From positions 2,356,001 to 2,420,000 of the forward strand of contig NZ_CP116805.1 in NCBI RefSeq assembly GCF_028463845.1: a stretch of 64,000 nucleotides of DNA. Direction: 5' to 3'. This document shows positions 1 to 64,000 of the stretch, in pieces; within the stretch, counting starts at the first letter, position 1, and each line of letters begins with the position of its first letter. Source of the stretch: Gimibacter soli (GTDB lineage: Bacteria; Pseudomonadota; Alphaproteobacteria; Sphingomonadales; Kordiimonadaceae). Below the pieces are notes generated by a model, which was not told the DNA's origin, made no database searches, and saw nothing but the letters and a program-made list of their open reading frames with translations. Position numbers and translations under genes: made by a program.

Positions 1-384
1 CACAGTGAAAGGCTTGGCGAGCATTTCCGTCACGCCCATCTCGCGCGCCTGCATCACCCGGTCGGGCTCGGTATAGCTTGTGATCATCACAAACGGCACG
101 AAGCGGTCCGGGCTGTCCTTGTGACGGCGCACCCAGCGCAGGAACATCATGCCGTCGATCGGATGCATATCCCAGTTGGAGACGATGATGTCGATCTGCT
201 GGCAGCCAACCTTCATCGGCTCATTCTTCACGCGCTGCAGGAAGGTGATTGCGTCACCGCCATGCTCCACCGCGTAAACGTTGCCGACACCAAGCACCTT
301 GAGCGAATTGGCAATAAGCGAGCGAATGAAGGGACTGTCGTCCACCAGAAGCACGCTCACCCTGTCGAAATCGTAATTGCTCAT
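1..384 (-). CDS. Response-regulator receiver protein, partial, lacking the phospho-Asp
   Basis: Start codon at 384; the 3' end lies outside the window, leaving 128 codons. The visible part is a CheY-like receiver fold: an acidic pair at D15-D16 after the first beta strand, a Thr/Ser-rich strand at MITSYTE (about 100-106) and the conserved Lys in AKPF at about K124. At the phospho-acceptor position CheY-type proteins read S-D-W-N-M; here it reads S-N-W-D-M, so residue 70 is Asn and Asp sits two residues on. The protein may therefore not be phosphorylated normally, or may use D72. It follows an Hpt gene on the same strand (106-bp gap), which suggests a phosphorelay or chemotaxis-type role. Any C-terminal output domain is not visible. 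Confidence 0.85.
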   Translation of the reverse strand, partial: MSNYDFDRVSVLLVDDSPFIRSLIANSLKVLGVGNVYAVEHGGDAITFLQRVKNEPMKVGCQQIDIIVSNWDMHPIDGMMFLRWVRRHKDSPDRFVPFVMITSYTEPDRVMQAREMGVTEMLAKPFTV

Positions 385-490
385 GAATCCGCCCTGAAAT
401 TCAATCTTCTATGCTTGTCGCATAATCCAAGTGTCATCTAATCCTTAACCCTGTTCGTGGTCAATCATCACATCAGGGCCTCGCCGCGCT

Positions 491-847
491 TCAGGCTGCC
501 ACAACGGCGCGAATTTCGGCGAGAAGTGCATCAAGCCGGACGGTGAGTTCGGCGAGGCAAGCTGCACGCTCGGCATCGCTGCGCTCCGGCATCTCGGTTT
601 CGGCGCGCTCGGCCTCCACAGCCAGCCGCCATGCGCCAATCCCCCGCGCCGCGCCTTTCAGCTTGTGGGCATGGGCTTTCCAGTCGGCTACTGCCGCCGT
701 TTTCAACGTTTCGAGATAGTTCGGTGCGTTCGCCGCGAAAATACCGAGGATTTCAGCTTCCAGATCCTCGTCCCCGCCGGTAAAGCCCGCAAGGTGGGCC
801 CGGTCGAGTATCACGCTTTCATCCCAGTTGCTGCGCGCTATCGTCAC
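491..847 (-). CDS. Hpt (histidine phosphotransfer) domain protein
   Basis: 118-aa single-domain protein. The segment A-H-K-L-K-G-A-A-R centred on H61 is the Hpt phosphorylation motif, in a predicted all-helical bundle. Hpt proteins shuttle phosphate between receiver domains of hybrid kinases and response regulators in the cytoplasm. I chose the GTG start at 847 because it overlaps the upstream gene's TGA stop as GTGA, a typical coupled junction; a longer in-frame reading to 970 would run inside that upstream gene. The next gene downstream is a receiver protein, so the two may be partners, although that receiver lacks the usual Asp. Confidence 0.85.
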   Translation of the reverse strand: MTIARSNWDESVILDRAHLAGFTGGDEDLEAEILGIFAANAPNYLETLKTAAVADWKAHAHKLKGAARGIGAWRLAVEAERAETEMPERSDAERAACLAELTVRLDALLAEIRAVVAA

Positions 848-1185
848 GTGCGGCTTTTCCTTCCATGATCCGAAACGGCGCGCCGGCCAGCATCGGTCAG
901 CTTGCACACAAGCCAGTCCGGCTTGATCGGGTTCCTGTACCAGGGTTCGCACCAGCCCTCGCGCAGGCAAGCCTTCACGGTGGCATCCTTCACGCGCTGG
1001 CCGCCACCATCGAAAAGCGGCAACTTGCCGCCCGGCTCGCCAAGGCCGCGCTTCAGATAGGCCGCCTGAACAGGTGTCGGGCGGCGGTTAATGGTTTCTG
1101 TATCTGTCCCTCTGGTCGGCTCCACGGTCGTTCCCCAAAAGTCCTTTCCATGGAAGGCCATACTATAGCCACGGATATTCGCCAT
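844..1185 (-). CDS. Small winged-helix-like hypothetical protein
   Basis: 113 aa from the ATG at 1185; an internal ATG at 1161 is an alternative start, and neither has a strong ribosome-binding site. The middle (about 37-105) reads like a small helix-turn-helix/wing fold: a helix around QAAYLKRGL, a PGGKLPLFD loop, a helix around TVKACLREGW, then a strand pair ending in L-T-D-A-G-R-R-A. Similar short proteins occur in alphaproteobacteria, but I know of no assigned function. Its stop overlaps the Hpt start (GTGA), so the two are translationally coupled. It could be a DNA-binding accessory of the phosphorelay; that is inference. Confidence 0.6.
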   Translation of the reverse strand: MANIRGYSMAFHGKDFWGTTVEPTRGTDTETINRRPTPVQAAYLKRGLGEPGGKLPLFDGGGQRVKDATVKACLREGWCEPWYRNPIKPDWLVCKLTDAGRRAVSDHGRKSRT

Positions 1186-1292
1186 GCATAGGGTTCAGGC
1201 AATTGACCTCGCCCCGGAAATGCGAAAGTCTAGGGGGCAGTGGGGACAGCCCTGCCCACCGGGCACAGGGGCGCGACGATCAAGGCAGAGCG

Positions 1293-4049
1293 ATGAAGGC
1301 CGAACTGGAACTCTCGAAATCCGCGAAAGAGCAAGAACCGGAAGGTGCACCGCGCGCTGAAAAGCGCCCGCTGCCGCGCCGTTACTGGCCGGTCGTCGGA
1401 GCCTCGCTTGCCTCGCTTCTGTGGATCGGCGCCTGCATCTATTTTGCCGCGACGGGCCAGCTTGGCGCGTTCGACTCGCTGAATGTTGCGACCATCGCGT
1501 CCTACCTTGCCGGCGCCATCACGCCGCTTGCGCTGATCTGGCTGATTGCCCTCGCCTTCCAGCGCACCGACCCACTGATCGAACACCGGCTGGATATGTC
1601 CCGCACGCTTGATCAGGCGCTTGCCCCCGTGGAGATGGCAGAGCGGCGACTGGTGGAACTGAACCAGAAGCTGAAGAAAGAACTTTCGAGCATCGATGCG
1701 GTGGCTGACCTCGCGGCCAACCGGCTAGGCCATCTTGAGGGTCGTTTTCAGGAACAGATTGCCTCGATCTTTTCGGCCACCGCGGACGCCGAAGCGCGCA
1801 CCGTTTCGATCCGCGATTCCCTGACCCGTGAACGGGCCGAGATCAATACGCTGACCGCTGCGCTTGAAGAGCGGCTCGTGGCCCTTGAAGCCCGCGTTTC
1901 GGACATGGGCACGAAAATCGGGGCTGCCACCGATGACACCCGCGCCACCATCGCCGAAAGCGAGGCCTCGGTGACCCGCAGCCTTGGCGCCCTTGGCGGC
2001 GCCGGCGAAGCTTTCGAGGCGCGCCTCGCCCGCGTGCAACAGGATATCGACGCGCAGGCGGACCGCATTGCGAGCGAAGCGGCGGCCATCGAAGGGCGGC
2101 TCGACAGCGTGACCGGCAATCTCGGCGACCATATGGTCCGGCTGGACGATACGCTTGGCACTATCGAAGGCCGGGCTAACGACATCGGTGGCCGGATGTC
2201 GGATCAGGCCACAGCGCTGCGCGACCTTGCCCGGGAAACGGCTTCCGAATCGGAACGAATCGAAGCCACCCTCAAGGCGCATGTCGAGGAAGTCCAGCGT
2301 ACGGCGGAAGCGGCCCTCGCCCGCACCAGCGAAATCGGCGCCGAATATTCGGCCCACGCCACATCCATGTCCGCCCACATTGTGGATACGGTAGAGCGTG
2401 CCCGCGGCATGCTTGATGAGGCAAACAGGGCGCTGGATGCGCACTGCCAGGAAGCCCTCGCCACCAGTGCCGAACTGCATGCCCGCACAATGGCGCAGAC
2501 GGAAGCCACCAGCGAAGCCGTGCGCACCAGCAGTGCCGAGCTTGACCGGCTGCTGGACGAAGGCCTCGCCCGCGCCCGCGCCACGCTTGAAGAAACGGCT
2601 GCCGGCATCACCGAGCAAAGCAGCATGGCCGTCGCCGCCGCCGAGGAAACCGCCGCCCGCACGCTGCAGCATATTCGCCAGATGCGTGCGAATGTGGAAG
2701 ACCAGATGGCCGAGCTTGCCTCCACAGGGGCCGCCGCAGGCCGCGCGCTTGGCGAGGTTGTGGAGGAAATCGGCGACCAGTCGAAAACCCTTGTCGAAAA
2801 TGCCCGCGCGACCGGCGAAAGCCTTTCGGAAGTGCATGCAGGCATGAGCGAGCAGAGCGAAGCGCTTGCTGCTGCGCTCAATGATACACGCCAGAAGCTG
2901 GTGCGGCTCGAAGCTGATCTGGTGGCGCAGCGCGATACGCTCGCCACGGTATCGGATGAAGCCGCCGCCCGCGTGATCGACGCCACCGAACGCTTCGCCA
3001 GCCGCAGCGAGGCCCTGCGCGAAGCCGCGCACGAGGTGCGCAGCGACCTGATCGCGCAGGCGGACGACATGGGCAAGGCAACCGAGCATCTTGGCAGCCT
3101 CGGCGCCGCCACGCACAACAAGCTGATAGAAGCTGCTGATGCGCTTGGCACCGAGGCCAACAGCATCCGCAATGAACTGGCGCAGTCGAGCAAGGCGCTC
3201 GGTAACGCTGCCACCGCCTTCTCGGGCGAGCGCAACCGCATCCGCGAGGAAGTTGAAGGCATTGTCGCACGCATCAACGATGCCTCTGGCCAGCTTGGCC
3301 GCGAGGCCAGACGTCTGGTCGAAGACACCGATGCCATGACAAGCAGGATTGAGGAAGCGGGCCAGACACTGAAGGACGAAAGCGAAACCGCCCGCCTGCG
3401 CCTGCGCGATGCCGTGGAGGACACGAACCGCGAACTGACGGCCAGCATCGACGAAATCGGCCGCCACGCCAGCGAGAAGATCACCTATCTGCAATCCGAC
3501 ATGCAGGCGACGCTGGCCAAGGTGCTGGACGACTATCAGTCAACCGCGACCCAAGCCGAGAAGGAAAGCGCCCTTCTGGCCATGCGCATGGGCCGCGAAG
3601 CCGAGAAGATGGCCAAGATCGCCGCCGAGTTCGGCGCCAAAACCGCCGAGATCGAAAGCCGGATCGGCGAGGCCACGAAAAACGAGTTCGCCCGCACCGC
3701 CCAGCTGCTGATCGAAAGCCTGCAGTCGCTGTCGATCGATATCCACAAGGCGCTGGCCCACGACGTGCCGGACGAGGTGTGGGGAGCCTATTTGGGCGGG
3801 GACCGGTCCATCTTCATGCGCCGTACGATCAAGATGGGGGACCGCGCAGCACGGAACGCCATCGCCGACCGCTTTGCGAAGGACCGCGAGTTCAAAGAAG
3901 CCGTCTCGCGCTTCTGCCGCGACTTTGAAAGCCTGATGGAGCGCGTGATGCCGGGCGACCGCGGCAGCGCCATGTCGGTATCGCTCATTTCGTCCGAAAT
4001 GGGCCGGCTGTATCTTCTTCTCGGCCAGTCGCTCAAGAAATTCGGTTGA
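1293..4049 (+). CDS. Membrane-anchored giant coiled-coil protein (TipN-like architecture)
   Basis: 918 aa from the ATG at 1293; an in-frame ATG at 1203 would add 30 residues of low-complexity N-terminus. Two hydrophobic segments lie near the N-terminus (about 31-53 and 66-88). They are followed by about 700 residues of Ala/Glu/Arg-rich heptad-like sequence with very few prolines, a long coiled coil. The last 120 residues look globular: LLIESLQSLSIDIHKAL, a VPDEVW segment, a GDRSIF-MRR segment and a terminal LYLLLGQSL helix. This layout (two N-terminal membrane segments plus long cytoplasmic coiled coil) matches polarity factors such as Caulobacter TipN, but orthology is not shown. Its stop lies 5 bp before the DctP start. 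It may organise a cell pole or division site. Confidence 0.7.
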   Translation: MKAELELSKSAKEQEPEGAPRAEKRPLPRRYWPVVGASLASLLWIGACIYFAATGQLGAFDSLNVATIASYLAGAITPLALIWLIALAFQRTDPLIEHRLDMSRTLDQALAPVEMAERRLVELNQKLKKELSSIDAVADLAANRLGHLEGRFQEQIASIFSATADAEARTVSIRDSLTRERAEINTLTAALEERLVALEARVSDMGTKIGAATDDTRATIAESEASVTRSLGALGGAGEAFEARLARVQQDIDAQADRIASEAAAIEGRLDSVTGNLGDHMVRLDDTLGTIEGRANDIGGRMSDQATALRDLARETASESERIEATLKAHVEEVQRTAEAALARTSEIGAEYSAHATSMSAHIVDTVERARGMLDEANRALDAHCQEALATSAELHARTMAQTEATSEAVRTSSAELDRLLDEGLARARATLEETAAGITEQSSMAVAAAEETAARTLQHIRQMRANVEDQMAELASTGAAAGRALGEVVEEIGDQSKTLVENARATGESLSEVHAGMSEQSEALAAALNDTRQKLVRLEADLVAQRDTLATVSDEAAARVIDATERFASRSEALREAAHEVRSDLIAQADDMGKATEHLGSLGAATHNKLIEAADALGTEANSIRNELAQSSKALGNAATAFSGERNRIREEVEGIVARINDASGQLGREARRLVEDTDAMTSRIEEAGQTLKDESETARLRLRDAVEDTNRELTASIDEIGRHASEKITYLQSDMQATLAKVLDDYQSTATQAEKESALLAMRMGREAEKMAKIAAEFGAKTAEIESRIGEATKNEFARTAQLLIESLQSLSIDIHKALAHDVPDEVWGAYLGGDRSIFMRRTIKMGDRAARNAIADRFAKDREFKEAVSRFCRDFESLMERVMPGDRGSAMSVSLISSEMGRLYLLLGQSLKKFG

Positions 4050-4054
4050 AATCG

Positions 4055-5125
4055 ATGCGCCCTGCCCTTGTTGCCGCCCTGTCGCTCGCCCTCATGCTGC
4101 CTGCCTGCGGCAAGGCACCTGAAACCGCGAAACCGGAAGAAGCGGCACCTGCACGCCAGATCAGCTGGCGCATGTCCAGCACCTACCCGTCTACACTGCT
4201 GATCCTTGGCAGCATGGGCAAAAGGATCACGAGCGAGGTGGCAGCGGTTTCGGGCGGCGCCATCAACATACGCTTCTTCGAACCCGGTGTGCTGGCCCCG
4301 CCGTTTGAAACCTTCGACGCTGTCAGCTACGGCGCCATCGAGGCCGGCTGGTCGACAAGCGGCTACTGGGCCGGCAAGGTGCCAGCGCTGCAGCTATTCT
4401 CCTCTGTTCCGTTCGGGCCATCGGCGCCGGAATATCTGGCCTGGTACGATTATGGCGGCGGGCGGCCCCTGTTCGAGAAAATCTACCACCAGCACAATAT
4501 CCACGGCCTCATCTGCGGCATGAGCCCGCCTGAGGCATCGGGCTGGTTCAAGGATGAAATCCGCACGCTTGATGATTTCAAGGGCAAGAAGATCCGTTTC
4601 TTCGGCCTTGGCGGCAAGGTGCTCGAGGAAGTCGGTGCTTCGCCGCAGCTGCTGGCGGGCGGCGAGATTTATCAGGCGCTCGAGCTTGGAACCATCGACG
4701 GCACCGAATATTCGGTGCCTGCAGTGGACGAGAAAATGGGCCTGCAGGAGATCGCCAAGCATTATTATTTCCCCGGCTGGCACCAGCAATCCACCTTCTT
4801 TGAACTGATCATCAATCTGGATGCCTGGAACGGCCTGACGACGACCGAACAGACCCAGATCGAAGCCGCCTGCTCGACCAACATCCGCTACGGCCTTTCG
4901 GAAGGTGAAGCGCTGCAGGCTGCTGCGCTCAAACGGATCGCCGACGCCGGCGTCACGCTGCACACATGGCCACCCGAAGTGCTCGCCGGCCTCAAGACCG
5001 CCTGGGAAAAGGTCGCTGCCGACATGGCCGCAAACGACCCCGAATTTGCCGAGGTCTGGGCCTCGATGACCAGCTTCCGCGCCGCCTACAAGGAATGGGC
5101 GGACCGCGGTTACCTGAAAGACTGA
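4055..5125 (+). CDS. dctP: TRAP transporter solute receptor DctP, TakP-like lipoprotein
   Basis: 356 aa. The N-terminus M-R-P-A-L-V-A-A-L-S-L-A-L-M-L-P-A-C-G carries a lipobox ending at Cys18, so this receptor is probably anchored to a membrane by lipid rather than free in the periplasm. The body has the DctP fold; AGGEIYQALELGTIDGTEY and the YYFPGW segment resemble the 2-oxoacid-binding TakP branch. TRAP receptors bind organic anions and hand them to the DctQM permease, driven by sodium. I prefer the ATG at 4055; a TTG at 4046 overlaps the upstream stop. It is followed 7 bp later by dctQ. Substrate is inferred only (2-oxo or related carboxylate). Confidence 0.9.
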   Translation: MRPALVAALSLALMLPACGKAPETAKPEEAAPARQISWRMSSTYPSTLLILGSMGKRITSEVAAVSGGAINIRFFEPGVLAPPFETFDAVSYGAIEAGWSTSGYWAGKVPALQLFSSVPFGPSAPEYLAWYDYGGGRPLFEKIYHQHNIHGLICGMSPPEASGWFKDEIRTLDDFKGKKIRFFGLGGKVLEEVGASPQLLAGGEIYQALELGTIDGTEYSVPAVDEKMGLQEIAKHYYFPGWHQQSTFFELIINLDAWNGLTTTEQTQIEAACSTNIRYGLSEGEALQAAALKRIADAGVTLHTWPPEVLAGLKTAWEKVAADMAANDPEFAEVWASMTSFRAAYKEWADRGYLKD

Positions 5126-5132
5126 CGCGGCC

Positions 5133-5648
5133 ATGGGGTGGCTTGAACGGCTGGCGGGGAAACTGGAGCGGATTGTCGCCTTTTTCGGGCGGAGCGCTGC
5201 GTGGCTCCTTCTTCTCCTCATGGCTGTGATCGTCGCCGATGTGACCCTGCGCCACTGGTTCGTGATCGGTTCCACCAAACTGCAGGAACTGGAATGGCAC
5301 CTTCACGGAGGCCTGTTCCTCCTGACCATGGCATGGGCTTACAGCCGCAATTCCCATGTGCGGATCGAACTTGTCAGCGAACGGCTTTCCGAGCGCGCCC
5401 GCGCGATCATCGAGCTTGCCGGCATTGCCTTGCTGCTGATCCCCTATGTGGCGGCCATCCTGTGGTTCGGCAGCGACTATCTGGCCTACAGCTTCGCCTT
5501 CAATGAAGGTTCGGCCTCGGCCACGGGCCTGCCGTGGCGCTGGATCATCAAGGGCATCCTTGTCTTCGGTTTCGCCCTTCTCGGGCTTGCTGCCATTGCC
5601 CGCGCCTGCCGCGCTGTCCTGACGCTGCGGGCGGGAGGTGCCGGTTGA
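5133..5648 (+). CDS. dctQ: TRAP transporter small permease DctQ
   Basis: 171 aa with four predicted transmembrane helices (about 20-40, 55-72, 90-112, 135-158). W-R-H-type residues follow the first helix, and an E-W-H segment precedes the second, as in DctQ proteins. DctQ is the small membrane subunit that pairs with DctM in the inner membrane. Its TGA shares one base with the dctM ATG (TGATG), so the two are translationally coupled. No strong ribosome-binding site precedes the start, which fits translation continuing from dctP. Confidence 0.92.
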   Translation: MGWLERLAGKLERIVAFFGRSAAWLLLLLMAVIVADVTLRHWFVIGSTKLQELEWHLHGGLFLLTMAWAYSRNSHVRIELVSERLSERARAIIELAGIALLLIPYVAAILWFGSDYLAYSFAFNEGSASATGLPWRWIIKGILVFGFALLGLAAIARACRAVLTLRAGGAG

Positions 5649-6991
5649 TGGAAGAATATCTCGCCCTCCTGATGTTCGCGGCCCTTGTGCCCCTGTTGTT
5701 CACCGGATTTCCGGTGGCCTTCGTGCTCGGCGGCGTTGGCCTCGCCTTCTGGGGCATTGCCGTGGCGATGGGGCTGGAGAACGGCCAGAGCTTCTTTCTT
5801 GTCGTCGCCCGCATCTTTGGCGGCGTGGTCGACAAGCCGCTTCTTGTCGCCGTCCCCATGTTCATCTTCATGGGGCAGATGCTGGAGAAAAGCGGTGTCG
5901 CACGCGACCTTCTGAGCATGCTGCAGCGCCTCACCCGCCGCGTTCCCGGCGGGCTTGCGCTTTCGGTCACGCTTCTGGGCACCATCCTCGCCGCCACCAC
6001 TGGCATCATCGGGGCAAGCGTGGTGATGATGACGCTGCTGGCCCTGCCGGTGATGCTGGAACATGGCTACAACAGGCCGCTTGCCACTGGCACGATTGCC
6101 GCTTCCGGCACGCTCGGCATCCTGTTGCCACCCTCGATCATGCTTGTGGTGATGGCGGACCTGCTGTCGATCTCCGCTGGCGGCCTCTTCATGGCGGCGG
6201 TCGGGCCCGGCCTGCTGCTGGCCACCCTTTACGCGCTTTATATTCTGGTGCGCACATGGCTGAACCCGTCGCTCGCGCCATCACTGTGGGATGGGGAAGC
6301 CGCCCCCATCACCTTTGCCGAAGTTGTCCGCAGCCTGTTGCCGCCGCTCGGCCTGATGCTTGCCGTTCTTGGCGCCATCTTCGCCGGATTTGCGACCCCC
6401 ACGGAGGCCAGCGGCATCGGGGCATTCGGCGCCCTGCTCCTGGCCCTTTTCAAAGGCCGCCTGTCATTCCCGACACTCCGGGAAGTGGTGGAAGAAACCG
6501 CCCTCACCTCCGCCATGCTCTTCGGGCTTTTCGTCGGCGCGACCGCCTTTTCCTATGTCTTCGCACTTCTTGAAGGGCATCATCTGATCCTGTCGGCGCT
6601 TGAAGCCACAGGGGCCGGACCCTGGCATCTGATTGTGGTGCTGATGCTCGCCGTCTTCTTCCTCGGCTTCTTTTTCGACTGGATCGAGATCACCCTGATC
6701 ATCCTGCCGGTTTTCGCACCCGTCATCGCGGGGCTCGATTTCGGCACCCATGTGCCGGTCGGGCTCGTGTCCATCTGGTTTGCCATCCTGATGGCGGTGA
6801 ACCTGCAGACAAGCTTCCTGACCCCGCCCTTCGGCTTCGCGCTCTTCTACCTGAAGGGCGCCGCCCCTGCCGATGTGGCGCTGACCGACATCTATCGCGG
6901 CATCCTGCCCTTCGTGCTGCTGCAGATACTGGGGCTTGCCGCCATCATCCTGTGGCCGGAAATCGCCCTGTGGCTGGTGCCTGCGCGCTGA
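5648..6991 (+). CDS. dctM: TRAP transporter large permease DctM
   Basis: 447 aa, about 12 transmembrane helices. Typical DctM stretches are PLLFTGFPVAFVLGG near the N-terminus, VPMFIFMGQMLEKSG at about 75-90, GTLGILLPPSIMLV at about 155-170 and LTPPFGFALFYLKG near the C-terminus. DctM forms the elevator-type channel that moves the substrate with sodium ions across the inner membrane. The start at 5648 overlaps the dctQ stop by one base; a longer in-frame reading from 5534 lies inside dctQ and is rejected. The gene ends just before a strong hairpin terminator. Confidence 0.95.
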   Translation: MEEYLALLMFAALVPLLFTGFPVAFVLGGVGLAFWGIAVAMGLENGQSFFLVVARIFGGVVDKPLLVAVPMFIFMGQMLEKSGVARDLLSMLQRLTRRVPGGLALSVTLLGTILAATTGIIGASVVMMTLLALPVMLEHGYNRPLATGTIAASGTLGILLPPSIMLVVMADLLSISAGGLFMAAVGPGLLLATLYALYILVRTWLNPSLAPSLWDGEAAPITFAEVVRSLLPPLGLMLAVLGAIFAGFATPTEASGIGAFGALLLALFKGRLSFPTLREVVEETALTSAMLFGLFVGATAFSYVFALLEGHHLILSALEATGAGPWHLIVVLMLAVFFLGFFFDWIEITLIILPVFAPVIAGLDFGTHVPVGLVSIWFAILMAVNLQTSFLTPPFGFALFYLKGAAPADVALTDIYRGILPFVLLQILGLAAIILWPEIALWLVPAR

Positions 6992-6995
6992 CATG

Positions 6996-7026
6996 AAAAA
7001 AGGCGCCCCGAAAGGCGCCTTCTTCT
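6996..7026. terminator. Bidirectional rho-independent terminator between dctM and the DUF2336 gene
   Basis: GGCGCC (7002-7007), loop CCGAAA, GGCGCC (7014-7019), preceded by AAAAAA and followed by TTCTTCTT. It lies between two convergent genes and can serve both strands. Confidence 0.85.
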
Positions 7027-7049
7027 TCAATCCGGTATCGAGCTTCCGA

Positions 7050-8177
7050 TCAGGCGACAGCGCCGGTGGGCGATTCGATCTTGTGCAGCTTGCCGATCAG
7101 GTAATCGAGATTCTCGGTGTCCCAGCTGTCTTCCACAGCGGTCAGCACGCGCTCGATCATCAGCTGCTTGAACCGCTCGCGGTCATCGCCGCCGGTGGCG
7201 ACCATCTCGTCCGCCACCTCAAGGGCTGCCCGCGCGACCGGCAGGAACTGGATCGGCATCTTGGCCGCTTCAAACAGGCGCTTCAGGCCCATATCGCCTT
7301 TGTCATGTACCAGCTGATAGGCGTTCGCTGCCGGGATGCCGACGATACGGGCAAGGGCCGCCTCGAAGAAGGTGGTGTCGCCCATGATCAGCGCGCGCAG
7401 GACGAGCGTCGAGGTCAGGCGCTTGTTCTTGTAAAGCTGGTCGACAAGCTGCAGCACATTCTGCGCCTGCTGGCCACCTTCCAGAAGCGACACAGTCGCC
7501 TTCTCGCGGCTCTCCAGAAGCAGGTCGCTCGCCATCGAGGCCGAAATCTCGTGGTGCGACATGATATGTTCGCGCAGTTTTTCAGACACCAGCGTCACCA
7601 GACGCTCAGCCACCCCGATCGGCAGTTCGCCGCGCTGGGCAAGCGGCGCGTTGACCTTCTCGTTCGAGCCGAACTTGTCGATCACATGGCCGTAAGTCGC
7701 TTCCGAAATCTGGGCGCCTTCGTTGGCAACAAGGGTTGCCACCACATTCTCGTTATCCGTACGAGCAAGCGCATCGGCTACGGAAGCAGACACGGTCGCA
7801 CGGCTCGCCACCGCCTTCTGCGCGCCTTCGCCCGAGGACTGGACGATGGCCAGGAGGTCTTCATCGGTCAGCACCGAGGAGCTTTCGATGAAAGGCAGCG
7901 CCACCTCGTCCACATCGCGGGCGAGTGTCGCAGCCACATCATGCGGCACATCGGGGTTTTCCTTGAGGCTTTCGGAAAGCGCGGCGCGCACGCGCACGGC
8001 AGCATCCTTCAGCATCACGCGGAAGATATCTTCGGCAATCGCGCGCTCGCCCTCGGAAAGCTCGGACGAACTGAATGTCGCCGCCACCTTGGCTGCCGCG
8101 TCGGCACGGTTGTCGGTATTGGGATCCTGCAGAAGCTTTGCGACATCCGCGCTGGACAAGGTCTTGTTATCTGCCAC
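7050..8177 (-). CDS. DUF2336 domain protein (HEAT-like helical repeats)
   Basis: 375 aa, wholly helical and without signal peptide. It shows the DUF2336 pattern: an N-terminal helical-repeat part with L-L-Q-D-P, R-V-R-A-A-L-S-E-S-L-K-E-N-P and DEDLLAIVQ segments, a central HHEISASMASDLLLESREKA segment (about 215-235), and a C-terminal LEVADEMVATGGDDRERF part. The family is nearly confined to alphaproteobacteria and has no firmly assigned function. A TTAA-N7-TTAA box lies 75-90 bp upstream of the start, so cell-cycle control by CtrA is possible. It converges with dctM across a shared terminator. Confidence 0.85.
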   Translation of the reverse strand: MADNKTLSSADVAKLLQDPNTDNRADAAAKVAATFSSSELSEGERAIAEDIFRVMLKDAAVRVRAALSESLKENPDVPHDVAATLARDVDEVALPFIESSSVLTDEDLLAIVQSSGEGAQKAVASRATVSASVADALARTDNENVVATLVANEGAQISEATYGHVIDKFGSNEKVNAPLAQRGELPIGVAERLVTLVSEKLREHIMSHHEISASMASDLLLESREKATVSLLEGGQQAQNVLQLVDQLYKNKRLTSTLVLRALIMGDTTFFEAALARIVGIPAANAYQLVHDKGDMGLKRLFEAAKMPIQFLPVARAALEVADEMVATGGDDRERFKQLMIERVLTAVEDSWDTENLDYLIGKLHKIESPTGAVA

Positions 8178-8251
8178 CGTGCTCTTCCCGTTCTATCTGC
8201 CTGACCTATACCGGATAACCGGTCCGTCACCTGCAAGCTAGGTGAAACTGT

Positions 8252-8266
8252 TTAACCGGGCGTTAA
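8252..8266. promoter_or_regulatory. CtrA-like box TTAA-N7-TTAA upstream of the DUF2336 gene
   Basis: TTAACCGGGCGTTAA: two TTAA half-sites separated by exactly 7 bp, the consensus spacing for the alphaproteobacterial response regulator CtrA. It lies in the 299-bp divergent region between the DUF2336 gene and the AGCS symporter, nearer the former. The rest of that region (8178-8476) shows no other feature I can support. Confidence 0.5.
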
Positions 8267-8476
8267 TCGCGGCCTTGGGCAAGGATAACACTCCCTTCCC
8301 CTACGGCCAGCAACTCCTTCGTCAAATATGGCAGAAATGTGCCATCTTTCCGTTGAGCCGCCCGGCTTTACCGGCTATCGTGCCAGCAATTTTAACCGGA
8401 CAGCGTATCTGTCCCAAGAACAATCTTCATGAGCACTCATAAACTGCAGGCTCGTGATACGGGGAAAATCAGACAC

Positions 8477-10039
8477 ATGATCATTCGATTGCTGGCTGCT
8501 ATCGGCGCCCTAGTGGGCCTGAGCCAAGCGGCTTTCGCGCAGGAAGCGGCAGAACGAACCTTTTCGCAGACCGTCAATGACACGATCTCGCCGATTACAG
8601 ATTTCATCTCGAACGAGATCATCTTCTTCAAAATCCCGCTCAGCGCTTTCATCGACGGCGCACCGGACGTTCCCTTCCTCATCGTGTGGCTGCTCTCGGG
8701 CGGCATTTTCTTCACCTTCTATATGGGCTTTATCAACCTTCGCGGTTTTGCTCAGTCGCTCAGGATCGTTTCCGGGCGTTATGACAACCCGGCAGATCCC
8801 GGTGAAGTTACCCACTTCCAGGCCCTGACAGCCGCCCTTTCGGCCACCGTCGGCCTCGGCAACATCGCAGGTGTGGCACTCGCCATCACGCTTGGCGGCC
8901 CTGGCGCCACCTTCTGGATGATCCTCGCCGGCCTTTTCGGCATGACCAGCAAGTTTGTGGAAGTGACCCTTGGTCACAAATACCGTCAGATCGACGAGAA
9001 TGGCGTGGTGGCCGGTGGCCCCATGCATTATCTGTCGAAAGGCCTTGCTGCCCGTAACTGGCCGAACGCCGGCCGCATCGTGGCGGTGATCTTTGCCGTG
9101 ATCTGTATCGGCGGCGCCTTCGGGGCCGGCAACATGTTCCAGGCAAACCAGGCGACTGCCCAGCTTGCCAACGTGGCAGCGGACCTGACCGGTGGTGCGG
9201 AGAGCATCTTCTTCGGCCGTCCGTGGATTTTCGGCATCATCTATGCGGCGGGACTTGCGCTTGTGATCGTCGGCGGCATTCGCGGCATCACCCGCGTCAC
9301 CGAGTTCCTGGTACCCATCATGGCGGGGATCTATGTGATCGCCGCCCTTTTCATTATCGGCGCCAATATCGAGCACCTGCCCGATGCCTTCGTCGCCATC
9401 TTTGAAGGCGCCTTCACCGGTGACGGCGTTGCCGGTGGTATCCTTGGCGTGATGTATATGGGTCTGCGCCGTGCGACCTTCTCGAACGAAGCGGGCCTCG
9501 GCACTGCCTCGATCGCCCACGCCGCCGCCAAGACGAAAGAGCCGGTGGCAGAAGGCCTCGTGGCCCTTCTTGAGCCCTTCGTCGATACCGTCGTCATCTG
9601 CACCATGACGGCGCTCGTGATCATCATCACCGACATGCATATCAACGGCGCCGGCCTTGACGGCATCGCGCTGACGTCGGCTGCCTTCGACAGCTTCATC
9701 GACGGCTTCCGTTATGTGCTGACGATTGCCGTGCCGCTCTTCGCCTTCTCGACGACCATCACCTATTACTATTACGGCGAACGTGCCCTGCACTTCCTGA
9801 CCGGCGGCAACAAGGGCAACACTGTCCATGTCTATAAAGCCACCTATCTGGCGGCGATCGTCGTGGGTTCGGCCATGCAGCTGACCGCCGTGATGGACTT
9901 TGCAGATGCGATGCTCCTTGCCCTCGGCTTCCCGAACCTTGTGGGTGTGTTCATCATGCGCCGCGAAGTGAAGGCGATGCTGACGGACTACCTGACCCGC
10001 CTCAAAGCTGGCGAGATCAAACCGTTCACCGGAAAATGA
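8477..10039 (+). CDS. AGCS family sodium:alanine/glycine symporter
   Basis: 520 aa from the ATG at 8477. The segment from about 115 to 155 carries the AGCS signature with V-G-L-G-N-I-A-G-V-A, A-I-T-L-G-G-P-G-A and F-W-M. Later landmarks are GGPMHYLSKGL, GAFGAGNMFQANQA and FSNEAGLGTASIAHAAAKT, typical of these permeases, with about 11 membrane spans. AGCS proteins import alanine or glycine with sodium across the inner membrane. The first 22 residues resemble a cleavable signal peptide (ending A-A-F-A-Q), followed by about 50 extra residues before the first core helix, an unusual extension for the family. An upstream in-frame ATG at 8429 is less likely because the signal-like segment starts at 8477. 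Confidence 0.93.
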   Translation: MIIRLLAAIGALVGLSQAAFAQEAAERTFSQTVNDTISPITDFISNEIIFFKIPLSAFIDGAPDVPFLIVWLLSGGIFFTFYMGFINLRGFAQSLRIVSGRYDNPADPGEVTHFQALTAALSATVGLGNIAGVALAITLGGPGATFWMILAGLFGMTSKFVEVTLGHKYRQIDENGVVAGGPMHYLSKGLAARNWPNAGRIVAVIFAVICIGGAFGAGNMFQANQATAQLANVAADLTGGAESIFFGRPWIFGIIYAAGLALVIVGGIRGITRVTEFLVPIMAGIYVIAALFIIGANIEHLPDAFVAIFEGAFTGDGVAGGILGVMYMGLRRATFSNEAGLGTASIAHAAAKTKEPVAEGLVALLEPFVDTVVICTMTALVIIITDMHINGAGLDGIALTSAAFDSFIDGFRYVLTIAVPLFAFSTTITYYYYGERALHFLTGGNKGNTVHVYKATYLAAIVVGSAMQLTAVMDFADAMLLALGFPNLVGVFIMRREVKAMLTDYLTRLKAGEIKPFTGK

Positions 10040-10046
10040 TCAGGCT

Positions 10047-10071
10047 CCGGCGCGGCAATTCGCCGCGCCGG
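10047..10071 (+). terminator. Perfect 10-bp inverted repeat after the symporter gene
   Basis: CCGGCGCGGC (10047-10056), loop AATTC, GCCGCGCCGG (10062-10071), 7 bp after the stop codon. The stem is very stable but no T-run follows (GCTTGCGTCC), so it may be an RNA 3'-end stabiliser or rho-assisted terminator rather than a classic intrinsic one. The rest of 10072-10218 shows nothing else clear. Confidence 0.5.
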
Positions 10072-10218
10072 GCTTGCGTCCGGTTCAGCGCAGGTTCATC
10101 ATAAGAGTTGAAAATGGCGGTCCATGGCCGCCTTTTTCTTGTTCGGCAGACGGAATTCCGCCAGCCATCCGCCAGACCGGTCCCTACCCCAGGGCCAAAG
10201 ACTTCAAGGATTTATCCC

Positions 10219-10608
10219 ATGCTGAAATCCCTTCTCAATGCGACTGTCGCCACCCTGATCGTCGCCACCGCGCTGACCACCGGTGCGCAAGCGGCCGGTG
10301 ACCCGGCCAAGGGCAAGATGATTTTCAACCGCTGCAAGGCCTGCCACACGCTGACTGCCGCCGAGCGCCTGAAGATGGGCCCGTCGCTCGCAGGCGTTTT
10401 TGGCCGCAAGGCCGGCACGTCGGAAGGCTACAAATATTCGCCGGCAATGGTGGAATCGGAAGTCGTGTGGAGTGCTGAAACGCTCGATCAGTATCTCGCT
10501 GATCCCAAAGGCTTCATCCCGAAGAACAAGATGATCTTCCCAGGACTGAAGAAGGATCAGGACCGCGCTGACGTGATCGCGTATCTCGAACAGGCGACAA
10601 AAGAGTAA
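10219..10608 (+). CDS. Periplasmic c-type cytochrome (cytochrome c2-like)
   Basis: 129 aa. A signal peptide (about 1-25, ending G-A-Q-A) is followed by one heme-binding motif C-K-A-C-H (C39, C42, H43) and a likely Met axial ligand at about M105 in P-K-N-K-M-I-F-P-G. Fold landmarks GPSLAGVFGRKAG and a C-terminal DVIAYL helix are those of class I soluble cytochromes c2/c552. It would carry electrons in the periplasm, for example from the bc1 complex to a terminal oxidase. The ATG at 10219 is preceded by AAGGA at good spacing and begins the signal peptide; a longer in-frame reading from 10108 is not supported. Confidence 0.93.
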   Translation: MLKSLLNATVATLIVATALTTGAQAAGDPAKGKMIFNRCKACHTLTAAERLKMGPSLAGVFGRKAGTSEGYKYSPAMVESEVVWSAETLDQYLADPKGFIPKNKMIFPGLKKDQDRADVIAYLEQATKE

Positions 10609-10669
10609 TTAGCGGTTATAGTCGGCGCGCAAATAAGAACCGACTAACCGTCGATGCGAGGAAAAACAA

Positions 10670-11317
10670 ATGCTTGATAGACTGAGCAAACAGGCCTTCG
10701 GGGCCGTTTGCGCCCTCTTCATGCTGGGCGCGGGCATTGCCCACGCCCAGGATACCGCCGTGGCCGATCCCCAAGGGGCCGTGGCATTCATCGAATCTGT
10801 GGCTGATGACACCAAGGCCGTCTGGAGCGATTCAACGCTTTCAGACGCCGACCGCACCACTGCTTTCCGCAAGATTTTCCGGCAAGCTGCCGATATCGAC
10901 CTTCTGGCAAAAGGCATGCTTGGCCGTCACTACCGGTCGGCAACGCCGGACCAGCGCTCCGCCTATATGGTTGCGATGACCGATTACATCATCGGTGAAT
11001 TCGACAAGCGCATGCAGCAGATCGGCTTCAAGGATGTGGAAATCGTCGGCACCACGCCGGCTTCTGGCAAGGGCGGCCACCTGTTTGTCCGCACCAAGGT
11101 CGACCGTGCTGAAGGTGCACCGATCCTGGCTGACTGGCGCGTCCGCAAAAAGGACGGCGGCTTCCAGATCGTCAATCTCGAGGTTGAAGGCATCAACCTG
11201 CTGATCACCAACCGCGAACAATTCTCGGCGCGCATCGCCGAAATCGGGCTGGACGGCCTGATTGCCGAACTCAAGGCCACTTACAGCACGGCTTCCGCCG
11301 CGCCGGTCGGCAACTGA
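10670..11317 (+). CDS. mlaC: MlaC/Ttg2D family phospholipid-binding periplasmic protein
   Basis: 215 aa with a signal peptide (about 1-26, ending I-A-H-A-Q). The remainder matches the MlaC (tolerance protein Ttg2D) family: D-A-D-R-T-T-A-F-R-K-I-F around 60-72, D-I-D-L-L-A-K-G-M-L-G-R-H-Y around 77-90, then V-R-T-K-V and I-L-A-D-W-R-V-R-K-K-D-G-G-F-Q-I-V-N-L-E-V-E-G segments. MlaC ferries phospholipids between outer and inner membranes with the MlaFEDB transporter. None of those partners is adjacent, so this is an orphan copy or the other genes lie elsewhere. A GAGG ribosome-binding site precedes the ATG. It converges with the ACT-domain gene 10 bp away. Confidence 0.88.
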   Translation: MLDRLSKQAFGAVCALFMLGAGIAHAQDTAVADPQGAVAFIESVADDTKAVWSDSTLSDADRTTAFRKIFRQAADIDLLAKGMLGRHYRSATPDQRSAYMVAMTDYIIGEFDKRMQQIGFKDVEIVGTTPASGKGGHLFVRTKVDRAEGAPILADWRVRKKDGGFQIVNLEVEGINLLITNREQFSARIAEIGLDGLIAELKATYSTASAAPVGN

Positions 11318-11327
11318 CCAGTTCTGA

Positions 11328-11906
11328 TCAGTCCGTCGCGGCCACGGTCGCGACGGATACAGGCTCCATCACACACAGAAGCCGCAAGCTGCCAGCCGTA
11401 TTGTAAAGCGCACTTTCAAGCGCCGTTGCCCGGGCAGCCGGCACATTCACCGCAAATCGCGTCCTGTAATCGAAACCGGCCTCGGTTTCGATCCGGCGGC
11501 TGTTCATCCGCACGATATTGGCGTCGTAATCGACAAGCACTTCACTGATCCGGGCCACCAGCCCCGGGCGGTCACCGCCCTTAACCTCGATCACATGAGT
11601 GATGGTGCCGCTGTCATCGCGGGTGAGGTTGAAGGGGAAGCTCGTGACCGCAATACGGGCACCCTCGAGCAGATCGAGGGCAGCAAGCCCTTCCTGCACT
11701 TCTTCAGGCGTCGTCAGCGTCGCGAATTCTGCCACACAGCTGAATTCGAACCCCTGCCCCAGTACCGCATAGGCGCTGTCGGCAAGGTTTGCACCGATTT
11801 CGAAAAGATAGCTCGAGACAGCAGAAACAACACCGACCCGGTCACGCCCGATGATCGAAATAAGGAGATTACTGGAGACCCGTTCCTGACCTTGTGTGTT
11901 GCTCAT
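11328..11906 (-). CDS. Two-ACT-domain protein, GcvR-like regulator
   Basis: 192 aa from the ATG at 11906; a longer frame to 11996 has no better start. Two tandem ACT domains are visible: the first (about 13-90) opens LLISIIGRDRVGVVSAVSSY, the second (about 103-185) contains G-G-D-R-P-G-L-V-A-R-I-S-E-V-L. Both have the D-R-x-G-x-V turn that binds amino acids in ACT domains. The layout equals that of GcvR-type regulators of the glycine cleavage system, which act by protein contact and amino-acid sensing; no glycine cleavage genes are nearby. It is transcribed divergently from the DUF4170 gene. Confidence 0.82.
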   Translation of the reverse strand: MSNTQGQERVSSNLLISIIGRDRVGVVSAVSSYLFEIGANLADSAYAVLGQGFEFSCVAEFATLTTPEEVQEGLAALDLLEGARIAVTSFPFNLTRDDSGTITHVIEVKGGDRPGLVARISEVLVDYDANIVRMNSRRIETEAGFDYRTRFAVNVPAARATALESALYNTAGSLRLLCVMEPVSVATVAATD

Positions 11907-12001
11907 GTTCTTGCCTGCTTGAAAAAAAATGATGCTGCGCCACAATGGATTTGATACACAGGCGCCGCGCTCCACAATCATTTTCATTAGGGACATAGCC
12001 C

Positions 12002-12223
12002 ATGTCTGACAAGCAACTTCTTCACCTCGTCTTCGGCGGTCCGGTTTCGGACCCGCAGACGCTTGATTTCACCGATCTGAGCAAGCTTGAGATCGTCGGT
12101 GTCTTCGGCTCCTACCAGGAAGCCGAAAACGCATGGCGCAGCGTCAGCCAGGCCAATGTGGATGACGCGATGACCCGTTATGTGGTCGTGCACCTGCACA
12201 AGTTGCTGACGCCGGAAATCTGA
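12002..12223 (+). CDS. DUF4170 family small protein
   Basis: 73 aa, no signal peptide or membrane segment. The sequence LHLVFGGPV, then GVFGSYQEAENAWRSVSQ and TRYVVVHLHKL matches the small DUF4170 family of alphaproteobacteria, whose role is unknown. An AGGGA ribosome-binding site lies at suitable spacing. A strong terminator follows at 12255. Confidence 0.85.
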   Translation: MSDKQLLHLVFGGPVSDPQTLDFTDLSKLEIVGVFGSYQEAENAWRSVSQANVDDAMTRYVVVHLHKLLTPEI

Positions 12224-12254
12224 AAGCCCACGCTTTCGCCGGCTTTGAAATGAG

Positions 12255-12293
12255 AAAAGCCCCGCAGGCAGAGCGCTTGCGGGGCTTTTTTTG
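12255..12293 (+). terminator. Rho-independent terminator after the DUF4170 gene
   Basis: AAAAGCCCCGC (12255-12265) pairs perfectly with GCGGGGCTTTT (12279-12289), continuing into a run of T. The flanking A-run makes it usable on the minus strand too, where the next small gene ends at 12313. Confidence 0.92.
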
Positions 12294-12312
12294 CGGAGCG
12301 CTATCGGGGGGA

Positions 12313-12522
12313 TCAGCGCGTCGACGCGGGGGCAGCAAAATGGGCGTCAAGGCCATCGGCAATCGCTTCGCCTTCAAGGTCATAAGCGCCGAGGTGGCCG
12401 TGGAGATAGGTCATGGCTTCCTCGCGGCTGCCAAACTGGCGGCGGGAAAGCTCAAGCTGGGCAATCCGGCGGATGCCTTCGATATCGATCGGGGAATAGT
12501 ACATCGTCCCTTCGTCTTTCAT
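12313..12522 (-). CDS. Small hypothetical protein
   Basis: 69 aa from the ATG at 12522, or 63 aa from the ATG at 12504 (preceded by AAGGGA at short distance). The segment IEGIRRIAQLELSRRQFG and REEAMTYLHGHLGAYDLEGEA gives a plausible compact helix-strand fold with coding-like composition. I do not recognise a family. It sits alone between the DUF4170 terminator and hspQ, and transcribes toward that terminator. Confidence 0.6.
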   Translation of the reverse strand: MKDEGTMYYSPIDIEGIRRIAQLELSRRQFGSREEAMTYLHGHLGAYDLEGEAIADGLDAHFAAPASTR

Positions 12523-12674
12523 TTCTTCTTCTGCGATTCACGTATTTCAGCCACCCTAGAAGGGATCACCGGACGAAATCGTGACAGTTAGATGACGTTT
12601 TGGTGACAAGGCCCGATGGTTGACATTCGGCTCGCCTGCACCTATCTCACGGCGCAGAAGGAGTAACGAGGACC

Positions 12675-13019
12675 ATGACAACGAATCCGCCCATCACCCG
12701 GAATGCGCTTTTCACGATCGGCCAGGTCGTGAAGCATCGCGTGTTTCCGTTCCGTGGCGTGATCTTTGATGTGGACCCGGAATTCGCCAATACGGAAGAA
12801 TGGTGGGAATCGATCCCGGCCGAAATCCGGCCCGAGAAAGGCCAGCCGTTCTATCATCTGCTCGCGGAGAATGGCGAGCAGTCGTACGAAGCCTATGTTT
12901 CGCAACAGAATCTGGTGCCGGACGACAGCGGCGAACCGGTTGATCACCCTGATGTACCCGACATGTTCGGCGAATATCTCGGGGATCGCTACCGCATCAA
13001 GGAAAGCCAGCGGCATTGA
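12675..13019 (+). CDS. hspQ: HspQ / YccV-like hemimethylated-DNA-binding protein
   Basis: 114 aa. The core IGQVVKHRVFPFRGVIFDVDP (about 16-35), EEWW, then QPFYHLLAENGE, YVSQQNLV and a short acidic tail are diagnostic of the YccV/HspQ family. In enterobacteria HspQ binds hemimethylated DNA near the origin and acts as a Lon specificity factor; the alphaproteobacterial role is less clear. AAGGAG and GAGG elements precede the ATG. A bidirectional terminator follows. Confidence 0.93.
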   Translation: MTTNPPITRNALFTIGQVVKHRVFPFRGVIFDVDPEFANTEEWWESIPAEIRPEKGQPFYHLLAENGEQSYEAYVSQQNLVPDDSGEPVDHPDVPDMFGEYLGDRYRIKESQRH

Positions 13020-13026
13020 GACAAAG

Positions 13027-13056
13027 AAAAAGGCGGCCAGATCGGCCGCCTTTTCT
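13027..13056. terminator. Bidirectional terminator between hspQ and the CoxIV peptide gene
   Basis: AAAAA, GGCGGCC (13032-13038), loop AGATC, GGCCGCC (13044-13050), TTTTC. Both convergent genes end within 25 bp of it. Confidence 0.9.
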
Positions 13057-13077
13057 CATACCGGGTATCCGGTTTCC

Positions 13078-13194
13078 TCAGGCGAGGAAAATCTTCATCA
13101 GCACGAGGACCGCGACAATCGCGACGGTCGACCGAACGGCCACCTTGATGAAGCCATTGTAGGTGGTTTCCTGTTCTTTAACGTCCATCGACAT
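13078..13194 (-). CDS. aa3-type cytochrome c oxidase subunit IV (38-aa membrane peptide)
   Basis: 38 aa with one C-terminal transmembrane helix (about 19-36, S-T-V-A-I-V-A-V-L-V-L-M-K-I-F). The N-terminal E-T-T-Y-N-G-F-I-K motif followed by the hydrophobic stretch matches the tiny bacterial CoxIV family of alphaproteobacterial aa3 oxidases. The ATG at 13194 is chosen because GGGAG lies 6 bp upstream; another ATG two codons earlier abuts that site. It lies downstream of a PLP dehydratase gene, with no other oxidase subunit in the window. Confidence 0.85.
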   Translation of the reverse strand: MSMDVKEQETTYNGFIKVAVRSTVAIVAVLVLMKIFLA

Positions 13195-13271
13195 GATCAT
13201 CTCCCAAAGTATGGAGGGCCCCAGCCCGTTGTTTTTTGCTCTATAACCGATTGTGACAGTCCGGCCAAGCC

Positions 13272-14258
13272 TCAAACCGCAGTGCCGGCGAGGCAAGCCG
13301 CGAGAAGTTTGGGGTCGATATTGCCGCCCGAAAGCACGATCACGCTGGTCTGCCCCTTCGCTTCAACACGGCCTTCAAGGAGTGCCGCGAGCGAGACAAC
13401 ACCCCCCGGTTCGGTCGTCAGTTTCAGGATTTCAGAGGCATAGGCCACGGCATCAGCTGCCTCGCGGTCCGATACGGTCAGGCCCTTCACGCCAAAGGCT
13501 TGAAGCACGGCAAAGGTCAGCGGCCCAGGCGAATCCGAGAGAAGCGCGTCGCAGATCGACTTTACCGTGATATCCGCCTGCTGGCGCGTACCGCTTTCCA
13601 GCGAACGCTTGGTGTCGTCATAGGTCGCGGGTTCCACCACATACCGGGCAGCACCCGGAAATTCGCGCCCGAGCACGGTATAAAGCCCCGAAGCGAGGCC
13701 ACCGCCACCGCAGCCGGTGAGGATTTGGTCGGGGGTTACGCCAATCGCCTTCAGGTCTTCTGCGATCTCAAGCCCGATGGTGCCCTGCCCGGCCATGATA
13801 TAAGGGTCGTTGAAGGATGGCACGACGATGGCGCCTTCCTTTTCGCTGATCTCGGCAGCAATCGCTTCGCGGCTTTCGCTGTAGCGGTCAAACAGCCTGA
13901 CAATCGCGCCATATCCTTTGGTATTGCGAACCTTGATCTCGGGGGCGTCCTTCGGCATCACGATGGTCGCCTTCACGCCCAGCATGCGGGCAGCGAGCGC
14001 CACGCCCTGCGCGTGGTTGCCGCTCGAGAAAGCCACAACGCCGCGCTTCTTTTCCTCGTCCGTCAGCTGCGAGATGCGGTTATAGGCTCCCCGGAACTTG
14101 AAGGCACCGGCGTGCTGCAGGCATTCGGGCTTGATGAAGACGCGCCCGCCAAGGCGTTCATTGAGGGCAAGGTTTTCGATAAGCGGGGTGCGAACGGCAA
14201 TCCCCTTGATGCGGCCGGCAGCGGCAACAATATCCTCGTAGCTGATCGCGAGTGTCAT
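13272..14258 (-). CDS. PLP-dependent threonine/serine dehydratase
   Basis: 328 aa, the length of catabolic (short) threonine dehydratases with no C-terminal ACT domain. The PLP lysine lies in FKFRGA (about residue 54), followed by S-S-G-N-H-A-Q-G, the phosphate loop G-C-G-G-G-G-L-A-S-G near 185 and the C-terminal S-G-G-N-I-D. Such enzymes deaminate threonine or serine to 2-oxo acids in the cytoplasm; serine racemase or hydroxyaspartate dehydratase activity is possible in the same family. It starts 4 bp after the small membrane protein gene and is downstream of an omega-aminotransferase, so it is likely co-transcribed with the amine-catabolic run. Confidence 0.9.
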   Translation of the reverse strand: MTLAISYEDIVAAAGRIKGIAVRTPLIENLALNERLGGRVFIKPECLQHAGAFKFRGAYNRISQLTDEEKKRGVVAFSSGNHAQGVALAARMLGVKATIVMPKDAPEIKVRNTKGYGAIVRLFDRYSESREAIAAEISEKEGAIVVPSFNDPYIMAGQGTIGLEIAEDLKAIGVTPDQILTGCGGGGLASGLYTVLGREFPGAARYVVEPATYDDTKRSLESGTRQQADITVKSICDALLSDSPGPLTFAVLQAFGVKGLTVSDREAADAVAYASEILKLTTEPGGVVSLAALLEGRVEAKGQTSVIVLSGGNIDPKLLAACLAGTAV

Positions 14259-14262
14259 GGTC

Positions 14263-14508
14263 TTATTTATCCTTTTTTCGGCGCGGGCGATGCTTGTGCC
14301 ACCAGCGCAACAGCCTGACTTCCATGCGCCGGCGGAACCGGCGCACGGCGGGATAATCCACGGAAAGGATCACAAGGCCAAGCGGTATCATCCAGAATCC
14401 GAGAACCGGCAGAAATCCGAGGATGCCGCCAATGACCAGAAGGACGCCTACAATGAGGCGTCCCAGCTGGTTGTTCGGAATTGTCTTCTTGATCTTCTGG
14501 CGGATCAT
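14263..14508 (-). CDS. Small two-helix membrane protein (PGPGW-like)
   Basis: 81 aa. A central hydrophobic region (about 15-50) with G-G-I-L-G-F-L-P-V-L-G-F-W-M-I-P-L-G-L resembles the putative transmembrane PGPGW family: two short helices around a Pro/Gly turn. The C-terminus is very basic (R-R-M-E-V-R, K-H-R-P-R-R-K-K-D-K), suggesting a cytoplasmic tail. It is packed between the aminotransferase (15 bp) and the dehydratase (4 bp). No function is known. Confidence 0.75.
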   Translation of the reverse strand: MIRQKIKKTIPNNQLGRLIVGVLLVIGGILGFLPVLGFWMIPLGLVILSVDYPAVRRFRRRMEVRLLRWWHKHRPRRKKDK

Positions 14509-14523
14509 GTCCCGCCCCTTCGG

Positions 14524-15852
14524 TCAGTCGACCGCTGCAAGCGTTTCGGCGAACAGGTTGAAGATACGGTCGATATGCGCCTTGTCGGAAACAAGCGGCG
14601 GAGCGATGGCAATATGATCGCCCGACAGCCGTACTTTCAGGCCCATTTCAAACGCCTTCAGGAACACATCGTTCGCCCGTGCACCCAAGACGCCGTCGCG
14701 CTGCGCCACGGTGAAGGCACTCATGAAGCCGAGGTTGCGGATATCGGTCACATGCTTTGCCGTTTTAAGGCCATGGGCCGCCGCGCCGAAATGCGGCTCA
14801 AGGGTCTGGACATTCTCGTAAACGCCCTCTTCCTTGAAGACCTTCTGGGTGGCAAGCGCCGCGGCCACGGCCAGCGGGTGCGCCGAATAGGTATAGCCGT
14901 GGAACAGCTCAACCCCGCCCTTCGTTTCATCCATGAAGGTATCGTAGATGCGCTTCTGCACGATCACAGCGCCCATCGGCACGGTGCCGTTGTTGATGGC
15001 TTTGGCGGTCGTGATGATATCGGGTTCCACCTTGAAGCGCTCGGCAGCACTGGCATAACCCAGACGCCCGAAGGCCGTGATCACCTCGTCGAAAATCAGG
15101 AGGATGCCGTGCTTTGCGGTAATTTCGCGCAGGCGCTCCAGATAGCCGATGGGCGGGATGAACACACCAGCCGAACCCACAACAGGCTCGACGATCACCG
15201 CAGCGATGGTGGAGGCATCATGCAGCTTCACCAGATTTTCAAGCTCGTCGGCGTAAGCGGCACCCGTTTCCGGCTGGCCGTTCGTGAAGGCCATGGTCGC
15301 CGGGTCATAGGGGAAAGGCATGTGGTCCACACCCGGCAGCAGCGAGCCGAAGAATTTGCGGTTATTGACCATGCCGCCAACCGAGATGCCGCCAAAGCCC
15401 ACGCCGTGATAACCGTTGAAGCGACCGATCAGGCGGGTCCGCGATGCGTCTCCCTTGAGGCGGTGGTAGGCGATGGCGATCTTGAGCGCGGTATCCACCG
15501 ATTCCGAGCCCGAGTTCGTGAAGAAGACATGGTCAAGCGAGCCGGGCATCACGTCCGCCACCACATTGGCGAGCTCGAACGCCGGGCGGTGGCCGAAGCC
15601 GAAGGCGGTGGAATAGTCCAGCTTGCCGGCCTGTTCGCGGATCGCTTCGGTCACTTTCGGATGGCCGTGCCCCAGCGCTGAACACCAGAGGCCTGAGGAG
15701 CCGTCAATCACCTGACGGCCATCGTCCGTGGTGAAATAGAGGCCCGCAGCGCTTTCCAGGAGGCGCGGTTTGGCCTTGAAGGCCTTGTTGGGCGTGAACG
15801 GCATCCAGTAGGCCTGCAGTTCATCGTTCCGAAGCGGATTGGAGGAGGTCAT
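14524..15852 (-). CDS. Class III omega-aminotransferase (beta-alanine/putrescine:pyruvate type)
   Basis: 442 aa. Class III aminotransferase landmarks: YWMPFTPN near 15, F-T-N-S-G-S-E-S-V-D-T-A near 115, GRFNGYHG near 148, D-E-V-I-T-A-F-G-R-L-G near 255 and the PLP lysine in T-A-K-A-I-N-N-G near 288. The N-terminal part closely resembles omega-amino acid:pyruvate aminotransferases, which use beta-alanine, putrescine or similar amines with pyruvate. Its position, downstream of the PuuA/PuuB-like genes and TonB receptor on the same strand, makes an amine-degradation role likely. Exact substrate cannot be read from sequence. Confidence 0.9.
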   Translation of the reverse strand: MTSSNPLRNDELQAYWMPFTPNKAFKAKPRLLESAAGLYFTTDDGRQVIDGSSGLWCSALGHGHPKVTEAIREQAGKLDYSTAFGFGHRPAFELANVVADVMPGSLDHVFFTNSGSESVDTALKIAIAYHRLKGDASRTRLIGRFNGYHGVGFGGISVGGMVNNRKFFGSLLPGVDHMPFPYDPATMAFTNGQPETGAAYADELENLVKLHDASTIAAVIVEPVVGSAGVFIPPIGYLERLREITAKHGILLIFDEVITAFGRLGYASAAERFKVEPDIITTAKAINNGTVPMGAVIVQKRIYDTFMDETKGGVELFHGYTYSAHPLAVAAALATQKVFKEEGVYENVQTLEPHFGAAAHGLKTAKHVTDIRNLGFMSAFTVAQRDGVLGARANDVFLKAFEMGLKVRLSGDHIAIAPPLVSDKAHIDRIFNLFAETLAAVD

Positions 15853-15921
15853 GAAACACCTGATGCTTTGGCGAAAGCGGCTCTCCGGCCGTCGCCTCTG
15901 GACTTGATCTTTTGTGGGATC

Positions 15922-15941
15922 GGGGCGGCCGCAGCCGCCCC
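15922..15941 (-). terminator. GC-rich hairpin after the TonB receptor gene
   Basis: GGGGCGGC (15922-15929), 4-base loop, GCCGCCCC (15934-15941): a perfect 8-bp stem 16 bp past the receptor stop. No T-run follows on the minus strand, so it may cause partial termination or stabilise the receptor mRNA end rather than stop transcription into the aminotransferase gene. Confidence 0.4.
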
Positions 15942-15956
15942 GCCCGAAGCGCTAGA

Positions 15957-18320
15957 TTATTCTTCGCCGAAGTTGACGGTCAGCTTCACACCCACGGTGC
16001 GCGGACGGCTGATGCCGAAACCGTGCGCCGGGAACAGCCCGTCAGGCGAGCCTTCGCTGGTGCCATCGAAATACTTGGCGTTGAACACGTTTTCCATATA
16101 GGCCGTGACCGACCAGCCTTCGTTGCTGGTCCAGCCGAGGCGGGCTGCAACATCGGTCCACCCGCCATTAACACCCGACGGGGTGTTGTCGAGGCCGCCG
16201 TAGGTCTTGCTTTGCGTACGGAAGTCAACCGACCCTGTGATCTCGCCCGCGTCACCGATCGGCTGGTGATAGGCAAGCACGCCGGCAAGCGTCCATTTGG
16301 GCGAACCCGGCAGGCGCGAGCCATCAGGCCCGATCACCACTTCGGTGCCATCCGGATAGGTGTAAACCGCACCGGTCACTTCGTTGGTGTTGTAGGAGCC
16401 CGAAACGAACATATCGAGGTTTTCGCTCAGGATCGCCTGCACGGTGGCTTCCGCGCCCCATGCCTTCACCTTGCCCACGTTCACAATCTTGGTGCCTGCA
16501 TCGAAGAAGTTCAGCTGCAGGTCCGTGTAGCGATAGTGATAGACGTTACCGTTGAGGCGGACGCGGCTGTCAAACAGGTCGCCCTTGAAGCCAACCTCAT
16601 AGGAGGTCACCTGCTCGGGGTCGAACGAGTTCGGCGTAGCGCCCGGGGTTGCAACGAGATCGTCGTCAACACCATCCGGGAACTCGTCGGTCGGGTTCAG
16701 GTTCACAGCGAACGAGCCGAAGCCGCCCGATTTGTAGCCTTTGGTGAGGCTGGCATAGATCATCCAGTCCTCATTCGGGCGGTAACGGGCGATGAAGCGC
16801 GGCGTGAACTTGTCCCACGACTTGCTGTCATAGACGAAACCGTCGGTCGTCAGGCCGAACATCCAGTAGGGGCCGAGGCCGGTATCGACCGGCAGCACGT
16901 TGATGCCGAAGTTCTTCTTGTCCTTGGTGTAGCGGATGCCGGCACCGATATCGAACTTCTCGCTGAACTCGTAGGTCGCCTCGAAATAGGCACCCCAGCC
17001 CGAATATTCACCGTCGACCATGTTGGCTTCAACCTGGCCTTCGGGGTTATATTCATAGTCCTCGCCATAGTAATATTGCGACATTTCCTGACAGGTCATG
17101 CCGTAATAGACGCCGCAAAGGACATCTTCACCAAGGGCGTTGCGGAACAGAACGTCGAGCTTTTCCTTATAGTAGGAAACGCCGCCGTACCACGACAGCG
17201 GGCCTTCGGTCTGGCCTACAAGGCGCAGTTCCTGCTCGAAATAGTCGCCCGACTGGGTCTGGGCATAGTCGTTGTAGCGGAAGGGCGCGCCGTCGAAATC
17301 TTCGGCGTAATCATAGTCATGATCCTTGTAGCCGGTGATCGACTGCAGGCTTGCGAAGCCAAGGTCGAAATTGATGTGCGCCTCGAGCGAGAGAACATCG
17401 CCGATATCGTAGTTGCCAAGGCCTTCGTCGGCATCCACATCACGGATATCACCGCGCGGGGTGACCGGGCCTTCGAGCACTTCTTCAAGCGAGTCCAGGA
17501 TACCGAAGGCATTGTTGGCGCGGTAAACCGAGCCGCTTTGCTCGCGGTCTTCATACTCGAGGATGAAGGTGCTGTCCCAGCTTTCGCCGCGCACGCCAAC
17601 GCTCGCCCGGAAGGCATCCTTGTTGTGCCATACCTGCTTGCGGGCTTCGGGATCGAACTGGTTGTCGACATAGCCGTCTTCTTCGCTGTGGTAAGCGGCA
17701 AGACGCACAGCAACCTTGTCGTTGATGCCATAGTTGAAGGCAGCTTCGCCTTCAAGAATGCCACGCTGGCCAACACCCATTTCCATATAGCCGGACGTCT
17801 GGTCGTACTTCGGCTTGGTGGTATAGAGGCTGACAGCGCCCGAGATTGCGTTACGGCCGAACAGGAAGCCCTGCGGCCCGCGCAGGACCTCGGCACGTTC
17901 CATATCGAACATCGAGGTCACAACAACGCCGTTACGGCCCTGATAGAGGCCGTTCTTGAAGAAGCCGACCGACGGATCGCCGCCGACGCCGAAGTCGTTC
18001 GTCGAGATACCGCGGATGTTGATATAGTCGATGAAGCTGTCTTTGCTGTCGCCCGCGAAGCCCGGGGTGAATTTCACCAGGTCTTTCACGTCGTCAAGAT
18101 TGACGCGCTTCTGGAAAGCCGCATCGAAGGCCGCAACGGCGAGCGGCACATCCTGCACCGATTCAGCACGTTTCTGGGCTTCAACGAGGATTTCCTCGAT
18201 CACCATCCCGTTGTTGTCGCCGGATTCCTGGGCAAACGCCTGCCCTGCCCCGGCAAGCAGCGCCGCGAACGACGCACCGGTCGTCAGCCAAGGCCGCTTT
18301 TTCTTTGTCGTGACTGCCAT
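15957..18320 (-). CDS. TonB-dependent outer-membrane receptor
   Basis: 787 aa. A signal peptide (about 1-31, ending G-Q-A-F-A-Q) leads to a plug domain with V-E-E-I-L-V-E-A-Q-K-R (TonB-box region), VKFTPGF, INIRGIST and VLRGPQGFLFGRNAISGAV. A 22-strand-type barrel of about 600 residues follows, with many aromatic strand ends. These receptors import siderophores, vitamins or larger nutrients across the outer membrane using TonB energy. The ATG at 18320 has AGGGAG 7 bp upstream. It lies between a TPR-sulfotransferase gene and an omega-aminotransferase in the amine region, so amine-containing substrates are possible. The C-terminus ends NFGEE instead of the usual terminal aromatic residue. Confidence 0.93.
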   Translation of the reverse strand: MAVTTKKKRPWLTTGASFAALLAGAGQAFAQESGDNNGMVIEEILVEAQKRAESVQDVPLAVAAFDAAFQKRVNLDDVKDLVKFTPGFAGDSKDSFIDYINIRGISTNDFGVGGDPSVGFFKNGLYQGRNGVVVTSMFDMERAEVLRGPQGFLFGRNAISGAVSLYTTKPKYDQTSGYMEMGVGQRGILEGEAAFNYGINDKVAVRLAAYHSEEDGYVDNQFDPEARKQVWHNKDAFRASVGVRGESWDSTFILEYEDREQSGSVYRANNAFGILDSLEEVLEGPVTPRGDIRDVDADEGLGNYDIGDVLSLEAHINFDLGFASLQSITGYKDHDYDYAEDFDGAPFRYNDYAQTQSGDYFEQELRLVGQTEGPLSWYGGVSYYKEKLDVLFRNALGEDVLCGVYYGMTCQEMSQYYYGEDYEYNPEGQVEANMVDGEYSGWGAYFEATYEFSEKFDIGAGIRYTKDKKNFGINVLPVDTGLGPYWMFGLTTDGFVYDSKSWDKFTPRFIARYRPNEDWMIYASLTKGYKSGGFGSFAVNLNPTDEFPDGVDDDLVATPGATPNSFDPEQVTSYEVGFKGDLFDSRVRLNGNVYHYRYTDLQLNFFDAGTKIVNVGKVKAWGAEATVQAILSENLDMFVSGSYNTNEVTGAVYTYPDGTEVVIGPDGSRLPGSPKWTLAGVLAYHQPIGDAGEITGSVDFRTQSKTYGGLDNTPSGVNGGWTDVAARLGWTSNEGWSVTAYMENVFNAKYFDGTSEGSPDGLFPAHGFGISRPRTVGVKLTVNFGEE

Positions 18321-18431
18321 TCTGTTTCTCCCTGACAATTCGATTTGCACATTTTTCCAGACTCAAACGCAATCGTGGTGGCCGTTCAAGGCACAAATGC
18401 CATGCGGACACCGTTTTTGGGCAAGGGGTTG

Positions 18432-20048
18432 TCAGACGGCAACACCTTGGGCCAGCAGTTCATTCCGCATCGCGGAAAGCTTGTCTTCATAGCGGCGCCA
18501 GCGACCGACCGAGCGCGTGTGGGCGGGCTCTCTCACCTGCGCCGCGCTCGCCGTCGTCACGGCGCCGTCGTTGTTGAAAAAGTCGAGGCAGGCGTCATCC
18601 CACGCAAGGCCGAGGGCCGCGATCAGGCGGCGGGTTTCGGCCTCCGTATCCGTCACCAGTTTTTCGTATTCGATCTCGATCAGGCGATCCCCGAGAAGGG
18701 CGCGCCAGTCCGTCATCAGTGACAGGTAGCGGGCATGGTGCCGCGCCATTTCCTGCTGATTGTAGGAATGCGGATAGGCTTCGGCGAAAAGCTGTTTGTA
18801 GCTTGCGAAGCAGCTATCCATCGGGTCGCGCCGCACATGCACGATCTTGGCGTTCGGCAAGGCGGCGGCGATAAGCGGCGCATACAGATAATTCACCGGC
18901 ATCTTGTCGATGAAATGCGACTTTGAGCCACGCACCGGCTTCGTTGCCTCGATATAGGCATGCCCGACAAGGCTAGCATCCATCGCGGCTATCGCTTCCA
19001 CCACCTCAGCGCTCATCGGCAACGGGGTTGAAAGGCCCGACAGGCGCTTCATGGACATGGCAAACTGTTGCAACTCACCCGCCGCCTCGACCTCGCCGTG
19101 TGCGGCAATGATCCGTTCCACCAGCGTGGTGCCGGTGCGCGGCTGGCCGACGATGAAGATCGGCGCATCTGCCGGTGTCTTGCCCTTCTGTGCCGCGAGC
19201 CATTCAGTGGTGAATGCAGATTTCAGCGCCGCAAACAGCTGTTCCTCGACGGCCTCGTCATAGTCCGTTGCTGCGCGTTTGGCAGCGGCACCGGCCTCGA
19301 AGGCTTCGAACGCGGCGTCCCAGTCCTCAAGGTCTTCCAGTTCCTTGCCGGTGGCATACAGGAGGAAGCTCTGGGACAGCGGCGTATAGCCGCGCGAGCC
19401 CAGATATTCAGCCATTTCCTCGATATGCTTGCGGTCCTTGGCCTTCGACATGCCAGCGATCATCCAGTGGGCGCGAGGCATATCGGGATGGGCCTTCAGG
19501 ACGATATCGAGCGCCGCCCGTGCCTCGTCAAACCGGCCGAGGAACAGGAGCGCGTTGGCACGGTTGAAGGCAAACTGCGGATGGCCGGGCTCTTTCGCTG
19601 TCGCCTTGTCAAACCAGCGCAGCGCTTCAGCCTGATCGCCAAGCGCGCTGAAGACCCCGCCGATCGTATCCATCACGATAGGCATTGCGGGCGACAACGC
19701 CACAGCGCGTTCCAGCGCGGTTTCGGCATTTCCGTATTGGCCGAGCATGGCATAGAGCCGGGCAAGCTGCGCCCAGCCCGCCGCGTCGCCCTCATCAAGA
19801 CCGACAACGGATTTGAAAGCCCTGACGGCGGTTGCCGTATCGCGGCTTTCGGATGCGATAAGGCCGACGAGGAAATGTGCCTCTTTCACGCGCGGGGCAT
19901 GGGTCAGCACTTCACGCGCGGCGGCGCCGGCCTCTCCAAGCTTGCGCGATGCGAAGGCCTGATAACCGCGCTTCAACAGAGCGGCCAGCCGGGCCTTGTC
20001 GGGCTCGCCTGTCCTTACGATTGTCTCTGTCGCACCTGCGTTCATCAT
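18432..20048 (-). CDS. TPR-repeat sulfotransferase family protein
   Basis: 538 aa. The N-terminal half (about 20-280) holds several tetratricopeptide-like helical repeats (A-A-G-W-A-Q-L-A-R-L-Y, G-N-A-E-T-A-L-E-R-A-V-A-L-S-P, and similar). The C-terminal half is a sulfotransferase domain: PAPS 5'-phosphosulfate loop G-Q-P-R-T-G-T-T (301-308), IDKMPVNY near 380, and the 3'-phosphate segment H-V-R-R-D-P-M-D-S-C-F-A-S near 400. The acceptor is unknown. The gene lies 19 bp after the PuuB-like start side and 111 bp before the TonB receptor, so it may be part of the same transcription unit. Confidence 0.88.
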   Translation of the reverse strand: MMNAGATETIVRTGEPDKARLAALLKRGYQAFASRKLGEAGAAAREVLTHAPRVKEAHFLVGLIASESRDTATAVRAFKSVVGLDEGDAAGWAQLARLYAMLGQYGNAETALERAVALSPAMPIVMDTIGGVFSALGDQAEALRWFDKATAKEPGHPQFAFNRANALLFLGRFDEARAALDIVLKAHPDMPRAHWMIAGMSKAKDRKHIEEMAEYLGSRGYTPLSQSFLLYATGKELEDLEDWDAAFEAFEAGAAAKRAATDYDEAVEEQLFAALKSAFTTEWLAAQKGKTPADAPIFIVGQPRTGTTLVERIIAAHGEVEAAGELQQFAMSMKRLSGLSTPLPMSAEVVEAIAAMDASLVGHAYIEATKPVRGSKSHFIDKMPVNYLYAPLIAAALPNAKIVHVRRDPMDSCFASYKQLFAEAYPHSYNQQEMARHHARYLSLMTDWRALLGDRLIEIEYEKLVTDTEAETRRLIAALGLAWDDACLDFFNNDGAVTTASAAQVREPAHTRSVGRWRRYEDKLSAMRNELLAQGVAV

Positions 20049-20067
20049 CCCCCCGGATATTCCCGCC

Positions 20068-21378
20068 TTAGAAAGCCCAGTCTCTGAAACGATACCATGC
20101 CATGCCGATTGCCTGCAGCGGATGCTTGAACATGCGCCCGCCGGGGAACGGCAAATGCTTCACCGAGGCCATGATGTCAAACCGTTTCGGGTCGCCCCCG
20201 ATGGCCTCTGCAATAATCTTGGCCGACATATGCGTCGGCGCCACGCCGTGGCCCGAATAGGCCTGCGCGTACCAGATATTCTTGTCGAGCTTGCCAACCT
20301 GCGGAATGCGGTTAAGGCCGATCCCCAGATACCCGCCCCACGAATATTCAACACGGATGTCTTTGAGCTCCGGGAACACTTTTTCCATGGCCGGGCGGAT
20401 CGATTTCTCAAGATCATGCGGATGCAGGCCGGAATAGTTGGCACGGCCCCCGAACAGGATGCGCCGGTCCGGGCTCATGCGGAAATAATCAAGCGCCCAG
20501 CGCTGGTCGCAAGCGGCAAAGCGCGCCGGCATCAGCTTTTTGGCAAGGTCTTCCGAAAGCTGTTCGGTCGCGAGGATATAACTGCCCGTCGGCAGGCAGC
20601 GCGCGGCGAGCGAGGGAACGAGTTCCCCCATATAGGCGTTGCCGGCGAGGATCACGTGATCGCAGACGACCTTGCCGCCTGTTGCTGTCACCACCGGCTT
20701 GTCACCGTATGCGACATGAGTGACCTCCGCGCCTTCAAAGATGCGCGCGCCATGCTTTTCGGCGGCCCGCGCCTCACCGCGCACAAGGTTCAAGGGGTGC
20801 ACCTGCCCCCAGCCCATGTTGACCCGGCCACCGACATAACGGTCGGAGCCGATATAGTTCTTCACGTCAGCCGCACCCACCATGCGCTGCTCGTGCGGAT
20901 AGCCATGGGCTTTCAGGACTTCCATCCCTTCCGCCAGCTCGTCCATCTCGCGCGGCTTCATGGCGGCATCGAAATAGCCCCATTCCAGATCGCAATCGAT
21001 CTGATATCTGGCGACCCAATCCTTGATGATATCGACGCATTCGACGCCCATGTCGAACACCGCCTGTGCGTTCGCCTTGCCGAAGGTCTTTTCCATCATC
21101 GGTGCATCGGTCATTTCCTGACCATAGCCGCCGATGACCTGCCCGCCGTTGCGGCCCGAAGCACCCCAGCCGATCAGGTTCTGCTCCAGCAGCACCACGG
21201 ACGCGCCGCGTTCCGCCAGATGAAGGGCCGCCGCCACACCGGTGAAACCGCCGCCGACAATGCAGACGTCGGCCTTCACCTCCCCTTCAAGACGCGCGAA
21301 AGGCGCCTCGTCCTTCAGGGTGGCGGTATAGTAGGAGGCCGGAAAACGGTCGCTATGTACTCGGTCGGTCAAACGCAT
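20068..21378 (-). CDS. puuB: FAD-dependent amine oxidase, gamma-glutamylputrescine oxidase-like (copy 1)
   Basis: 436 aa. A dinucleotide-binding loop V-G-G-G-F-T-G at about 41-47, the W-G-A-S-G-R-N-G-G-Q motif near 75 and the C-terminal G-Y-S-G-H-G-V-A segment identify a DAO-superfamily flavoenzyme of the PuuB group. PuuB oxidises the free amine of gamma-glutamylputrescine to an aldehyde with release of ammonia and peroxide. It follows a PuuA-like ligase by 18 bp on the same strand. A second, divergent copy starts at 23117; the two differ widely, so substrate preference probably differs. Confidence 0.85.
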   Translation of the reverse strand: MRLTDRVHSDRFPASYYTATLKDEAPFARLEGEVKADVCIVGGGFTGVAAALHLAERGASVVLLEQNLIGWGASGRNGGQVIGGYGQEMTDAPMMEKTFGKANAQAVFDMGVECVDIIKDWVARYQIDCDLEWGYFDAAMKPREMDELAEGMEVLKAHGYPHEQRMVGAADVKNYIGSDRYVGGRVNMGWGQVHPLNLVRGEARAAEKHGARIFEGAEVTHVAYGDKPVVTATGGKVVCDHVILAGNAYMGELVPSLAARCLPTGSYILATEQLSEDLAKKLMPARFAACDQRWALDYFRMSPDRRILFGGRANYSGLHPHDLEKSIRPAMEKVFPELKDIRVEYSWGGYLGIGLNRIPQVGKLDKNIWYAQAYSGHGVAPTHMSAKIIAEAIGGDPKRFDIMASVKHLPFPGGRMFKHPLQAIGMAWYRFRDWAF

Positions 21379-21396
21379 ATAAGTAACGGTCTTTCC

Positions 21397-22767
21397 TCAG
21401 ACAATCCTCAGATAGTGGCGATAGTCAGCCGAGCTGACGGCCCGGTGGAAGGCCAGTTCCTCGGACCCGCGCACCTGCACATAAAGATCGACGAAATCCT
21501 CGCCGAGATATTCTTTCATCACGTCCGCCTCCATCAGGCGGTCAAGCGCGATGCGCCAGCGGTTCGGCAGGACGTTCTCGAACACAACAGCGTCGAATTC
21601 GCCGCGCTTCGGGCCGGGGTCCAGCTGGTGTTCGAGCCCGAAGTGAGCGCCCGCGAGGATCGCCGCCAGCATCAGGTAGGGGCACGCATCGGCGCCGCAC
21701 ACACGGTGCTCGAAGCGACGATCCTTGCCAGAGGCCATCGGCAGGCGCACCGAGAGAAGCCGGTTGTTCTCGCCCCAGTTCGGCACCACGGGCGCGAAGA
21801 AATCGGGGTCGAAACGGCGGTAGCTGTTGGCGTTCGGCGCGAACAGCGCCGTCGCCTCAGGCATGGTTTCCAGAAGCCCGCCAACGGCATGCTTCAGCCG
21901 GTCTTCGCCGCCCTTGCCTTCGAAGATATTGTTGCCGTCCTTGTCGAGGATCGAGACGTGGGCATGCATGCCGTTCCCGGCTTCGTCCACCAGCGGCTTG
22001 GCCATGAAGCTCGCCAGCAGACCATATTTGAAGGCAACACCCTTGATGATGCGCTTCAGCATCATGGCGTAATCGCACATGCGCATCGGATCATCGATAT
22101 GCAGGAGATTGGCTTCAAACTGGCTGGAGCCATATTCGGTGACGATCCCGGTGATGGGCAGACCCTGCTCCTTGCAGACATCCTCCATCTCGTTGAGGAT
22201 TTCCTCATAATCATAGAGGACGTCCATATTATAGATGTTGCCGCCCTCGGCCTTCGGGAAGTCGTTCAGCGGCGACATCGGCACCGGCGGCACCGTGCTT
22301 GTGGCCTCGAAAAGATAGAATTCAAACTCCAGCGCCACCACAGGCTTCAGGCCGGCAGCGCGGTAGCGGGCAAGCACCCGGTTCAGCACCGAGCGCGGAT
22401 CCATGAAGAAGGGGCCGCTTTCCGAATCCATCATCGTCAGCATGATCTGGGCGGTCGGGTGTTTGGTCCAGGGAACCCGCACCAGCGAACCCGGCACCGG
22501 CATGCACACGCGGTCGGGGTCGGTGCCATACTCGTCGCTCACCGTATCGGCGGCGGCACCGTTGAAGGTGAGGAACGGCGTGGTGATCGGGAAAAGCGTG
22601 CCTTCCTTCGGCAGCTTCTTCAGCGCCTCGATTGGCAGCTGCTTGCCGCGGAAAAGGCCGTTCATATCCGGCAGCAACACCTCGATCACTTCCGTGTCGG
22701 GGTGGCGGGCGAGGAAGGCCTCGACCTCTTGCTCCAATGTAAGCTTCGCATCCTTCGGCATCGTCAT
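21397..22767 (-). CDS. puuA: Glutamine synthetase-like gamma-glutamylamine ligase (copy 1)
   Basis: 456 aa of glutamine synthetase fold. Metal and substrate motifs are visible: V-A-L-E-F-E-F-Y-L-F near 143, G-N-G-M-H-A-H-V-S near 263, N-S-Y-R-R-F near 312 and R-R-F-E-H-R-V-C-G-A-D near 350. No adenylylation-site Tyr loop of GlnA is seen, and the divergence favours gamma-glutamylputrescine synthetase or a related ligase that adds glutamate to an amine with ATP. It is the first gene of the minus-strand amine run, facing the divergent control region with two TGTGATCACA palindromes. Confidence 0.87.
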   Translation of the reverse strand: MTMPKDAKLTLEQEVEAFLARHPDTEVIEVLLPDMNGLFRGKQLPIEALKKLPKEGTLFPITTPFLTFNGAAADTVSDEYGTDPDRVCMPVPGSLVRVPWTKHPTAQIMLTMMDSESGPFFMDPRSVLNRVLARYRAAGLKPVVALEFEFYLFEATSTVPPVPMSPLNDFPKAEGGNIYNMDVLYDYEEILNEMEDVCKEQGLPITGIVTEYGSSQFEANLLHIDDPMRMCDYAMMLKRIIKGVAFKYGLLASFMAKPLVDEAGNGMHAHVSILDKDGNNIFEGKGGEDRLKHAVGGLLETMPEATALFAPNANSYRRFDPDFFAPVVPNWGENNRLLSVRLPMASGKDRRFEHRVCGADACPYLMLAAILAGAHFGLEHQLDPGPKRGEFDAVVFENVLPNRWRIALDRLMEADVMKEYLGEDFVDLYVQVRGSEELAFHRAVSSADYRHYLRIV

Positions 22768-22891
22768 ATACTCTACGTTTGGCGCACAGGTGGGCTGGCA
22801 CGAACGCCGGCCGGCATGCCAAGGGGCGGCAAGGACCGGCTGCCCGGAAAACGACCCTGAGATGGGTCACAATCGGTGCGGAATGGTGCAA

Positions 22892-22901
22892 TGTGATCAC
22901 A
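22892..22901. promoter_or_regulatory. Palindrome TGTGATCACA, copy A (candidate operator)
   Basis: Perfect 10-bp palindrome about 125 bp upstream of the minus-strand puuA. The outer GT...AC arrangement suits the dyad sites used by GntR-family regulators such as the one encoded at 27628; the link is inference. It is not a CRP site, because TGTGA and TCACA abut without the 6-bp spacer. Confidence 0.5.
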
Positions 22902-23036
22902 AGAAAGAGACTAAGTCAATGCCATCAGGATGCAGATTCGGCCAATAGCCGAGCTTCAGCAAGCATTGCGCGGGCTCCAATGCTCCCCGCAGTGCTTTCG
23001 TTGCGCATCCGATCCGTCTTGACGGAAACCATAATT

Positions 23037-23046
23037 TGTGATCACA
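23037..23046. promoter_or_regulatory. Palindrome TGTGATCACA, copy B (candidate operator)
   Basis: Second perfect copy, flanked AATT...TTTT, 71 bp upstream of the plus-strand puuB start and 145 bp from copy A. Repetition of the same palindrome in one divergent promoter region supports operator function. Confidence 0.55.
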
Positions 23047-23116
23047 TTTTGTCGAGGCGCGACTCTGAGTCGCTTCCGCCAGTCAATGCTACCCCAAGCT
23101 ACCTGGAATATAAATC

Positions 23117-24406
23117 ATGACCAGAAAACCCATCGAGCATACGGGCTCCTACTATGCTGCCACGGCGAACCCCTCGCCCGTGCGCCCCTCCCTGCAAGGC
23201 GACATCACGGCTGACGTGTGCGTGGTCGGCGCCGGCTATTCAGGCATCGTCAGCGCCCTGACGCTTGCCGAGCTTGGCTACAAGGTCGTTGTCCTTGAGA
23301 ATGCCAGGGTCGGTTGGGGCGCATCGGGGCGCAACGGCGGCCAGATCATCAACGGCTACAGCCGCGAAATCGAATATATCGAGGACCGCGTTGCCCCCTC
23401 ACAAGCCCGCATGATGGCCGACCTCGCGCTCGAGGGCGGCAATGTGATCCGCGAGAATGTGGCCAAATACAATATCCACTGCGACCTGAAGCATGGCTCA
23501 GTACTTGCCGCCTATACGCAGAAACAGATCCGCCATCTGGATGAAACCATCAAGGCATGGGCCGAGCGCGGTCGTGGCGGGCTTGAGCTGCTGGACAAGG
23601 CCGGCATCCGCGAGCAGGTCGGCACCGATATCTATGCCGGCGGCTGGATCGACCATAACGGCGGCCATATCCATCCGCTGAATCTCTGCCTCGGCGAGGC
23701 GGCGGCGGCTGAAAGCCTTGGCACCGTTATCTACGAGCAAACCAATGTGACCCGCGTTGACCACAATGCGGAAAAGCCTGTCGTTTACTGTGAAAACGGC
23801 AGCGTGACCGCCAATTACGTGGTCCTCGCCGGTAACGCCTATCTTGGCAAGACGGTGCCGGAGCTGGCTCCGAAGGTGCTGCCGGCCTCCACCCAGATCA
23901 TCGTCACCGAACCGCTTGGCGACCTTGCCGATGAATTGCTGCCCAATGGTTACTGCGTGGAGGACTGCAATTATGTCCTCGATTACTTCCGCCTGACGGC
24001 TGACAAACGGCTGCTCTTCGGTGGCGGCACGGTTTATGGCGGGCAGGATATTGCCGACGTCGAAAAGGCCCTTCGTCCCAACATGGAGAAAATCTTCCCC
24101 ATGCTGAAAGACAAGAAGGTGGACTTCGGCTGGCAGGGCAATATCGCCCTCACCTGGATCCGCCTGCCCCATGTCGGCCGGCTCGGCAAATCCACTTTCT
24201 TCACCCAAGGCTATTCCGGCCACGGGGTGACAAGTTCACACATGATGGGCCGTGTTCTCGGACACGCCATTCATGGCCAGGCAACCGCCTTCGATGCCTT
24301 TGCGGGCATTCCGGCGCGCAGTTTCCCCGGTGGCCAGCTCCTCAGCGTTCCGCTGTCGACCATCGGCTGCTGGTACTATTCGATGCGAGACAAGCTAGGA
24401 ATCTGA
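23117..24406 (+). CDS. puuB: FAD-dependent amine oxidase, gamma-glutamylputrescine oxidase-like (copy 2)
   Basis: 429 aa. FAD-binding loop V-G-A-G-Y-S-G at about 37-43, W-G-A-S-G-R-N-G-G-Q near 71, a substrate/flavin region L-D-Y-F-R-L-T-A-D-K-R-L-L-F-G-G near 290 and G-Y-S-G-H-G-V near 370. It belongs to the same PuuB branch as the gene at 20068. It opens the plus-strand run puuB-membrane protein-puuD-puuA-regulator. The expected reaction is oxidation of a gamma-glutamylated diamine to the aldehyde; a PuuC-type dehydrogenase for the next step is missing from the window. Confidence 0.87.
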   Translation: MTRKPIEHTGSYYAATANPSPVRPSLQGDITADVCVVGAGYSGIVSALTLAELGYKVVVLENARVGWGASGRNGGQIINGYSREIEYIEDRVAPSQARMMADLALEGGNVIRENVAKYNIHCDLKHGSVLAAYTQKQIRHLDETIKAWAERGRGGLELLDKAGIREQVGTDIYAGGWIDHNGGHIHPLNLCLGEAAAAESLGTVIYEQTNVTRVDHNAEKPVVYCENGSVTANYVVLAGNAYLGKTVPELAPKVLPASTQIIVTEPLGDLADELLPNGYCVEDCNYVLDYFRLTADKRLLFGGGTVYGGQDIADVEKALRPNMEKIFPMLKDKKVDFGWQGNIALTWIRLPHVGRLGKSTFFTQGYSGHGVTSSHMMGRVLGHAIHGQATAFDAFAGIPARSFPGGQLLSVPLSTIGCWYYSMRDKLGI

Positions 24407-24407
24407 C

Positions 24408-24449
24408 GCCCGGATGGCATAGACTTCTGATCCGGGCAATTCAGCCCGG
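24408..24449 (+). promoter_or_regulatory. Mutually exclusive hairpins between puuB copy 2 and the membrane protein gene
   Basis: GCCCGGA (24408-24414) can pair with TCCGGGC (24431-24437), while CCGGGC (24432-24437) can instead pair with GCCCGG (24444-24449). The shared middle segment makes the two stems exclusive. No T-run follows, so this looks like an RNA processing or translation-tuning element rather than a terminator. Confidence 0.4.
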
Positions 24450-24467
24450 TTCCAATGGGATAATGGG

Positions 24468-25349
24468 ATGGGGCACAAGAACACACTGTGGGGCGTGAAG
24501 AAGGAACGGCTGTTCCAGGGTTTCAAATATCTGGTTTACAGCTTCATTCTGGTGAACTTCTTCTACTTCCTGCGGGAAGACTATCTGGCCTCGACCCACA
24601 CCTACCGGGACGGCTTCAACTGGACACAGCTGGCTGAAGCCTTCTCGCAGTCGACCGACACCCTCGCCTGGTGGATCCTCCTGATGCTTTTCGAGCTTCA
24701 GACATGGACCCTGAATGACGAGAAGCTGGACCGGATAAAGGGCATGATCAGCGCTGTGGGCGCTGTTGCCTATGGCTTCATCATCATCGCGTTCCTTGGA
24801 TACGTGGAACGCATGCTGATGACCTACGGTTTCTCGGCCTCCAGCTTCACCGATGCCTGCTCGGCTGTCGGTCAGGTCCTGTCGGTCGCGATGGATATGG
24901 ATGACTATATCGACCTGACCGCCGCCAACTGCGCCTCGTTCGAAGGAACGCGCTGGTTTGTGAACGAAACGGTTGGCATGATGGCAAACGATGAGGTGCT
25001 GACCCGCATGCACCGGCTGTCGGCTACGGATGTCCTGAATGCAGGCGCGTGGCTTCTCATCGTTGTGGTGCTGGAAGTGGATGTCTGGCTGACGCTGAAA
25101 CGCGAACTGACAGACTTTTTCTACCGCATCAATACCGCCGTGAAGATGGTCCTTTACGGCACCCTCATCGTCTGCTGCCTTTACTGGGCCGGCATGGGGG
25201 ATCTGGTCGGCTTCTGGGATGCTTTCGTCTGGATTGTCGCCTTCTTCCTGATCGAACTGAACCTGTTCAAATGGCAGGAAGAGGAAGAGGCAGACATGGA
25301 ACGTGAAGCCATGGAAGACGCGATCGCCAAGACCGGTGACAGTTTCTAG
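24468..25349 (+). CDS. Unknown multi-pass membrane protein in the amine operon
   Basis: 293 aa. About six hydrophobic segments: near 21-35 (YLVYSFILVNFFYFL), 67-80 (WWILLMLFEL), 95-115 (AVGAVAYGFIIIAFLGYV), 190-208 (AWLLIVVVLEVDVWL), 223-242 and 246-265. A non-membrane stretch at about 120-180 contains two to three Cys (D-A-C-S-A-V and A-A-N-C-A-S-F). The C-terminal tail is very acidic (EEEEADMEREAMEDA). I do not recognise the family. It sits 61 bp after puuB and 18 bp before puuD, so it is almost certainly expressed with them; a transport, sensing or redox role in amine catabolism is only a guess. Confidence 0.75.
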   Translation: MGHKNTLWGVKKERLFQGFKYLVYSFILVNFFYFLREDYLASTHTYRDGFNWTQLAEAFSQSTDTLAWWILLMLFELQTWTLNDEKLDRIKGMISAVGAVAYGFIIIAFLGYVERMLMTYGFSASSFTDACSAVGQVLSVAMDMDDYIDLTAANCASFEGTRWFVNETVGMMANDEVLTRMHRLSATDVLNAGAWLLIVVVLEVDVWLTLKRELTDFFYRINTAVKMVLYGTLIVCCLYWAGMGDLVGFWDAFVWIVAFFLIELNLFKWQEEEEADMEREAMEDAIAKTGDSF

Positions 25350-25367
25350 AAGCACTCGAGGACGAAA

Positions 25368-26129
25368 ATGACATCGAAACCCGTCGTCGCCATCGTATGC
25401 GATACCTCGAAATCGGGGCCGCATATCTATCATTCGGTCGGCGACAAATATATCCAGGCGCTGCGCCGCTGCGCTGACGTCACGCCTGTACTGATCCCGT
25501 CGCTTGATGTGCCGGTGCCAGCGGAGGAGATTTTCTCCTTCGCAGACGGCCTGCTGGCCACTGGTGGCTACAGCAATATCCAGCGCCACTATTATGGCGA
25601 TGCACCAGCCCCCGAGGGCGAGAATGAAGACCCGCACCGCGACAAGAACACCCTGCCCCTGATCCGGCAGGCGATTGCCATGGGCATCCCGATGCTCGGC
25701 ATCTGCCGCGGCTTGCAGGAACTGAATGTCACGATGGGCGGCACGCTGTACCCGCGCCTCCATGAAATCGACGGTCGCTTCGACCACCGCGAGGACAAGG
25801 ACGCCCCGGTCGATGTGCAATATGGCCCCGCCCACAGCGTGAGCGTACGCGAAGGCGGCCTGTTGCATACCATCACCGGCGCTGACGAATTCATGGTCAA
25901 TACGGTGCATGGCCAGGGCATCCGTGATCTGGCGCCCGGCCTTGTTGTCGAGGCACTTGCCGATGATGACACGATCGAAGCCGTTTCCATCGAGAATGCC
26001 AAGGCATTTGCGCTGGCAGTCCAGTGGCATCCTGAGTGGAAAGCCTGGGAAAACGACCAGTCGACAAGAATTTTCCGCGCGTTCGGCGATGCCGTTCGCG
26101 CCCATAGCAAGTCCCGAGTGGGCAAATAA
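25368..26129 (+). CDS. puuD: Gamma-glutamyl-GABA hydrolase-like class I glutamine amidotransferase
   Basis: 253 aa of the peptidase C26 family. The nucleophile is C113 in L-G-I-C-R-G-L-Q-E-L-N, with H221 and E223 in Q-W-H-P-E-W completing the triad. PuuD hydrolyses gamma-glutamyl-GABA to glutamate and GABA at the end of the glutamylated putrescine pathway in the cytoplasm. A GAGGA ribosome-binding site precedes the ATG. It lies between the unknown membrane protein and puuA copy 2. Confidence 0.92.
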   Translation: MTSKPVVAIVCDTSKSGPHIYHSVGDKYIQALRRCADVTPVLIPSLDVPVPAEEIFSFADGLLATGGYSNIQRHYYGDAPAPEGENEDPHRDKNTLPLIRQAIAMGIPMLGICRGLQELNVTMGGTLYPRLHEIDGRFDHREDKDAPVDVQYGPAHSVSVREGGLLHTITGADEFMVNTVHGQGIRDLAPGLVVEALADDDTIEAVSIENAKAFALAVQWHPEWKAWENDQSTRIFRAFGDAVRAHSKSRVGK

Positions 26130-26148
26130 CCTGAAGAGAAAGGACAGG

Positions 26149-26163
26149 GCCCGGCAACCGGGC
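26149..26163 (+). promoter_or_regulatory. Intercistronic hairpin before puuA copy 2
   Basis: GCCCGG (26149-26154), loop CAA, CCGGGC (26158-26163), ending 16 bp before the puuA ATG. It uses the same stem sequence as the hairpin pair at 24432-24449 in this operon, so the two may share an RNA-level role; chance in GC-rich DNA is possible. Confidence 0.35.
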
Positions 26164-26179
26164 ACTGCAAAGGTGTTTC

Positions 26180-27541
26180 ATGTACGACCCGAAGCGTATT
26201 GAAGAGCTGGACAACTGGCTCAAGAGCGAGGGCATCGACGATATCGAGTGCATGGTGGCGGATCTCGCCGGCATTGCACGGGGCAAGGCCATGCCGCGCA
26301 CGAAGTTCATTGAAGGACTGAAAAAGCGAGACATGAAGATGCCGGAAACGCTCTTCGGCCTCACCATTCACGGCGACTATGCCCTCAATGATTATCTCAG
26401 GGAAACCGAGCAGGATGTGATCCTGCTGCCGGACCTTGAAACCATCTGCAAGACGCCTTGGCAGTCGGAACCGACCGCCGGGGTGATCTGCGATTGTGTC
26501 TATGAAAACGGTCAGGCCGTTGAGTTCTCGCCGCGCCAGATCCTGCGCCGCGTGCTGGATCTCTACCGCAACGAAGGCTGGCAGCCGATTGTGGCGCCGG
26601 AGTTCGAGTTTTACCTGATCGACCGGCAGGAAAATGTGGAATCGAACCCGATCCCGCCGCGGGGCCGTTCGGGCCAGCGCGACACGGGCTCGTCGCCTTT
26701 CTCCATCGACAGCCTCGATGAATTCCCGGCCTTCTTTGACGATATCTACGATGCCTGCGAAGCGCAGCGCGTGGAGATCGATACCCTGATCCATGAGGCC
26801 GGCCCGGCCCAGTATGAATTCAACGTGATCCACGGCGATCCGCTGAACGTAGCCGACCAGTCGTTCCTCTTTAAACGGATCGGGCGTCAGGTTGCCATTC
26901 GCCACAATATGTTCTGCACCTTCATGGCGCGCCCCTATCCCGACACGTTCGGTAGCGCCATGCATATCCACCAGTCGGTGCAGGATATCGAAACAGGGCT
27001 CAATATCTTCGCCAGTGCCGACGATACCGACAGCGAACTGTTCCACGCGCATATCGCGGGAATGCAGAAATATCTGCCTGCCGCCATGCCCTTCATCGCG
27101 CCCTATGTGAACAGCTACCGCCGCTTCGGCACCGGTCTTTCGGCACCGACGAACACGCATTGGAGCCGTGAGAACCGCTCGGTCGGCCTGCGCGTGCCCT
27201 CAGGCCCGCGTGAAGCCCGCCGGGTGGAGAACCGCATTGCAGGCTCCGATGTGAACCCCTATCTCGCCATCGCCGCCTCGCTCGCTTGCGGCTACCTTGG
27301 CATGAAGGAAGGCCTGTCGCCCTCGCCGGAGTTCAAAGGCTCGGCTTACGAAGCCCGCGGTCGTGCATTACCGGAACATTATCTTGAAGGCCTGCATAAC
27401 CTTCGTGATTGCAAGCCGCTCGCCAAGGTGCTGGGTGAAGCCTTCGTGAATACCTATATTCAGGCGAAGGAAATGGAATACGAAAGCTTCGGCACTGTGC
27501 TTTCCCCGTGGGAAAACAAGTATCTGCTGCTTTCGGTATGA
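26180..27541 (+). CDS. puuA: Glutamine synthetase-like gamma-glutamylamine ligase (copy 2)
   Basis: 453 aa of glutamine synthetase fold. Motifs: V-A-P-E-F-E-F-Y-L-I-D near 138, F-G-S-A-M-H-I-H-Q-S near 255, N-S-Y-R-R-F near 312 and R-R-V-E-N-R-I-A-G-S-D near 350. The N-terminus (DDIECMVADLAGIARGKAM) is characteristic of PuuA-type proteins. It would ligate glutamate to putrescine or a related amine using ATP. AAGG precedes the ATG. Downstream by 86 bp is the GntR/FCD regulator. It differs considerably from copy 1 at 21397, so the two ligases may serve different amines. Confidence 0.9.
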   Translation: MYDPKRIEELDNWLKSEGIDDIECMVADLAGIARGKAMPRTKFIEGLKKRDMKMPETLFGLTIHGDYALNDYLRETEQDVILLPDLETICKTPWQSEPTAGVICDCVYENGQAVEFSPRQILRRVLDLYRNEGWQPIVAPEFEFYLIDRQENVESNPIPPRGRSGQRDTGSSPFSIDSLDEFPAFFDDIYDACEAQRVEIDTLIHEAGPAQYEFNVIHGDPLNVADQSFLFKRIGRQVAIRHNMFCTFMARPYPDTFGSAMHIHQSVQDIETGLNIFASADDTDSELFHAHIAGMQKYLPAAMPFIAPYVNSYRRFGTGLSAPTNTHWSRENRSVGLRVPSGPREARRVENRIAGSDVNPYLAIAASLACGYLGMKEGLSPSPEFKGSAYEARGRALPEHYLEGLHNLRDCKPLAKVLGEAFVNTYIQAKEMEYESFGTVLSPWENKYLLLSV

Positions 27542-27627
27542 GGTGCGTGGAGCAGGCAAGTGCTTGCGCCACATCACAAAATACCCCACCCTGTGCGAGA
27601 CAGGACAAGCTTTGACCGGCGTGGAGC

Positions 27628-28389
27628 ATGAATGACGTGACCGAAAAGGCCACACTGCGGTTCGATCAACTGACCCGTGAAGACGGGGAAACCGCCCAGG
27701 AGTGGGTGTACCGGGCACTCCGTTTTGCCGTGATGGCGGGTCAGGTGTGGCCTGGCCTCGCCCTGACGATCCGGGGCGTGGCCACACTTCTGGGTGTCAG
27801 CCCCATGCCCGTGCGCGAAGCGCTCAGGCGGCTGACGTCCGAAGGCGCGCTGGAACTGAAATCCAACCGCCGGATCGAAGTGCCAACCATGACACCGGCA
27901 CGGCTCGCCGAGCTTCTGGAACTGAGGATCGTTCTTGAGACCCACGCCGCCGTCCGCGCTCTTCCTTATGTGGATGAAGCCCGCCTTGCCGAGCTCAAGC
28001 GGCTGGACCATGAGCAGGATCTGGCATTCGAGCATTATGACGCCGAAGCCATCATCCTTGGCAACCTGCGTTTCCACCGCATGCTTTATACTGCGCACCC
28101 CCACCCGGTGACGATGCCCATGATCGAGCGCGTTTGGCTGCAGATGGGCCCGTTGCACCGGTTGGCGCTCGCACATCTGGAGCGCACCTATGTCGTCGAC
28201 AGGCATGTCGAGATCATGCAGGCCATCGAAGAACGCAATCCCTTCGGGCTCAAATTCGCGCTCGAGGCGGACATCCGCGAAGGTGCGGGCTATGTGACGC
28301 AGACCGAGCTTCTGGAACAGTATGCACGCGGCGAAGCCCCGCTCAACCTGCCGCAGCAGGATTTCATCCGCACCCTTGGCCGGCACTGA
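27628..28389 (+). CDS. GntR family transcriptional regulator, FCD (FadR) subfamily
   Basis: 253 aa. An N-terminal winged helix (about 25-90) contains TIRGVATLLGVSPMPVREALRRL, the diagnostic GntR recognition helix. A helical FCD domain follows with E-L-R-I-V-L-E-T-H-A-A, FHRMLYTA and the conserved metal/ligand His positions in HPHPV. FCD regulators usually sense organic acids or amino-acid derivatives and repress nearby catabolic genes. As last gene of the plus-strand amine operon it is the obvious candidate to bind the TGTGATCACA palindromes at 22892 and 23037. A GGAG ribosome-binding site precedes the ATG. Confidence 0.92.
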   Translation: MNDVTEKATLRFDQLTREDGETAQEWVYRALRFAVMAGQVWPGLALTIRGVATLLGVSPMPVREALRRLTSEGALELKSNRRIEVPTMTPARLAELLELRIVLETHAAVRALPYVDEARLAELKRLDHEQDLAFEHYDAEAIILGNLRFHRMLYTAHPHPVTMPMIERVWLQMGPLHRLALAHLERTYVVDRHVEIMQAIEERNPFGLKFALEADIREGAGYVTQTELLEQYARGEAPLNLPQQDFIRTLGRH

Positions 28390-28421
28390 AACACGACCAG
28401 ATCACCCGTTCCGGTTTAGGT

Positions 28422-28450
28422 TTGTTTCAAGCGACTGCGAATGCTATAGT
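28422..28450 (+). promoter_or_regulatory. Candidate sigma70 promoter of the histidine kinase gene
   Basis: TTGTTT (28422-28427), 17-bp spacer, TATAGT (28445-28450), 50 bp before the kinase start. The -35 match is modest, the -10 is good. Confidence 0.4.
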
Positions 28451-28499
28451 TATGATTGTGTGAAGATTTTTCCAACGCTTCATGGTTGCAGGGGGTCCG

Positions 28500-29618
28500 A
28501 TGGACAATGCCGGAAACCTGTTGCATTTTGCCCTTCTGCCCCTCCTTCTGAGCGGCATTCTTCCAGCGTACCTGATTGTCAAGCATCGCCGGCACGGCAG
28601 CAATGATCCGGGCTTCCCTTGGCTTGTGACCGGCAGCCTGCTCCTCTGCCTGTATGCCCTGCTGCACTATCTGCACGAAACCGGATTGGTGCCGCACACC
28701 CATACCCTGCCCGTCGGCATCACGATCGAGAACGACGATATTGCGATCACTGTGGCTGTCCTTGCCAGCCTCGGCTTCCTGCGCGGCTTTGCCGTATGGC
28801 TGCCGGCAGTCCAGTCGCTGAGCGAGGAAATCGCCTACCGCCAGATGGTGGAGGACGAACTGCAAGCGCTGACGATGGAGCTTTCAGACACCGCCGTCCG
28901 CGCCGAAGAAGCCATGCAGTCGAAAGCCGAATTTCTCTCGGCCATGAGCCATGAGGTACGCACCCCGCTCAATGCCGTCATCGGCTACGCCCAGATGCTG
29001 CAGCAAGGCTATTTCGGGCAAATTGAGGGGACCAAGAACCGCGAATATGTCAGCCTTATCATCGAAGGCGCCACCCAGCTTCTGGGCACCCTTACCGACA
29101 TCCTTGAACTGTCGAAGCTTGAATCAGGCCGGTTTGAACCCCGCAATGAAGAAGTCGACATGGTGAAGCTGGTGGAAAGCAGTGTCGCGTTCCTGCATCC
29201 GATGCTGAACGAGAGCGAGCATTATCTGAGCCTGCAGCTCGAAGACGGCTCGCTATGGACCGATCCGCGCCTCTTGCGCCTGATCCTCATCCATCTTGTC
29301 TCAAACGCCGCCAAATTCACGCCGCGCGGCGGGCGCCTGCTTTTGGAGGGACATCCGACCAACGATAGCTACCTGATCCGTATCACGGATACGGGCATTG
29401 GCATGACATCTGAAGAAATGGCCCGCGCACTGGAGCCCTTCACGCAGCTGCAGATGCAATATGCGCGGGGCTACAAGGGGGCCGGGCTGGGCTTGCCGCT
29501 CGTGCAGCGCTACGCCCGTATCCTCGGGGCCGAATTCACTTTGCAGTCGCGCAAGGGCGTGGGAACAGTCGCGCAAATCGAGGTTCCTTTCACTGCCCAG
29601 TCAAAGCGGGCTGCCTGA
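28500..29618 (+). CDS. Membrane sensor histidine kinase
   Basis: 372 aa from the ATG at 28500, which has GGGGG 5 bp upstream; an ATG at 28482 would add six residues. Three hydrophobic segments (about 6-27, 41-60, 81-101) form a membrane part with little periplasmic sequence. Then comes a short coiled linker, the HisKA box with H151 in S-H-E-V-R-T-P-L-N, an N-box near L-V-S-N-A-A-K-F, G1 D-T-G-I-G-M and G2 G-A-G-L-G-L-P-L-V. All catalytic motifs are intact. No response regulator is adjacent. Its architecture is close to that of the interrupted kinase at 43615. Confidence 0.9.
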   Translation: MDNAGNLLHFALLPLLLSGILPAYLIVKHRRHGSNDPGFPWLVTGSLLLCLYALLHYLHETGLVPHTHTLPVGITIENDDIAITVAVLASLGFLRGFAVWLPAVQSLSEEIAYRQMVEDELQALTMELSDTAVRAEEAMQSKAEFLSAMSHEVRTPLNAVIGYAQMLQQGYFGQIEGTKNREYVSLIIEGATQLLGTLTDILELSKLESGRFEPRNEEVDMVKLVESSVAFLHPMLNESEHYLSLQLEDGSLWTDPRLLRLILIHLVSNAAKFTPRGGRLLLEGHPTNDSYLIRITDTGIGMTSEEMARALEPFTQLQMQYARGYKGAGLGLPLVQRYARILGAEFTLQSRKGVGTVAQIEVPFTAQSKRAA

Positions 29619-29630
29619 GGAACGCCCAAC

Positions 29631-29660
29631 AAAAAAGCCCGCCGGAAAGGCAGGCTTTTT
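29631..29660. terminator. Bidirectional terminator between the kinase and the tRNA-Glu pair
   Basis: AAAAAAGCCCGCC - GGAAA - GGCAGGCTTTTT, a stem with one mismatch flanked by A-run and T-run. It can end the kinase transcript (plus) and the tRNA transcript (minus). Confidence 0.85.
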
Positions 29661-29663
29661 GAG

Positions 29664-29739
29664 TGGTGATCCCTACGGGACTCGAACCCGTGTTTTCGCC
29701 GTGAAAGGGCGACGTCCTAGACCGCTAGACGAAGGGACC
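29664..29739 (-). tRNA. tRNA-Glu (UUC), copy 2 of a tandem pair
   Basis: 76 nt including an encoded CCA (29664-29666). The acceptor pairs GGTCCCT with AGGGATC (one G-U pair), the anticodon arm reads CGCCCTTTCACGGCG with anticodon TTC, and the T-loop is GGGTTCGAGTCCC. The sequence matches bacterial tRNA-Glu throughout. Identical to the copy 26 bp upstream. Confidence 0.97.
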
Positions 29740-29765
29740 GTCTATATTTCGCGCGCATCTGCAAG

Positions 29766-29841
29766 TGGTGATCCCTACGGGACTCGAACCCGTGTTTTCG
29801 CCGTGAAAGGGCGACGTCCTAGACCGCTAGACGAAGGGACC
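29766..29841 (-). tRNA. tRNA-Glu (UUC), copy 1 of a tandem pair
   Basis: 76 nt with encoded CCA, identical in all positions to the copy at 29664-29739. Anticodon TTC. It lies just downstream of a good sigma70 promoter, so both copies are probably made from one transcript. Confidence 0.97.
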
Positions 29842-29868
29842 ACGATCATTTGCTGTGACGCGGGGGCC

Positions 29869-29897
29869 TAGATACTCACCCCACTCTGATCGGTCAA
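29869..29897 (-). promoter_or_regulatory. Sigma70-type promoter of the tRNA-Glu pair
   Basis: On the minus strand: TTGACC (29897-29892), exactly 17 bp, TATCTA (29874-29869). It ends 27 bp before the first tRNA base and starts 16 bp after the recJ stop codon. Confidence 0.75.
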
Positions 29898-29913
29898 CAT
29901 CTTTTTAAAAAAT

Positions 29914-31764
29914 TCAGTGCGCGCCGCCGGAGGCCTCGGCGATTGCCACGTCGTCCAGCATGATTTCCGCCTTGGCCGTGCCGGACCAGGTATCGATTTT
30001 CAGCTTGCCGGCGATATGGAATTGGCGGCCGACACCGGTGAGGATCAATTGCCCCATCGGCTCGTCCGCCACGCGGAAGGCCATCGCCTTGATCGAGCCG
30101 CCATCGCGCCCCTTGAAGATGGCCCGGACGTGCGTCTCGCCCACCCGGTCGGCCTTCACAAGCGCCACAGGGCCAATGGCGAAGCGCGGTGCCGGATTAC
30201 CGGTCCCGAAGGGGCCGACGGCCTCGATCCGCTCGATCAGTTCTGGCGTGGCGCCCGATAGCGCCACGACGCCATCGATCTTCAGCGCCTTCGCTGCCTC
30301 AGCGGCTGTCACATGCGGGCGCAGGAGGCCCGTCAGGAAGCCCTGCAGCTCATCCAGCCGTTGCGGCGCCACGCTGAGGCCTGCGGCCATCGCATGGCCG
30401 CCGCCTTTGAGGATGATGCCAGCCTGTGCGGCCTCGATCACCGCAGCCCCAAGGTCCACACCGGGGATGGAACGCCCCGATCCTTTTGCCTCACCCGCCT
30501 CCACTGCGAATACAAGCGCAGGGACGCCGTAGCGGTCCTTCAGGCGGCTGGCGACGATGCCGATGACCCCGGCGTGCCAGCCCTCGCCCGCAGCGAATAC
30601 AAGCCCGTCTGGTGTGCCGCCAGCGCCCAGAAGGCCTTCCACCTGATCGATGGCGGCTTCCAGTACCTCGGCCTCGATGGCGCGGCGTTCTTCGTTATAA
30701 CGGTCCAGTTCCTCGGCGATACGGCGCGCTTCCACCGGGTCATCTGTGGTCAGGAGACGGGCACCAAGCGAGGATTGCCCTACCCGGCCGCCCGCATTCA
30801 CACGGGGGCCAAGGATGAAGCCGGCGTGATAGGTACCGGGTGCTTCGGACACGCGCCCGACATCGGCAAGGGCCGCAAGCCCCGCCGTGCGGCGCTGTGC
30901 CATCACCTTCAGTCCCTGCGCCACCAGCGCGCGGTTCACACCGGTCAGCGGCACCACGTCACACACGGTGCCCAGCGCCACGATATCAAGAAGCGCCATC
31001 AGGTCGGGCTCCCGCCCGCCGCTGGCAAAATATCCACCGGCCCTGAGCGCACGATTGAGCGCGACGACAAGCATGAAGGTAACGCCAACCGCCGCCAGCT
31101 GGCCAAGGCCGCTGTCATCGTCCAGCCGGTTCGGGTTCACCACCGCCACCGCTTCGGGCAAGGTCGGCTCTGCCTTGTGGTGATCCACCACAATGACCTC
31201 AAGCCCCAGCCGTTTCGCGTGGGCGAGCGGTTCGTAGCTGAGCGTGCCGCAATCAACCGTGATGACAAGATCGATGCCCTCGCGCCGCAGCGTTTCCATC
31301 GCTGGTGCATTGGGGCCGTAGCCTTCGCTCATCCGGTCCGGAATATAGATGCGAAGCGGGACACCGATGGTCGCCAGATAGCGATGCAGGAGCGCCGAGG
31401 ATGTTGCCCCGTCCACATCATAGTCGCCGAACACGGCGATGCGCTCGCCAGCCTGAATAGCACGCGCAAGCCGCGCTACCGCCTTGTCCATATCCATGAT
31501 GGTGGAGGGGTCTGGCAGGCTGTCACGAAGCGACGGATTGAGAAAGCTTTCAACTTCGTCCGGGTCCACACCGCGCCCGGCAAGCATTTCGCCAACCACG
31601 AGCGGCAAGCTGTGGCGTTCGGCGATCATGGCGCCCATGCGCTTCGATGCACTGCGGGCGATCCAGGCCCGGCCAGAAATGGACTGGCGGACGCCGAGGA
31701 CAGCGTCCGCCATGTCAATCGATTGGGAAGTCTGGCTCACGCCCTGCCCCTCCGCCGCACTCAC
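29914..31764 (-). CDS. recJ: Single-stranded-DNA-specific exonuclease RecJ
   Basis: 616 aa. DHH-family motifs: V-F-G-D-Y-D-V-D-G-A near 111-120 (motif I), D-C-G near 171, V-D-H-H-K near 193-197 (DHH), and the DHHA1 glycine-rich motif G-G-G-H-A-M-A-A-G near 455. A C-terminal OB-like part follows. RecJ degrades ssDNA 5' to 3' in recombination and mismatch repair. The GTG start at 31764 overlaps the glpX stop as GTGA, so translation is coupled. It ends the alaC-hom-glpX-recJ unit. Confidence 0.96.
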   Translation of the reverse strand: MSAAEGQGVSQTSQSIDMADAVLGVRQSISGRAWIARSASKRMGAMIAERHSLPLVVGEMLAGRGVDPDEVESFLNPSLRDSLPDPSTIMDMDKAVARLARAIQAGERIAVFGDYDVDGATSSALLHRYLATIGVPLRIYIPDRMSEGYGPNAPAMETLRREGIDLVITVDCGTLSYEPLAHAKRLGLEVIVVDHHKAEPTLPEAVAVVNPNRLDDDSGLGQLAAVGVTFMLVVALNRALRAGGYFASGGREPDLMALLDIVALGTVCDVVPLTGVNRALVAQGLKVMAQRRTAGLAALADVGRVSEAPGTYHAGFILGPRVNAGGRVGQSSLGARLLTTDDPVEARRIAEELDRYNEERRAIEAEVLEAAIDQVEGLLGAGGTPDGLVFAAGEGWHAGVIGIVASRLKDRYGVPALVFAVEAGEAKGSGRSIPGVDLGAAVIEAAQAGIILKGGGHAMAAGLSVAPQRLDELQGFLTGLLRPHVTAAEAAKALKIDGVVALSGATPELIERIEAVGPFGTGNPAPRFAIGPVALVKADRVGETHVRAIFKGRDGGSIKAMAFRVADEPMGQLILTGVGRQFHIAGKLKIDTWSGTAKAEIMLDDVAIAEASGGAH

Positions 31765-32711
31765 GCGACGTGTTGTGCCTTCACACGGCGCACCGTTTTG
31801 CTCTTCGAGCGCATCACGATCGTTTCCGTGGTGATGTAGCCATCCACCGAACGGTGCACGCCTTCGAGGAGCGAACCGTCGGTCACGCCGGTCGCGGCGA
31901 AGATCACATCGCCCGAGGCCATGTCTTCCATATTATATTTGCGGTCGAGGTCGGTGATGCCCCATTTGCGGGCACGGGCGCGCTCGTCGTCGTTGCGGAA
32001 CAGGAGCCGGCCTTGCATCTGGCCGCCGATGCAGCGCAGGGCTGCGGCCGCCAGCACGCCTTCAGGCGCACCGCCTGCCCCCATATACATGTCCACACCA
32101 CCCGAGCGATCGGTGGTGTTGATCACGCCTGCCACGTCGCCGTCGCCAATCAGCTTCACGCCGCAGCCGATCTCGCGCAGTTCCTTAATGAGCTGGCTGT
32201 GGCGCGGACGATCCAGCACGCAGACCATCATCTCGGTGACTTTCTTGCCGCGCGCTTCAGCAACTGCCGTCACATTCTCGGAAACCGACTTGTCGAGGTC
32301 GATGATGCCTTCAGGCAGCCCGCCCCCCACTGCGATCTTGTCCATATAGACGTCCGGCGCATTCAGGAGACCGCCTTCTTCTGCAACCGCAATCACGGCC
32401 AGCGCATTCTGCTGTGCACGGGCGCAGATGGTGGTGCCTTCCAGCGGATCAAGCGCGATATCAACGCGCGGGCCGCCGGTGCCGACCTTTTCACCGATAT
32501 AGAGCATCGGCGCTTCGTCGCGCTCGCCCTCACCAATCACGATAACGCCGTCCAGCGGCATTTCATTTAGGACGGTGCGCATGGCCTCAACCGCCGCGGC
32601 GTCTGCCGCTTTCTCGTCGCCCCGGCCATTGAGGGCACTGGCGGCGATGGCAGCGGCTTCGGTGACACGCACCATTTCAAGGACGAGCGTACGGCTGAGG
32701 TCTTTAGACAT
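31761..32711 (-). CDS. glpX: Class II fructose-1,6-bisphosphatase GlpX
   Basis: 316 aa, typical GlpX length. Metal-binding segments I-G-E-G-E-R-D-E-A-P-M-L-Y near 57-70, D-I-A-L-D-P-L-E-G-T near 83-92 and A-A-G-A-P-E-G-V-like A-G-G-A-P-E-G-V-L near 208 are present. The enzyme removes the 1-phosphate of fructose-1,6-bisphosphate in gluconeogenesis. The order hom-glpX-recJ is a recurring alphaproteobacterial cluster. Its TGA overlaps the recJ GTG. Confidence 0.96.
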   Translation of the reverse strand: MSKDLSRTLVLEMVRVTEAAAIAASALNGRGDEKAADAAAVEAMRTVLNEMPLDGVIVIGEGERDEAPMLYIGEKVGTGGPRVDIALDPLEGTTICARAQQNALAVIAVAEEGGLLNAPDVYMDKIAVGGGLPEGIIDLDKSVSENVTAVAEARGKKVTEMMVCVLDRPRHSQLIKELREIGCGVKLIGDGDVAGVINTTDRSGGVDMYMGAGGAPEGVLAAAALRCIGGQMQGRLLFRNDDERARARKWGITDLDRKYNMEDMASGDVIFAATGVTDGSLLEGVHRSVDGYITTETIVMRSKSKTVRRVKAQHVA

Positions 32712-32750
32712 TGGGGTTCCCCTACATTGGTTCTATGGTCGAGGTATGGT

Positions 32751-34052
32751 TCAGACTTCCTCGATCCGGAGCATTGTCGGGCTCTCTAGCACACAATCCA
32801 GACCAGTGAAACGCTTGAGTGTCGCCTTGATGGCCGCTTCATTGGTCTTATGGGTGGTAAGCACCACATAGACCCCGCCACCAGCGGCCTGGCCGCGCTG
32901 CAAGAGGCTCTGGATCGAAACACCTTCGCGGCCAAGGGCTGCGGTAATATCAGCCATCACACCGGGCCGGTCCTCGACCCGCAAGCGGATATAATAGGTG
33001 CCCTCGTGCGCGTCCGCCGGGATCGCCTTTGCGGTTTTCAGACTACCTGCCGGAATACCGAAGGTCGGACCGCCGCAGCCGCGCGCCACGTCCACAAGGT
33101 CGGCAACCACGGCAGAGGCCGTCGGGCCTTCGCCGGCACCGGCGCCTTCATAAACCGTGCGGCCAACGAAATCGGCATGCACGACAACGGCGTTGGTGCC
33201 ACCCATAACCTGCGCGAGCGGCGCCGCAAGGGGCACAAGTGCGGGGTAAACGCGGGTCTCAACCCCCGCTTCCATCTGGCGCGCAACGCCCAGAAGCTTG
33301 ATCCGGAAGCCAAGCTCGGCCGCATAATCGATATCAACCGGCGCAATCGTGCGGATACCTTCGATGGCGAGATTGCCCATATCGGGCTCGGTGCCGAAGG
33401 CGAGCGAGGCGAGGATCGCCGTTTTATGCGCCGTATCGATGCCATCGATATCGAAGCTCGGGTCTGCTTCGGCGTAACCGATGCGCTGCGCATCCGCCAG
33501 CACCTCACCAAAGGGCAGCCCTTCGCGCTCCATCCGTGTCAGGATATAGTTGCAGGTACCATTGAGGATGCCATGCACACCGGTGATGGCGTTGGCGGCA
33601 AGGCCTTCGCGCAGCGACTTGATGATCGGGATGCCGCCCGCCACCGCCGCCTCGAACCGCAGCGACGCGCCTTTTTCCTCCGCAAGCGTGGCCAGCTCCT
33701 TGCCGTGATGCGCGATCAGCGCCTTGTTGGCGGTGACGAAGCTCTTGCCGCGTTTCAGCGTTTCGCGTGCCAGCGCCAGCGCCGGGCCGTCCGAGCCGCC
33801 GATCAGTTCCACAACAACATCCACATCGTCGCGCGCGGCGAGATCAACCGGATTGTCGCACCATGCAAGCGCGGAAAGGTCCACGCCGCGATCCCTGTTC
33901 CGGTCGCGTGCCGACACCGCAACAAGCTCCAGCCGGGCGCCACCGCGCGCGGCGAGCAGGTCGCCATGGGCGGCGAGGATCTTGACGACCCCGACGCCCA
34001 CCGTGCCAAGGCCCGCGACCCCGATCTTTATAGGTTTATCTTTTTCTTTCAT
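32751..34052 (-). CDS. hom: Homoserine dehydrogenase
   Basis: 433 aa. N-terminal NAD(P) fold with G-V-A-G-L-G-T-V-G near 12-20, catalytic-domain segments F-E-A-A-V-A-G-G-I-P-I-I-K near 133 and NGTCNYILTRM near 164, and a C-terminal ACT domain starting near 350 with V-E-D-R-P-G-V-M-A-D-I. It reduces aspartate semialdehyde to homoserine on the way to threonine and methionine; the ACT domain allows threonine feedback. It lies 23 bp after the aminotransferase and 39 bp before glpX on the same strand. Confidence 0.96.
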   Translation of the reverse strand: MKEKDKPIKIGVAGLGTVGVGVVKILAAHGDLLAARGGARLELVAVSARDRNRDRGVDLSALAWCDNPVDLAARDDVDVVVELIGGSDGPALALARETLKRGKSFVTANKALIAHHGKELATLAEEKGASLRFEAAVAGGIPIIKSLREGLAANAITGVHGILNGTCNYILTRMEREGLPFGEVLADAQRIGYAEADPSFDIDGIDTAHKTAILASLAFGTEPDMGNLAIEGIRTIAPVDIDYAAELGFRIKLLGVARQMEAGVETRVYPALVPLAAPLAQVMGGTNAVVVHADFVGRTVYEGAGAGEGPTASAVVADLVDVARGCGGPTFGIPAGSLKTAKAIPADAHEGTYYIRLRVEDRPGVMADITAALGREGVSIQSLLQRGQAAGGGVYVVLTTHKTNEAAIKATLKRFTGLDCVLESPTMLRIEEV

Positions 34053-34075
34053 GATAATAGTCTCTTTTCTTCAAC

Positions 34076-35302
34076 TCAATTCTTCGAAGCTTGGGCGGCT
34101 TTCCAGTCAGCGATGATGCTGTCCTTGTTCGCCATGAATTTCTTGATATTGCGGATGGCCTGCCGCAGGCGGTGCTCGTTTTCCACAAGGGCGATCCGCA
34201 CGAATCCTTCCCCATATTCGCCGAAGCCGACGCCCGGCGCCACCGCCACCTTGGCATGCTGCAGAAGAAGTTTGGCAAATTCCATCGAGCCCATTTCGCG
34301 GAAATCTTCCGGCAGCGGCGCCCAGGCAAACATGGTGGCCTTCGGTGACGGCACATCCCAGCCGGCAGCAGCAAGGCCGCTGATCAGCACATCGCGGCGC
34401 GCCTTGTAGGTGCGGCGGTTTTCTTCAATGCAATCCTGCGGGCCGTTGAGGGCAGCAGTTGCGGCCACCTGCACCGGCGTGAAGGCGCCGTAGTCGAGAT
34501 AGCTTTTGACCCGGGTCAGCGCGCTGATCAGCGTCTTGTTGCCGACCGCGAAGCCGACACGCCAGCCTGCCATCGAATAGGTTTTCGACATGGAGGTGAA
34601 TTCCACGGCGCAGTCCCACGCCTTGTCGATCTGCAGGATCGAGGGCGGCGGCACGTCGTCGAAATAGATCTCGGCATAGGCAAGGTCCGACAGGATCCAG
34701 ATACCGCGCGCATGGCAGAAGTCCACGACCTCGCGGTAGAAATCGAGATCGACGACTTCAGCCGTCGGGTTCGACGGATAGTTCAGGATCACGGCACTCG
34801 GCGTCGGCACGCTATGCTGCACGGCGCGGGAAAGCTCGCGCATGAAATTGGCACCCGGCGCCATCGGCAGGTGGCGCACCGATGCCCCGGCAATCATGAA
34901 GCCATAGGGATGGATCGGATAGGACGGGTTCGGCGAAATGATCACGTCACCGGGGGCCGTGATGGCCTGCGCCAGGTTGGCGAGCCCCTCTTTCGAGCCC
35001 ATCGTGACGATAGCCTCGGTTTCCGGGTCCACATCCACGCTGAAGCGGCGCTTGTAATAGGCGGAAAGCGCCTTCCGGAGGCCCGGAATGCCTTTCGAAA
35101 TCGAATAGCCGTGCGTCGTCGGGTTATCGACCGTCTCTTTCAGCTTGTCGACGATATGCTGGGGCGTGGGCAGATCGGGATTGCCCATGCCAAGGTCGAT
35201 AATATCTTCGCCACGCGCTCGCGCCGCCGCCTTCATCTGATTCACTTCAGCGAACAGATAAGGAGGGAGTCGGCGGATACGGTAGAAGTCGTTGCTGCTC
35301 AT
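34076..35302 (-). CDS. AlaC-like class I/II aminotransferase
   Basis: 408 aa. Class I aminotransferase landmarks: DLGMGNPDLPTP near 37-48, YSISKGIPGLRKA near 67, N-Y-P-S-N-P-T-A near 175, and the PLP lysine in S-M-S-K-T-Y-S-M-A-G-W near 235. This subgroup includes AlaC (alanine:2-oxoglutarate) and LL-diaminopimelate-type enzymes; in alphaproteobacteria it commonly precedes hom. It is first in the unit with hom, glpX and recJ. Substrate (alanine, or another amino acid) is not decided by sequence. Confidence 0.9.
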   Translation of the reverse strand: MSSNDFYRIRRLPPYLFAEVNQMKAAARARGEDIIDLGMGNPDLPTPQHIVDKLKETVDNPTTHGYSISKGIPGLRKALSAYYKRRFSVDVDPETEAIVTMGSKEGLANLAQAITAPGDVIISPNPSYPIHPYGFMIAGASVRHLPMAPGANFMRELSRAVQHSVPTPSAVILNYPSNPTAEVVDLDFYREVVDFCHARGIWILSDLAYAEIYFDDVPPPSILQIDKAWDCAVEFTSMSKTYSMAGWRVGFAVGNKTLISALTRVKSYLDYGAFTPVQVAATAALNGPQDCIEENRRTYKARRDVLISGLAAAGWDVPSPKATMFAWAPLPEDFREMGSMEFAKLLLQHAKVAVAPGVGFGEYGEGFVRIALVENEHRLRQAIRNIKKFMANKDSIIADWKAAQASKN

Positions 35303-35479
35303 GGCGAAAAATGTTCCAATTGGTTGGGTGAATGCCGATACGGCAGTGAAACTGTCGTTTCACCGGCTTACATCTAAGGGAATTGTATTGCACACGCAAT
35401 CTTCGTAATCATTTGCGATGCATTTTGTAATAGTCTTGCGCGAACGTGAGCGTTCGACAGTCTTTGCGGGGGGCAGATC

Positions 35480-37276
35480 ATGACCGATTCTGAGGGGACC
35501 AAGGGCACAGGCATGCCTGATATGGAGGCTTACGCGGCCTTTGTGTCGGATGCTGCCGGCAAGTCGCAGCAAATGATCGAGGAATTCCTCGAATCCCAGC
35601 CGACCGAGGTTCGCTCGGCGCTTGATCCCATGAACCTGACACCGGCTATTCTGGACCTCACCCGCAAGATGGTGGCGGACCCCAATGCCTTCATGCGCAA
35701 CCAGATTTCCTTCTTCGAGGATTATCTGAAGCTGGTTGATGCCTCGGCGCGGCGTATGGCCGGTATGGAAACAATGCCGGTGATCGAGCCCACCAAGGGC
35801 GACAAGCGCTTCAAGGCGGCGGGCTGGAGCGAACAGGCGCCCTTTGACTTCATCAAGCAGAGCTACCTTCTGGCCTCGCGCTATATCATGCAGATGGTCA
35901 GCAATGTGCACGGGCTTGACCCCAAGGAAGCCCGCAAGGTGGAGTTCTTCACCAAGCAGATGGTGGATGCGGCAAGCCCTTCGAACTTTCTGCTGACAAA
36001 CCCCGAAGCCATTCAGGCGACCATCGAATCGAAGGGTGAGAATCTGGTGCGCGGCATGCAGCACCTGCTGGACGACTTCCAGCGGAACGAAGGCATGCCG
36101 CTGGTGAAAATGGTGGACGACAGCAAGTTCGCGGTTGGCGAAAATCTCGCCACTACGCCGGGCAAGGTGGTGTTCCGCAATCGCCTGTTCGAGCTGATCC
36201 AGTATAGCCCGACGACGAAGGATGTTTACGCCACGCCCATCGTCATCTTCCCGCCGTGGATCAACAAGTTTTACATTCTGGACCTATCCGCCGAGAAAAG
36301 CTTTGTGTCGTGGGCGGTGGCGCAGGGCTTTACCGTTTTCATCGTGTCGTGGGTGAACCCCGATGCATCCTACGCCGACTGCGATATCGCGACCTATGTC
36401 AACGAGGGCTTCCTTGAAGCCATCACCGTAGTGCAGGAAATCACCGGCGAGCCATCGGTGCATGCCGTGGGTTACTGCGTGGCCGGGACGATCCTTTCCA
36501 TGGTGCTTGCTTACCTGCATGCCGAGGGGCGCGAAGGCATCGTCAAGTCAGCCACCTTCTTCACGGCACAGGTCGACTTTTCGGAAGCCGGTGACCTTTC
36601 CGTGTTCATCGATGACGAGCAGCTGGCGCTGATTGACCGGATGATGACCGAGAAGGGCTATCTTGATAAACGCGCGATGGCGCTGACCTTCAACATGCTG
36701 CGCTCGAATGATCTCATCTGGTCCTATGTCGTGAACAATTACCTGATGGGCCGCGAGCCCATGGCGTTCGATCTCCTTTACTGGAACTGCGACAGCACCA
36801 ACCTGCCCCGCGCCTTCCACAAGCAGTATCTGAACTGGATGTACAAAAGTAATGCTCTCGTCGAACCGGGCGCGATCGAGATCATGGGCCAGCCGATTGA
36901 CCTGACGAGCGTGGAAACACCCTGCTACATCCAGGCCGGCCGCGAGGATCACATCGCACCGCCGCGTTCGGTGTTCAAGATCACCGAACAGTTCCAGGGG
37001 CCGATGCGCTTTGTGCTGGCGGGGTCAGGGCATATAGCCGGTGTCGTCAACCCGCCCGCAGCCAACAAATACCAGTATTGGACCAACGACAATCGCTACA
37101 AGGGCTTCGACGCCTTCCTCGACGGCGCCACCGAAACGCTTGGCAGCTGGTGGCCGGACTGGGCGGCGTGGCTTGGCACCCGTTCGGGCAAGAAGGTGCC
37201 TGCGCGCGAACCCGGCAAGGGGCCACACAAGGCGCTCGAAGATGCACCCGGCAGCTATGTGAAGGTCAAAAGCTGA
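35480..37276 (+). CDS. phaC: Class I poly(3-hydroxyalkanoate) synthase
   Basis: 598 aa, class I length. The lipase-like box is G-Y-C-V-A-G with catalytic C333; the Asp lies in G-R-E-D-H-I-A-P near 490 and the His in G-S-G-H-I-A-G-V-V-N near 520. The N-terminal domain shows NPEAIQATIESKGENLVRGM. The enzyme polymerises hydroxyacyl-CoA into storage granules. No phaA, phaB or phasin gene is adjacent. A strong terminator follows. The 177 bp upstream (35303-35479) contain its promoter, which I cannot place with confidence. Confidence 0.95.
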   Translation: MTDSEGTKGTGMPDMEAYAAFVSDAAGKSQQMIEEFLESQPTEVRSALDPMNLTPAILDLTRKMVADPNAFMRNQISFFEDYLKLVDASARRMAGMETMPVIEPTKGDKRFKAAGWSEQAPFDFIKQSYLLASRYIMQMVSNVHGLDPKEARKVEFFTKQMVDAASPSNFLLTNPEAIQATIESKGENLVRGMQHLLDDFQRNEGMPLVKMVDDSKFAVGENLATTPGKVVFRNRLFELIQYSPTTKDVYATPIVIFPPWINKFYILDLSAEKSFVSWAVAQGFTVFIVSWVNPDASYADCDIATYVNEGFLEAITVVQEITGEPSVHAVGYCVAGTILSMVLAYLHAEGREGIVKSATFFTAQVDFSEAGDLSVFIDDEQLALIDRMMTEKGYLDKRAMALTFNMLRSNDLIWSYVVNNYLMGREPMAFDLLYWNCDSTNLPRAFHKQYLNWMYKSNALVEPGAIEIMGQPIDLTSVETPCYIQAGREDHIAPPRSVFKITEQFQGPMRFVLAGSGHIAGVVNPPAANKYQYWTNDNRYKGFDAFLDGATETLGSWWPDWAAWLGTRSGKKVPAREPGKGPHKALEDAPGSYVKVKS

Positions 37277-37282
37277 AAAACA

Positions 37283-37310
37283 AAAGGCGCCGGAAACGGC
37301 GCCTTTCTTC
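37283..37310 (+). terminator. Rho-independent terminator after phaC
   Basis: AAAGGCGCCG (37283-37292), GAAA tetraloop, CGGCGCCTTT (37297-37306), then CTTC. It can also serve the convergent gene ending at 37328. Confidence 0.88.
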
Positions 37311-37327
37311 ACGGAAAGCCGGAACGC

Positions 37328-37918
37328 CTATTCGTCGAAATGGGCTTCGTGTTCGAAGTGCGCTTCGGCCTTGGCTTCTTCCACATCACGCATCGCAATG
37401 GCTTCATCGTGAAGGGCGCGGAGCTCGATATTCACCGCGCGAATTTCCTCGATCCGGGCCAGACGCTCGGAAACGGCGGCAATCGCCTCGGCGCGGCCGT
37501 GCTTCCAGTTTTCCATCGCGGCTTCCCGCGACATGGTTTTGATAACATTGCGCAGGGCTTCGGCTTCAATCGCCAGCACGTCAACAACGCTGCGGTCAAA
37601 CACCCGGCTGCTTTCGGAAAGCCGCTCGGCTACCTTGCGGGTCATTTCCAGACGGCGCAGGGTCGAGGTCGCAACTGCGGTCTGGCAGGCGGCCGTTGCC
37701 TCAGTTGCCTTGGCGGGCATCGGCGCCACATGCGGCACCGGTGCAATCGCGGGCTCCATACGCTTGAAGCTCGTGTCGGATACCGCGCCTTTACCGCCCA
37801 GTTCGCGCACAATCGAACCGAGGCTATCAAGCGACGCAGGCTCCCCGGCGAGCGCAATGCCCCCGGCAAGTGTTGCGACTGACAGTCCAGCGATGGCGAA
37901 CCCCACGCGGCGTTTCAT
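37328..37918 (-). CDS. Exported helical hypothetical protein
   Basis: 196 aa from the ATG at 37918. A signal peptide (about 1-24, ending G-I-A-L-A-G) is followed by a Pro/Ala-rich linker (PAIAPVPHVAPMPAK), one Cys near 78, and a long charged helix rich in Glu, Arg and Ala (about 85-185). The tail is His/Glu-rich (EAHFEHEAHFDE), which could bind metal. No family is recognised. It neighbours another exported coiled-coil protein on the same strand. Confidence 0.7.
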   Translation of the reverse strand: MKRRVGFAIAGLSVATLAGGIALAGEPASLDSLGSIVRELGGKGAVSDTSFKRMEPAIAPVPHVAPMPAKATEATAACQTAVATSTLRRLEMTRKVAERLSESSRVFDRSVVDVLAIEAEALRNVIKTMSREAAMENWKHGRAEAIAAVSERLARIEEIRAVNIELRALHDEAIAMRDVEEAKAEAHFEHEAHFDE

Positions 37919-38047
37919 CGGTAATCCCCTTGCACAACGCACGGCCCGTTAACCATGCGTAGCATCATCATGCGTCAAATAAGCAATAAGGGCAAGCGAT
38001 CCGCCGCCTGCCCTTACGAAAGATTATCAATTTCAGGTGAGCGAGCC

Positions 38048-39028
38048 TCACGCCCTGCCGTCAGCCTCCGGGCTTTCTGGTGCTACGGGCGCTTCTTCAG
38101 TTGCCTCAGGCGTGGCTGGCGCGTCAGGCGCGGCATTCACAGCCGGCGTTTCCGGCGCTTTGGGGGCCACGGGTGCCGCCCCCGGCTGGGCAGCCTTGCG
38201 GCGGGCCAGCTGTTCCTCAAGGCGCTCGCGGGTGCGCTTCAGGTCCGCTTCTGCGCGTTTCAAGGCCTCAAGATGGCGTTCTTCGTCGATCTGCAGCTGG
38301 GCGGCATTTTCCTTCAGGCGCTTGATATGCAGCTCGCGTACTTCACCGTCCAGATCAACCTTCAGCTCGATATCCTTCAGGGCACCGTTCACGTCCTCGC
38401 GGGCGCGGCCCAGCACCACGACAAGCTCGTCGCGCATGTCATCAAGGTCGCTCTGGTGCACTTCAATCTCGCGCAAGGCTTCCGCCAGCGAGCGCTGATA
38501 TTGTTCCTCGGCTTCAGCGATATGCTCGTTCACCTCGTCTTCAGACTGATTACGCAGGCTTTCGCGGGCGGCCAAGAGGCTTTGCCGGGCGGAGGCAAGT
38601 GCGGCGCGGTCGATGGCGCGCATCTCGGTCGCGTCACGGGCATCGAGGTCAGCAAGGGCGCGTTCGATATCGGCCATCGCGCGCGAGCGACCTTCCATGA
38701 CGGCGGCACGAATATCGGCCGGCCAGTCTTCGCTGCGGATCGAGATATGGTTGGAAATCGCCTTGCCGGATTCAGCGGTGGCCTTCACGGCCTCCTTCAC
38801 CGCCTTGACAGCTTCTTTCGCTGCTTCGGCCTCTGCCACGCGGGCGGCGGCCTCCGCTTTCTCGGTCTCGCGCTCCGCAATTTCGGCAGCGGCTTCGGCT
38901 GCCTCTGCTGCCTGCTCGGCAGTGGTGTCTTCGTCGGGTGCGGCAAATGCCCATGCGGGGGTGGCAAGTGCGCTTCCCATCAGGAGAAGTGCTGCAGCAC
39001 CCGTCAGTTTCCTCGCTTTGATTGTCAT
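38048..39028 (-). CDS. Exported coiled-coil hypothetical protein
   Basis: 326 aa from the ATG at 39028; a longer reading to 39073 lacks a signal-peptide-like start. Signal peptide about 1-29, ending T-P-A-W-A-F. An Ala/Glu-rich stretch (35-85) with near-repeating A-A-E-A-A-E units precedes long charged helices (about 105-275), then a Pro/Ala-rich C-terminal tail (PAAPVAPKAPETPAVNAAP style). It resembles periplasmic coiled-coil spacer proteins; no family or function is recognised. Together with the 37328 gene it forms a small group of exported helical proteins. Confidence 0.7.
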   Translation of the reverse strand: MTIKARKLTGAAALLLMGSALATPAWAFAAPDEDTTAEQAAEAAEAAAEIAERETEKAEAAARVAEAEAAKEAVKAVKEAVKATAESGKAISNHISIRSEDWPADIRAAVMEGRSRAMADIERALADLDARDATEMRAIDRAALASARQSLLAARESLRNQSEDEVNEHIAEAEEQYQRSLAEALREIEVHQSDLDDMRDELVVVLGRAREDVNGALKDIELKVDLDGEVRELHIKRLKENAAQLQIDEERHLEALKRAEADLKRTRERLEEQLARRKAAQPGAAPVAPKAPETPAVNAAPDAPATPEATEEAPVAPESPEADGRA

Positions 39029-39151
39029 TTTATTGGTCCTCCAACAGGCCATGTAATGGCAATGCCCCCACACACCTATCCTGCAACGAGTGGCGCCCGC
39101 TGCAAAGTCTTTTGGCGATGAATGGAAAGTCCCTTGCGACGGGACGCCGGA

Positions 39152-39559
39152 TCAGTCGACCGGCAGAAGTAGTGCTGCAACCCGGCGCTCTTCAAGCAGC
39201 AGGACATTATAGGTGCGGGCCGCCGCACCTGTATCCATGATGTCGTGCCCAATCCCGGCGGCATCAAGCTTGGCCCGAAGGGCGGAAGGCACCAGCGCCA
39301 TGCGGGCACCGGTGCCGATCAGCACTAGGTCGATTTTCGGATCGGCATTCAGGGCTTTCGCGAAATCATCGAGCGTGAGCGAGGCGATATCCTTGGCCTC
39401 AATCGGGTAAACCCCGCCCGGCAGGACAATGACGCCGCCTTCAAAGCGGCGCCCCATCAGGCGGAAGCCGCCCCCGCCGTAACCTTCCACCAGCAGCACG
39501 TCATCGGGATGCTGCTGGTCAAGGAAAACGCCGGAGCCCTGGATGCTTTTGCCTGCCAC
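39152..39559 (-). CDS. Mth938-like domain protein
   Basis: 135 aa. The fold landmarks are Y-G-G-G-G-F-R-L near 28, I-V-L-P-G-G-V-Y-P near 44, L-V-L-I-G-T-G-A-R-M near 78 and AARTYNVLLLEERRVAA at the end, matching the Mth938/NDUFAF3-like family. In alphaproteobacteria this gene commonly follows secF, as here (10 bp gap). The mitochondrial relative is a complex I assembly factor; the bacterial role is not established. Confidence 0.88.
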   Translation of the reverse strand: MAGKSIQGSGVFLDQQHPDDVLLVEGYGGGGFRLMGRRFEGGVIVLPGGVYPIEAKDIASLTLDDFAKALNADPKIDLVLIGTGARMALVPSALRAKLDAAGIGHDIMDTGAAARTYNVLLLEERRVAALLLPVD

Positions 39560-39569
39560 AAGGCTATCC

Positions 39570-40544
39570 TTAGTTCGCGAAAGGATCGACCGAACGGGAC
39601 TTGTCCACGGTCGGGTCGTTGTCCTGAACGTCGTTGAACATGTGCTCGCGGTCCAGCTTCATCAGGGTGAGAAGCGGCGACGCCACGAAGATCGAGCTGT
39701 AAGTACCAACGAAAATGCCCCAGATCATGGCCGCGGTGAACCCGCGGATCACTTCGCCGCCGAAGATATAAAGCCCGAGAAGCGCCAGCAGCGTGGTGAA
39801 GCTGGTCATCGTCGTCCGGCTGAGCGTCTGGTTCAGCGAGAAGTCGATAAGCTCGGGCACCTCCATCTTGCGGAACTTGCGGATATTCTCGCGGATACGG
39901 TCGTAAACAACCACGGTATCGTTGAGCGAATAGCCGACAATGGTCAGGAGCGCCGCGATGACCGACAGGTTGAATTCCAGCTGCGTGATCGCAAAGAAAC
40001 CGATGGTCAGGATCACATCGTGGAAGAGCGCAATCACGGCACCGGCGCCAAACTGCCACTCGAAACGGAACCAGATATAGATCAGCACGGCAGCAAGTGC
40101 GACCGAGATGGCGATGATACCATCACGCTTCAGTTCGCCCGAAACCTTGGGACCGATCACGTTTTCCTGCCGGAAGCTTACATCAGGCACAGTCTTTTCA
40201 AGCGTGGCACGAACGAGATCGAGCGCAGCTTTCTGGGCTGCATCATCGCCGGGCTGGCGTTCAACACGGATGAGCGCTTCGCTCGGGCGACCATATTCCT
40301 GCACGGACACATCGCCGAGGCCGAGGCTCGAGAGCGAGCCCCGCACCTGGCCGATATCGATGGCGCTGTCGTTCGTGGTGCCGATTTCGACGGCAAGGCC
40401 GCCCTCAAAGTCGATGCCATAGTTGAGACCGACGCTGAAGAAAAGCGCGATGGAAGCCACGATGCCGAGGATCGAAAGTCCGTAGCAGAACTTGCGCGCC
40501 CCCATGAAGCCGATTTTGGTATTATCCGGAATAAGCCGAAGCAT
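39570..40544 (-). CDS. secF: Protein translocase subunit SecF
   Basis: 324 aa. One N-terminal membrane segment with F-M-G-A-R, a periplasmic domain opening with G-I-D-F-E-G-G, then about five membrane helices with GYSLNDTVVVYDRIREN near 205-225, typical of SecF. With SecD it uses the proton gradient to help late stages of Sec export. It follows secD by 12 bp. Confidence 0.97.
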   Translation of the reverse strand: MLRLIPDNTKIGFMGARKFCYGLSILGIVASIALFFSVGLNYGIDFEGGLAVEIGTTNDSAIDIGQVRGSLSSLGLGDVSVQEYGRPSEALIRVERQPGDDAAQKAALDLVRATLEKTVPDVSFRQENVIGPKVSGELKRDGIIAISVALAAVLIYIWFRFEWQFGAGAVIALFHDVILTIGFFAITQLEFNLSVIAALLTIVGYSLNDTVVVYDRIRENIRKFRKMEVPELIDFSLNQTLSRTTMTSFTTLLALLGLYIFGGEVIRGFTAAMIWGIFVGTYSSIFVASPLLTLMKLDREHMFNDVQDNDPTVDKSRSVDPFAN

Positions 40545-40556
40545 GGTGGTTCTTCC

Positions 40557-42158
40557 TCAGATATTGATTTTTTCAGGCCGGGCGCGATTGAGCCAGGTCG
40601 TCAGGATAAGGCGCGTCAGCACAACGGCCGAAAAGACCGAGGTGATGATGCCGATGCCAAGCGTCACGGCAAAGCCCTGCACAGGACCAGAGCCGAGGAA
40701 GTATAGCACGAAGGCCGCGATGAAGGTGGTGATGTTGGCATCGATCACCGTCGACATGGCCTGACCGTACCCTTCGCTGAGCGCAGCAAACGGCTTGCGC
40801 CCTGCGAGCTGTTCTTCGCGGATACGCTCGAAAATGATCACGTTGGCGTCGACCGCCATGCCGATCGTCAGCACGATGCCGGCAATGCCGGGCAGCGTGA
40901 GCGTCGCCTGGAAGATGCTGAGCGCGCCGAGGATCAGGAGAACGTTGGTGAAAAGCGCGATGTTGGAGATGATGCCGAACCAGCCATAGCCGAAGAACAT
41001 ATAGGCGACAACCGCCAGGAAGCCGATCACGGCGGCCACTTCGCCGGCAGCAATCGAGTCAGCGCCGAGGTCCGGGCCGACAGTCCGCTGTTCCATCACT
41101 TCAAGCGGTACGGGCAGCGCACCGGCTTTCAGGAGGGTTGCCAGTTCCTGCGCTTCCTGAACCCCGCCTATCCCGGTGATCTGGCCTGAGCCGCCAAGAA
41201 TGGCGGTGATGATGCGCGGGGCGCTAATGATTTCATTATCAAGGACGATGGCAAACGGCCGACCCACATTCTCGCGGGTATGGTTGCCGAAACGGCGCGC
41301 GCCCGAAGTATTGAAGGCAAAGGCCACTGCAGGCTGGCCGTTCTGGTCGAACGCCGCCTTGGCATCAACGAGATCGTCACCCGAAACGATGGCGCGCTTT
41401 TCGATGACCATCTCACCGCCACCGCGCACCGGCACTGCTTTTTCGCTGGACCGGATACGGCCACGGGCTATGTCGTCGGGCGTGATGTTGGTATTCACGT
41501 CATGGAAGCTGAGCTTTGCGGCGGTCGAAATCACGCTCAGCAGGCGCTGCGGGTCGCTTTCGCCCGGCACCTGCAGGACAATACGATTGTCCCCTTGCGG
41601 CTGCAGGGTGATCTCGCGGGTGCCATCGGGGTCAACGCGCTTGCGGACCACCTCGAGCGCACGCGAAATCGCGTCGCGTGCCTGCATGCTGATGCCTTCG
41701 TCGGTCAGCGTCAGGGTGAACTTGCGTCCTTCCCGCTCCAGCGAGACTTCCTGCACGGTCGCGCCCATCATGCCGCCAAGGCCGGCACTTGCCTGCGTCA
41801 GCGGCAGAAGTGCGGTGCGCGCCTTTTCGATCATCTCGTCATCGGTTACCGAGAAGATGACCGAGCGGCCTTCGATCCGCACGCCTGCGAAGTTCACGCC
41901 TTTTTCGTTGCGGCGAATGTCACGTACCTGCCCCGCCAGATTTTCAAGGCGGCCTTCGATGATATCGTCCGTCTTGGCTTCCAGAAGAAGGTGAACACCG
42001 CCCCTCAGGTCAAGCCCCAGATTGAGCGTTTTCGAAGGCATGAAATCGGGCAGTTCCGCCCTTTGCTGCTCGGACAGAAAATTCGGGAGCGCGGCGATGA
42101 AACCAAACAGGCACACGCTCAGGATCAGCAGCAGCTTCCAGCGCGGATAAGTCGACAT
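40557..42158 (-). CDS. secD: Protein translocase subunit SecD
   Basis: 533 aa. N-terminal membrane segment, L-G-L-D-L-R-G-G-V-H near 48-57, large periplasmic domain with R-V-D-P-D-G-T-R-E near 185, and a C-terminal six-helix region with L-T-I-G-M-A-V-D-A-N-V-I-I-F-E-R near 440. All are standard for SecD. Partner of SecF in the inner membrane. It lies 63 bp after yajC. Confidence 0.97.
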   Translation of the reverse strand: MSTYPRWKLLLILSVCLFGFIAALPNFLSEQQRAELPDFMPSKTLNLGLDLRGGVHLLLEAKTDDIIEGRLENLAGQVRDIRRNEKGVNFAGVRIEGRSVIFSVTDDEMIEKARTALLPLTQASAGLGGMMGATVQEVSLEREGRKFTLTLTDEGISMQARDAISRALEVVRKRVDPDGTREITLQPQGDNRIVLQVPGESDPQRLLSVISTAAKLSFHDVNTNITPDDIARGRIRSSEKAVPVRGGGEMVIEKRAIVSGDDLVDAKAAFDQNGQPAVAFAFNTSGARRFGNHTRENVGRPFAIVLDNEIISAPRIITAILGGSGQITGIGGVQEAQELATLLKAGALPVPLEVMEQRTVGPDLGADSIAAGEVAAVIGFLAVVAYMFFGYGWFGIISNIALFTNVLLILGALSIFQATLTLPGIAGIVLTIGMAVDANVIIFERIREEQLAGRKPFAALSEGYGQAMSTVIDANITTFIAAFVLYFLGSGPVQGFAVTLGIGIITSVFSAVVLTRLILTTWLNRARPEKINI

Positions 42159-42221
42159 GGCGGGGTCCTCTCGTCACGGCGGCACCGGCGGGACTTGCCC
42201 CGCCAGTGCCAGGCCGGACTA

Positions 42222-42557
42222 TTACTCTTCGGTCTTGGCGGGTTCGCCCTTGGCGCGGACTTCGGTCAGCGTGCTTTTCACAACGCGAACCTTGACGCCT
42301 TCGCTGATCTCGACCTCAAGCTCGTTGTCGTCCTTCACGCGCACGACCTTGCCGATCAGGCCGCCGGCGGTAACAACCGTGTCGCCGCGTTTCACGTTGG
42401 CAACCATTTCACGATGTTCCTTCATGCGCTTCGACTGCGGACGCAGCACGAGGAACCAGAAAATCACAACGATGAGGATGAGCGGCAGGAAGCTCTCGAT
42501 AATGCTGGGCTGCTGTGCCGCGACAGCGGCGTCGGCAAAGGCCGGAGTGGAAAACAT
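42222..42557 (-). CDS. yajC: Preprotein translocase subunit YajC
   Basis: 111 aa. One N-terminal transmembrane helix (about 22-40), then the YajC motif F-L-V-L-R-P-Q-S-K-R-M-K-E-H and G-D-T-V-V-T-A-G-G-L-I-G-K-V. YajC associates with SecDF. It is first in the yajC-secD-secF-Mth938 operon and has a good upstream promoter. Confidence 0.96.
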   Translation of the reverse strand: MFSTPAFADAAVAAQQPSIIESFLPLILIVVIFWFLVLRPQSKRMKEHREMVANVKRGDTVVTAGGLIGKVVRVKDDNELEVEISEGVKVRVVKSTLTEVRAKGEPAKTEE

Positions 42558-42629
42558 CGGTTAGTCCCCTTGAATAAAGAATGGCGAACGGGCAACCGGC
42601 CCATACGCGGTATTTTGTCTTGGTCCCGG

Positions 42630-42657
42630 ACTATAGCCACCCTGCCCCCGATTGCAA
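42630..42657 (-). promoter_or_regulatory. Candidate sigma70 promoter of the yajC-secDF operon
   Basis: On the minus strand: TTGCAA (42657-42652), 16-bp spacer, TATAGT (42635-42630), about 73 bp upstream of the yajC start. Confidence 0.6.
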
Positions 42658-42752
42658 CAGACGTGGCGGCGTTTGCCCTTGGCGTCTCGCCTCTGGCGGC
42701 AAGCCATGCTAAGACCTGCCACGAGAGATAAGAACGCGCGTGAGAGATACAA

Positions 42753-43610
42753 GTGCAAGACAATGATATCAAGCTAATCAGCGTCCTTGAACGCATCGCC
42801 AACGCCCTTGAGGGCCGCCCGGCCGCAGCTGTCGCGCCGGCGCTTGATCCGGCGGTCAATGCCTATGTCTATGAGGCCGAGCGTCACGTGCTGCAGCCGG
42901 TGAAGCATGTCTCCGCCCCGCCGCTCGCGCTTGTGCTTGGCGTTGACCGCCCACGCGACGCGCTTCTCGAGAACACCCGCCGGTTTGCGCGCGGCGTAGC
43001 GGCCAACAATGCGCTTCTGTGGGGGGCGCGCGGCATGGGCAAAAGCACGCTCGTGAAAGCCGTGCATCAGGCCGTTCTCGCCGAAGCGCCGCTGTCGCTT
43101 GTTGAAATCCACCGCGAGGATATCGCCGCACTCCCCGCGCTTCTGGCAATCCTGAAGGGCGCTGACCAGCGCTTCATTATCTTCTGCGACGACCTGTCGT
43201 TCGATCAACCCGACAGGGATTTCAAGGCCTTAAAGTCCGTTCTTGAAGGCGGACTTGAAGGACGGCCGGATAACGTAATCTTTTACGCCACTTCCAATCG
43301 TCGCCATTTGCTGCCGCGCCGGATGATGGATCAGGAAGCCGCGACCGGCATCCACCCGACCGAAGCGATGGATGAAACGATCGCCCTTTCCGACCGGTTC
43401 GGCCTCTGGCTCGGCTTTTATCCCTGCGATCAGGATATCTATCTTGGCATCGTGCGCGGCTATCTGGCGCACTTCGGGCTGGATACCGGCGATGACTGGA
43501 TGGCGGCAGCGCTTGAATGGTCAAAAACCCGGGGTAATCGTTCGGGCCGCACGGCATGGCAGTTTGTCACCGCCTGGGCCGGCAAGGCGGGCAAATCCCT
43601 CGCCTTCTAG
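42753..43610 (+). CDS. DUF815 family AAA-type ATPase
   Basis: 285 aa from a GTG at 42753. Walker A is G-A-R-G-M-G-K-S-T (91-99); Walker B is F-I-I-F-C-D-D-L-S-F (141-150); an arginine-rich Y-A-T-S-N-R-R-H-L-L-P-R-R segment near 175 resembles sensor 1. This is the DUF815 (YcjX-unrelated, AAA-like) family common next to secDF/yajC in alphaproteobacteria. The biochemical role is unknown. It is divergent from yajC and convergent with the interrupted kinase, 4 bp apart. Confidence 0.88.
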   Translation: MQDNDIKLISVLERIANALEGRPAAAVAPALDPAVNAYVYEAERHVLQPVKHVSAPPLALVLGVDRPRDALLENTRRFARGVAANNALLWGARGMGKSTLVKAVHQAVLAEAPLSLVEIHREDIAALPALLAILKGADQRFIIFCDDLSFDQPDRDFKALKSVLEGGLEGRPDNVIFYATSNRRHLLPRRMMDQEAATGIHPTEAMDETIALSDRFGLWLGFYPCDQDIYLGIVRGYLAHFGLDTGDDWMAAALEWSKTRGNRSGRTAWQFVTAWAGKAGKSLAF

Positions 43611-43614
43611 GGGG

Positions 43615-44733
43615 TCAGAGGAACAATTCCTGAAATTGGCGGTCGGTGTTCTCACGCGCCGGGATCGCGACCGTCACCGTCGTGCCCTTACCGGGTTCGG
43701 AGGCCATGGCGAAATCGCCGTCCAGCAAGCGCACGAAACGATCCACGATCGTGAGCCCGAGCCCAGCCCCGTCATGCTGGCGGGCATAGGCACTATCGAC
43801 CCGCACGAACGGCTCCAACACTCAGGAAAGCTGGTCTTCCGTCATCCCGATGCCGGTATCGATCACCTTGTAGGTCAGCCGGCCGTCCGCGAACCCGACT
43901 TCAAGGCGCACCTCGCCACCTTCCGGCGTATATTTGGCGGCATTCGACAGAAGGTTGATCAGGATCTGGCGGATCAGCCGGCTGTCGCTTTCAACGCAGA
44001 CATCGGCGACACTTGAGGTCAGGTTGATGGCCTTTTCCCCGCACATGCCTGCCACGTACGCAAGGCAGTCGCGGGCGTGCAACGCCACATCGAAGGCTTC
44101 TTCCTTCACGTCGATCTTGCCGGCCTCAAGCTTTGCTATATCGAGGATTTCGTTGATCAGGGTCAGCAGATGCGAACTGCTGGTATGGATAACCTTCAGA
44201 TATTCCTCCCGCTTCGCCTCCTCAACCGGCCCGGCGCGACCGAGCAGCATTTCGGTGAAGCCCATGACAGCGTTGAGCGGTGTCCTGAGCTCGTGGCTCA
44301 TCGTCGCCAGAAATTCGGACTTGGCCTGGTTCGCCTCCTCGGCCTTCACAGCAAGGCGCTGGGTTTCACCAAAAAGGGCGCGGAGCTCCTCTTCCGCCTG
44401 CTCGCGACGTTCCACCTCGTGCGAGACCCGGCGAATGGCGGGCAGCCAGCGTGCGAGCCCGAGGCCGATCAGCAGCACCCCCGGCGCATAGATGATCGGC
44501 AGGATACTCGGCCCCAGCCGGTCACGGTCAAACACGATCTGGAAGTAAGGCGTCATCGCCGGCACTTCCTCGAGATAGTCGAAGATGCCGGCACCAAAGA
44601 TGATGCAACTGCCGAACAGGATATAGCTGAAACCGCGGTCCACGCTGCCGAGCCGCCGTGCGCTCAGGATCAGCGTCACACACACGATGCCGATGCAGAC
44701 GAGCATCAACAATGTCGCATTGATGAATTCCAT
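43615..44733 (-). pseudogene. Sensor histidine kinase interrupted by an in-frame TGA
   Basis: Reading from the ATG at 44733, three membrane segments (about 5-24, 36-52, 78-98), a coiled linker, HisKA with H147 in S-H-E-L-R-T-P-L-N, N-box L-L-S-N-A-A-K-Y and G1 box D-T-G-I-G-M are intact. Codon 304 is TGA (43824-43822), exactly where relatives have Arg in a D-Q-L-S-R-V-L-E-P-F type sequence; CGA to TGA would be one transition. The same frame continues with V-L-E-P-F-V-R-V, the G2 box G-A-G-L-G-L and a normal end at 43615. The truncated 303-aa product would lack part of the ATP lid and G2 box. Either a recent nonsense mutation, a sequencing error, or readthrough. Total length without the stop would be 372 codons, equal to the intact kinase at 28500. 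Confidence 0.85.
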
Positions 44734-44800
44734 ATCCGCCGCATTTCCTTCCTCGGATACGGCTGTTTGTAATAGAGGAAGATTGACAAGCGGTTACCAG

Positions 44801-45919
44801 CTAGCGGGCCGCGATAGCGCTTGCTTCGGCTTCTGCGCGCTGCCGCTCAAGGAACCGGAGCGGATCGAGCGCCTGCCGGCCCTGCCGGATTTCAAAATGC
44901 AACTGCGGCTCCCGCACGCCGCCGGTGTTGCCAACGCGGGCGACCACCTGCCCGCGCGTCACCTTCTGCCCCTGTCGCACCAGAAGCCGCTCGTTATGTG
45001 CATAAGCTGTGATCCAGCCGCCCGAATGTTTGACAAGGAGAAGGTTGCCATACCCCGCCAGCGCGTTCGAGGCATAGACCACAACGCCGTCTTCGGCCGC
45101 CTTCACGGGCGTACCGACGGGGGCGACGATATTGATGCCGTCATTATGCTGGCCGCTGCCTGTCGGGCCGTAGCGCGCCACGATGGTGCCGGTGAGCGGC
45201 CATGTGAAGGTGGAACTGCGGCGGGGCGGCGGGGCGGCGGTCACCCGGCCCACAACCTCGGTTTCGCGGCGGCGCTCTGCATATGTGCCGCCACCATCCT
45301 CGGAAGGCACGGTCGATGGCGTCGCCGGTGTCACCACTTCTGCCTCTGCCCCGCCAGGCAGGCTCAACCGTTGGCCGATGGTCAGGTTATAGGGCGGGCG
45401 CACATCATTCAGCGCCATCAGGTCGGCAAGGTTGACGCCGTATGCGCGGGAAATGCTGTAGCCGGTGTCGCCCTTGGCCACCACATGCACCTGCACGCTC
45501 GGCACCCTTATCTCCTGCCCCACCGCCAGCCGGTAGGGCGGCGACAGGCGGTTGGCGCTGATCAGATCGCGCACCGGCACGCCGGTACGGCGCGAGATCG
45601 CATAAAGCGTATCGCCGGGGCCGACCCTTTCGATCCCGCTCGATGGCAGCGGGGTCGGCGTCACAGGTATCGGGCTGGTGCCCGCTTCCGACGGTTCATA
45701 GGGTGCGGCATAGCGTGACGGCACCTGTGCCGGCTTGAACTTCGGGTAAGGCACTGGGACAGGAGAGTTGCGAATGTCATACACGGGCTTGATATCCTCA
45801 GGCCGCGTATAGCCGCCACCACTGCCAAAGCAGGCGGCAAGGGGCAAGGCAAGCGCAAGCCCCACAAGCCCGCGCCACGCCTGAATTTTTCCAATTGAAG
45901 CGCCAAGCCGCACGATCAT
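44801..45919 (-). CDS. nlpD: NlpD-like lipoprotein: two LysM domains plus degenerate LytM (M23) domain
   Basis: 372 aa. Lipobox L-P-L-A-A-C with Cys30; a Pro-rich linker; LysM 1 about 97-140 (GPGDTLYAISRRTGVPV); LysM 2 about 145-190 (AKGDTGYSISRAYGVNL); a second linker; M23/LytM domain about 250-360. The catalytic zinc ligands of active M23 enzymes are not conserved: the H-x-G-x-D site reads H-N-D-G-I-N and the H-x-H site reads Q-L-H-F-E. This matches NlpD-type activators of cell-wall amidases at the division site rather than an active endopeptidase. It follows surE on the same strand. Confidence 0.92.
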   Translation of the reverse strand: MIVRLGASIGKIQAWRGLVGLALALPLAACFGSGGGYTRPEDIKPVYDIRNSPVPVPYPKFKPAQVPSRYAAPYEPSEAGTSPIPVTPTPLPSSGIERVGPGDTLYAISRRTGVPVRDLISANRLSPPYRLAVGQEIRVPSVQVHVVAKGDTGYSISRAYGVNLADLMALNDVRPPYNLTIGQRLSLPGGAEAEVVTPATPSTVPSEDGGGTYAERRRETEVVGRVTAAPPPRRSSTFTWPLTGTIVARYGPTGSGQHNDGINIVAPVGTPVKAAEDGVVVYASNALAGYGNLLLVKHSGGWITAYAHNERLLVRQGQKVTRGQVVARVGNTGGVREPQLHFEIRQGRQALDPLRFLERQRAEAEASAIAAR

Positions 45920-45967
45920 GATCCGAAAATACCGGCTCCCTCCCCCCGCTTCAAGCGGTACGGAGGA

Positions 45968-46750
45968 TTACTTGCAGAAGTCGCAGGTAATCGCCTCGCA
46001 AAGGGCCGCGCGCGTGGCATGGTGGGTAAGGTCTAGATGCAGGGGCGTGACCGAAATGCAGCCGTCCTGCACCGTGTTCAGGTCCGATTCCTGCCCCGGG
46101 ATGCCGATCTCGCGGCCCAGCCCAAACCAGTAATAGCGGAAACCGCGTGGGTCGATCCGCTCTTCCACGTTCGACGAGCCCATCTCGCGGCGGCCTTGCG
46201 CGGTGATCTTGATGCCCTTCACTTCGGCAGCCGGCATTGCCGGAAAATTGACATTCATCAGCACACCCGCAGGCCAACCGGCATCGAGAAGTTTCGCAAG
46301 AACCACTGGCGCGTGCGTTTCTGCCGTTTCCCAAGGGGCTGAACGGTCAAGATCGACACACTGGCTGAAGGCAACCGACGGGATACCGGCAAGCGTGCCT
46401 TCCATGGCCACCGAAACAGTCCCCGAATAGGTGACGTCCTCCGCCAGATTGCCGCCCCGGTTGACGCCAGAAAGGATCAGTGTCGGCTTGTTATCGGCCA
46501 TCAGCTTGTTGACCGCCATCATCACGCAGTCGGTCGGTGTGCCGTCAACGGCATAGCGCTTGTCGGCAAGCTTACGTACCCGCAGCGGCTTGGTGATGGT
46601 CAGCGAGTGACCCGCGCCCGATTGCTCTGCTTCCGGGGCGATCACCCACACATCATCCGAAAATTTACGGGCAACCCGCTCAAGCACCGCAAGGCCGGTC
46701 GCGTTGATGCCATCGTCGTTGGAGACAAGGATGCGTTCTACCCGGCTCAT
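45968..46750 (-). CDS. surE: 5'/3'-nucleotidase SurE
   Basis: 260 aa. N-terminal [10 protein letters not shown] with the metal-binding Asp pair at D12-D13, [12 protein letters not shown] near 38-49, and S-G-V-N-R-G-G-N near 93. SurE dephosphorylates nucleoside monophosphates and is linked to stationary-phase survival. Its start overlaps the serS stop by 4 bp. It sits between serS and nlpD, as in many proteobacteria. Confidence 0.96.
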
Positions 46751-48021
46751 GCTGTGATGACCTCAACACCACCCATATAGGGGCGCAGAACTGCAGGCAC
46801 CGTGATCGAGCCATCTTCGTTCTGATAGTTTTCCATAACGGCGATGAGCGTGCGGCCAACGGCAAGGCCAGAACCATTGAGCGTGTGCACGAAACGGGTC
46901 TGCTTTTCGCCTTTCGGGCGGCAACGCATCTTCATGCGGCGCGCCTGAAACTCGCCGCAGGTGGAACAAGACGAAATCTCGCGGTACTGGTTCTGCCCCG
47001 GCAGCCAGACCTCGAGGTCATAAGTGCGCTCAGCCGCAAAGCCGATATCGCCCGAACACAGCTTCATGGTGCGGAACGGCAGTTCAAGACGTTTCAGGAT
47101 TTCCTCGGCGCAGCGGGTCATGCGCTCATGTTCCTCGTCCGCCTGTTCCGGCGTCGTCACCGATACCATCTCGACCTTTTCGAACTGGTGCTGGCGGATC
47201 ATGCCGCGTGTGTCGCGCCCGGCAGAACCGGCTTCCGCACGGAAACACTGGGTCAGCGTCGTGAAGCGCAGCGGCAGGTCTTCTTCAGCGAGGATTTCAT
47301 CTGCATGGATATTCGTCAGCGTCACTTCAGACGTCGGGATCAGATAATGATCGCCAGCCTTGAAAAGATCGTCCTCGAACTTCGGCAGCTGGCCGGTGCC
47401 CATCAGGGCGGTGTCTTTCACCAGCGCCGGCGTCAGCATTTCGGTATAGCCATGCTCGTTCACATGCAGGTCCAGCATGAACTGGCCGAGCGCGCGTTCT
47501 AGCCGGGCAAGTTTTCCCTTGAGGACGACGAAGCGCGAGCCCGAAAGCTTGGCCGCACGTTCGAAATCCATCAGGCCCAGCGCTTCGCCGAGGTCGAAAT
47601 GCTCTTTCGGCTGGAAGCTGAACTCGCGCGGCGTACCGTGGCGGCGGACTTCAACATTGCCGCTTTCATCCGGGCCTTCGGGCACGTCATCACGCACCAT
47701 GTTCGGCAATGCCATCAGGATGCTGTCGAGGCCGCCCGCAAGATCACGTTCCATTTCCTCAAGTTCCGACAGGCGACCCTTGAGGCCGGCGACTTCGTCC
47801 ATCAGCGCCTGCGCCTTTGCTTCGTCCTTGTCGGCCTTGGCACGGCCGATCAGCTTCGAAGCCTCATTGCGGCGAGCCTGCGCTTCCTGCGCTTCCGTCA
47901 TCACGGCGCGGCGGGCGCTATCGATCGACAGGATTTCCTCGGAGCGTGCCTCGGCGCCGCGTTTGGCAAGCGCACGGTCAAAGGCTTCGGGATTGTCGCG
48001 GATGAGCTTCAGGTCGAACAT
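46747..48021 (-). CDS. serS: Seryl-tRNA synthetase
   Basis: 424 aa, standard length. N-terminal coiled-coil arm (about 25-105), then class II catalytic motifs: [10 protein letters not shown] near 225, [14 protein letters not shown] near 262, F-E-K-V-E-M near 278 and a C-terminal G-S-G-L-A-V-G-R-T near 380. It charges tRNA-Ser. Upstream 34 bp is tatC; its stop overlaps the surE start. Confidence 0.98.
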
Positions 48022-48055
48022 GGGATATCTTTCATTCCGGATCAGTCGGGGCCAA

Positions 48056-48886
48056 TTATTCTGGCGTGGTCGCGCGCTTCTTCTCGGATGCGCGGATCAT
48101 CAGGATGGATAGCTCATACAAAAGCAGCATCGGGATGCCAAGGGCGATCTGGCTGATCGGGTCCGGCGGCGTCAGGATTGCCGCCATGAAAAAGACGACC
48201 ACGATCGCATAGCGCCGCTTTTCGCGGAGCGTCTCTGCCGAGATTAGCCCCGCCCTGCCCATCAGGGTCAAGGCGACCGGCATCAGGAAGGCGAAGCCGA
48301 AGGCAAACACCATCTGCATGATCAGCGACAGATATTCACTGACCCGCGTTTCAGCGGCGATCTGCACGGCGCCGTTGCCGCCTGCTTCCTCGTAGCTCAG
48401 CAGGAATTGCCACGCCCACGGCACCACCATGAAATAGGCAAGACACGCCCCCATGGCGAAAAGGATGGGGGTCGCAAACAGGAAGGGCGCGAAGGCGCTG
48501 CGCTCGTTCTTGTAAAGGCCCGGCGCCACAAACTTCCATATCTGGATCGCCAGGATCGGGAAAGTGACTATGAAGGCGGCATAAAGCGCGACCTTGATAT
48601 CGACCACGAACTTTTCCATGAGGCCGGTATAGATCATCCGCACCCCTTCCTTGCCGACCTGCGCGTCGACATAGGGTTTGGCGAGGATCTGGAAGATATC
48701 GGCCGAAAAATAGAGGGCGACAAGAAAAGCCAGCAAGAGTCCGATAACCACCTTGATCAGCCGCGAGCGCAGCTCTTTCAGATGCTCCAGAAGCGGGGCT
48801 TTGGATGCCGAAACCTCGTCCTCCTCATCCTCGATCAGGTCGGGCGGTGCGATATGGGCGGCGTAATCGTCGGGGCGCATGATCAT
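48056..48886 (-). CDS. tatC: Sec-independent protein translocase TatC
   Basis: 276 aa, six predicted membrane helices. N-terminal [12 protein letters not shown] motif near 31-42, F-V-A-P-G-L-Y near 123 and the [11 protein letters not shown] segment near 235 are TatC hallmarks. It recognises twin-arginine signal peptides. The ATG at 48886 overlaps the tatB stop by 4 bp; an ATG two codons on is possible. Confidence 0.97.
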
Positions 48887-49248
48887 ACCGGCTTGTCCCC
48901 GGTTTTCGGCGCTTCGGCAGTCACGGCAGCGGGCATTTCAGCAGGCGTTTCAGCGGGCTCGCCTGTGGCCTCGCGGGCGCGGTTCGCCATGATATGGTCG
49001 GTCACTTCCTCTGGGCTCATGCCCGGCTTCAGGCCTTCGCGCTTGCGCTCGTCCCGGAAGGGATCGGTCTCGCGCTCCACTTCATCGGCCAGATGCTCGA
49101 TCCCCCGGCGGATTTCATAGCTCAGGTCCCGTGCCTTCCGGACCATGCCACCAACGGTGCGCAGCAGGCGTGGCAAATCCTTCGGCCCGACCACGATAAG
49201 CGCGACCACCGCCAGCACCAGAAGTTCCATGGCGCCAATATCGAACAT
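48883..49248 (-). CDS. tatB: Sec-independent protein translocase TatB
   Basis: 121 aa. N-terminal membrane helix M-F-D-I-G-A-M-E-L-L-V-L-A-V-V-A-L-I-V-V-G-P, then the hinge and amphipathic helix P-K-D-L-P-R-L-L-R-T, and a Glu/Pro/Ala-rich C-terminal tail. Works with TatC as substrate receptor. Overlaps tatC by 4 bp. Confidence 0.96.
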   Translation of the reverse strand: MFDIGAMELLVLAVVALIVVGPKDLPRLLRTVGGMVRKARDLSYEIRRGIEHLADEVERETDPFRDERKREGLKPGMSPEEVTDHIMANRAREATGEPAETPAEMPAAVTAEAPKTGDKPV

Positions 49249-49282
49249 GAAAGGCCCCTGCCCCTAGAGAATGCAGTCAGGC

Positions 49283-49510
49283 TCAGGCGTCGGCCTTGTC
49301 ACCGGTTTTTTCCGGCTTCGGCGCGACTTCGGTATCGCTCTTGTCTTCAACCGATTTCAGGTCCGGCGTATCGGTGCCGTCCTTCAGGCCCTTGCGGAAG
49401 CTGGTGATGCCTTTGGCAACATCACCCATCAGCTCGGAAATCTTGCCGCGACCGAACAACAGCACAATCAGCAGCACTACGAGTGCAATTTGCATCCAAC
49501 CCGGAAACAT
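49283..49510 (-). CDS. tatA: Sec-independent protein translocase TatA
   Basis: 75 aa. Short membrane helix (about 5-20, [19 protein letters not shown]), F-G-R-G-K-I hinge and amphipathic helix, with a charged tail. Forms the translocation pore. First of the tatABC group, 34 bp before tatB. Confidence 0.96.
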
Positions 49511-49582
49511 CGTCTTTTCTCCTTCTGTCCCTTATCACTCAAGGTAAGGGGCAATCCTCTGTTCTTCAATCGTCCTGTCCGC

Positions 49583-50314
49583 TCAGGTGAGCGGTTCGGA
49601 CTCGTAATCCATCTCTTCCTCGAAGCCGGCAGCACGGCGCAGCTCTGCGCCCGCCCTGCGCTCGGAGGCTGCAATCGCGTCTTCAAGGTCGATCTGACGG
49701 TCGTCGTCGCGGTCTTTCGCGTCCGCACTGTCCGCCATCTTGTGGAAGGCGTGATCCACAGTATCAAGGAGGCCCGCAGCCTTCAGGTCGGCAATGCCCG
49801 GCAGGTCCTTCAGGCTGTCGATCCCGAAATGCACAAGGAAATCCTCGCTGGTGCCGAAGGTCACCGGGCGGCCGGGTGTCCGGCGACGGCCGGCCACGTG
49901 TACCCAGCCCGCTTCCATCAGCACATCCAGCGTGCCTTTGGAGATACCGACGCCGCGGATATCCTCGATCTCTGCCCGCGTCACCGGCTGGTGATAGGCG
50001 ATGATGGCCAGCGTCTCGACCGCCGCGCGGGAAAGCTTGCGGGGTTCCTCGACCTCACGGCGCAGAAGGAAGGCAAGGTCCTCGGCGGTACGGAACATGA
50101 ATTTGCCCGCCACCTTCACAAGGTTGACGCCGGCATTCCTGTAATCGCGGATCAGCTCGGCCACATGGGTTTCAACCGAGGCGCCTTCGGGCAGCCGTTC
50201 GGCGATTTCATCCAGCGACAGCGGCCGGTCGCTCGCGAACAGGATCGCCTCGACCATGCGCCGGTGCTCGCTCATGCGGCCTTCGTCCAGTTCGTCTTCC
50301 ATTCCCGTCCTCAA
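49583..50314 (-). CDS. scpB: Segregation and condensation protein ScpB
   Basis: 243 aa. Winged-helix pair typical of ScpB: V-E-A-I-L-F-A-S-D-R-P-L near 21, L-S-R-A-A-V-E-T-L-A-I-I-A-Y-H-Q-P near 94, and G-R-R-R-T-P-G-R-P-V near 142. It binds ScpA in the SMC-ScpAB condensin. An acidic tail extends the usual length. Start overlaps the scpA stop by 4 bp; an internal ATG at 50302 is an alternative. Confidence 0.95.
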   Translation of the reverse strand: MRTGMEDELDEGRMSEHRRMVEAILFASDRPLSLDEIAERLPEGASVETHVAELIRDYRNAGVNLVKVAGKFMFRTAEDLAFLLRREVEEPRKLSRAAVETLAIIAYHQPVTRAEIEDIRGVGISKGTLDVLMEAGWVHVAGRRRTPGRPVTFGTSEDFLVHFGIDSLKDLPGIADLKAAGLLDTVDHAFHKMADSADAKDRDDDRQIDLEDAIAASERRAGAELRRAAGFEEEMDYESEPLT

Positions 50315-51132
50315 TTCCCCCCGGCGCTGCGGTCACGCTCGCGCTGGCGCACATACAGGGGGCCGAATGTCTCCATCTGGCGGATTTCCGCCACCCCCTG
50401 CCGGGCGAGCTCCAGGCTTGCCACAAACATAGAAGCCAGTGCCGACCGTGCATAGCGGCTGTCCTTCAACCCGTCAGGCAGGAAGGTTGCCAGCTGCGAC
50501 CAGCTATATACATCGCCAATCAAGCCTGACAAGCGTTCCAGTGCATCTTCAAGCGCCATCACGGGGCGGCGCTCGATCCGCAGTTCCGTCACCATGCCGC
50601 GTTCGCGCACGCCGCCGTAGGCGCGCAGAAGCTCGTAATAGGTCAGGTCATACTGGCCAAGCTTCAGGAGCTTCAGGCCTTCGGGTGCGCCGCGCAGGAA
50701 TATATCGCGCCCTGCCCGGTTGCGGGACATCAGCTGGGCGCCCGCTTCGCGCATGGCTTCCAGCCGCTGCAGGCGCAGTTGCAGGCGCAGCGCCAGTTCC
50801 TCGGCCGAGGGCTCGTCCTCGTTCTCTTCCTTCGGTAGCAGGAGGCGGGACTTGAGGTAAGCAAGCCACGCCGCCATCACCAGATAGTCGGCGGCAAGTT
50901 CCAGCTTCAGCCGTTTGGCCGCCTGCACGAATTCCAGATATTGCTCGACAAGGGCGAGGATCGAGATCTGCGTCAGGTCCACCTTCTGGGTGCGGGCGAG
51001 CGTCAGGAGGACGTCGAGCGGGCCTTCGAAACCTTCGATCTGCAGCACAAGCGCATCGGTATCGGCATCGCCTTCCGGCATCGCCCAAACGGGTGCTTCA
51101 TCCGCTTCGAAGGTTTCGCCGGTGTCACTCAT
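50311..51132 (-). CDS. scpA: Segregation and condensation protein ScpA
   Basis: 273 aa. Kleisin N-terminus F-E-G-P-L-D-V-L-L-T-L-A near 34-45, then D-Y-L-V-M-A-A-W-L-A-Y-L-K-S-R-L-L-L-P near 82-100, standard for ScpA. It bridges SMC heads with ScpB for chromosome compaction. Overlaps both the M50 protease gene upstream and scpB downstream by 4 bp. Confidence 0.96.
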   Translation of the reverse strand: MSDTGETFEADEAPVWAMPEGDADTDALVLQIEGFEGPLDVLLTLARTQKVDLTQISILALVEQYLEFVQAAKRLKLELAADYLVMAAWLAYLKSRLLLPKEENEDEPSAEELALRLQLRLQRLEAMREAGAQLMSRNRAGRDIFLRGAPEGLKLLKLGQYDLTYYELLRAYGGVRERGMVTELRIERRPVMALEDALERLSGLIGDVYSWSQLATFLPDGLKDSRYARSALASMFVASLELARQGVAEIRQMETFGPLYVRQRERDRSAGGN

Positions 51133-51779
51133 ACCGGGACGCCGACGAGATAGGCGATCAGGCCGAACATCATGCTCGACGGCACCATGATCACGGAAGG
51201 CGCCAGAATGATGACCCCCATCAGGATCATGAAACCGAAGGGCGCGATGCTGCGATATTTCTGGGCTGCTTCATACGGCAGGAACTGCTCCACGATCCCG
51301 GCGCCATCAAGGGGCGGAATGGGCAACAGGTTGAAGACCATGAAAAGGCAGTTGATATAGATGCCGAACACCATGGTGTTGACGATCCAGCTTTCGGGCC
51401 CGGCGCCAAACATCAGGGCGAAGCGCACCATATAGGCGCAGAACAAGGCAACAACGACATTGCCCAGCGGCCCGGCGATTGCCACCAGCACCAGATCCCG
51501 CCGCAGCTTCTGGAAGGGGCGCGGGTCGATCATCACAGGCTTGGCGTAGCCGATCAGGAACGGCAGGTTCGCGAGCACCGCGACAATCGGGATAACAACG
51601 GTGCCAAAGGGGTCGATATGATTGAGCGGATTGAGCGACAGGCGCCCTTCGGCCACCTGTGACTTGTCGCCCAGATAATAGGCTGCAAAGGCGTGCCCGG
51701 CTTCGTGCAGGGTGACGGCCAACAGGAACGGCAAGGCCATCAGGCTCAGATAATGGATACTCGAAGCGAGATCGGGCAA
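51129..51779 (-). CDS. Site-2-type M50 membrane metalloprotease
   Basis: 216 aa, about six membrane helices. Zinc site H-E-A-G-H (H25, E26, H29) in the second helix and the third ligand segment N-L-L-P-I-P-P-L-D-G near 151-160. This is the short M50 (YwhC/Rip-like) subfamily without a PDZ domain, which cleaves membrane-embedded substrates. It is inserted between nagZ (5 bp) and scpA (4-bp overlap), so it is co-expressed with both. Substrate unknown. Confidence 0.92.
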   Translation of the reverse strand: MPDLASSIHYLSLMALPFLLAVTLHEAGHAFAAYYLGDKSQVAEGRLSLNPLNHIDPFGTVVIPIVAVLANLPFLIGYAKPVMIDPRPFQKLRRDLVLVAIAGPLGNVVVALFCAYMVRFALMFGAGPESWIVNTMVFGIYINCLFMVFNLLPIPPLDGAGIVEQFLPYEAAQKYRSIAPFGFMILMGVIILAPSVIMVPSSMMFGLIAYLVGVPV

Positions 51780-51784
51780 ACAAC

Positions 51785-52801
51785 TTACTCCGGCTTGTAA
51801 CGGGCCATCAGGTCGCGGTAGCGCTTCTCGAGATCGGCCCTGTCCACACCCTGCCGGGCGTTGACTTCTTCGATCAAGGTGGCGAGCCGCTCCTCAAGTT
51901 TCAATGAGGCGCGGGGCACAGCGGCCGCAATGGCCTTCATTTCAGCCAGATTGCCGTTGCAGTGAAGCGCGATATCGCAGCCGGCCGCCAGCGCATCGGC
52001 GGCGCGCTTCTCGATGGCGCCATCGAGCGCATTCATCGAAAGATCGTCCGAGAACAGGATGCCCTGGAAGCCGATCTTCATACGGATGATCCGGCCGATC
52101 ACGACCTTGGAAAGCGTCGCGGGGCGCGCGGGATCAATGGCCTGGTAAATGATATGCGCCGTCATCGCGAAGGGCGCGTCATGAAGCGCGGCGAACGGCA
52201 CGAAATCGGTTTTCGAAAGGTCCTCAAGCGACGCGCTGACACGCGGCAGGCCGTGATGGCTGTCGACAAGTGAACGGCCATGGCCGGGAATATGCTTCAG
52301 CACGCCCAGCACGCCGCCGTCCGCCAGCGACTCCAGTGCTATTCGTCCAAGGGCCCCCACTAGCTGCGGGTCATGCGCAAAGGCACGGTCGCCGATCACC
52401 TTGTCCGCCCCGCGCTGCGGCACATCAAGGACCGGCAGGCAGTTCACATTGATGCCAAGCTGCACCAGATCATCGGCAATCAGGCGGCAATTGAGGCGAA
52501 GCGCACTGGCACCGAGCGTGGCATCCTGCCGCGCCATATGGCCAAAGGTTTCCATCGGCGGGTAGGCGCGCCAGTGCGGTGCCTTCAGGCGTTGCACACG
52601 GCCACCTTCCTGATCGATCATCACCGGCACATGCTTGCGGCCCGTGGTTTTCTTGAGTGCTGTGACTAGGGCCCGCACTTCATCAGGGGTGCCCACATTG
52701 CGGGCGAACAGAATGAAGCCCGCAGGCTTCACCTCGCTGAAAAAGGCAGCTTCTTCGTCGCTGAGTGTTGTGCCCGCGCAGCCGAAGACGACCGGAATCA
52801 T
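51785..52801 (-). CDS. nagZ: Beta-N-acetylhexosaminidase NagZ
   Basis: 338 aa, glycoside hydrolase family 3. The NagZ signature is K-H-I-P-G-H-G (169-175) followed by D-S-H-H-G-L-P (180-186), with the nucleophile region F-S-D-D-L-S-M near 245. It removes N-acetylglucosamine from anhydromuropeptides in the cytoplasm during wall recycling. It lies 10 bp after the SPOR protein and 5 bp before the M50 protease. Confidence 0.96.
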   Translation of the reverse strand: MIPVVFGCAGTTLSDEEAAFFSEVKPAGFILFARNVGTPDEVRALVTALKKTTGRKHVPVMIDQEGGRVQRLKAPHWRAYPPMETFGHMARQDATLGASALRLNCRLIADDLVQLGINVNCLPVLDVPQRGADKVIGDRAFAHDPQLVGALGRIALESLADGGVLGVLKHIPGHGRSLVDSHHGLPRVSASLEDLSKTDFVPFAALHDAPFAMTAHIIYQAIDPARPATLSKVVIGRIIRMKIGFQGILFSDDLSMNALDGAIEKRAADALAAGCDIALHCNGNLAEMKAIAAAVPRASLKLEERLATLIEEVNARQGVDRADLEKRYRDLMARYKPE

Positions 52802-52811
52802 CCCCGCCGCC

Positions 52812-53615
52812 TCACGGGTTCACCACGATGCAAGCCTGGGACTTGGACCGCAGGGCAAGGCAAAGCTGGTCGGCAGCGGCGCGGTCCTCGATGGGGCCGA
52901 ACCGCAGGCGGTAAAGTGCACGCTCCCCGGCCTGAACCCGCTCATATTGCGGAACAAGGCCGCCAAGCTCGCCACTGAATTTCTGCTTCAGCATCTTGGC
53001 CGCACCCTCGGCACTCGGTTCGCTGCCATAGGCGCCAAGCTGGATGCGATATTTGCCGGCGAACGATGTCTCTGCAGCTTCCTGCGGCAGGGCTGCTGCT
53101 GGTGCCGGTACTGTCGTTTCTGCTTCGGGTTCGGTAACCTGTGTGGTGGTCGCAGCAGTGGTGTCAGCGGCTGCCGGCATCGATGTATCGCGGTCGGTCG
53201 CACCGGGGGCATAGCCCTCTTCGCCCGGCTCGCCCTCAAGGGCTTCTTCCGGCAGGGCTTCCATCGGCTGTTCAGCCGGCTGACCAAGGGCGACGTCTTC
53301 GCGGCTCTCGATCCCTGCGGCCTTGTCGAAGACCTGCTTGTCCTGATGGTCGACCTTCATGCCGCCGGCGTCTTCGGGGCGCACCTTCATCGGTTCGCTC
53401 GGAGCGCTGACATGCATCGGCGCGCCGTCCGGCTGATCTTCGTAAAGCACAACAATCGCAGTGATGAACAGGATCACCAGAAGGATGGCCCCGCCCGCGA
53501 CGATCATCATCGTGCGACGGTTGCCGAACATACCTTCTTCATATTCTTCCTCGGGCACCGGCTGCAGCCAGGGTGGCGTTTCCCGGTCATTCTGCCCATA
53601 AGGATTGTCGCTCAT
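52812..53615 (-). CDS. SPOR-domain membrane protein
   Basis: 267 aa from the ATG at 53615, two bases after the argS stop. Short cytoplasmic part with a P-P-W-L-Q-P motif, one transmembrane helix (about 35-58), a long Pro/Glu/Ala-rich periplasmic linker and a C-terminal SPOR domain (about 190-265) with Y-R-I-Q-L-G-A-Y and Y-R-L-R-F-G-P. SPOR domains bind denuded peptidoglycan at the septum. Position between argS and nagZ is the usual alphaproteobacterial one. Confidence 0.93.
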   Translation of the reverse strand: MSDNPYGQNDRETPPWLQPVPEEEYEEGMFGNRRTMMIVAGGAILLVILFITAIVVLYEDQPDGAPMHVSAPSEPMKVRPEDAGGMKVDHQDKQVFDKAAGIESREDVALGQPAEQPMEALPEEALEGEPGEEGYAPGATDRDTSMPAAADTTAATTTQVTEPEAETTVPAPAAALPQEAAETSFAGKYRIQLGAYGSEPSAEGAAKMLKQKFSGELGGLVPQYERVQAGERALYRLRFGPIEDRAAADQLCLALRSKSQACIVVNP

Positions 53616-53616
53616 A

Positions 53617-55368
53617 TCACCGCATTTCCTCAACCGGTGTGACACCGAGAACGGCAAGGCCACTCGCGATCACGAGCGCTGCCGCACGAATGAGGGCCAG
53701 GCGGGCCGCCGTCAGGGCTGCGTCCCCCTCGATCACGAACCGAAGGCTCGTGTCTTCATTGCCCCTGTTCCAGAAGGTATGAAACTCGGAGGCAAGATCA
53801 TAGAGGAAAAATGCAATCCGGTGCGGCTCATGCGCCTCGGCTGCCGCTTCCACCATGCGCGGCCACGCCGCCATCGACCGGATCAGCGCCAGCTCGGCCG
53901 GGTGGTCGAGGCAGCTGATATCCACTTTGGCAAGCGCCGCGTCGTCGAAAGCGACACCCGGGAAGGCTTCTGCCGCCTTGCGCAGCACCGAGAAGACCCG
54001 GGCGTGGGCATATTGCACATAGAAGACCGGGTTATCCTTCGATTGCTCCATCACCTTGGCGAAGTCGAAATCGAGCGGCGCATCGTTCTTGCGGGTCAGC
54101 ATGATGAAGCGGGTAACATCGCGGCCAACTTCATCCACTACTTCACGAAGCGTCACGAAGTTACCGGCTCGTTTGGACATTTTTACAGGCTCGCCGTCAC
54201 GGAACAGGCGCACCAGTTGGCAGAGTTTGACATCAAGCTCGGCGTCGTCATCAAGCGCTTTCACCGCCGCCTGCATACGCTTCACATAGCCGCCGTGATC
54301 CGCGCCCAGTACATCGATCATGTCCTTGAAGCCGCGGTTGATCTTGTCGAGGTGATAGGCGATGTCCGCCGCGAAATAGGTATATTCGCCGGTCGATTTC
54401 TGCAGCGGGCGGTCCACGTCGTCGCCAAAGGCTGTGGCGCGGAACAGGGTCTGCTCACGCGGCTCCCAGTCCTCCGGCGTCTTGCCCTTCGGCGCTTCCA
54501 GCACGCCCTGATACATATGCCCGCGCTTGGTGAGAACCTCGACGGTTTCCGGGATACGGCCGCTTTCGTGCAGCGAACGCTCGGAGAAGAAGACGTCATG
54601 TTCGACGCCCAGCACCTTCAGGTCCTCGCGGATCAGATCCATCATGGCGTTCGAGGCATCGATCTTGAAAAGTTTCAGCCACGCGTCTTCCGGGGCATCC
54701 AGATACTGGTCGCCGTACTTGGCTTTCAGCATCTGACCGACCGGCACCAGATAGTCGCCGGGGTAAAGCCCCTCGGGGATTTCACCGATATCGCGACCGA
54801 AGGCTTCCTGATAGCGCAGGTGCGCCGAACGGGCGAGCGTATCGACCTGGCTGCCGGCGTCGTTGATATAATATTCCTTGGCGACCTTGTAGCCGGCCTT
54901 GGCCAGCAGGTTCGCCAGCGCATCGCCGAACACAGCCCCGCGCACGTGGCCCACATGCATCGGGCCCGTCGGGTTCGCCGATACATATTCAACGTTCACG
55001 GCACGGCCTGCACCAAGCGCGCCGTCCCCGAAAGCCGTACCCGACTTCAGGATCGTGGCCACCTGTGCTTGCCAAACAGAATGCGCGAGCCGCCAGTTGA
55101 TGAAACCGGGGCCGGCAATATCAACGCCTTCAACACCCTTGGCAGCCCCCAGAAGCGGCGCCAGCATATCCGCGATATCGCGCGGCTTCATGCCTGCCTG
55201 CTTGGACAGCACAAGGGCAGCGTTCGTCGCCATATCGCCGTGGCTTGCGTCTCGCGGTGGTTCCACCGTCACGGCGGTGCAATCGAGGCCGCCCGGCAGG
55301 CGGCCTTCTTGTGCAAGGCCCGTGAGCAGGTTGACGATCAGCTGGCGATATTCGGCGAAAATGTTCAT
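53617..55368 (-). CDS. argS: Arginyl-tRNA synthetase
   Basis: 583 aa. Class I motifs: P-T-G-P-M-H-V-G-H (133-141) and V-K-M-S-K-R-A-G-N near 360-370 (KMSKS). N-terminal add-1 domain and C-terminal anticodon domain with DALBR-like helices are present. It charges tRNA-Arg. Its start overlaps the dgt stop by 4 bp. Confidence 0.98.
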
Positions 55369-56576
55369 TGCGTTACCCGGGAGAGGTCAAAGAGCTTGGC
55401 ATGTTCGCCAAAGGCGAACCGGTCGGTCATGCCAGCGATGAAATCGGCCACCACGCGGGCGGTCTCGGCCGTGCGGGCGCCGCTTGTGCGCGCGCTCCAT
55501 TCAGTCGGCAGGCATTCCGGCTCGCTGATATAAAGTTGGAACAAGTCTGTCACAACCCTTTTCGCCTTGCTGGTAACGCGATTGACGAGATAGTGGCGGT
55601 ACATCCGCTCAAAGAGGAACTCTTTCAGCGTCTTCACGGCCCGACCCATTTCAGGCCCGAACGAGATGGTCGGCTGGCCGGCATTGCGGATATCGTCCGG
55701 CGACTGCGGGTTCAGCGCATCCAGCCGCTTGCGGCTTTCGATCGTCAGGTCAGCGACCATACGGTTGATCAGGCGGCGGACCAACTCATGGATCAGGATA
55801 TCCTTGGGCGCATTCGGATAGGTCCATTTCACTTCGTCAATCAACTGGGCGAGCACAGGGATTGGCTTCAGCTCGTCAAGATCGAAAAGGTTGGCGCGCA
55901 GGCCATCATCCAGATCGTGGCTCGAATAGGCGATATCGTCAGCGAGCGCCGCAATCTGCGCTTCGGCGCTGGCATAGGTATGCAGCTCCAGATCCAACGT
56001 CGGCAGGAATTCACGCAGGCCAAACGGCAGAGACGCCGGCGGATTTTTGGGATCGATGGCTTTATCGAGAAGCGGGCCATTGTGCTTGGCGAGGCCCTCG
56101 AGCGTTTCCCATGTCAGGTTCAGGCCATCGAACGAAGCATAGCGATGCTCCAGCTTCGTCAGCAGGCGCAGGGTCTGCGCATTGTGATCGAAGCCGTCAT
56201 ATTCCTTCATACACTCGTTCAGCACCGCTTCGCCCGCATGGCCGAACGGCGGGTGGCCAAGATCGTGCGCCAGCGCCAGTGCCTCGCCGAGGTCCTCGTT
56301 CAGGTGCATTTCACGGCACACCGAACGGGCAATCTGGGCGGTTTCCAGCGAATGGGTCAGGCGCGTTCGGTAATGGTCGCCCTCGTGATACACAAAGACC
56401 TGCGTCTTGTGCTTCAGGCGGCGGAAGCTCGATGAATGGATCACACGGTCACGGTCGCGCTGGTAAGGGCTGCGAGTCGGGCTTTCCGGCTCCTTGACGA
56501 GACGCCCCCTGCTGTTGTCGGTGCGGCAGGCGTAAGGGGCGAGAAGGTCGTCATAGCTGGGCAGCGCGAGCGTCAT
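55365..56576 (-). CDS. dgt: dGTP triphosphohydrolase-like HD protein
   Basis: 403 aa. HD-domain residues: R-L-T-H-S-L-E near 72 (H75), [11 protein letters not shown] (H104, D105, H108, H113), and a D-D-I-A-Y-S-S-H-D segment near 210. This is the short alphaproteobacterial Dgt form that hydrolyses dNTPs to deoxynucleosides and tripolyphosphate. It precedes argS in the usual order and is divergent from the PAS gene across the CtrA-box cluster. Confidence 0.95.
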
Positions 56577-56684
56577 CGATGTCTCCGGGCAAGGGGCACA
56601 AATTGGATGGGAGGCACCTTATCCGGGAGGCAAAAACACGGCAACCGATTATCTCGCCGACCTCTCATCCACCTCGCGAAAATA

Positions 56685-56740
56685 TTAACAAAACATTAAT
56701 TCACATCTTGAAGGTTAAGATGATTTTAACTATGCTTTAA
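56685..56740. promoter_or_regulatory. Cluster of CtrA-like boxes between dgt and the PAS gene
   Basis: Five TTAA half-sites at 56685, 56696, 56715, 56726 and 56737. The first two are 7 bp apart (TTAACAAAACATTAA), and the last three form two overlapping TTAA-N7-TTAA boxes with 11-bp period. This is the exact CtrA spacing three times within 56 bp of a GC-rich genome. The last half-site ends 5 bp before the PAS start. Confidence 0.65.
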
Positions 56741-56745
56741 CAATC

Positions 56746-57282
56746 ATGATCACGGCGGCTACCATACTCGGCCATGATGCCAATTCCCTGACGGCAGCTT
56801 TTCAGGACAATCTGCTTACCCACTGGAACGAGATCCGCAACGGGCACCGCTTCCCCCTGCGTCGTGCCTTCCGTCCGCAGACGGCATCCCGTCACCTCCC
56901 CCGTGTGGCGATGGTGAGCATCGATGCGGACAAGGCCTTCCACACACGTGTTGTTGGCAGCGACATCGTGGAACGGCTGCATCTCGACACCAGTACCGAT
57001 CCGTTGATTGAAGCAAACGACCCGCATACTCGCGATCTTTTGATCCAACTGTTGGGCACGGCGCGTGATGCTGCGATGCCGGTTTATCTGGAAGGTGTGT
57101 TCTCCCCCGCCGCCTTCCACAGCATCGCCTTCACTGCGCTCGTGCTGCCCTTTTCCATGAACGACAGCGGCGAAAGCCTTGATGTGCTGATGCTGGCGTT
57201 CGACTTTTCCCGCCCCCACACGGTTGACTTTTCAACCTACGAACGCCGCGCCGACGACACTTCTTTCGGCGCCGCCATTTGA
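56746..57282 (+). CDS. PAS domain protein (PAS_5 / DUF1488-unrelated family)
   Basis: 178 aa. The first part (about 15-45) has L-T-H-W-N-E-I-R-N-G-H-R-F-P-L-R, and the core (V-A-M-V-S-I-D, T-R-V-V-G-S-D-I-V-E, Y-L-E-G-V-F) matches the PAS_5 family, sensor-like domains common in alphaproteobacteria. No output domain is present. There is no Shine-Dalgarno sequence before the ATG; upstream is the AT-rich CtrA-box cluster, so the mRNA may be leaderless or the start misplaced. A role in cell-cycle or stress sensing is only inferred from the boxes. Confidence 0.8.
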   Translation: MITAATILGHDANSLTAAFQDNLLTHWNEIRNGHRFPLRRAFRPQTASRHLPRVAMVSIDADKAFHTRVVGSDIVERLHLDTSTDPLIEANDPHTRDLLIQLLGTARDAAMPVYLEGVFSPAAFHSIAFTALVLPFSMNDSGESLDVLMLAFDFSRPHTVDFSTYERRADDTSFGAAI

Positions 57283-57363
57283 CCCTGAGCCCCGGACGCC
57301 TTACATAAGGGCCAAAGCACCCTCCGGGCATGACCCGACAGGGCCAGTTTCAAGGACAGCGTC

Positions 57364-57705
57364 ATGGCACAACAACAAGCCCCCGTTTCCATCAGCGAAC
57401 GCGCCGCAAAGCGCGTGGCGCAGATCATTGCCGCCGAAGGCAAGCCGGACCTGAAGTTCCGCCTGTCGGTTTCTGGCGGCGGCTGCAGCGGCTTCCAGTA
57501 CGGGTTCGATCTTGTGTCCGATGCCGCCCCCGATGATGTGAAAGTGGAGCGCGACGGCGTGACGATGCTCGTCGACAGCATGTCGCTACTGTATGTGATC
57601 GGCTCGGAAGTCGATTATGTGGAAGACCTTGTCGGCGCCTCCTTCCAGGTGAAAAACCCGAATGCCACCGCTTCGTGCGGCTGCGGCACCTCGTTCGCGG
57701 TCTGA
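57364..57705 (+). CDS. erpA: Iron-sulfur cluster insertion protein ErpA/HesB family
   Basis: 113 aa. The three cluster-binding cysteines of A-type carriers are present: one in S-G-G-G-C-S-G-F-Q-Y and two in the C-terminal C-G-C-G-T-S-F. A-type proteins pass Fe-S clusters to apo-enzymes in the cytoplasm. Start ATG at 57364 follows AAGGA. xthA starts 6 bp downstream. Confidence 0.94.
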   Translation: MAQQQAPVSISERAAKRVAQIIAAEGKPDLKFRLSVSGGGCSGFQYGFDLVSDAAPDDVKVERDGVTMLVDSMSLLYVIGSEVDYVEDLVGASFQVKNPNATASCGCGTSFAV

Positions 57706-57711
57706 CCCCGT

Positions 57712-58482
57712 ATGCGGATCGCAACATTCAACATCAACGGGGTGAAGGCCCGCCTGCCCCGCCTCCTCGAATGGATCGAAACCTTCTCGCCCGATGTCGC
57801 CTGCCTGCAGGAGATCAAAAGCATCGACGAGAATTTCCCGCGGCTCGAGATCGAAGCCCTTGGCTATAACGTTGAAACCCACGGCCAGAAAGGCTTCAAC
57901 GGCGTTGCGCTGATATCGAAGCATGCGATTTCCGATGTGAAGCGCGGCCTGCCGGGCGACGACAGCGACGAACAGGCCCGCTATATCGAGGGCACCGTCA
58001 ACGGTGTCCGCATCGCGTCCATCTACCTGCCGAACGGCAACCCGCAGCCGGGGCCGAAATTCGACTACAAGCTCGCCTGGATGGACCGCCTGATCGCCCA
58101 CGCGAGAGACCTGCTGGCAACCGAGATGCCGCTGGTGCTGGCCGGCGACTATAACGTCATCCCGGAAGATATCGATTGCCACAATCCCGCCGCATGGGCT
58201 GATGACGCGCTGACCCAGCCCGAAAGCCGGCAGAGGCTGCGCACGCTGATCAACCTCGGCCTTACCGATGCCCTGCGCCAGATCAAGCCATCGGGCCCCG
58301 CCTACACCTTCTGGGACTATCAGGCGGGCGCATGGCAAAAAGATCACGGCATCCGGATCGATCACCTGCTTCTTTCCGCCGAAGCAGCCGACCGGCTGGA
58401 GGACTGCGCCGTGGACCGCGGCCCGCGCGGACTTGAAACACCCAGCGATCACACGCCCGTCTGGATCAAACTCCGCGACTGA
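57712..58482 (+). CDS. xthA: Exodeoxyribonuclease III
   Basis: 256 aa. Endonuclease/exonuclease/phosphatase fold: F-N-I-N-G-V-K-A-R near 5, L-Q-E-I-K-S near 32, Y-L-P-N-G-N-P near 105, G-D-Y-N-V-I-P near 147, R-I-D-H-L-L-L-S near 219 and S-D-H-T-P-V at the end. It is an AP endonuclease and 3' exonuclease in base-excision repair. Likely co-transcribed with erpA. Confidence 0.97.
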   Translation: MRIATFNINGVKARLPRLLEWIETFSPDVACLQEIKSIDENFPRLEIEALGYNVETHGQKGFNGVALISKHAISDVKRGLPGDDSDEQARYIEGTVNGVRIASIYLPNGNPQPGPKFDYKLAWMDRLIAHARDLLATEMPLVLAGDYNVIPEDIDCHNPAAWADDALTQPESRQRLRTLINLGLTDALRQIKPSGPAYTFWDYQAGAWQKDHGIRIDHLLLSAEAADRLEDCAVDRGPRGLETPSDHTPVWIKLRD

Positions 58483-58501
58483 TCCGGGCACCGGTTCAGG
58501 C

Positions 58502-58530
58502 TTGCCAAGCACCATTTCCACCGCTATGGT
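58502..58530 (+). promoter_or_regulatory. Sigma70-type promoter upstream of the riboswitch
   Basis: TTGCCA (58502-58507), exactly 17 bp, TATGGT (58525-58530). A start near 58537 would place the riboswitch core at the very beginning of the transcript. Confidence 0.6.
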
Positions 58531-58534
58531 CCGC

Positions 58535-58700
58535 CCCGTCATTGGGGAGTAGCCGCCCTCCGTTTGAGAGGGGGATGCGTCAACAAACTTGAGCCTGCGG
58601 GTTCATGGCGTATCCGGCAAATGCTTGGCGAGACCTTTGGCTTCACCGCTGTCCCAGGGGCTGGGCGGAGCGGCGAGCCATTGGTCATTCTGCCGTCCGG
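58535..58700 (+). ncRNA. yybP-ykoY-type manganese riboswitch
   Basis: The region holds the conserved blocks of the yybP-ykoY motif in order: ATTGGGGAGTAGCC (58541-58554), GCGTCAACA (58577-58585) and GGCGAGACCTTTGGC (58627-58641), separated by stems such as GCCCTC...GAGGG. This RNA class senses Mn2+ and controls manganese exporters. The downstream gene is a GDT1/UPF0016 transporter, a known partner of the class. Outer boundaries are approximate. An apparent open frame here is not a gene. Confidence 0.85.
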
Positions 58701-58717
58701 CCCTTGATGGACTTTTC

Positions 58718-59275
58718 ATGGAAGCTTTTCTCGTTTCAACCGGCGTCGTTGCCATCGCTGAAATCGGCGACAAGACGCAGCTGCTGGCGCTTTTCCTGGC
58801 TGCCCGGTTTCGCGCCCCTGTCCCTATAATCCTCGGCATCCTTGTCGCTACGCTCGCGAACCACGGGCTTGCCGCCTGGGCGGGGCTGATGGTCGCCGAC
58901 TGGCTGAGCGGCGATTCGCTGCGCTGGATTCTCGGCCTGTCGTTCCTCGCGATGGCTGGATGGATGCTGGTGCCCGACAAGCTGGATGACGACGCACAGG
59001 CAAATGGCCGTTTCGGGCCGTTCCTCGCCACTCTCATCGCCTTCTTCCTTGTGGAAATCGGCGACAAGACGCAGGTCGCGACCGTTGCCCTTTCAGCGCG
59101 GTTTCAGGATCTTCTGCTGGTTACTGCCGGCACGACGCTTGGCATGATGCTCGCCAATGTGCCTGCCGTGCTGATCGGCGATGCAGCGGCGACCAAAATC
59201 CCGCTGAAACTGGTGCACGGGATTGCCGCAGTGATCTTTGCAGCCCTCGGGATTGTGGTACTGGTGGCCTTCTAG
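58718..59275 (+). CDS. TMEM165/GDT1 (UPF0016) family cation exporter, probable Mn2+ exporter
   Basis: 185 aa from the ATG at 58718. Six predicted membrane helices in two repeats, each with the family motif E-x-G-D-K-T: E-I-G-D-K-T-Q near 15-21 and again near 113-119. Members export Mn2+ or exchange Ca2+/Mn2+ for protons. The upstream yybP-ykoY riboswitch strongly supports manganese. It converges with panD, 6 bp apart. A longer in-frame reading from 58589 would overlap the riboswitch and is rejected. Confidence 0.93.
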   Translation: MEAFLVSTGVVAIAEIGDKTQLLALFLAARFRAPVPIILGILVATLANHGLAAWAGLMVADWLSGDSLRWILGLSFLAMAGWMLVPDKLDDDAQANGRFGPFLATLIAFFLVEIGDKTQVATVALSARFQDLLLVTAGTTLGMMLANVPAVLIGDAAATKIPLKLVHGIAAVIFAALGIVVLVAF

Positions 59276-59281
59276 GCCGTG

Positions 59282-59755
59282 TCAGGCGTCAACCGGCTCG
59301 TACTTCTCACCGAGCCGGTTACCTGCCGGCGCGCCAAGCGTTTCGAGTGACGGGGTCACATATTCATCGATGCTGACGATGCGGTTGGCGGCGTCCACAT
59401 GCACGGCGCGGCTGACGCGGCCCGGCAGATCGCGGGCCGGCACCTGCTCATACCCCATGATGATGGCGAGATCACCTTTCGAGAAATGATGCGCAGCCGC
59501 ACCATTCAGGCAGATATCACCACCGCCTTCCGGCCCCTCGATCACATAGGTGGTGAGCCGCGCGCCATTGGTGATATTCACCACATCCACCGCCGTGTGC
59601 GGCAGGATGCCGGACGCACGCAGGAGTGCGGGGTCAACCGTGATTGAGCCCACATAGTGGAGCTCGGCCCCCGTCACCGTCACACGGTGCAGCTTGCCAT
59701 ACATGAAAGCGCGGGTCGCGCCATCGAGCGTGGGGCCAAGAGACTTCGCGGACAT
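59282..59755 (-). CDS. panD: Aspartate 1-decarboxylase PanD
   Basis: 157 aa. Pyruvoyl enzyme with the self-cleavage site Y-V-G-S (G36-S37), preceded by G-K-L-H-R-V-T-V-T and followed by I-T-N-G-A-R-L-T-T-Y and N-G-A-A-A-H. It makes beta-alanine for pantothenate. Compared with the common form (cleavage at 24-25) the N-terminus is about 12 residues longer and the C-terminus extended. AGGAG precedes the ATG at 59755; an internal ATG at 59704 would give a conventional N-terminus. Confidence 0.94.
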   Translation of the reverse strand: MSAKSLGPTLDGATRAFMYGKLHRVTVTGAELHYVGSITVDPALLRASGILPHTAVDVVNITNGARLTTYVIEGPEGGGDICLNGAAAHHFSKGDLAIIMGYEQVPARDLPGRVSRAVHVDAANRIVSIDEYVTPSLETLGAPAGNRLGEKYEPVDA

Positions 59756-59839
59756 GGGACTTCACTCCTGTTCGAACATCGAACAGCGTGATGCCCCACC
59801 CGCATTCGAAGGTCAAGAGCCTGCCCGCAAGCCTTTGCT

Positions 59840-60637
59840 TCAGTTGACAGCCGGTTCCTCGTCGCGCGCCGCGATACACATCCGGTAGCGCACCCCGTGG
59901 GCGATGGCGATAGCCGCCATCATCGGAAAGGCCAGCACCACATTCAGCACAATCGACACAAGAGGCAGCCCCACCGCAATCAGCGCAAAGATCGGGATGA
60001 TGACCACAAGCTCGATCAGCATCAGCGCCACGGCAAAGTCCACCGTGTGGGGATGCTCCAGCCCCTCGCGGTCATCCCCGAGCGCGGTGCCCGTCAGGTT
60101 CGCCGAGAAGAAGGAGTAAACAAAGCAGGCAACAAGGATGCTGATGACCTGCAGCGTCATCTGCCCGAGGGTGAAGCTGGCCGACAGGAAAGCGAGGAAA
60201 CCTTCAACGCTGGAGATATCTTCAGCGGTCGGCTGCAGCCTTTCCCCGCCAAGGCCCATCATGCTGAGCCCCGCCGTGATCACCAGTGTGATGATGCCGA
60301 TAATGATGACGATGAGGATGAATTTCACGAAATTGACGAGGGCCGCCGAAAGAAACTTGCCAACCGACCCCGGAAATGCCCGCCCGGTGCCGAAAGCCGC
60401 GAGCCGGACCCAATAGTTGAAGGCAGCACTCATCGACATGCCAAAAAGCAGGATCAGGGCGACCGCCTTCAGGAACACGGCAAAGCCGGAGGTGCCGAAG
60501 TTCTTCGCTGCGCCAAAGCCCAAGCCAATCAGGATGGCAATGAGGCACAGGGCGAGGCCCACACCATAGGTGCGTATCCAGTGTTTCCACGTCAAAGCCC
60601 AGGATGCGCCAAACACGCCCAGAATTGAAAACTGCAT
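59840..60637 (-). CDS. Hypothetical multi-pass membrane protein
   Basis: 265 aa from the ATG at 60637, which has AGGGGG 6 bp upstream. Five to six hydrophobic segments: about 25-42, 53-72, 95-125 (VKFILIVIIIGIITLVITAGL), 155-180 and 205-245 (a long pair). Acidic loop near 130-145. The layout resembles uncharacterised alphaproteobacterial membrane proteins (possibly DUF4013-like), but I cannot name a family. It lies between panD and ilvD, all on the minus strand. Confidence 0.7.
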   Translation of the reverse strand: MQFSILGVFGASWALTWKHWIRTYGVGLALCLIAILIGLGFGAAKNFGTSGFAVFLKAVALILLFGMSMSAAFNYWVRLAAFGTGRAFPGSVGKFLSAALVNFVKFILIVIIIGIITLVITAGLSMMGLGGERLQPTAEDISSVEGFLAFLSASFTLGQMTLQVISILVACFVYSFFSANLTGTALGDDREGLEHPHTVDFAVALMLIELVVIIPIFALIAVGLPLVSIVLNVVLAFPMMAAIAIAHGVRYRMCIAARDEEPAVN

Positions 60638-60703
60638 GAATTTCCCCCTGATCGAATGTGAACAGAGGGAAACCCTAACCGAAGTTTCATGCAACTCAAG
60701 CGT

Positions 60704-62542
60704 TTAGAGTTGGCGAACAGCCCCTTTGGCTGCCGAGGTCGTCAGCTTTGCGTAGGCCTTGAGCGCGGTCGAGACCTTGCGGGTGCGCGGCTTGGTGGGC
60801 TTCCAGGCGTCGTCGCCTTTCGCTTCCATCGCCGCACGGCGGATGGCGAGGACATTATCGCCAACCTTCAGCTCGATCGTGCGGTTCGGGATATCGATCT
60901 CGATCGGGTCGCCGTTTTCGACAAGGCCGATAAGGCCGCCCTCTTCCGCCTCGGGGCTGACGTGCCCGATGGAAAGGCCCGAGGTGCCACCCGAGAAACG
61001 ACCATCGGTGAGGAGCGCGCACGCCTTGCCGAGCCCCATCGATTTCAGATAGCTCGTCGGATACAGCATTTCCTGCATGCCGGGGCCGCCGCGGGGGCCT
61101 TCGTAGCGGATGACGACCACGTCGCCTTCTTTCACCTCGCCGCCGAGGATGCCTTCAACGGCGGCGTCCTGGCTTTCATAGACGCGGGCCGAGCCCTTGA
61201 ACTTCAGGATGCTGTCGTCCACGCCCGCCGTTTTCACGATACAGCCTTCTTCGGCCAGATTGCCGAAAAGGACGGCAAGCCCGCCATCCTGGCTGTAGGC
61301 ATGTTCCTTGGCGCGGATGCAGCCGGCCACGCGGTCCAGATCGAGCGTTTCGTAGCGCTTCGACTGGCTGAACGCGACCTGCGTGGGCACGCCGCCCGGT
61401 GCGGCGCGGTAGAAGCGATGCACATCGGCGTCCGTCGTCTGCGTGATATCGAACTGGTCGATAGCTTCGCCGAGCGTTTTTGTGTGCACAGTATGGCAAT
61501 CGCGGTGGATGAGGCCCGCGCGGTCCAGTTCGCCAAGGATCGCGAAGATACCACCAGCCCTATGCACATCCTGAATGTGATATTTCTGCGTGGCCGGCGC
61601 CACCTTGCACAGGTTCGGCACGCGGCGCGACAGCCGGTCGATATCCGCCATCGAGAAATCGATGCCGCCCTCATAGGCCGCCGCCAGAATATGCAGCACG
61701 GTGTTTGTCGACCCGCCCATGGCGATATCGAGCGTCATGGCATTTTCAAACGCCTTGAAGTTGGCGACATTGCGCGGCAGGACGCTTTCGTCCCCCTGCA
61801 GGTAATAGCGTTTCGTGAGGTCCACCACGCGGCGCGCCGCTGAAAGGAACAGTTCCTTGCGGTCAGCATGGGTCGCAAGCGTCGTACCGTTGCCGGGCAG
61901 CGACAGGCCAAGCGCTTCCGTCAGGCAGTTCATGCTGTTGGCGGTGAACATGCCACTACAGGACCCACAGGTGGGGCATGCTGAACGCTCGACAATCGCC
62001 ACTTCTTCGTCCGAAACCTTCGGGTTCGCAGCATCGACCATGGCATCGACAAGATCGAGCTTGCGGTGGGTGCCTTCATAATCAGCCTCGCCCGCTTCCA
62101 TCGGACCGCCAGAGACGAACACGGCCGGGATATTGAGGCGGAGTGCCGCCATCAGCATTCCGGGGGTGATCTTGTCGCAGTTCGAGATGCAGACAAGCGC
62201 ATCGGCACAGTGGGCGTTCGCCATATATTCAACACTGTCGGCGATGATTTCGCGCGACGGCAAGCTATAGAGCATGCCGTCATGCCCCATGGCGATACCG
62301 TCATCCACGGCAATCGTGTTGAATTCCTTCGCCACTCCACCGGCAGCCTCGATCTCGCGCGCAACCATCTGGCCAAGGTCTTTCAAATGCACATGACCCG
62401 GCACGAACTGGGTGAAGCTGTTGACGACAGCGACAATCGGCTTCCGGAAATCCTCATCCTTCATGCCGGTGGCGCGCCAAAGGGCGCGGGCGCCCGCCAT
62501 GTTGCGGCCGTGGGTCGAGGTTTTGGAACGATAGTCGGGCAT
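60704..62542 (-). CDS. ilvD: Dihydroxy-acid dehydratase IlvD
   Basis: 612 aa. Fe-S cysteines C122 (S-N-C-D-K-I-T-P-G) and C195 within C-P-T-C-G-S-C (189-195), G-G-S-T-N-T near 285 and [10 protein letters not shown]-like D-G-R-F-S-G-G-T-S near 510. It dehydrates dihydroxy-isovalerate or -methylvalerate in valine, leucine and isoleucine synthesis. Transcribed divergently from the agmatinase over 180 bp. Confidence 0.97.
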
Positions 62543-62722
62543 TGCCTACTCCGGTAACAGCGGATGAATCGCGGCGGACTTTAGCCGCGCACCCTGCCCC
62601 TGTCGATAAGAAATGAAAAGATTAGGTATCAATTTTTGATTTTTTATTGCGCCTGATTGATTTGCGTCCCGCCGCGCGCGCCAGTATGTATGGGCCGTGT
62701 TTTCAATGGTGGAGCAAGACCA

Positions 62723-63628
62723 ATGTCCCAAGGCATGATGGAACCCTATGGCGGCCATATTTCCTACCTGCGTTTCCCGGTGTGCGAAAGCGCCGAAGGG
62801 CTGGACCTTGCCATCATGGGCGTGCCGTTTGACCTGAACACCACGGGCCGCGCCGGTGCGCGCTTCGGGCCTCGCGGCATCCGTGAAATGTCGCTGACCA
62901 TGGCCGAATTCCCCTGGGGGGTCTGGCCGTGGGGCTATCATCTGCGTGACAAGTTCAAGGTCGGCGACATTGGCGATGTGATGGGCTTCACCGCCTACAC
63001 CGAGCGCATGATGCCTGCCGTGGAAGCCGCTGCTGACAAGGTGATGGCAACCGGCGCCTCGCTCCTCACGCTTGGCGGCGATCACTCGATCACCTATCCG
63101 CTCCTGAAGGCCCATGCCCGCAAGCATGGCCCGCTGGCGCTTATCCATTTCGATGCGCACAGCGACACCTGGATTGATGACGACATCAACCACGGCACCA
63201 TGTTCCATCATGCGATCAAGGACGGCACCATTGTGCCCGAAAACTCGATCCAGCTGGGCATGCGCACCCCGAACCCGGACGAACAAGGCATGCTGGTGCT
63301 GGACGGCCTCGAGTGCCTGAAAACCCCGCCGCTGGAGATGGCGAAACGCATCCGCGAGCGTGTGGGCAACCGCCCTGCCTACCTCACCTTCGATATCGAT
63401 TTCCTTGACCCGGCTTATGCGCCCGCAACTGGTACCCCTGTGGTCGGCGGTCCCAATTCGGCCTATGCCCGCGATGTGCTGCGCGCACTTGTCGGCATGA
63501 ATATTGTGGGCGGCGATCAGGTGGAGGTTGCCCCGCATTATGAAGGGGCGGCGCAGATCACTGCACTTGCCGGCGCTACGATTGCGGCAGACATCCTTTA
63601 CCTGATCGGTGCTTCACGCAGCCGTTGA
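62723..63628 (+). CDS. speB: Agmatinase / ureohydrolase family enzyme
   Basis: 301 aa. Binuclear-Mn ureohydrolase motifs: G-G-D-H-S-I-T (H121), H-F-D-A-H-S-D (D144, H146, D148) and D-I-D-F-L-D-P-A-Y-A-P-A-T-G-T-P near 225. Agmatinase splits agmatine into putrescine and urea, which links to the putrescine-type pathway at 20-28 kb; a guanidinobutyrase or related activity is possible. The ATG at 62723 has GGAG upstream. Its 3' end overlaps the convergent partial gene by 15 bp. Confidence 0.9.
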   Translation: MSQGMMEPYGGHISYLRFPVCESAEGLDLAIMGVPFDLNTTGRAGARFGPRGIREMSLTMAEFPWGVWPWGYHLRDKFKVGDIGDVMGFTAYTERMMPAVEAAADKVMATGASLLTLGGDHSITYPLLKAHARKHGPLALIHFDAHSDTWIDDDINHGTMFHHAIKDGTIVPENSIQLGMRTPNPDEQGMLVLDGLECLKTPPLEMAKRIRERVGNRPAYLTFDIDFLDPAYAPATGTPVVGGPNSAYARDVLRALVGMNIVGGDQVEVAPHYEGAAQITALAGATIAADILYLIGASRSR

Positions 63629-64000
63629 GGCGCTGGCGAGCGGGCCTGTCAGTTCCGGCAGGCCGTAGCCCAGATCGAAGAAATGATAGCTTTCGAGCGT
63701 ACCCTGATCGAACTGCAGGGTGGCGAGATCAAGCAGCTGTCCAGCTTTGCCCTCGGGCGCCATTTCGATCGTGTACATCCCCATGTTGCGCTGCCCTTTC
63801 GCATCGCATAGCGGCAGGGTCATGATATGCATGTTCCACGCCCCGCCGGTCGCCACCGGGATGCGGCGCTTGGATTTCATGCCGCAGGGCACATCAACGA
63901 GCGCCCGGAACGCCGCATTCGGCAGAAAGAGCGACGTGCCCTGATAGCGGCGCACCGCCTCGGCCGCCTTGCCGGCCAGTTCCTCGCCGAAAAGATCGCG
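63614..64000 (-). CDS. Hypothetical protein, partial (5' end beyond the window)
   Basis: 129 codons open to the window edge; a GTG at 63955 is internal, since the frame continues with coding-like R-D-L-F-G-E-E-L-A-G. Visible parts include NAAFRALVDVPCGMKSKRRIPVATGG, M-G-M-Y-T-I-E-M-A-P and a short Ala/Ser C-terminus. No family is recognised. It overlaps the agmatinase 3' end by 15 bp in convergent orientation. Confidence 0.65.
   Translation of the reverse strand, partial: RDLFGEELAGKAAEAVRRYQGTSLFLPNAAFRALVDVPCGMKSKRRIPVATGGAWNMHIMTLPLCDAKGQRNMGMYTIEMAPEGKAGQLLDLATLQFDQGTLESYHFFDLGYGLPELTGPLASASTAA

Follow-up and report, generated by a model that had tools for sequence, protein, structure and literature searches.

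Two divergent PuuA/PuuB arms in Gimibacter soli as the probable core of a GntR/FCD-controlled regulon for polyamine uptake and gamma-glutamylation-type breakdown

In a marine bacterium, the 64-kb stretch of DNA analysed here (the window) carries a 349-bp intergenic region from which two arms diverge, both of them encoding a PuuA-like ligase and a PuuB-like oxidase. This arrangement raises the questions of whether the arms form a single regulated unit and which amines such a unit would serve. The open reading frames, their order and their strands match the description in an earlier note on this DNA, and with the Pfam and NCBIfam annotation they bear out its two PuuA and two PuuB genes in back-to-back arms with one common control region, as well as the gene content that it gave for the two arms (TonB receptor, sulfotransferase, aminotransferase and dehydratase on one side; PuuD, membrane protein and regulator on the other; Table 1). 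The synteny of the block, which the note had named as a check, is found in Kordiimonadales relatives, and because it recurs there the two-arm arrangement is beyond chance. Gaps within the arms are 18-104 bp, except for 265 bp ahead of the dehydratase, which given this gap may have its own promoter and is the least certain member of the minus arm; it is present in 10 of 80 related loci and, among the 25 NCBIfam matches listed, reaches no cut-off.

Table 1. Features of the two-arm block, with positions in the window
Feature	Position	Strand	Basis or remark
Serine/threonine-dehydratase-like PLP enzyme, 328 aa	13272..14258	-	Pfam PALP
Omega-aminotransferase, AptA type, 442 aa	14524..15852	-	NCBIfam NF052567, 681 bits vs cut-off 500
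TonB-dependent receptor, 797 aa	15957..18350	-	Plug and barrel domains; predicted barrel, mean pLDDT 82
Receptor Tyr-rich loop, residues 407-438	17037..17132	-	Long loop joining two long barrel strands (predicted structure)
TPR-sulfotransferase, 538 aa	18432..20048	-	Pfam Sulfotransfer_3 and TPR; protein-tyrosine sulfotransferases are the nearest solved sulfotransferase domains
PuuB1, FAD oxidase, 436 aa	20068..21378	-	Pfam DAO; 42% to E. coli PuuB
PuuA1, predicted gamma-glutamyl-amine ligase, glutamine-synthetase-like, 456 aa	21397..22767	-	39% to E. coli PuuA; residue pattern
Palindrome TGTGATCACA copy 1, operator-like	22892..22901		124 bp before PuuA1
Palindrome TGTGATCACA copy 2, operator-like	23037..23046		70 bp before PuuB2
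PuuB2, FAD oxidase, 429 aa	23117..24406	+	52% to E. coli PuuB
Six-helix membrane protein, 293 aa	24468..25349	+	Without Pfam or NCBIfam family; AlphaFold pLDDT 90, pTM 0.85
PuuD-like gamma-glutamyl hydrolase, 253 aa	25368..26129	+	Peptidase_C26; 38% to E. coli PuuD
PuuA2, predicted gamma-glutamyl-amine ligase, 453 aa	26180..27541	+	34% to E. coli PuuA; active-site residues as PuuA1
GntR/FCD regulator, 253 aa	27628..28389	+	Pfam GntR PF00392 and FCD PF07729, both over cut-off

PuuA1, PuuA2 and a third ligase of the genome, to which PuuA2 is 42% identical, retain all of E131, E212, E220, H269, R321, R339 and R359, which we take to be the glutamate, ATP and metal residues of glutamine synthetase (GS). 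The ammonium-site residues are gone from all three, with D50 replaced by P, Y179 gapped and E327 replaced by F, S or D, the Phe being that of PuuA1. At the same three positions E. coli PuuA has P, a gap and Y, and both GlnA proteins keep D, Y and E (a fourth GS-like row, an aldehyde dehydrogenase, is left out of this comparison). Under the residue criterion separating gamma-glutamyl-amine ligases from glutamine synthetases, as excerpted from PMC6529630, this pattern suggests that both PuuA proteins resemble the former and not the latter, in agreement with their original designation. Both fall below the curated cut-off of 650 bits for the NCBIfam family GGputSyn (189 and 169 bits), as PuuD does for its own (187 versus 266 bits), and 'PuuA/D-like' is therefore the safer wording; these low scores also weigh against the polyamine reading, in which the substrates are tentative.

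The shared region contains two perfect TGTGATCACA palindromes; a weak promoter-like match, read on the minus strand, has the second of them in its spacer. No further copy was found in the window, even allowing one mismatch, and the whole 3.59-Mb genome holds only five, each lying between -100 and 260 bp from where a gene of the regulon set starts; the three distant ones front the third PuuA, a second sulfotransferase/TonB pair and an amidohydrolase. The regulator encoded in the plus arm belongs to the FCD subfamily of GntR regulators, with both the N-terminal wHTH and the C-terminal FCD domain found. Among the related loci, 13 of 80 carry 24 palindrome sites, every one of them intergenic, and a reversed control gave none. 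Sites are regulon-linked in 19 of 30 cases in the six genomes with a GntR orthologue (this one included) and in 0 of 17 in the five without (Fisher p 7.8e-6), a contrast partly confounded by four GntR-lacking genomes (G018, G024, G058 and G090) that also gave no membrane-protein match and may lack the whole pathway. These counts cover 11 of the 29 genomes of the family, with three more GntR-hit genomes (G011, G043 and G079) outside the sample and G064 entered as five of seven sites, two palindromes at its main locus being left out. Within two-arm loci, the palindrome lies between the arms in 5/5 with GntR in the locus versus 1/6 without it, after exclusion of three loci whose contigs end before or at the GntR place (L039, L043, L054) and one whose region is not covered (L040).

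The arms could also be mere neighbours under separate regulation, with the palindromes belonging to another regulator, since 349 bp leaves room for two controls, 11 of the 30 palindromes in GntR-containing genomes lie elsewhere than at regulon genes, and 7 of 14 two-arm Kordiimonadales loci covering the region have no perfect site. The last two observations count against a regulon, as do the GntR-containing genome G073, with neither of its two sites linked, and the occurrence of the bare 10-mer in 28 of the 29 family genomes. Separate regulation is nevertheless very improbable, given that all five sites in this genome front regulon genes and that sites and GntR co-occur. Joint control of both arms from one shared region, as the note had proposed, is thus a well supported prediction: a rare palindrome is present there twice in perfect form and recurs, here and in relatives, at other members of the gene set. 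We infer that the GntR/FCD regulator would bind TGTGATCACA. Literature searches on the palindrome gave nothing relevant as judged by title, its occurrence in the excerpt of PMC12724174 being a cloning primer, and none was found that treats gamma-glutamylputrescine together with GntR.

No aldehyde dehydrogenase is seen among the block proteins by protein and domain annotation, and E. coli PuuC has no BLAST hit among them, so the absence of PuuC stated in the note stands for the block; a search of the genome likewise yielded no close orthologue. Elsewhere in the genome 17 places match aldehyde dehydrogenases, the best being 44% identical to a relative's PuuC. None of them passes the NCBIfam PuuC cut-off, which alone proves nothing because 0/14 control genomes, E. 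coli included, pass it. In relatives, a plus-arm enzyme of six loci (L036, L037, L038, L041, L042 and L054) shares 51-54% identity with PuuC of E. coli, and the minus arm of six is headed by an aldehyde dehydrogenase, of the succinate-semialdehyde dehydrogenase type in the two tested, an enzyme that catalyses the last step of the putrescine-GABA route. Further neighbours of the membrane protein in relatives are an agmatinase, which in the one protein tested passes its NCBIfam cut-off, and aminotransferases, which in the three tested are of the PRK07480 type; the window itself has neither PuuC nor a PRK07480-type aminotransferase. Its own aminotransferase exceeds the curated cut-off of the AptA family, presumably, from the names, the Caulobacter omega-aminotransferase of PMC3281772, and AptA activity is predicted.

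PuuC, succinate-semialdehyde dehydrogenase or agmatinase in related loci point to putrescine-type polyamines, the first two by their presence in the plus and minus arms speaking for putrescine and the absence of a close PuuC here speaking against it. The earlier preference for unusual amines rather than plain putrescine is not supported, given these enzymes and the PRK07480-type aminotransferase of the relatives' loci, and the retention of PuuD in the arm tells in the same direction. It is therefore unlikely that the block serves an amino alcohol, monoamine, amide-bound amine or the like instead of common polyamines, even though PuuA1 shares the Phe at E327 with the model of the ethanolamine ligase GlnA4 in the excerpt of PMC6529630, neither ligase reaches the putrescine-ligase cut-off, PuuC has no close counterpart in the genome, and the TonB receptor, dehydratase and amidohydrolase are foreign to the E. 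coli pathway. An extracellular precursor that is larger, or in which the amine is bound, would suit the receptor and the exported amidohydrolase. On the gamma-glutamylation pathway and polyamines in marine bacteria the literature searched gave PMC8437039, on SAR11, which was of no use here; searches combining polyamine, TonB-dependent and glutamylpolyamine found nothing on the subject, judged by title, and Kordiimonas with putrescine nothing useful.

The six-helix membrane protein matches no family in Pfam (E 0.01) or NCBIfam (E 0.001) and has no hits in a profile search of solved structures. Structural matches (Foldseek, best E 0.14; VIA, best Z 8.2) are within helical-bundle noise, and neither a known nor a new fold is claimed. 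Of 196 genomes sampled from the order, 40 have a member of its family, which has 368 confirmed places in the genome collection. PuuA, PuuB, PuuD or agmatinase genes adjoin it in 37 of 79 loci (80 less L085, where the membrane gene is not called), and 42 of the 79 have no amine genes within four genes, which counts against the regulon model. A repeat test of its putative repeated acidic motif partly failed: motif spacing is exact and general helix similarity is not, with TM1/TM5 and TM2/TM4 registers ranking 1st and 15th of 2465 and TM2/TM6 and TM4/TM6 only 571st and 1266th. The protein represents an uncharacterised, widespread six-helix family and a new part of the block. A position directly after PuuB, in the window and several other loci, and the family's occurrence away from amine genes would suit a sensor or a membrane partner of the PuuB oxidases giving electrons an outlet to quinone; such a role in place of transport is somewhat doubtful, as there is no invariant or nearly invariant His able to hold haem and no other inner-membrane carrier is recognised in the block.

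The sulfotransferase has as its best solved match the TPST domain (E 1e-7, a weak kinship), with its PRTGTT aligned to PRSGTT of the PAPS-binding loop. TPR-sulfotransferases lie directly beside a TonB receptor in 4/4 cases in this genome, 7/10 in Dasania and 20/21 in the locus set, in which L068, with both genes present and the receptor outside the receptor cluster, is the miss. The adjoining receptors are unusually tyrosine-rich in this genome (p=6e-4) and in Dasania (p=0.007, with 10 of 51 receptors and frames under 450 aa left out); tyrosines flanked by acids give a weaker signal than plain tyrosine content in this genome (p 0.02). In the receptor loop at residues 407-438, C412 and C420 are invariant in an alignment of 22 receptors, and the loop is Tyr-rich in 20/20 homologues beside a sulfotransferase.

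Two broader propositions were rejected. TPR-sulfotransferases are not generally receptor-paired: of the best such loci from each of 30 genomes of the class, two, the window's own and one other, have a receptor within about 1.5 kb, a count in which some may be missed since the first receptor detector recovered 26/30 known whole receptors and both detectors ran on cut flanks. Nor do the sulfotransferase-side receptors form one clade, the quick tree needing three changes and its well-supported branches forcing two, though three of the four fall in one group of 10 and 42 of 500 shuffles of the labels match this.

The tyrosine-richness of the paired receptors suggests receptor tyrosine sulfation. 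Slightly favoured, however, is action of the enzyme on the small molecule being imported, on a glycan of the cell surface or on some secreted product, with the Tyr-rich loops as aromatic ligand-binding surfaces: unmodified loops of this kind could presumably bind cations, only one of the 29 best loci from other genomes of the class has a receptor detected nearby, and three of the four partner receptors of this genome share one group of 10. Opposed to this are the direct adjacency in all three sets and the tyrosine enrichment of adjoining receptors that are not one clade. Searches on tyrosine sulfation with TonB-dependent, and on TonB-dependent receptor with sulfotransferase and tetratricopeptide, found no literature on the subject as judged by title.

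Taken together, the block is probably (about 0.62) the core of a GntR/FCD-controlled regulon for polyamine uptake and gamma-glutamylation-type breakdown. The regulator on TGTGATCACA would repress both arms as long as neither an amine nor a gamma-glutamyl intermediate is available. Amine-bearing molecules would pass the outer membrane through the TonB receptor, the exported amidohydrolase may release the amine, and the six-helix protein would move it through the inner membrane or sense it there. All three ligases (PuuA1, PuuA2 and the distant one) would join glutamate to the amine, and both PuuB proteins would oxidise its free amino end. An aldehyde dehydrogenase encoded elsewhere in the genome would form the acid (relatives keep PuuC in the plus arm) and PuuD take off glutamate; AptA would transaminate an omega-amino acid, which may be beta-alanine derived either from diaminopropane or from the C3 half of spermidine, and the sulfotransferase may modify the receptor or its ligand. 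A bolder version is distinctly improbable: TPR-sulfotransferases of this type would sulfate extracellular Tyr-rich loops of their partner receptors before export, so that polyamines and other cationic ligands meet an anionic binding surface, and the six-helix protein, with its repeated acidic motif, would found a new amine-transport family. If true, the two would together make up a new and complete route of amine uptake across both membranes, linked to gamma-glutamylation, and receptor sulfation would be a new kind of bacterial outer-membrane modification as far as the literature searched goes. The analysis offers a defined regulon with a testable candidate operator, a widespread membrane family nameless in Pfam and NCBIfam that about half of the loci sampled now allow to be linked with amine metabolism, and a sulfotransferase-TonB receptor pairing that bears a tyrosine signature; the membrane family and this pairing are the two new parts.

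Further support for the regulon comes from the Emcibacter locus L086, which has PuuB, GntR, a GATase-cluster gene, PuuA, an agmatinase-cluster gene, an aminotransferase, the membrane protein, an amidohydrolase, a sulfotransferase and a receptor, together with four palindromes. Among characterised systems, Caulobacter AptA would be the enzyme behind the NCBIfam cut-off that the block aminotransferase exceeds. The Pseudomonas Pau and Streptomyces GlnA2/GlnA3/GlnA4 systems would differ from the block in regulator and outer-membrane part. They resemble it in having several ligases of one superfamily with the ammonium-site residues lost (PMC6529630 and PMC8998196, both as excerpted). TPST is the nearest solved sulfotransferase domain at the E of 1e-7 given above, and RaxST is a bacterial protein-tyrosine sulfotransferase (PMC4216712, in excerpt); in contrast to these, the block enzyme has N-terminal TPR repeats, no signal peptide by eye and weak similarity. 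The E. coli Puu system (puuP-puuA / puuDRCBE) has homologues of PuuA, PuuB and PuuD at 34-52% identity, and its puuA and puuD are likewise divergent. The block gives no hit to PuuP, PuuC or PuuR and matches PuuE at only 26%, and its regulator is of the GntR/FCD type, not PuuR (no BLAST hit). It differs further in its two ligases and two oxidases, with a third ligase elsewhere, and adds to the E. coli scheme a TonB receptor, a sulfotransferase, a dehydratase and a new membrane protein.

The gene block is real and conserved: open frames and family matches confirm the gene list proposed in the earlier note, and the block is also present in the named relatives Kordiimonas marina, K. gwangyangensis, K. 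sediminis and K. aquimaris, which places the source very probably in the Kordiimonadales. On the single 3.59-Mb contig of the genome, where the window spans bases 2356001-2420000, it forms two divergent arms, with intergenic gaps of 18-104 bp inside the arms except for 265 bp ahead of the dehydratase gene. The block is probably under a single regulator and polyamine catabolic, a variant of the gamma-glutamylation pathway. The GntR gene is followed at 92 bp, on its own strand, by a histidine kinase gene; matches to this kinase, weak ones of 22-27% identity, occur in 3 of the 80 related loci, and it is therefore probably outside the block. Two tandem tRNA-Glu (TTC) genes lie past the kinase gene.

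Coordinates of the block and associated features (window positions unless another frame is named)
Feature	Strand	Position	Content or context
Two-arm block		13272-28389	
Minus arm	-		in transcription order: PuuA1, PuuB1, TPR-sulfotransferase, TonB receptor, AptA-type aminotransferase, dehydratase
Plus arm	+		in order: PuuB2, six-helix membrane protein, PuuD, PuuA2, GntR/FCD regulator
Palindrome TGTGATCACA, first copy		22892	124 bp ahead of PuuA1
Palindrome TGTGATCACA, second copy		23037	70 bp ahead of PuuB2
Six-helix membrane protein	+	24468-25349	
GntR/FCD regulator	+	27628-28389	
Histidine kinase	+	28482-29618	
tRNA-Glu (TTC) pair		29664-29841	
Second sulfotransferase/receptor pair		3063-7670 of L123 (genome 2.24 Mb)	
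PEP-CTERM protein		7274-8083 of L124 (genome 3.23 Mb)	
Further GS-like gene		genome 632128-633081	in L125 (genome 624000-643000)
Tyrosine-rich loop of window receptor		residues 407-438	
Acidic motif, helix 2			D64-W68-E76-E78
Acidic motif, helix 4			N191-W195-E203-D205
Acidic motif, helix 6			D251-W255-E263-N265

The 349-bp region separating the arms contains two copies of the 10-bp palindrome TGTGATCACA, and no third copy is present in the 64-kb window with one mismatch allowed. Two such matches per 64 kb are not rare alone (34 of 100 shuffles reach that number), so the weight rests on genome-wide and comparative site data. Five perfect sites are found genome-wide, compared to 0 for the reversed control. 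The third is located at the start of the lone ligase gene PuuA3, 14 bp inside the longest frame, and the true PuuA3 start is probably later. The fourth is 77 bp ahead of another TPR-sulfotransferase gene followed by a TonB receptor gene, and the fifth is 22 bp ahead of an Amidohydro_3 protein whose N-terminus, judged by eye, resembles a lipoprotein signal. All 24 sites in the 80 related loci (1.35 Mb; 13 loci with sites) are intergenic, and among 29 family genomes a relative of the GntR regulator is found at E 1e-30 in 9 and the bare 10-mer in 28.

Site context was compared in six genomes with a GntR orthologue (own genome included) and five without, a site being linked when -100 to 260 bp from the start of a ligase, PuuB, aldehyde dehydrogenase, sulfotransferase, amidohydrolase or flavin amine-oxidase-type gene. 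Linked sites account for 19/30 in the former and 0/17 in the latter (Fisher p 7.8e-6), a contrast partly confounded in that four of the five genomes without the regulator have no six-helix protein match and may lack the pathway. A or T flanks both sides of 23/30 versus 3/17 sites, and by gene calls, which are independent of the gene list, 13/17 sites in genomes without the regulator are inside genes versus 6/25 in those with it, own genome left out. Among 14 two-arm Kordiimonadales loci covering the inter-arm region, all with the pathway, 7 have the palindrome. Eleven of these extend to the place of the GntR gene: the palindrome is present in 5/5 with the gene (L036, L037, L038, L041, L042) and 1/6 without it (L048 yes; L044, L045, L047, L051, L067 no), a split with an exact probability, calculated by hand, of 6/462. 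One genome, G073, is a counter-example, with a GntR orthologue and 0/2 linked sites. Despite this, the association indicates that TGTGATCACA is very probably the operator of the GntR/FCD regulator, and the shared control of both arms suggested earlier is supported by the inter-arm sites and their linkage elsewhere. In relatives (L171, L172, L176, L177, L183, L184) the palindrome also precedes flavin amine-oxidase-type genes, one type of which is nearer carotene ketolase CrtO at well below the CrtO cut-off, and amidohydrolase homologues; the next gene in L172 is, by eye, sodium-neurotransmitter-type symporter-like.

Five proteins in the genome have a glutamine-synthetase catalytic domain. In an alignment with E. 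coli GlnA and PuuA, PuuA1, PuuA2 and PuuA3 (3.23 Mb) retain the glutamate-, ATP- and metal-site residues and lack D50, Y179 and E327, which are described as lost from PauA7 and GlnA4, ligases for amines larger than ammonium (PMC6529630). A quick tree groups PuuA1 with E. coli PuuA (support 0.92) and PuuA2 with PuuA3 (0.98). As neither PuuA1 nor PuuA2 reaches the NCBIfam putrescine-ligase cut-off, both are, as far as sequence goes, putative gamma-glutamyl-amine ligases with no substrate specified. A PEP-CTERM protein is encoded just 3′ of PuuA3. The GS-like gene of L125, a locus from which TGTGATCACA is absent, lies directly ahead of two aldehyde dehydrogenase genes and near what by eye are P450-, ferredoxin- and ferredoxin reductase-like genes; this set may be a separate amine pathway.

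The window's locus encodes neither a PuuC-like enzyme, as the earlier note had observed, nor a succinate-semialdehyde dehydrogenase, the end of the putrescine-GABA route. The best match to PuuC in the genome is only 44% identical, and a 58-61% relative of the minus-arm succinate-semialdehyde dehydrogenase of relatives is found at 3.53 Mb among 10 stretches compared. Six relatives (L036, L037, L038, L041, L042, L054) have, past PuuA2 in the plus arm, a gene whose product shares 51-54% identity with E. coli PuuC (L042: 643 bits, cut-off 850), accompanied by genes for a PRK07480-type aminotransferase (tested in L038) and an NhaC-type antiporter (tested in L054). The minus arm in L036-L039, L041 and L054 is headed by a different aldehyde dehydrogenase; the two tested are succinate-semialdehyde dehydrogenases that pass the subfamily cut-off and score 830 (passed) and 826 (missed) against the equivalog cut-off of 828. 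Agmatinase-cluster genes are located near the six-helix protein gene in 5/79 loci, and that of L109 passes curated agmatinase cut-offs. Unusual amines, which had been preferred to putrescine, are possible substrates of the block, but these enzymes of relatives favour polyamines, and polyamine breakdown is the economical reading. The AptA-type aminotransferase could perhaps act on beta-alanine derived from spermidine (its C3 half) or diaminopropane; a Caulobacter omega-aminotransferase is described as having high activity towards beta-alanine and beta-aminobutyrate and as also accepting an aromatic amine (PMC3281772).

The six-helix protein matches no Pfam or NCBIfam family, and profile search found no PDB sequence. 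It is present in 40/196 sampled genomes of the order, and 368/410 pattern matches were confirmed in the genome collection, mostly labelled Alpha- and Gammaproteobacteria. In the locus set, the best 80 of these 368 and biased towards the window's own sequence, a ligase, PuuB, PuuD or agmatinase gene is at most four genes away in 37/79 loci, with none in 42/79. The gene neighbours formate-tetrahydrofolate ligase and Fic genes in several Woeseiaceae and belongs to a constant gene set in Microbulbifer, and the general role of the family may be broader than amines. Many of the loci within L055-L115 that come from these two groups keep a constant set of neighbours among which no amine genes were recognised, and some Gammaproteobacteria (L087, L097, L101) have two family genes in tandem behind a PuuA-like gene. 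AlphaFold gives a confident model (pLDDT 90, pTM 0.85), whose long helices are read as six putative membrane spans; between helices 3 and 4 lies a small beta domain in which C131 and C155 do not vary across 81 sequences. The motif D/N-x3-W-x7-E-x-E/D/N is repeated with identical spacing in helices 2, 4 and 6; E203 (63%) and D205 (78%) are less constant than the remaining positions (96-99%). Helices 1 and 5 share K-x3-Y (K20/Y24, K226/Y230). Repeated acidic residues within a membrane bundle suggest, at somewhat less than even odds, a cation carrier or channel; a PuuB partner or sensor is also possible.

In the genome, scoring of 10 out of 30 candidates found four TPR-sulfotransferases at E 1e-30, and by open frames all four are on the strand of a TonB receptor gene 24-114 bp away. 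A second such pair, preceded by TGTGATCACA, is in L123; with 9 Tyr in a stretch of 25 residues, its receptor shows the highest density among the genome's 55. The sulfotransferase gene adjoins a receptor gene in 20/21 cases in the locus set and in 7/10 in the gammaproteobacterium Dasania (four same strand, three opposed; gaps up to 266 bp). Of 30 loci sampled across the class, one besides the window's own has a receptor within about 1.5 kb, a scarcity indicating that the pairing is limited to some lineages or subfamilies.

Tyrosine content was compared over the 55 receptors after a tyrosine-rich loop was noticed in that of the window. The four partners contain 5.96, 5.87, 6.22 and 5.60% Tyr, the other 51 average 3.91% with 2 at 5.6% or more (one-sided Mann-Whitney p 6e-4), and none of nine other residues differs at p 0.05 (two-sided; W 0.07). 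The partners do not form one clade, though three are within one group of 10 receptors; three have the non-partner L241 (3.78% Tyr) as best BLAST relative, and the window receptor has the non-partner L274 (5.84%). Enrichment is also seen in Dasania (7 partners versus 34 others, 41/51 receptors, p 0.0066; p 0.046 when limited to same-strand partners). In the window receptor's family, all 20 partners have 5-10 Tyr in the loop; of the two non-partners, one has 5, in a loop of greater length, and the other 1. In the model the loop includes two short helices and connects long barrel strands; it is read as probably extracellular because short and long turns alternate. The nearest solved relatives of the sulfotransferase domain are protein-tyrosine sulfotransferases (weak match, E 1e-7). 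Receptor tyrosine sulfation would explain the pairing and the enrichment, and aromatic ligand-binding loops together with a sulfotransferase having a small-molecule target would account for both too. The gamma-glutamylation pathway is already known; what is new in the block is its outer- and inner-membrane equipment.
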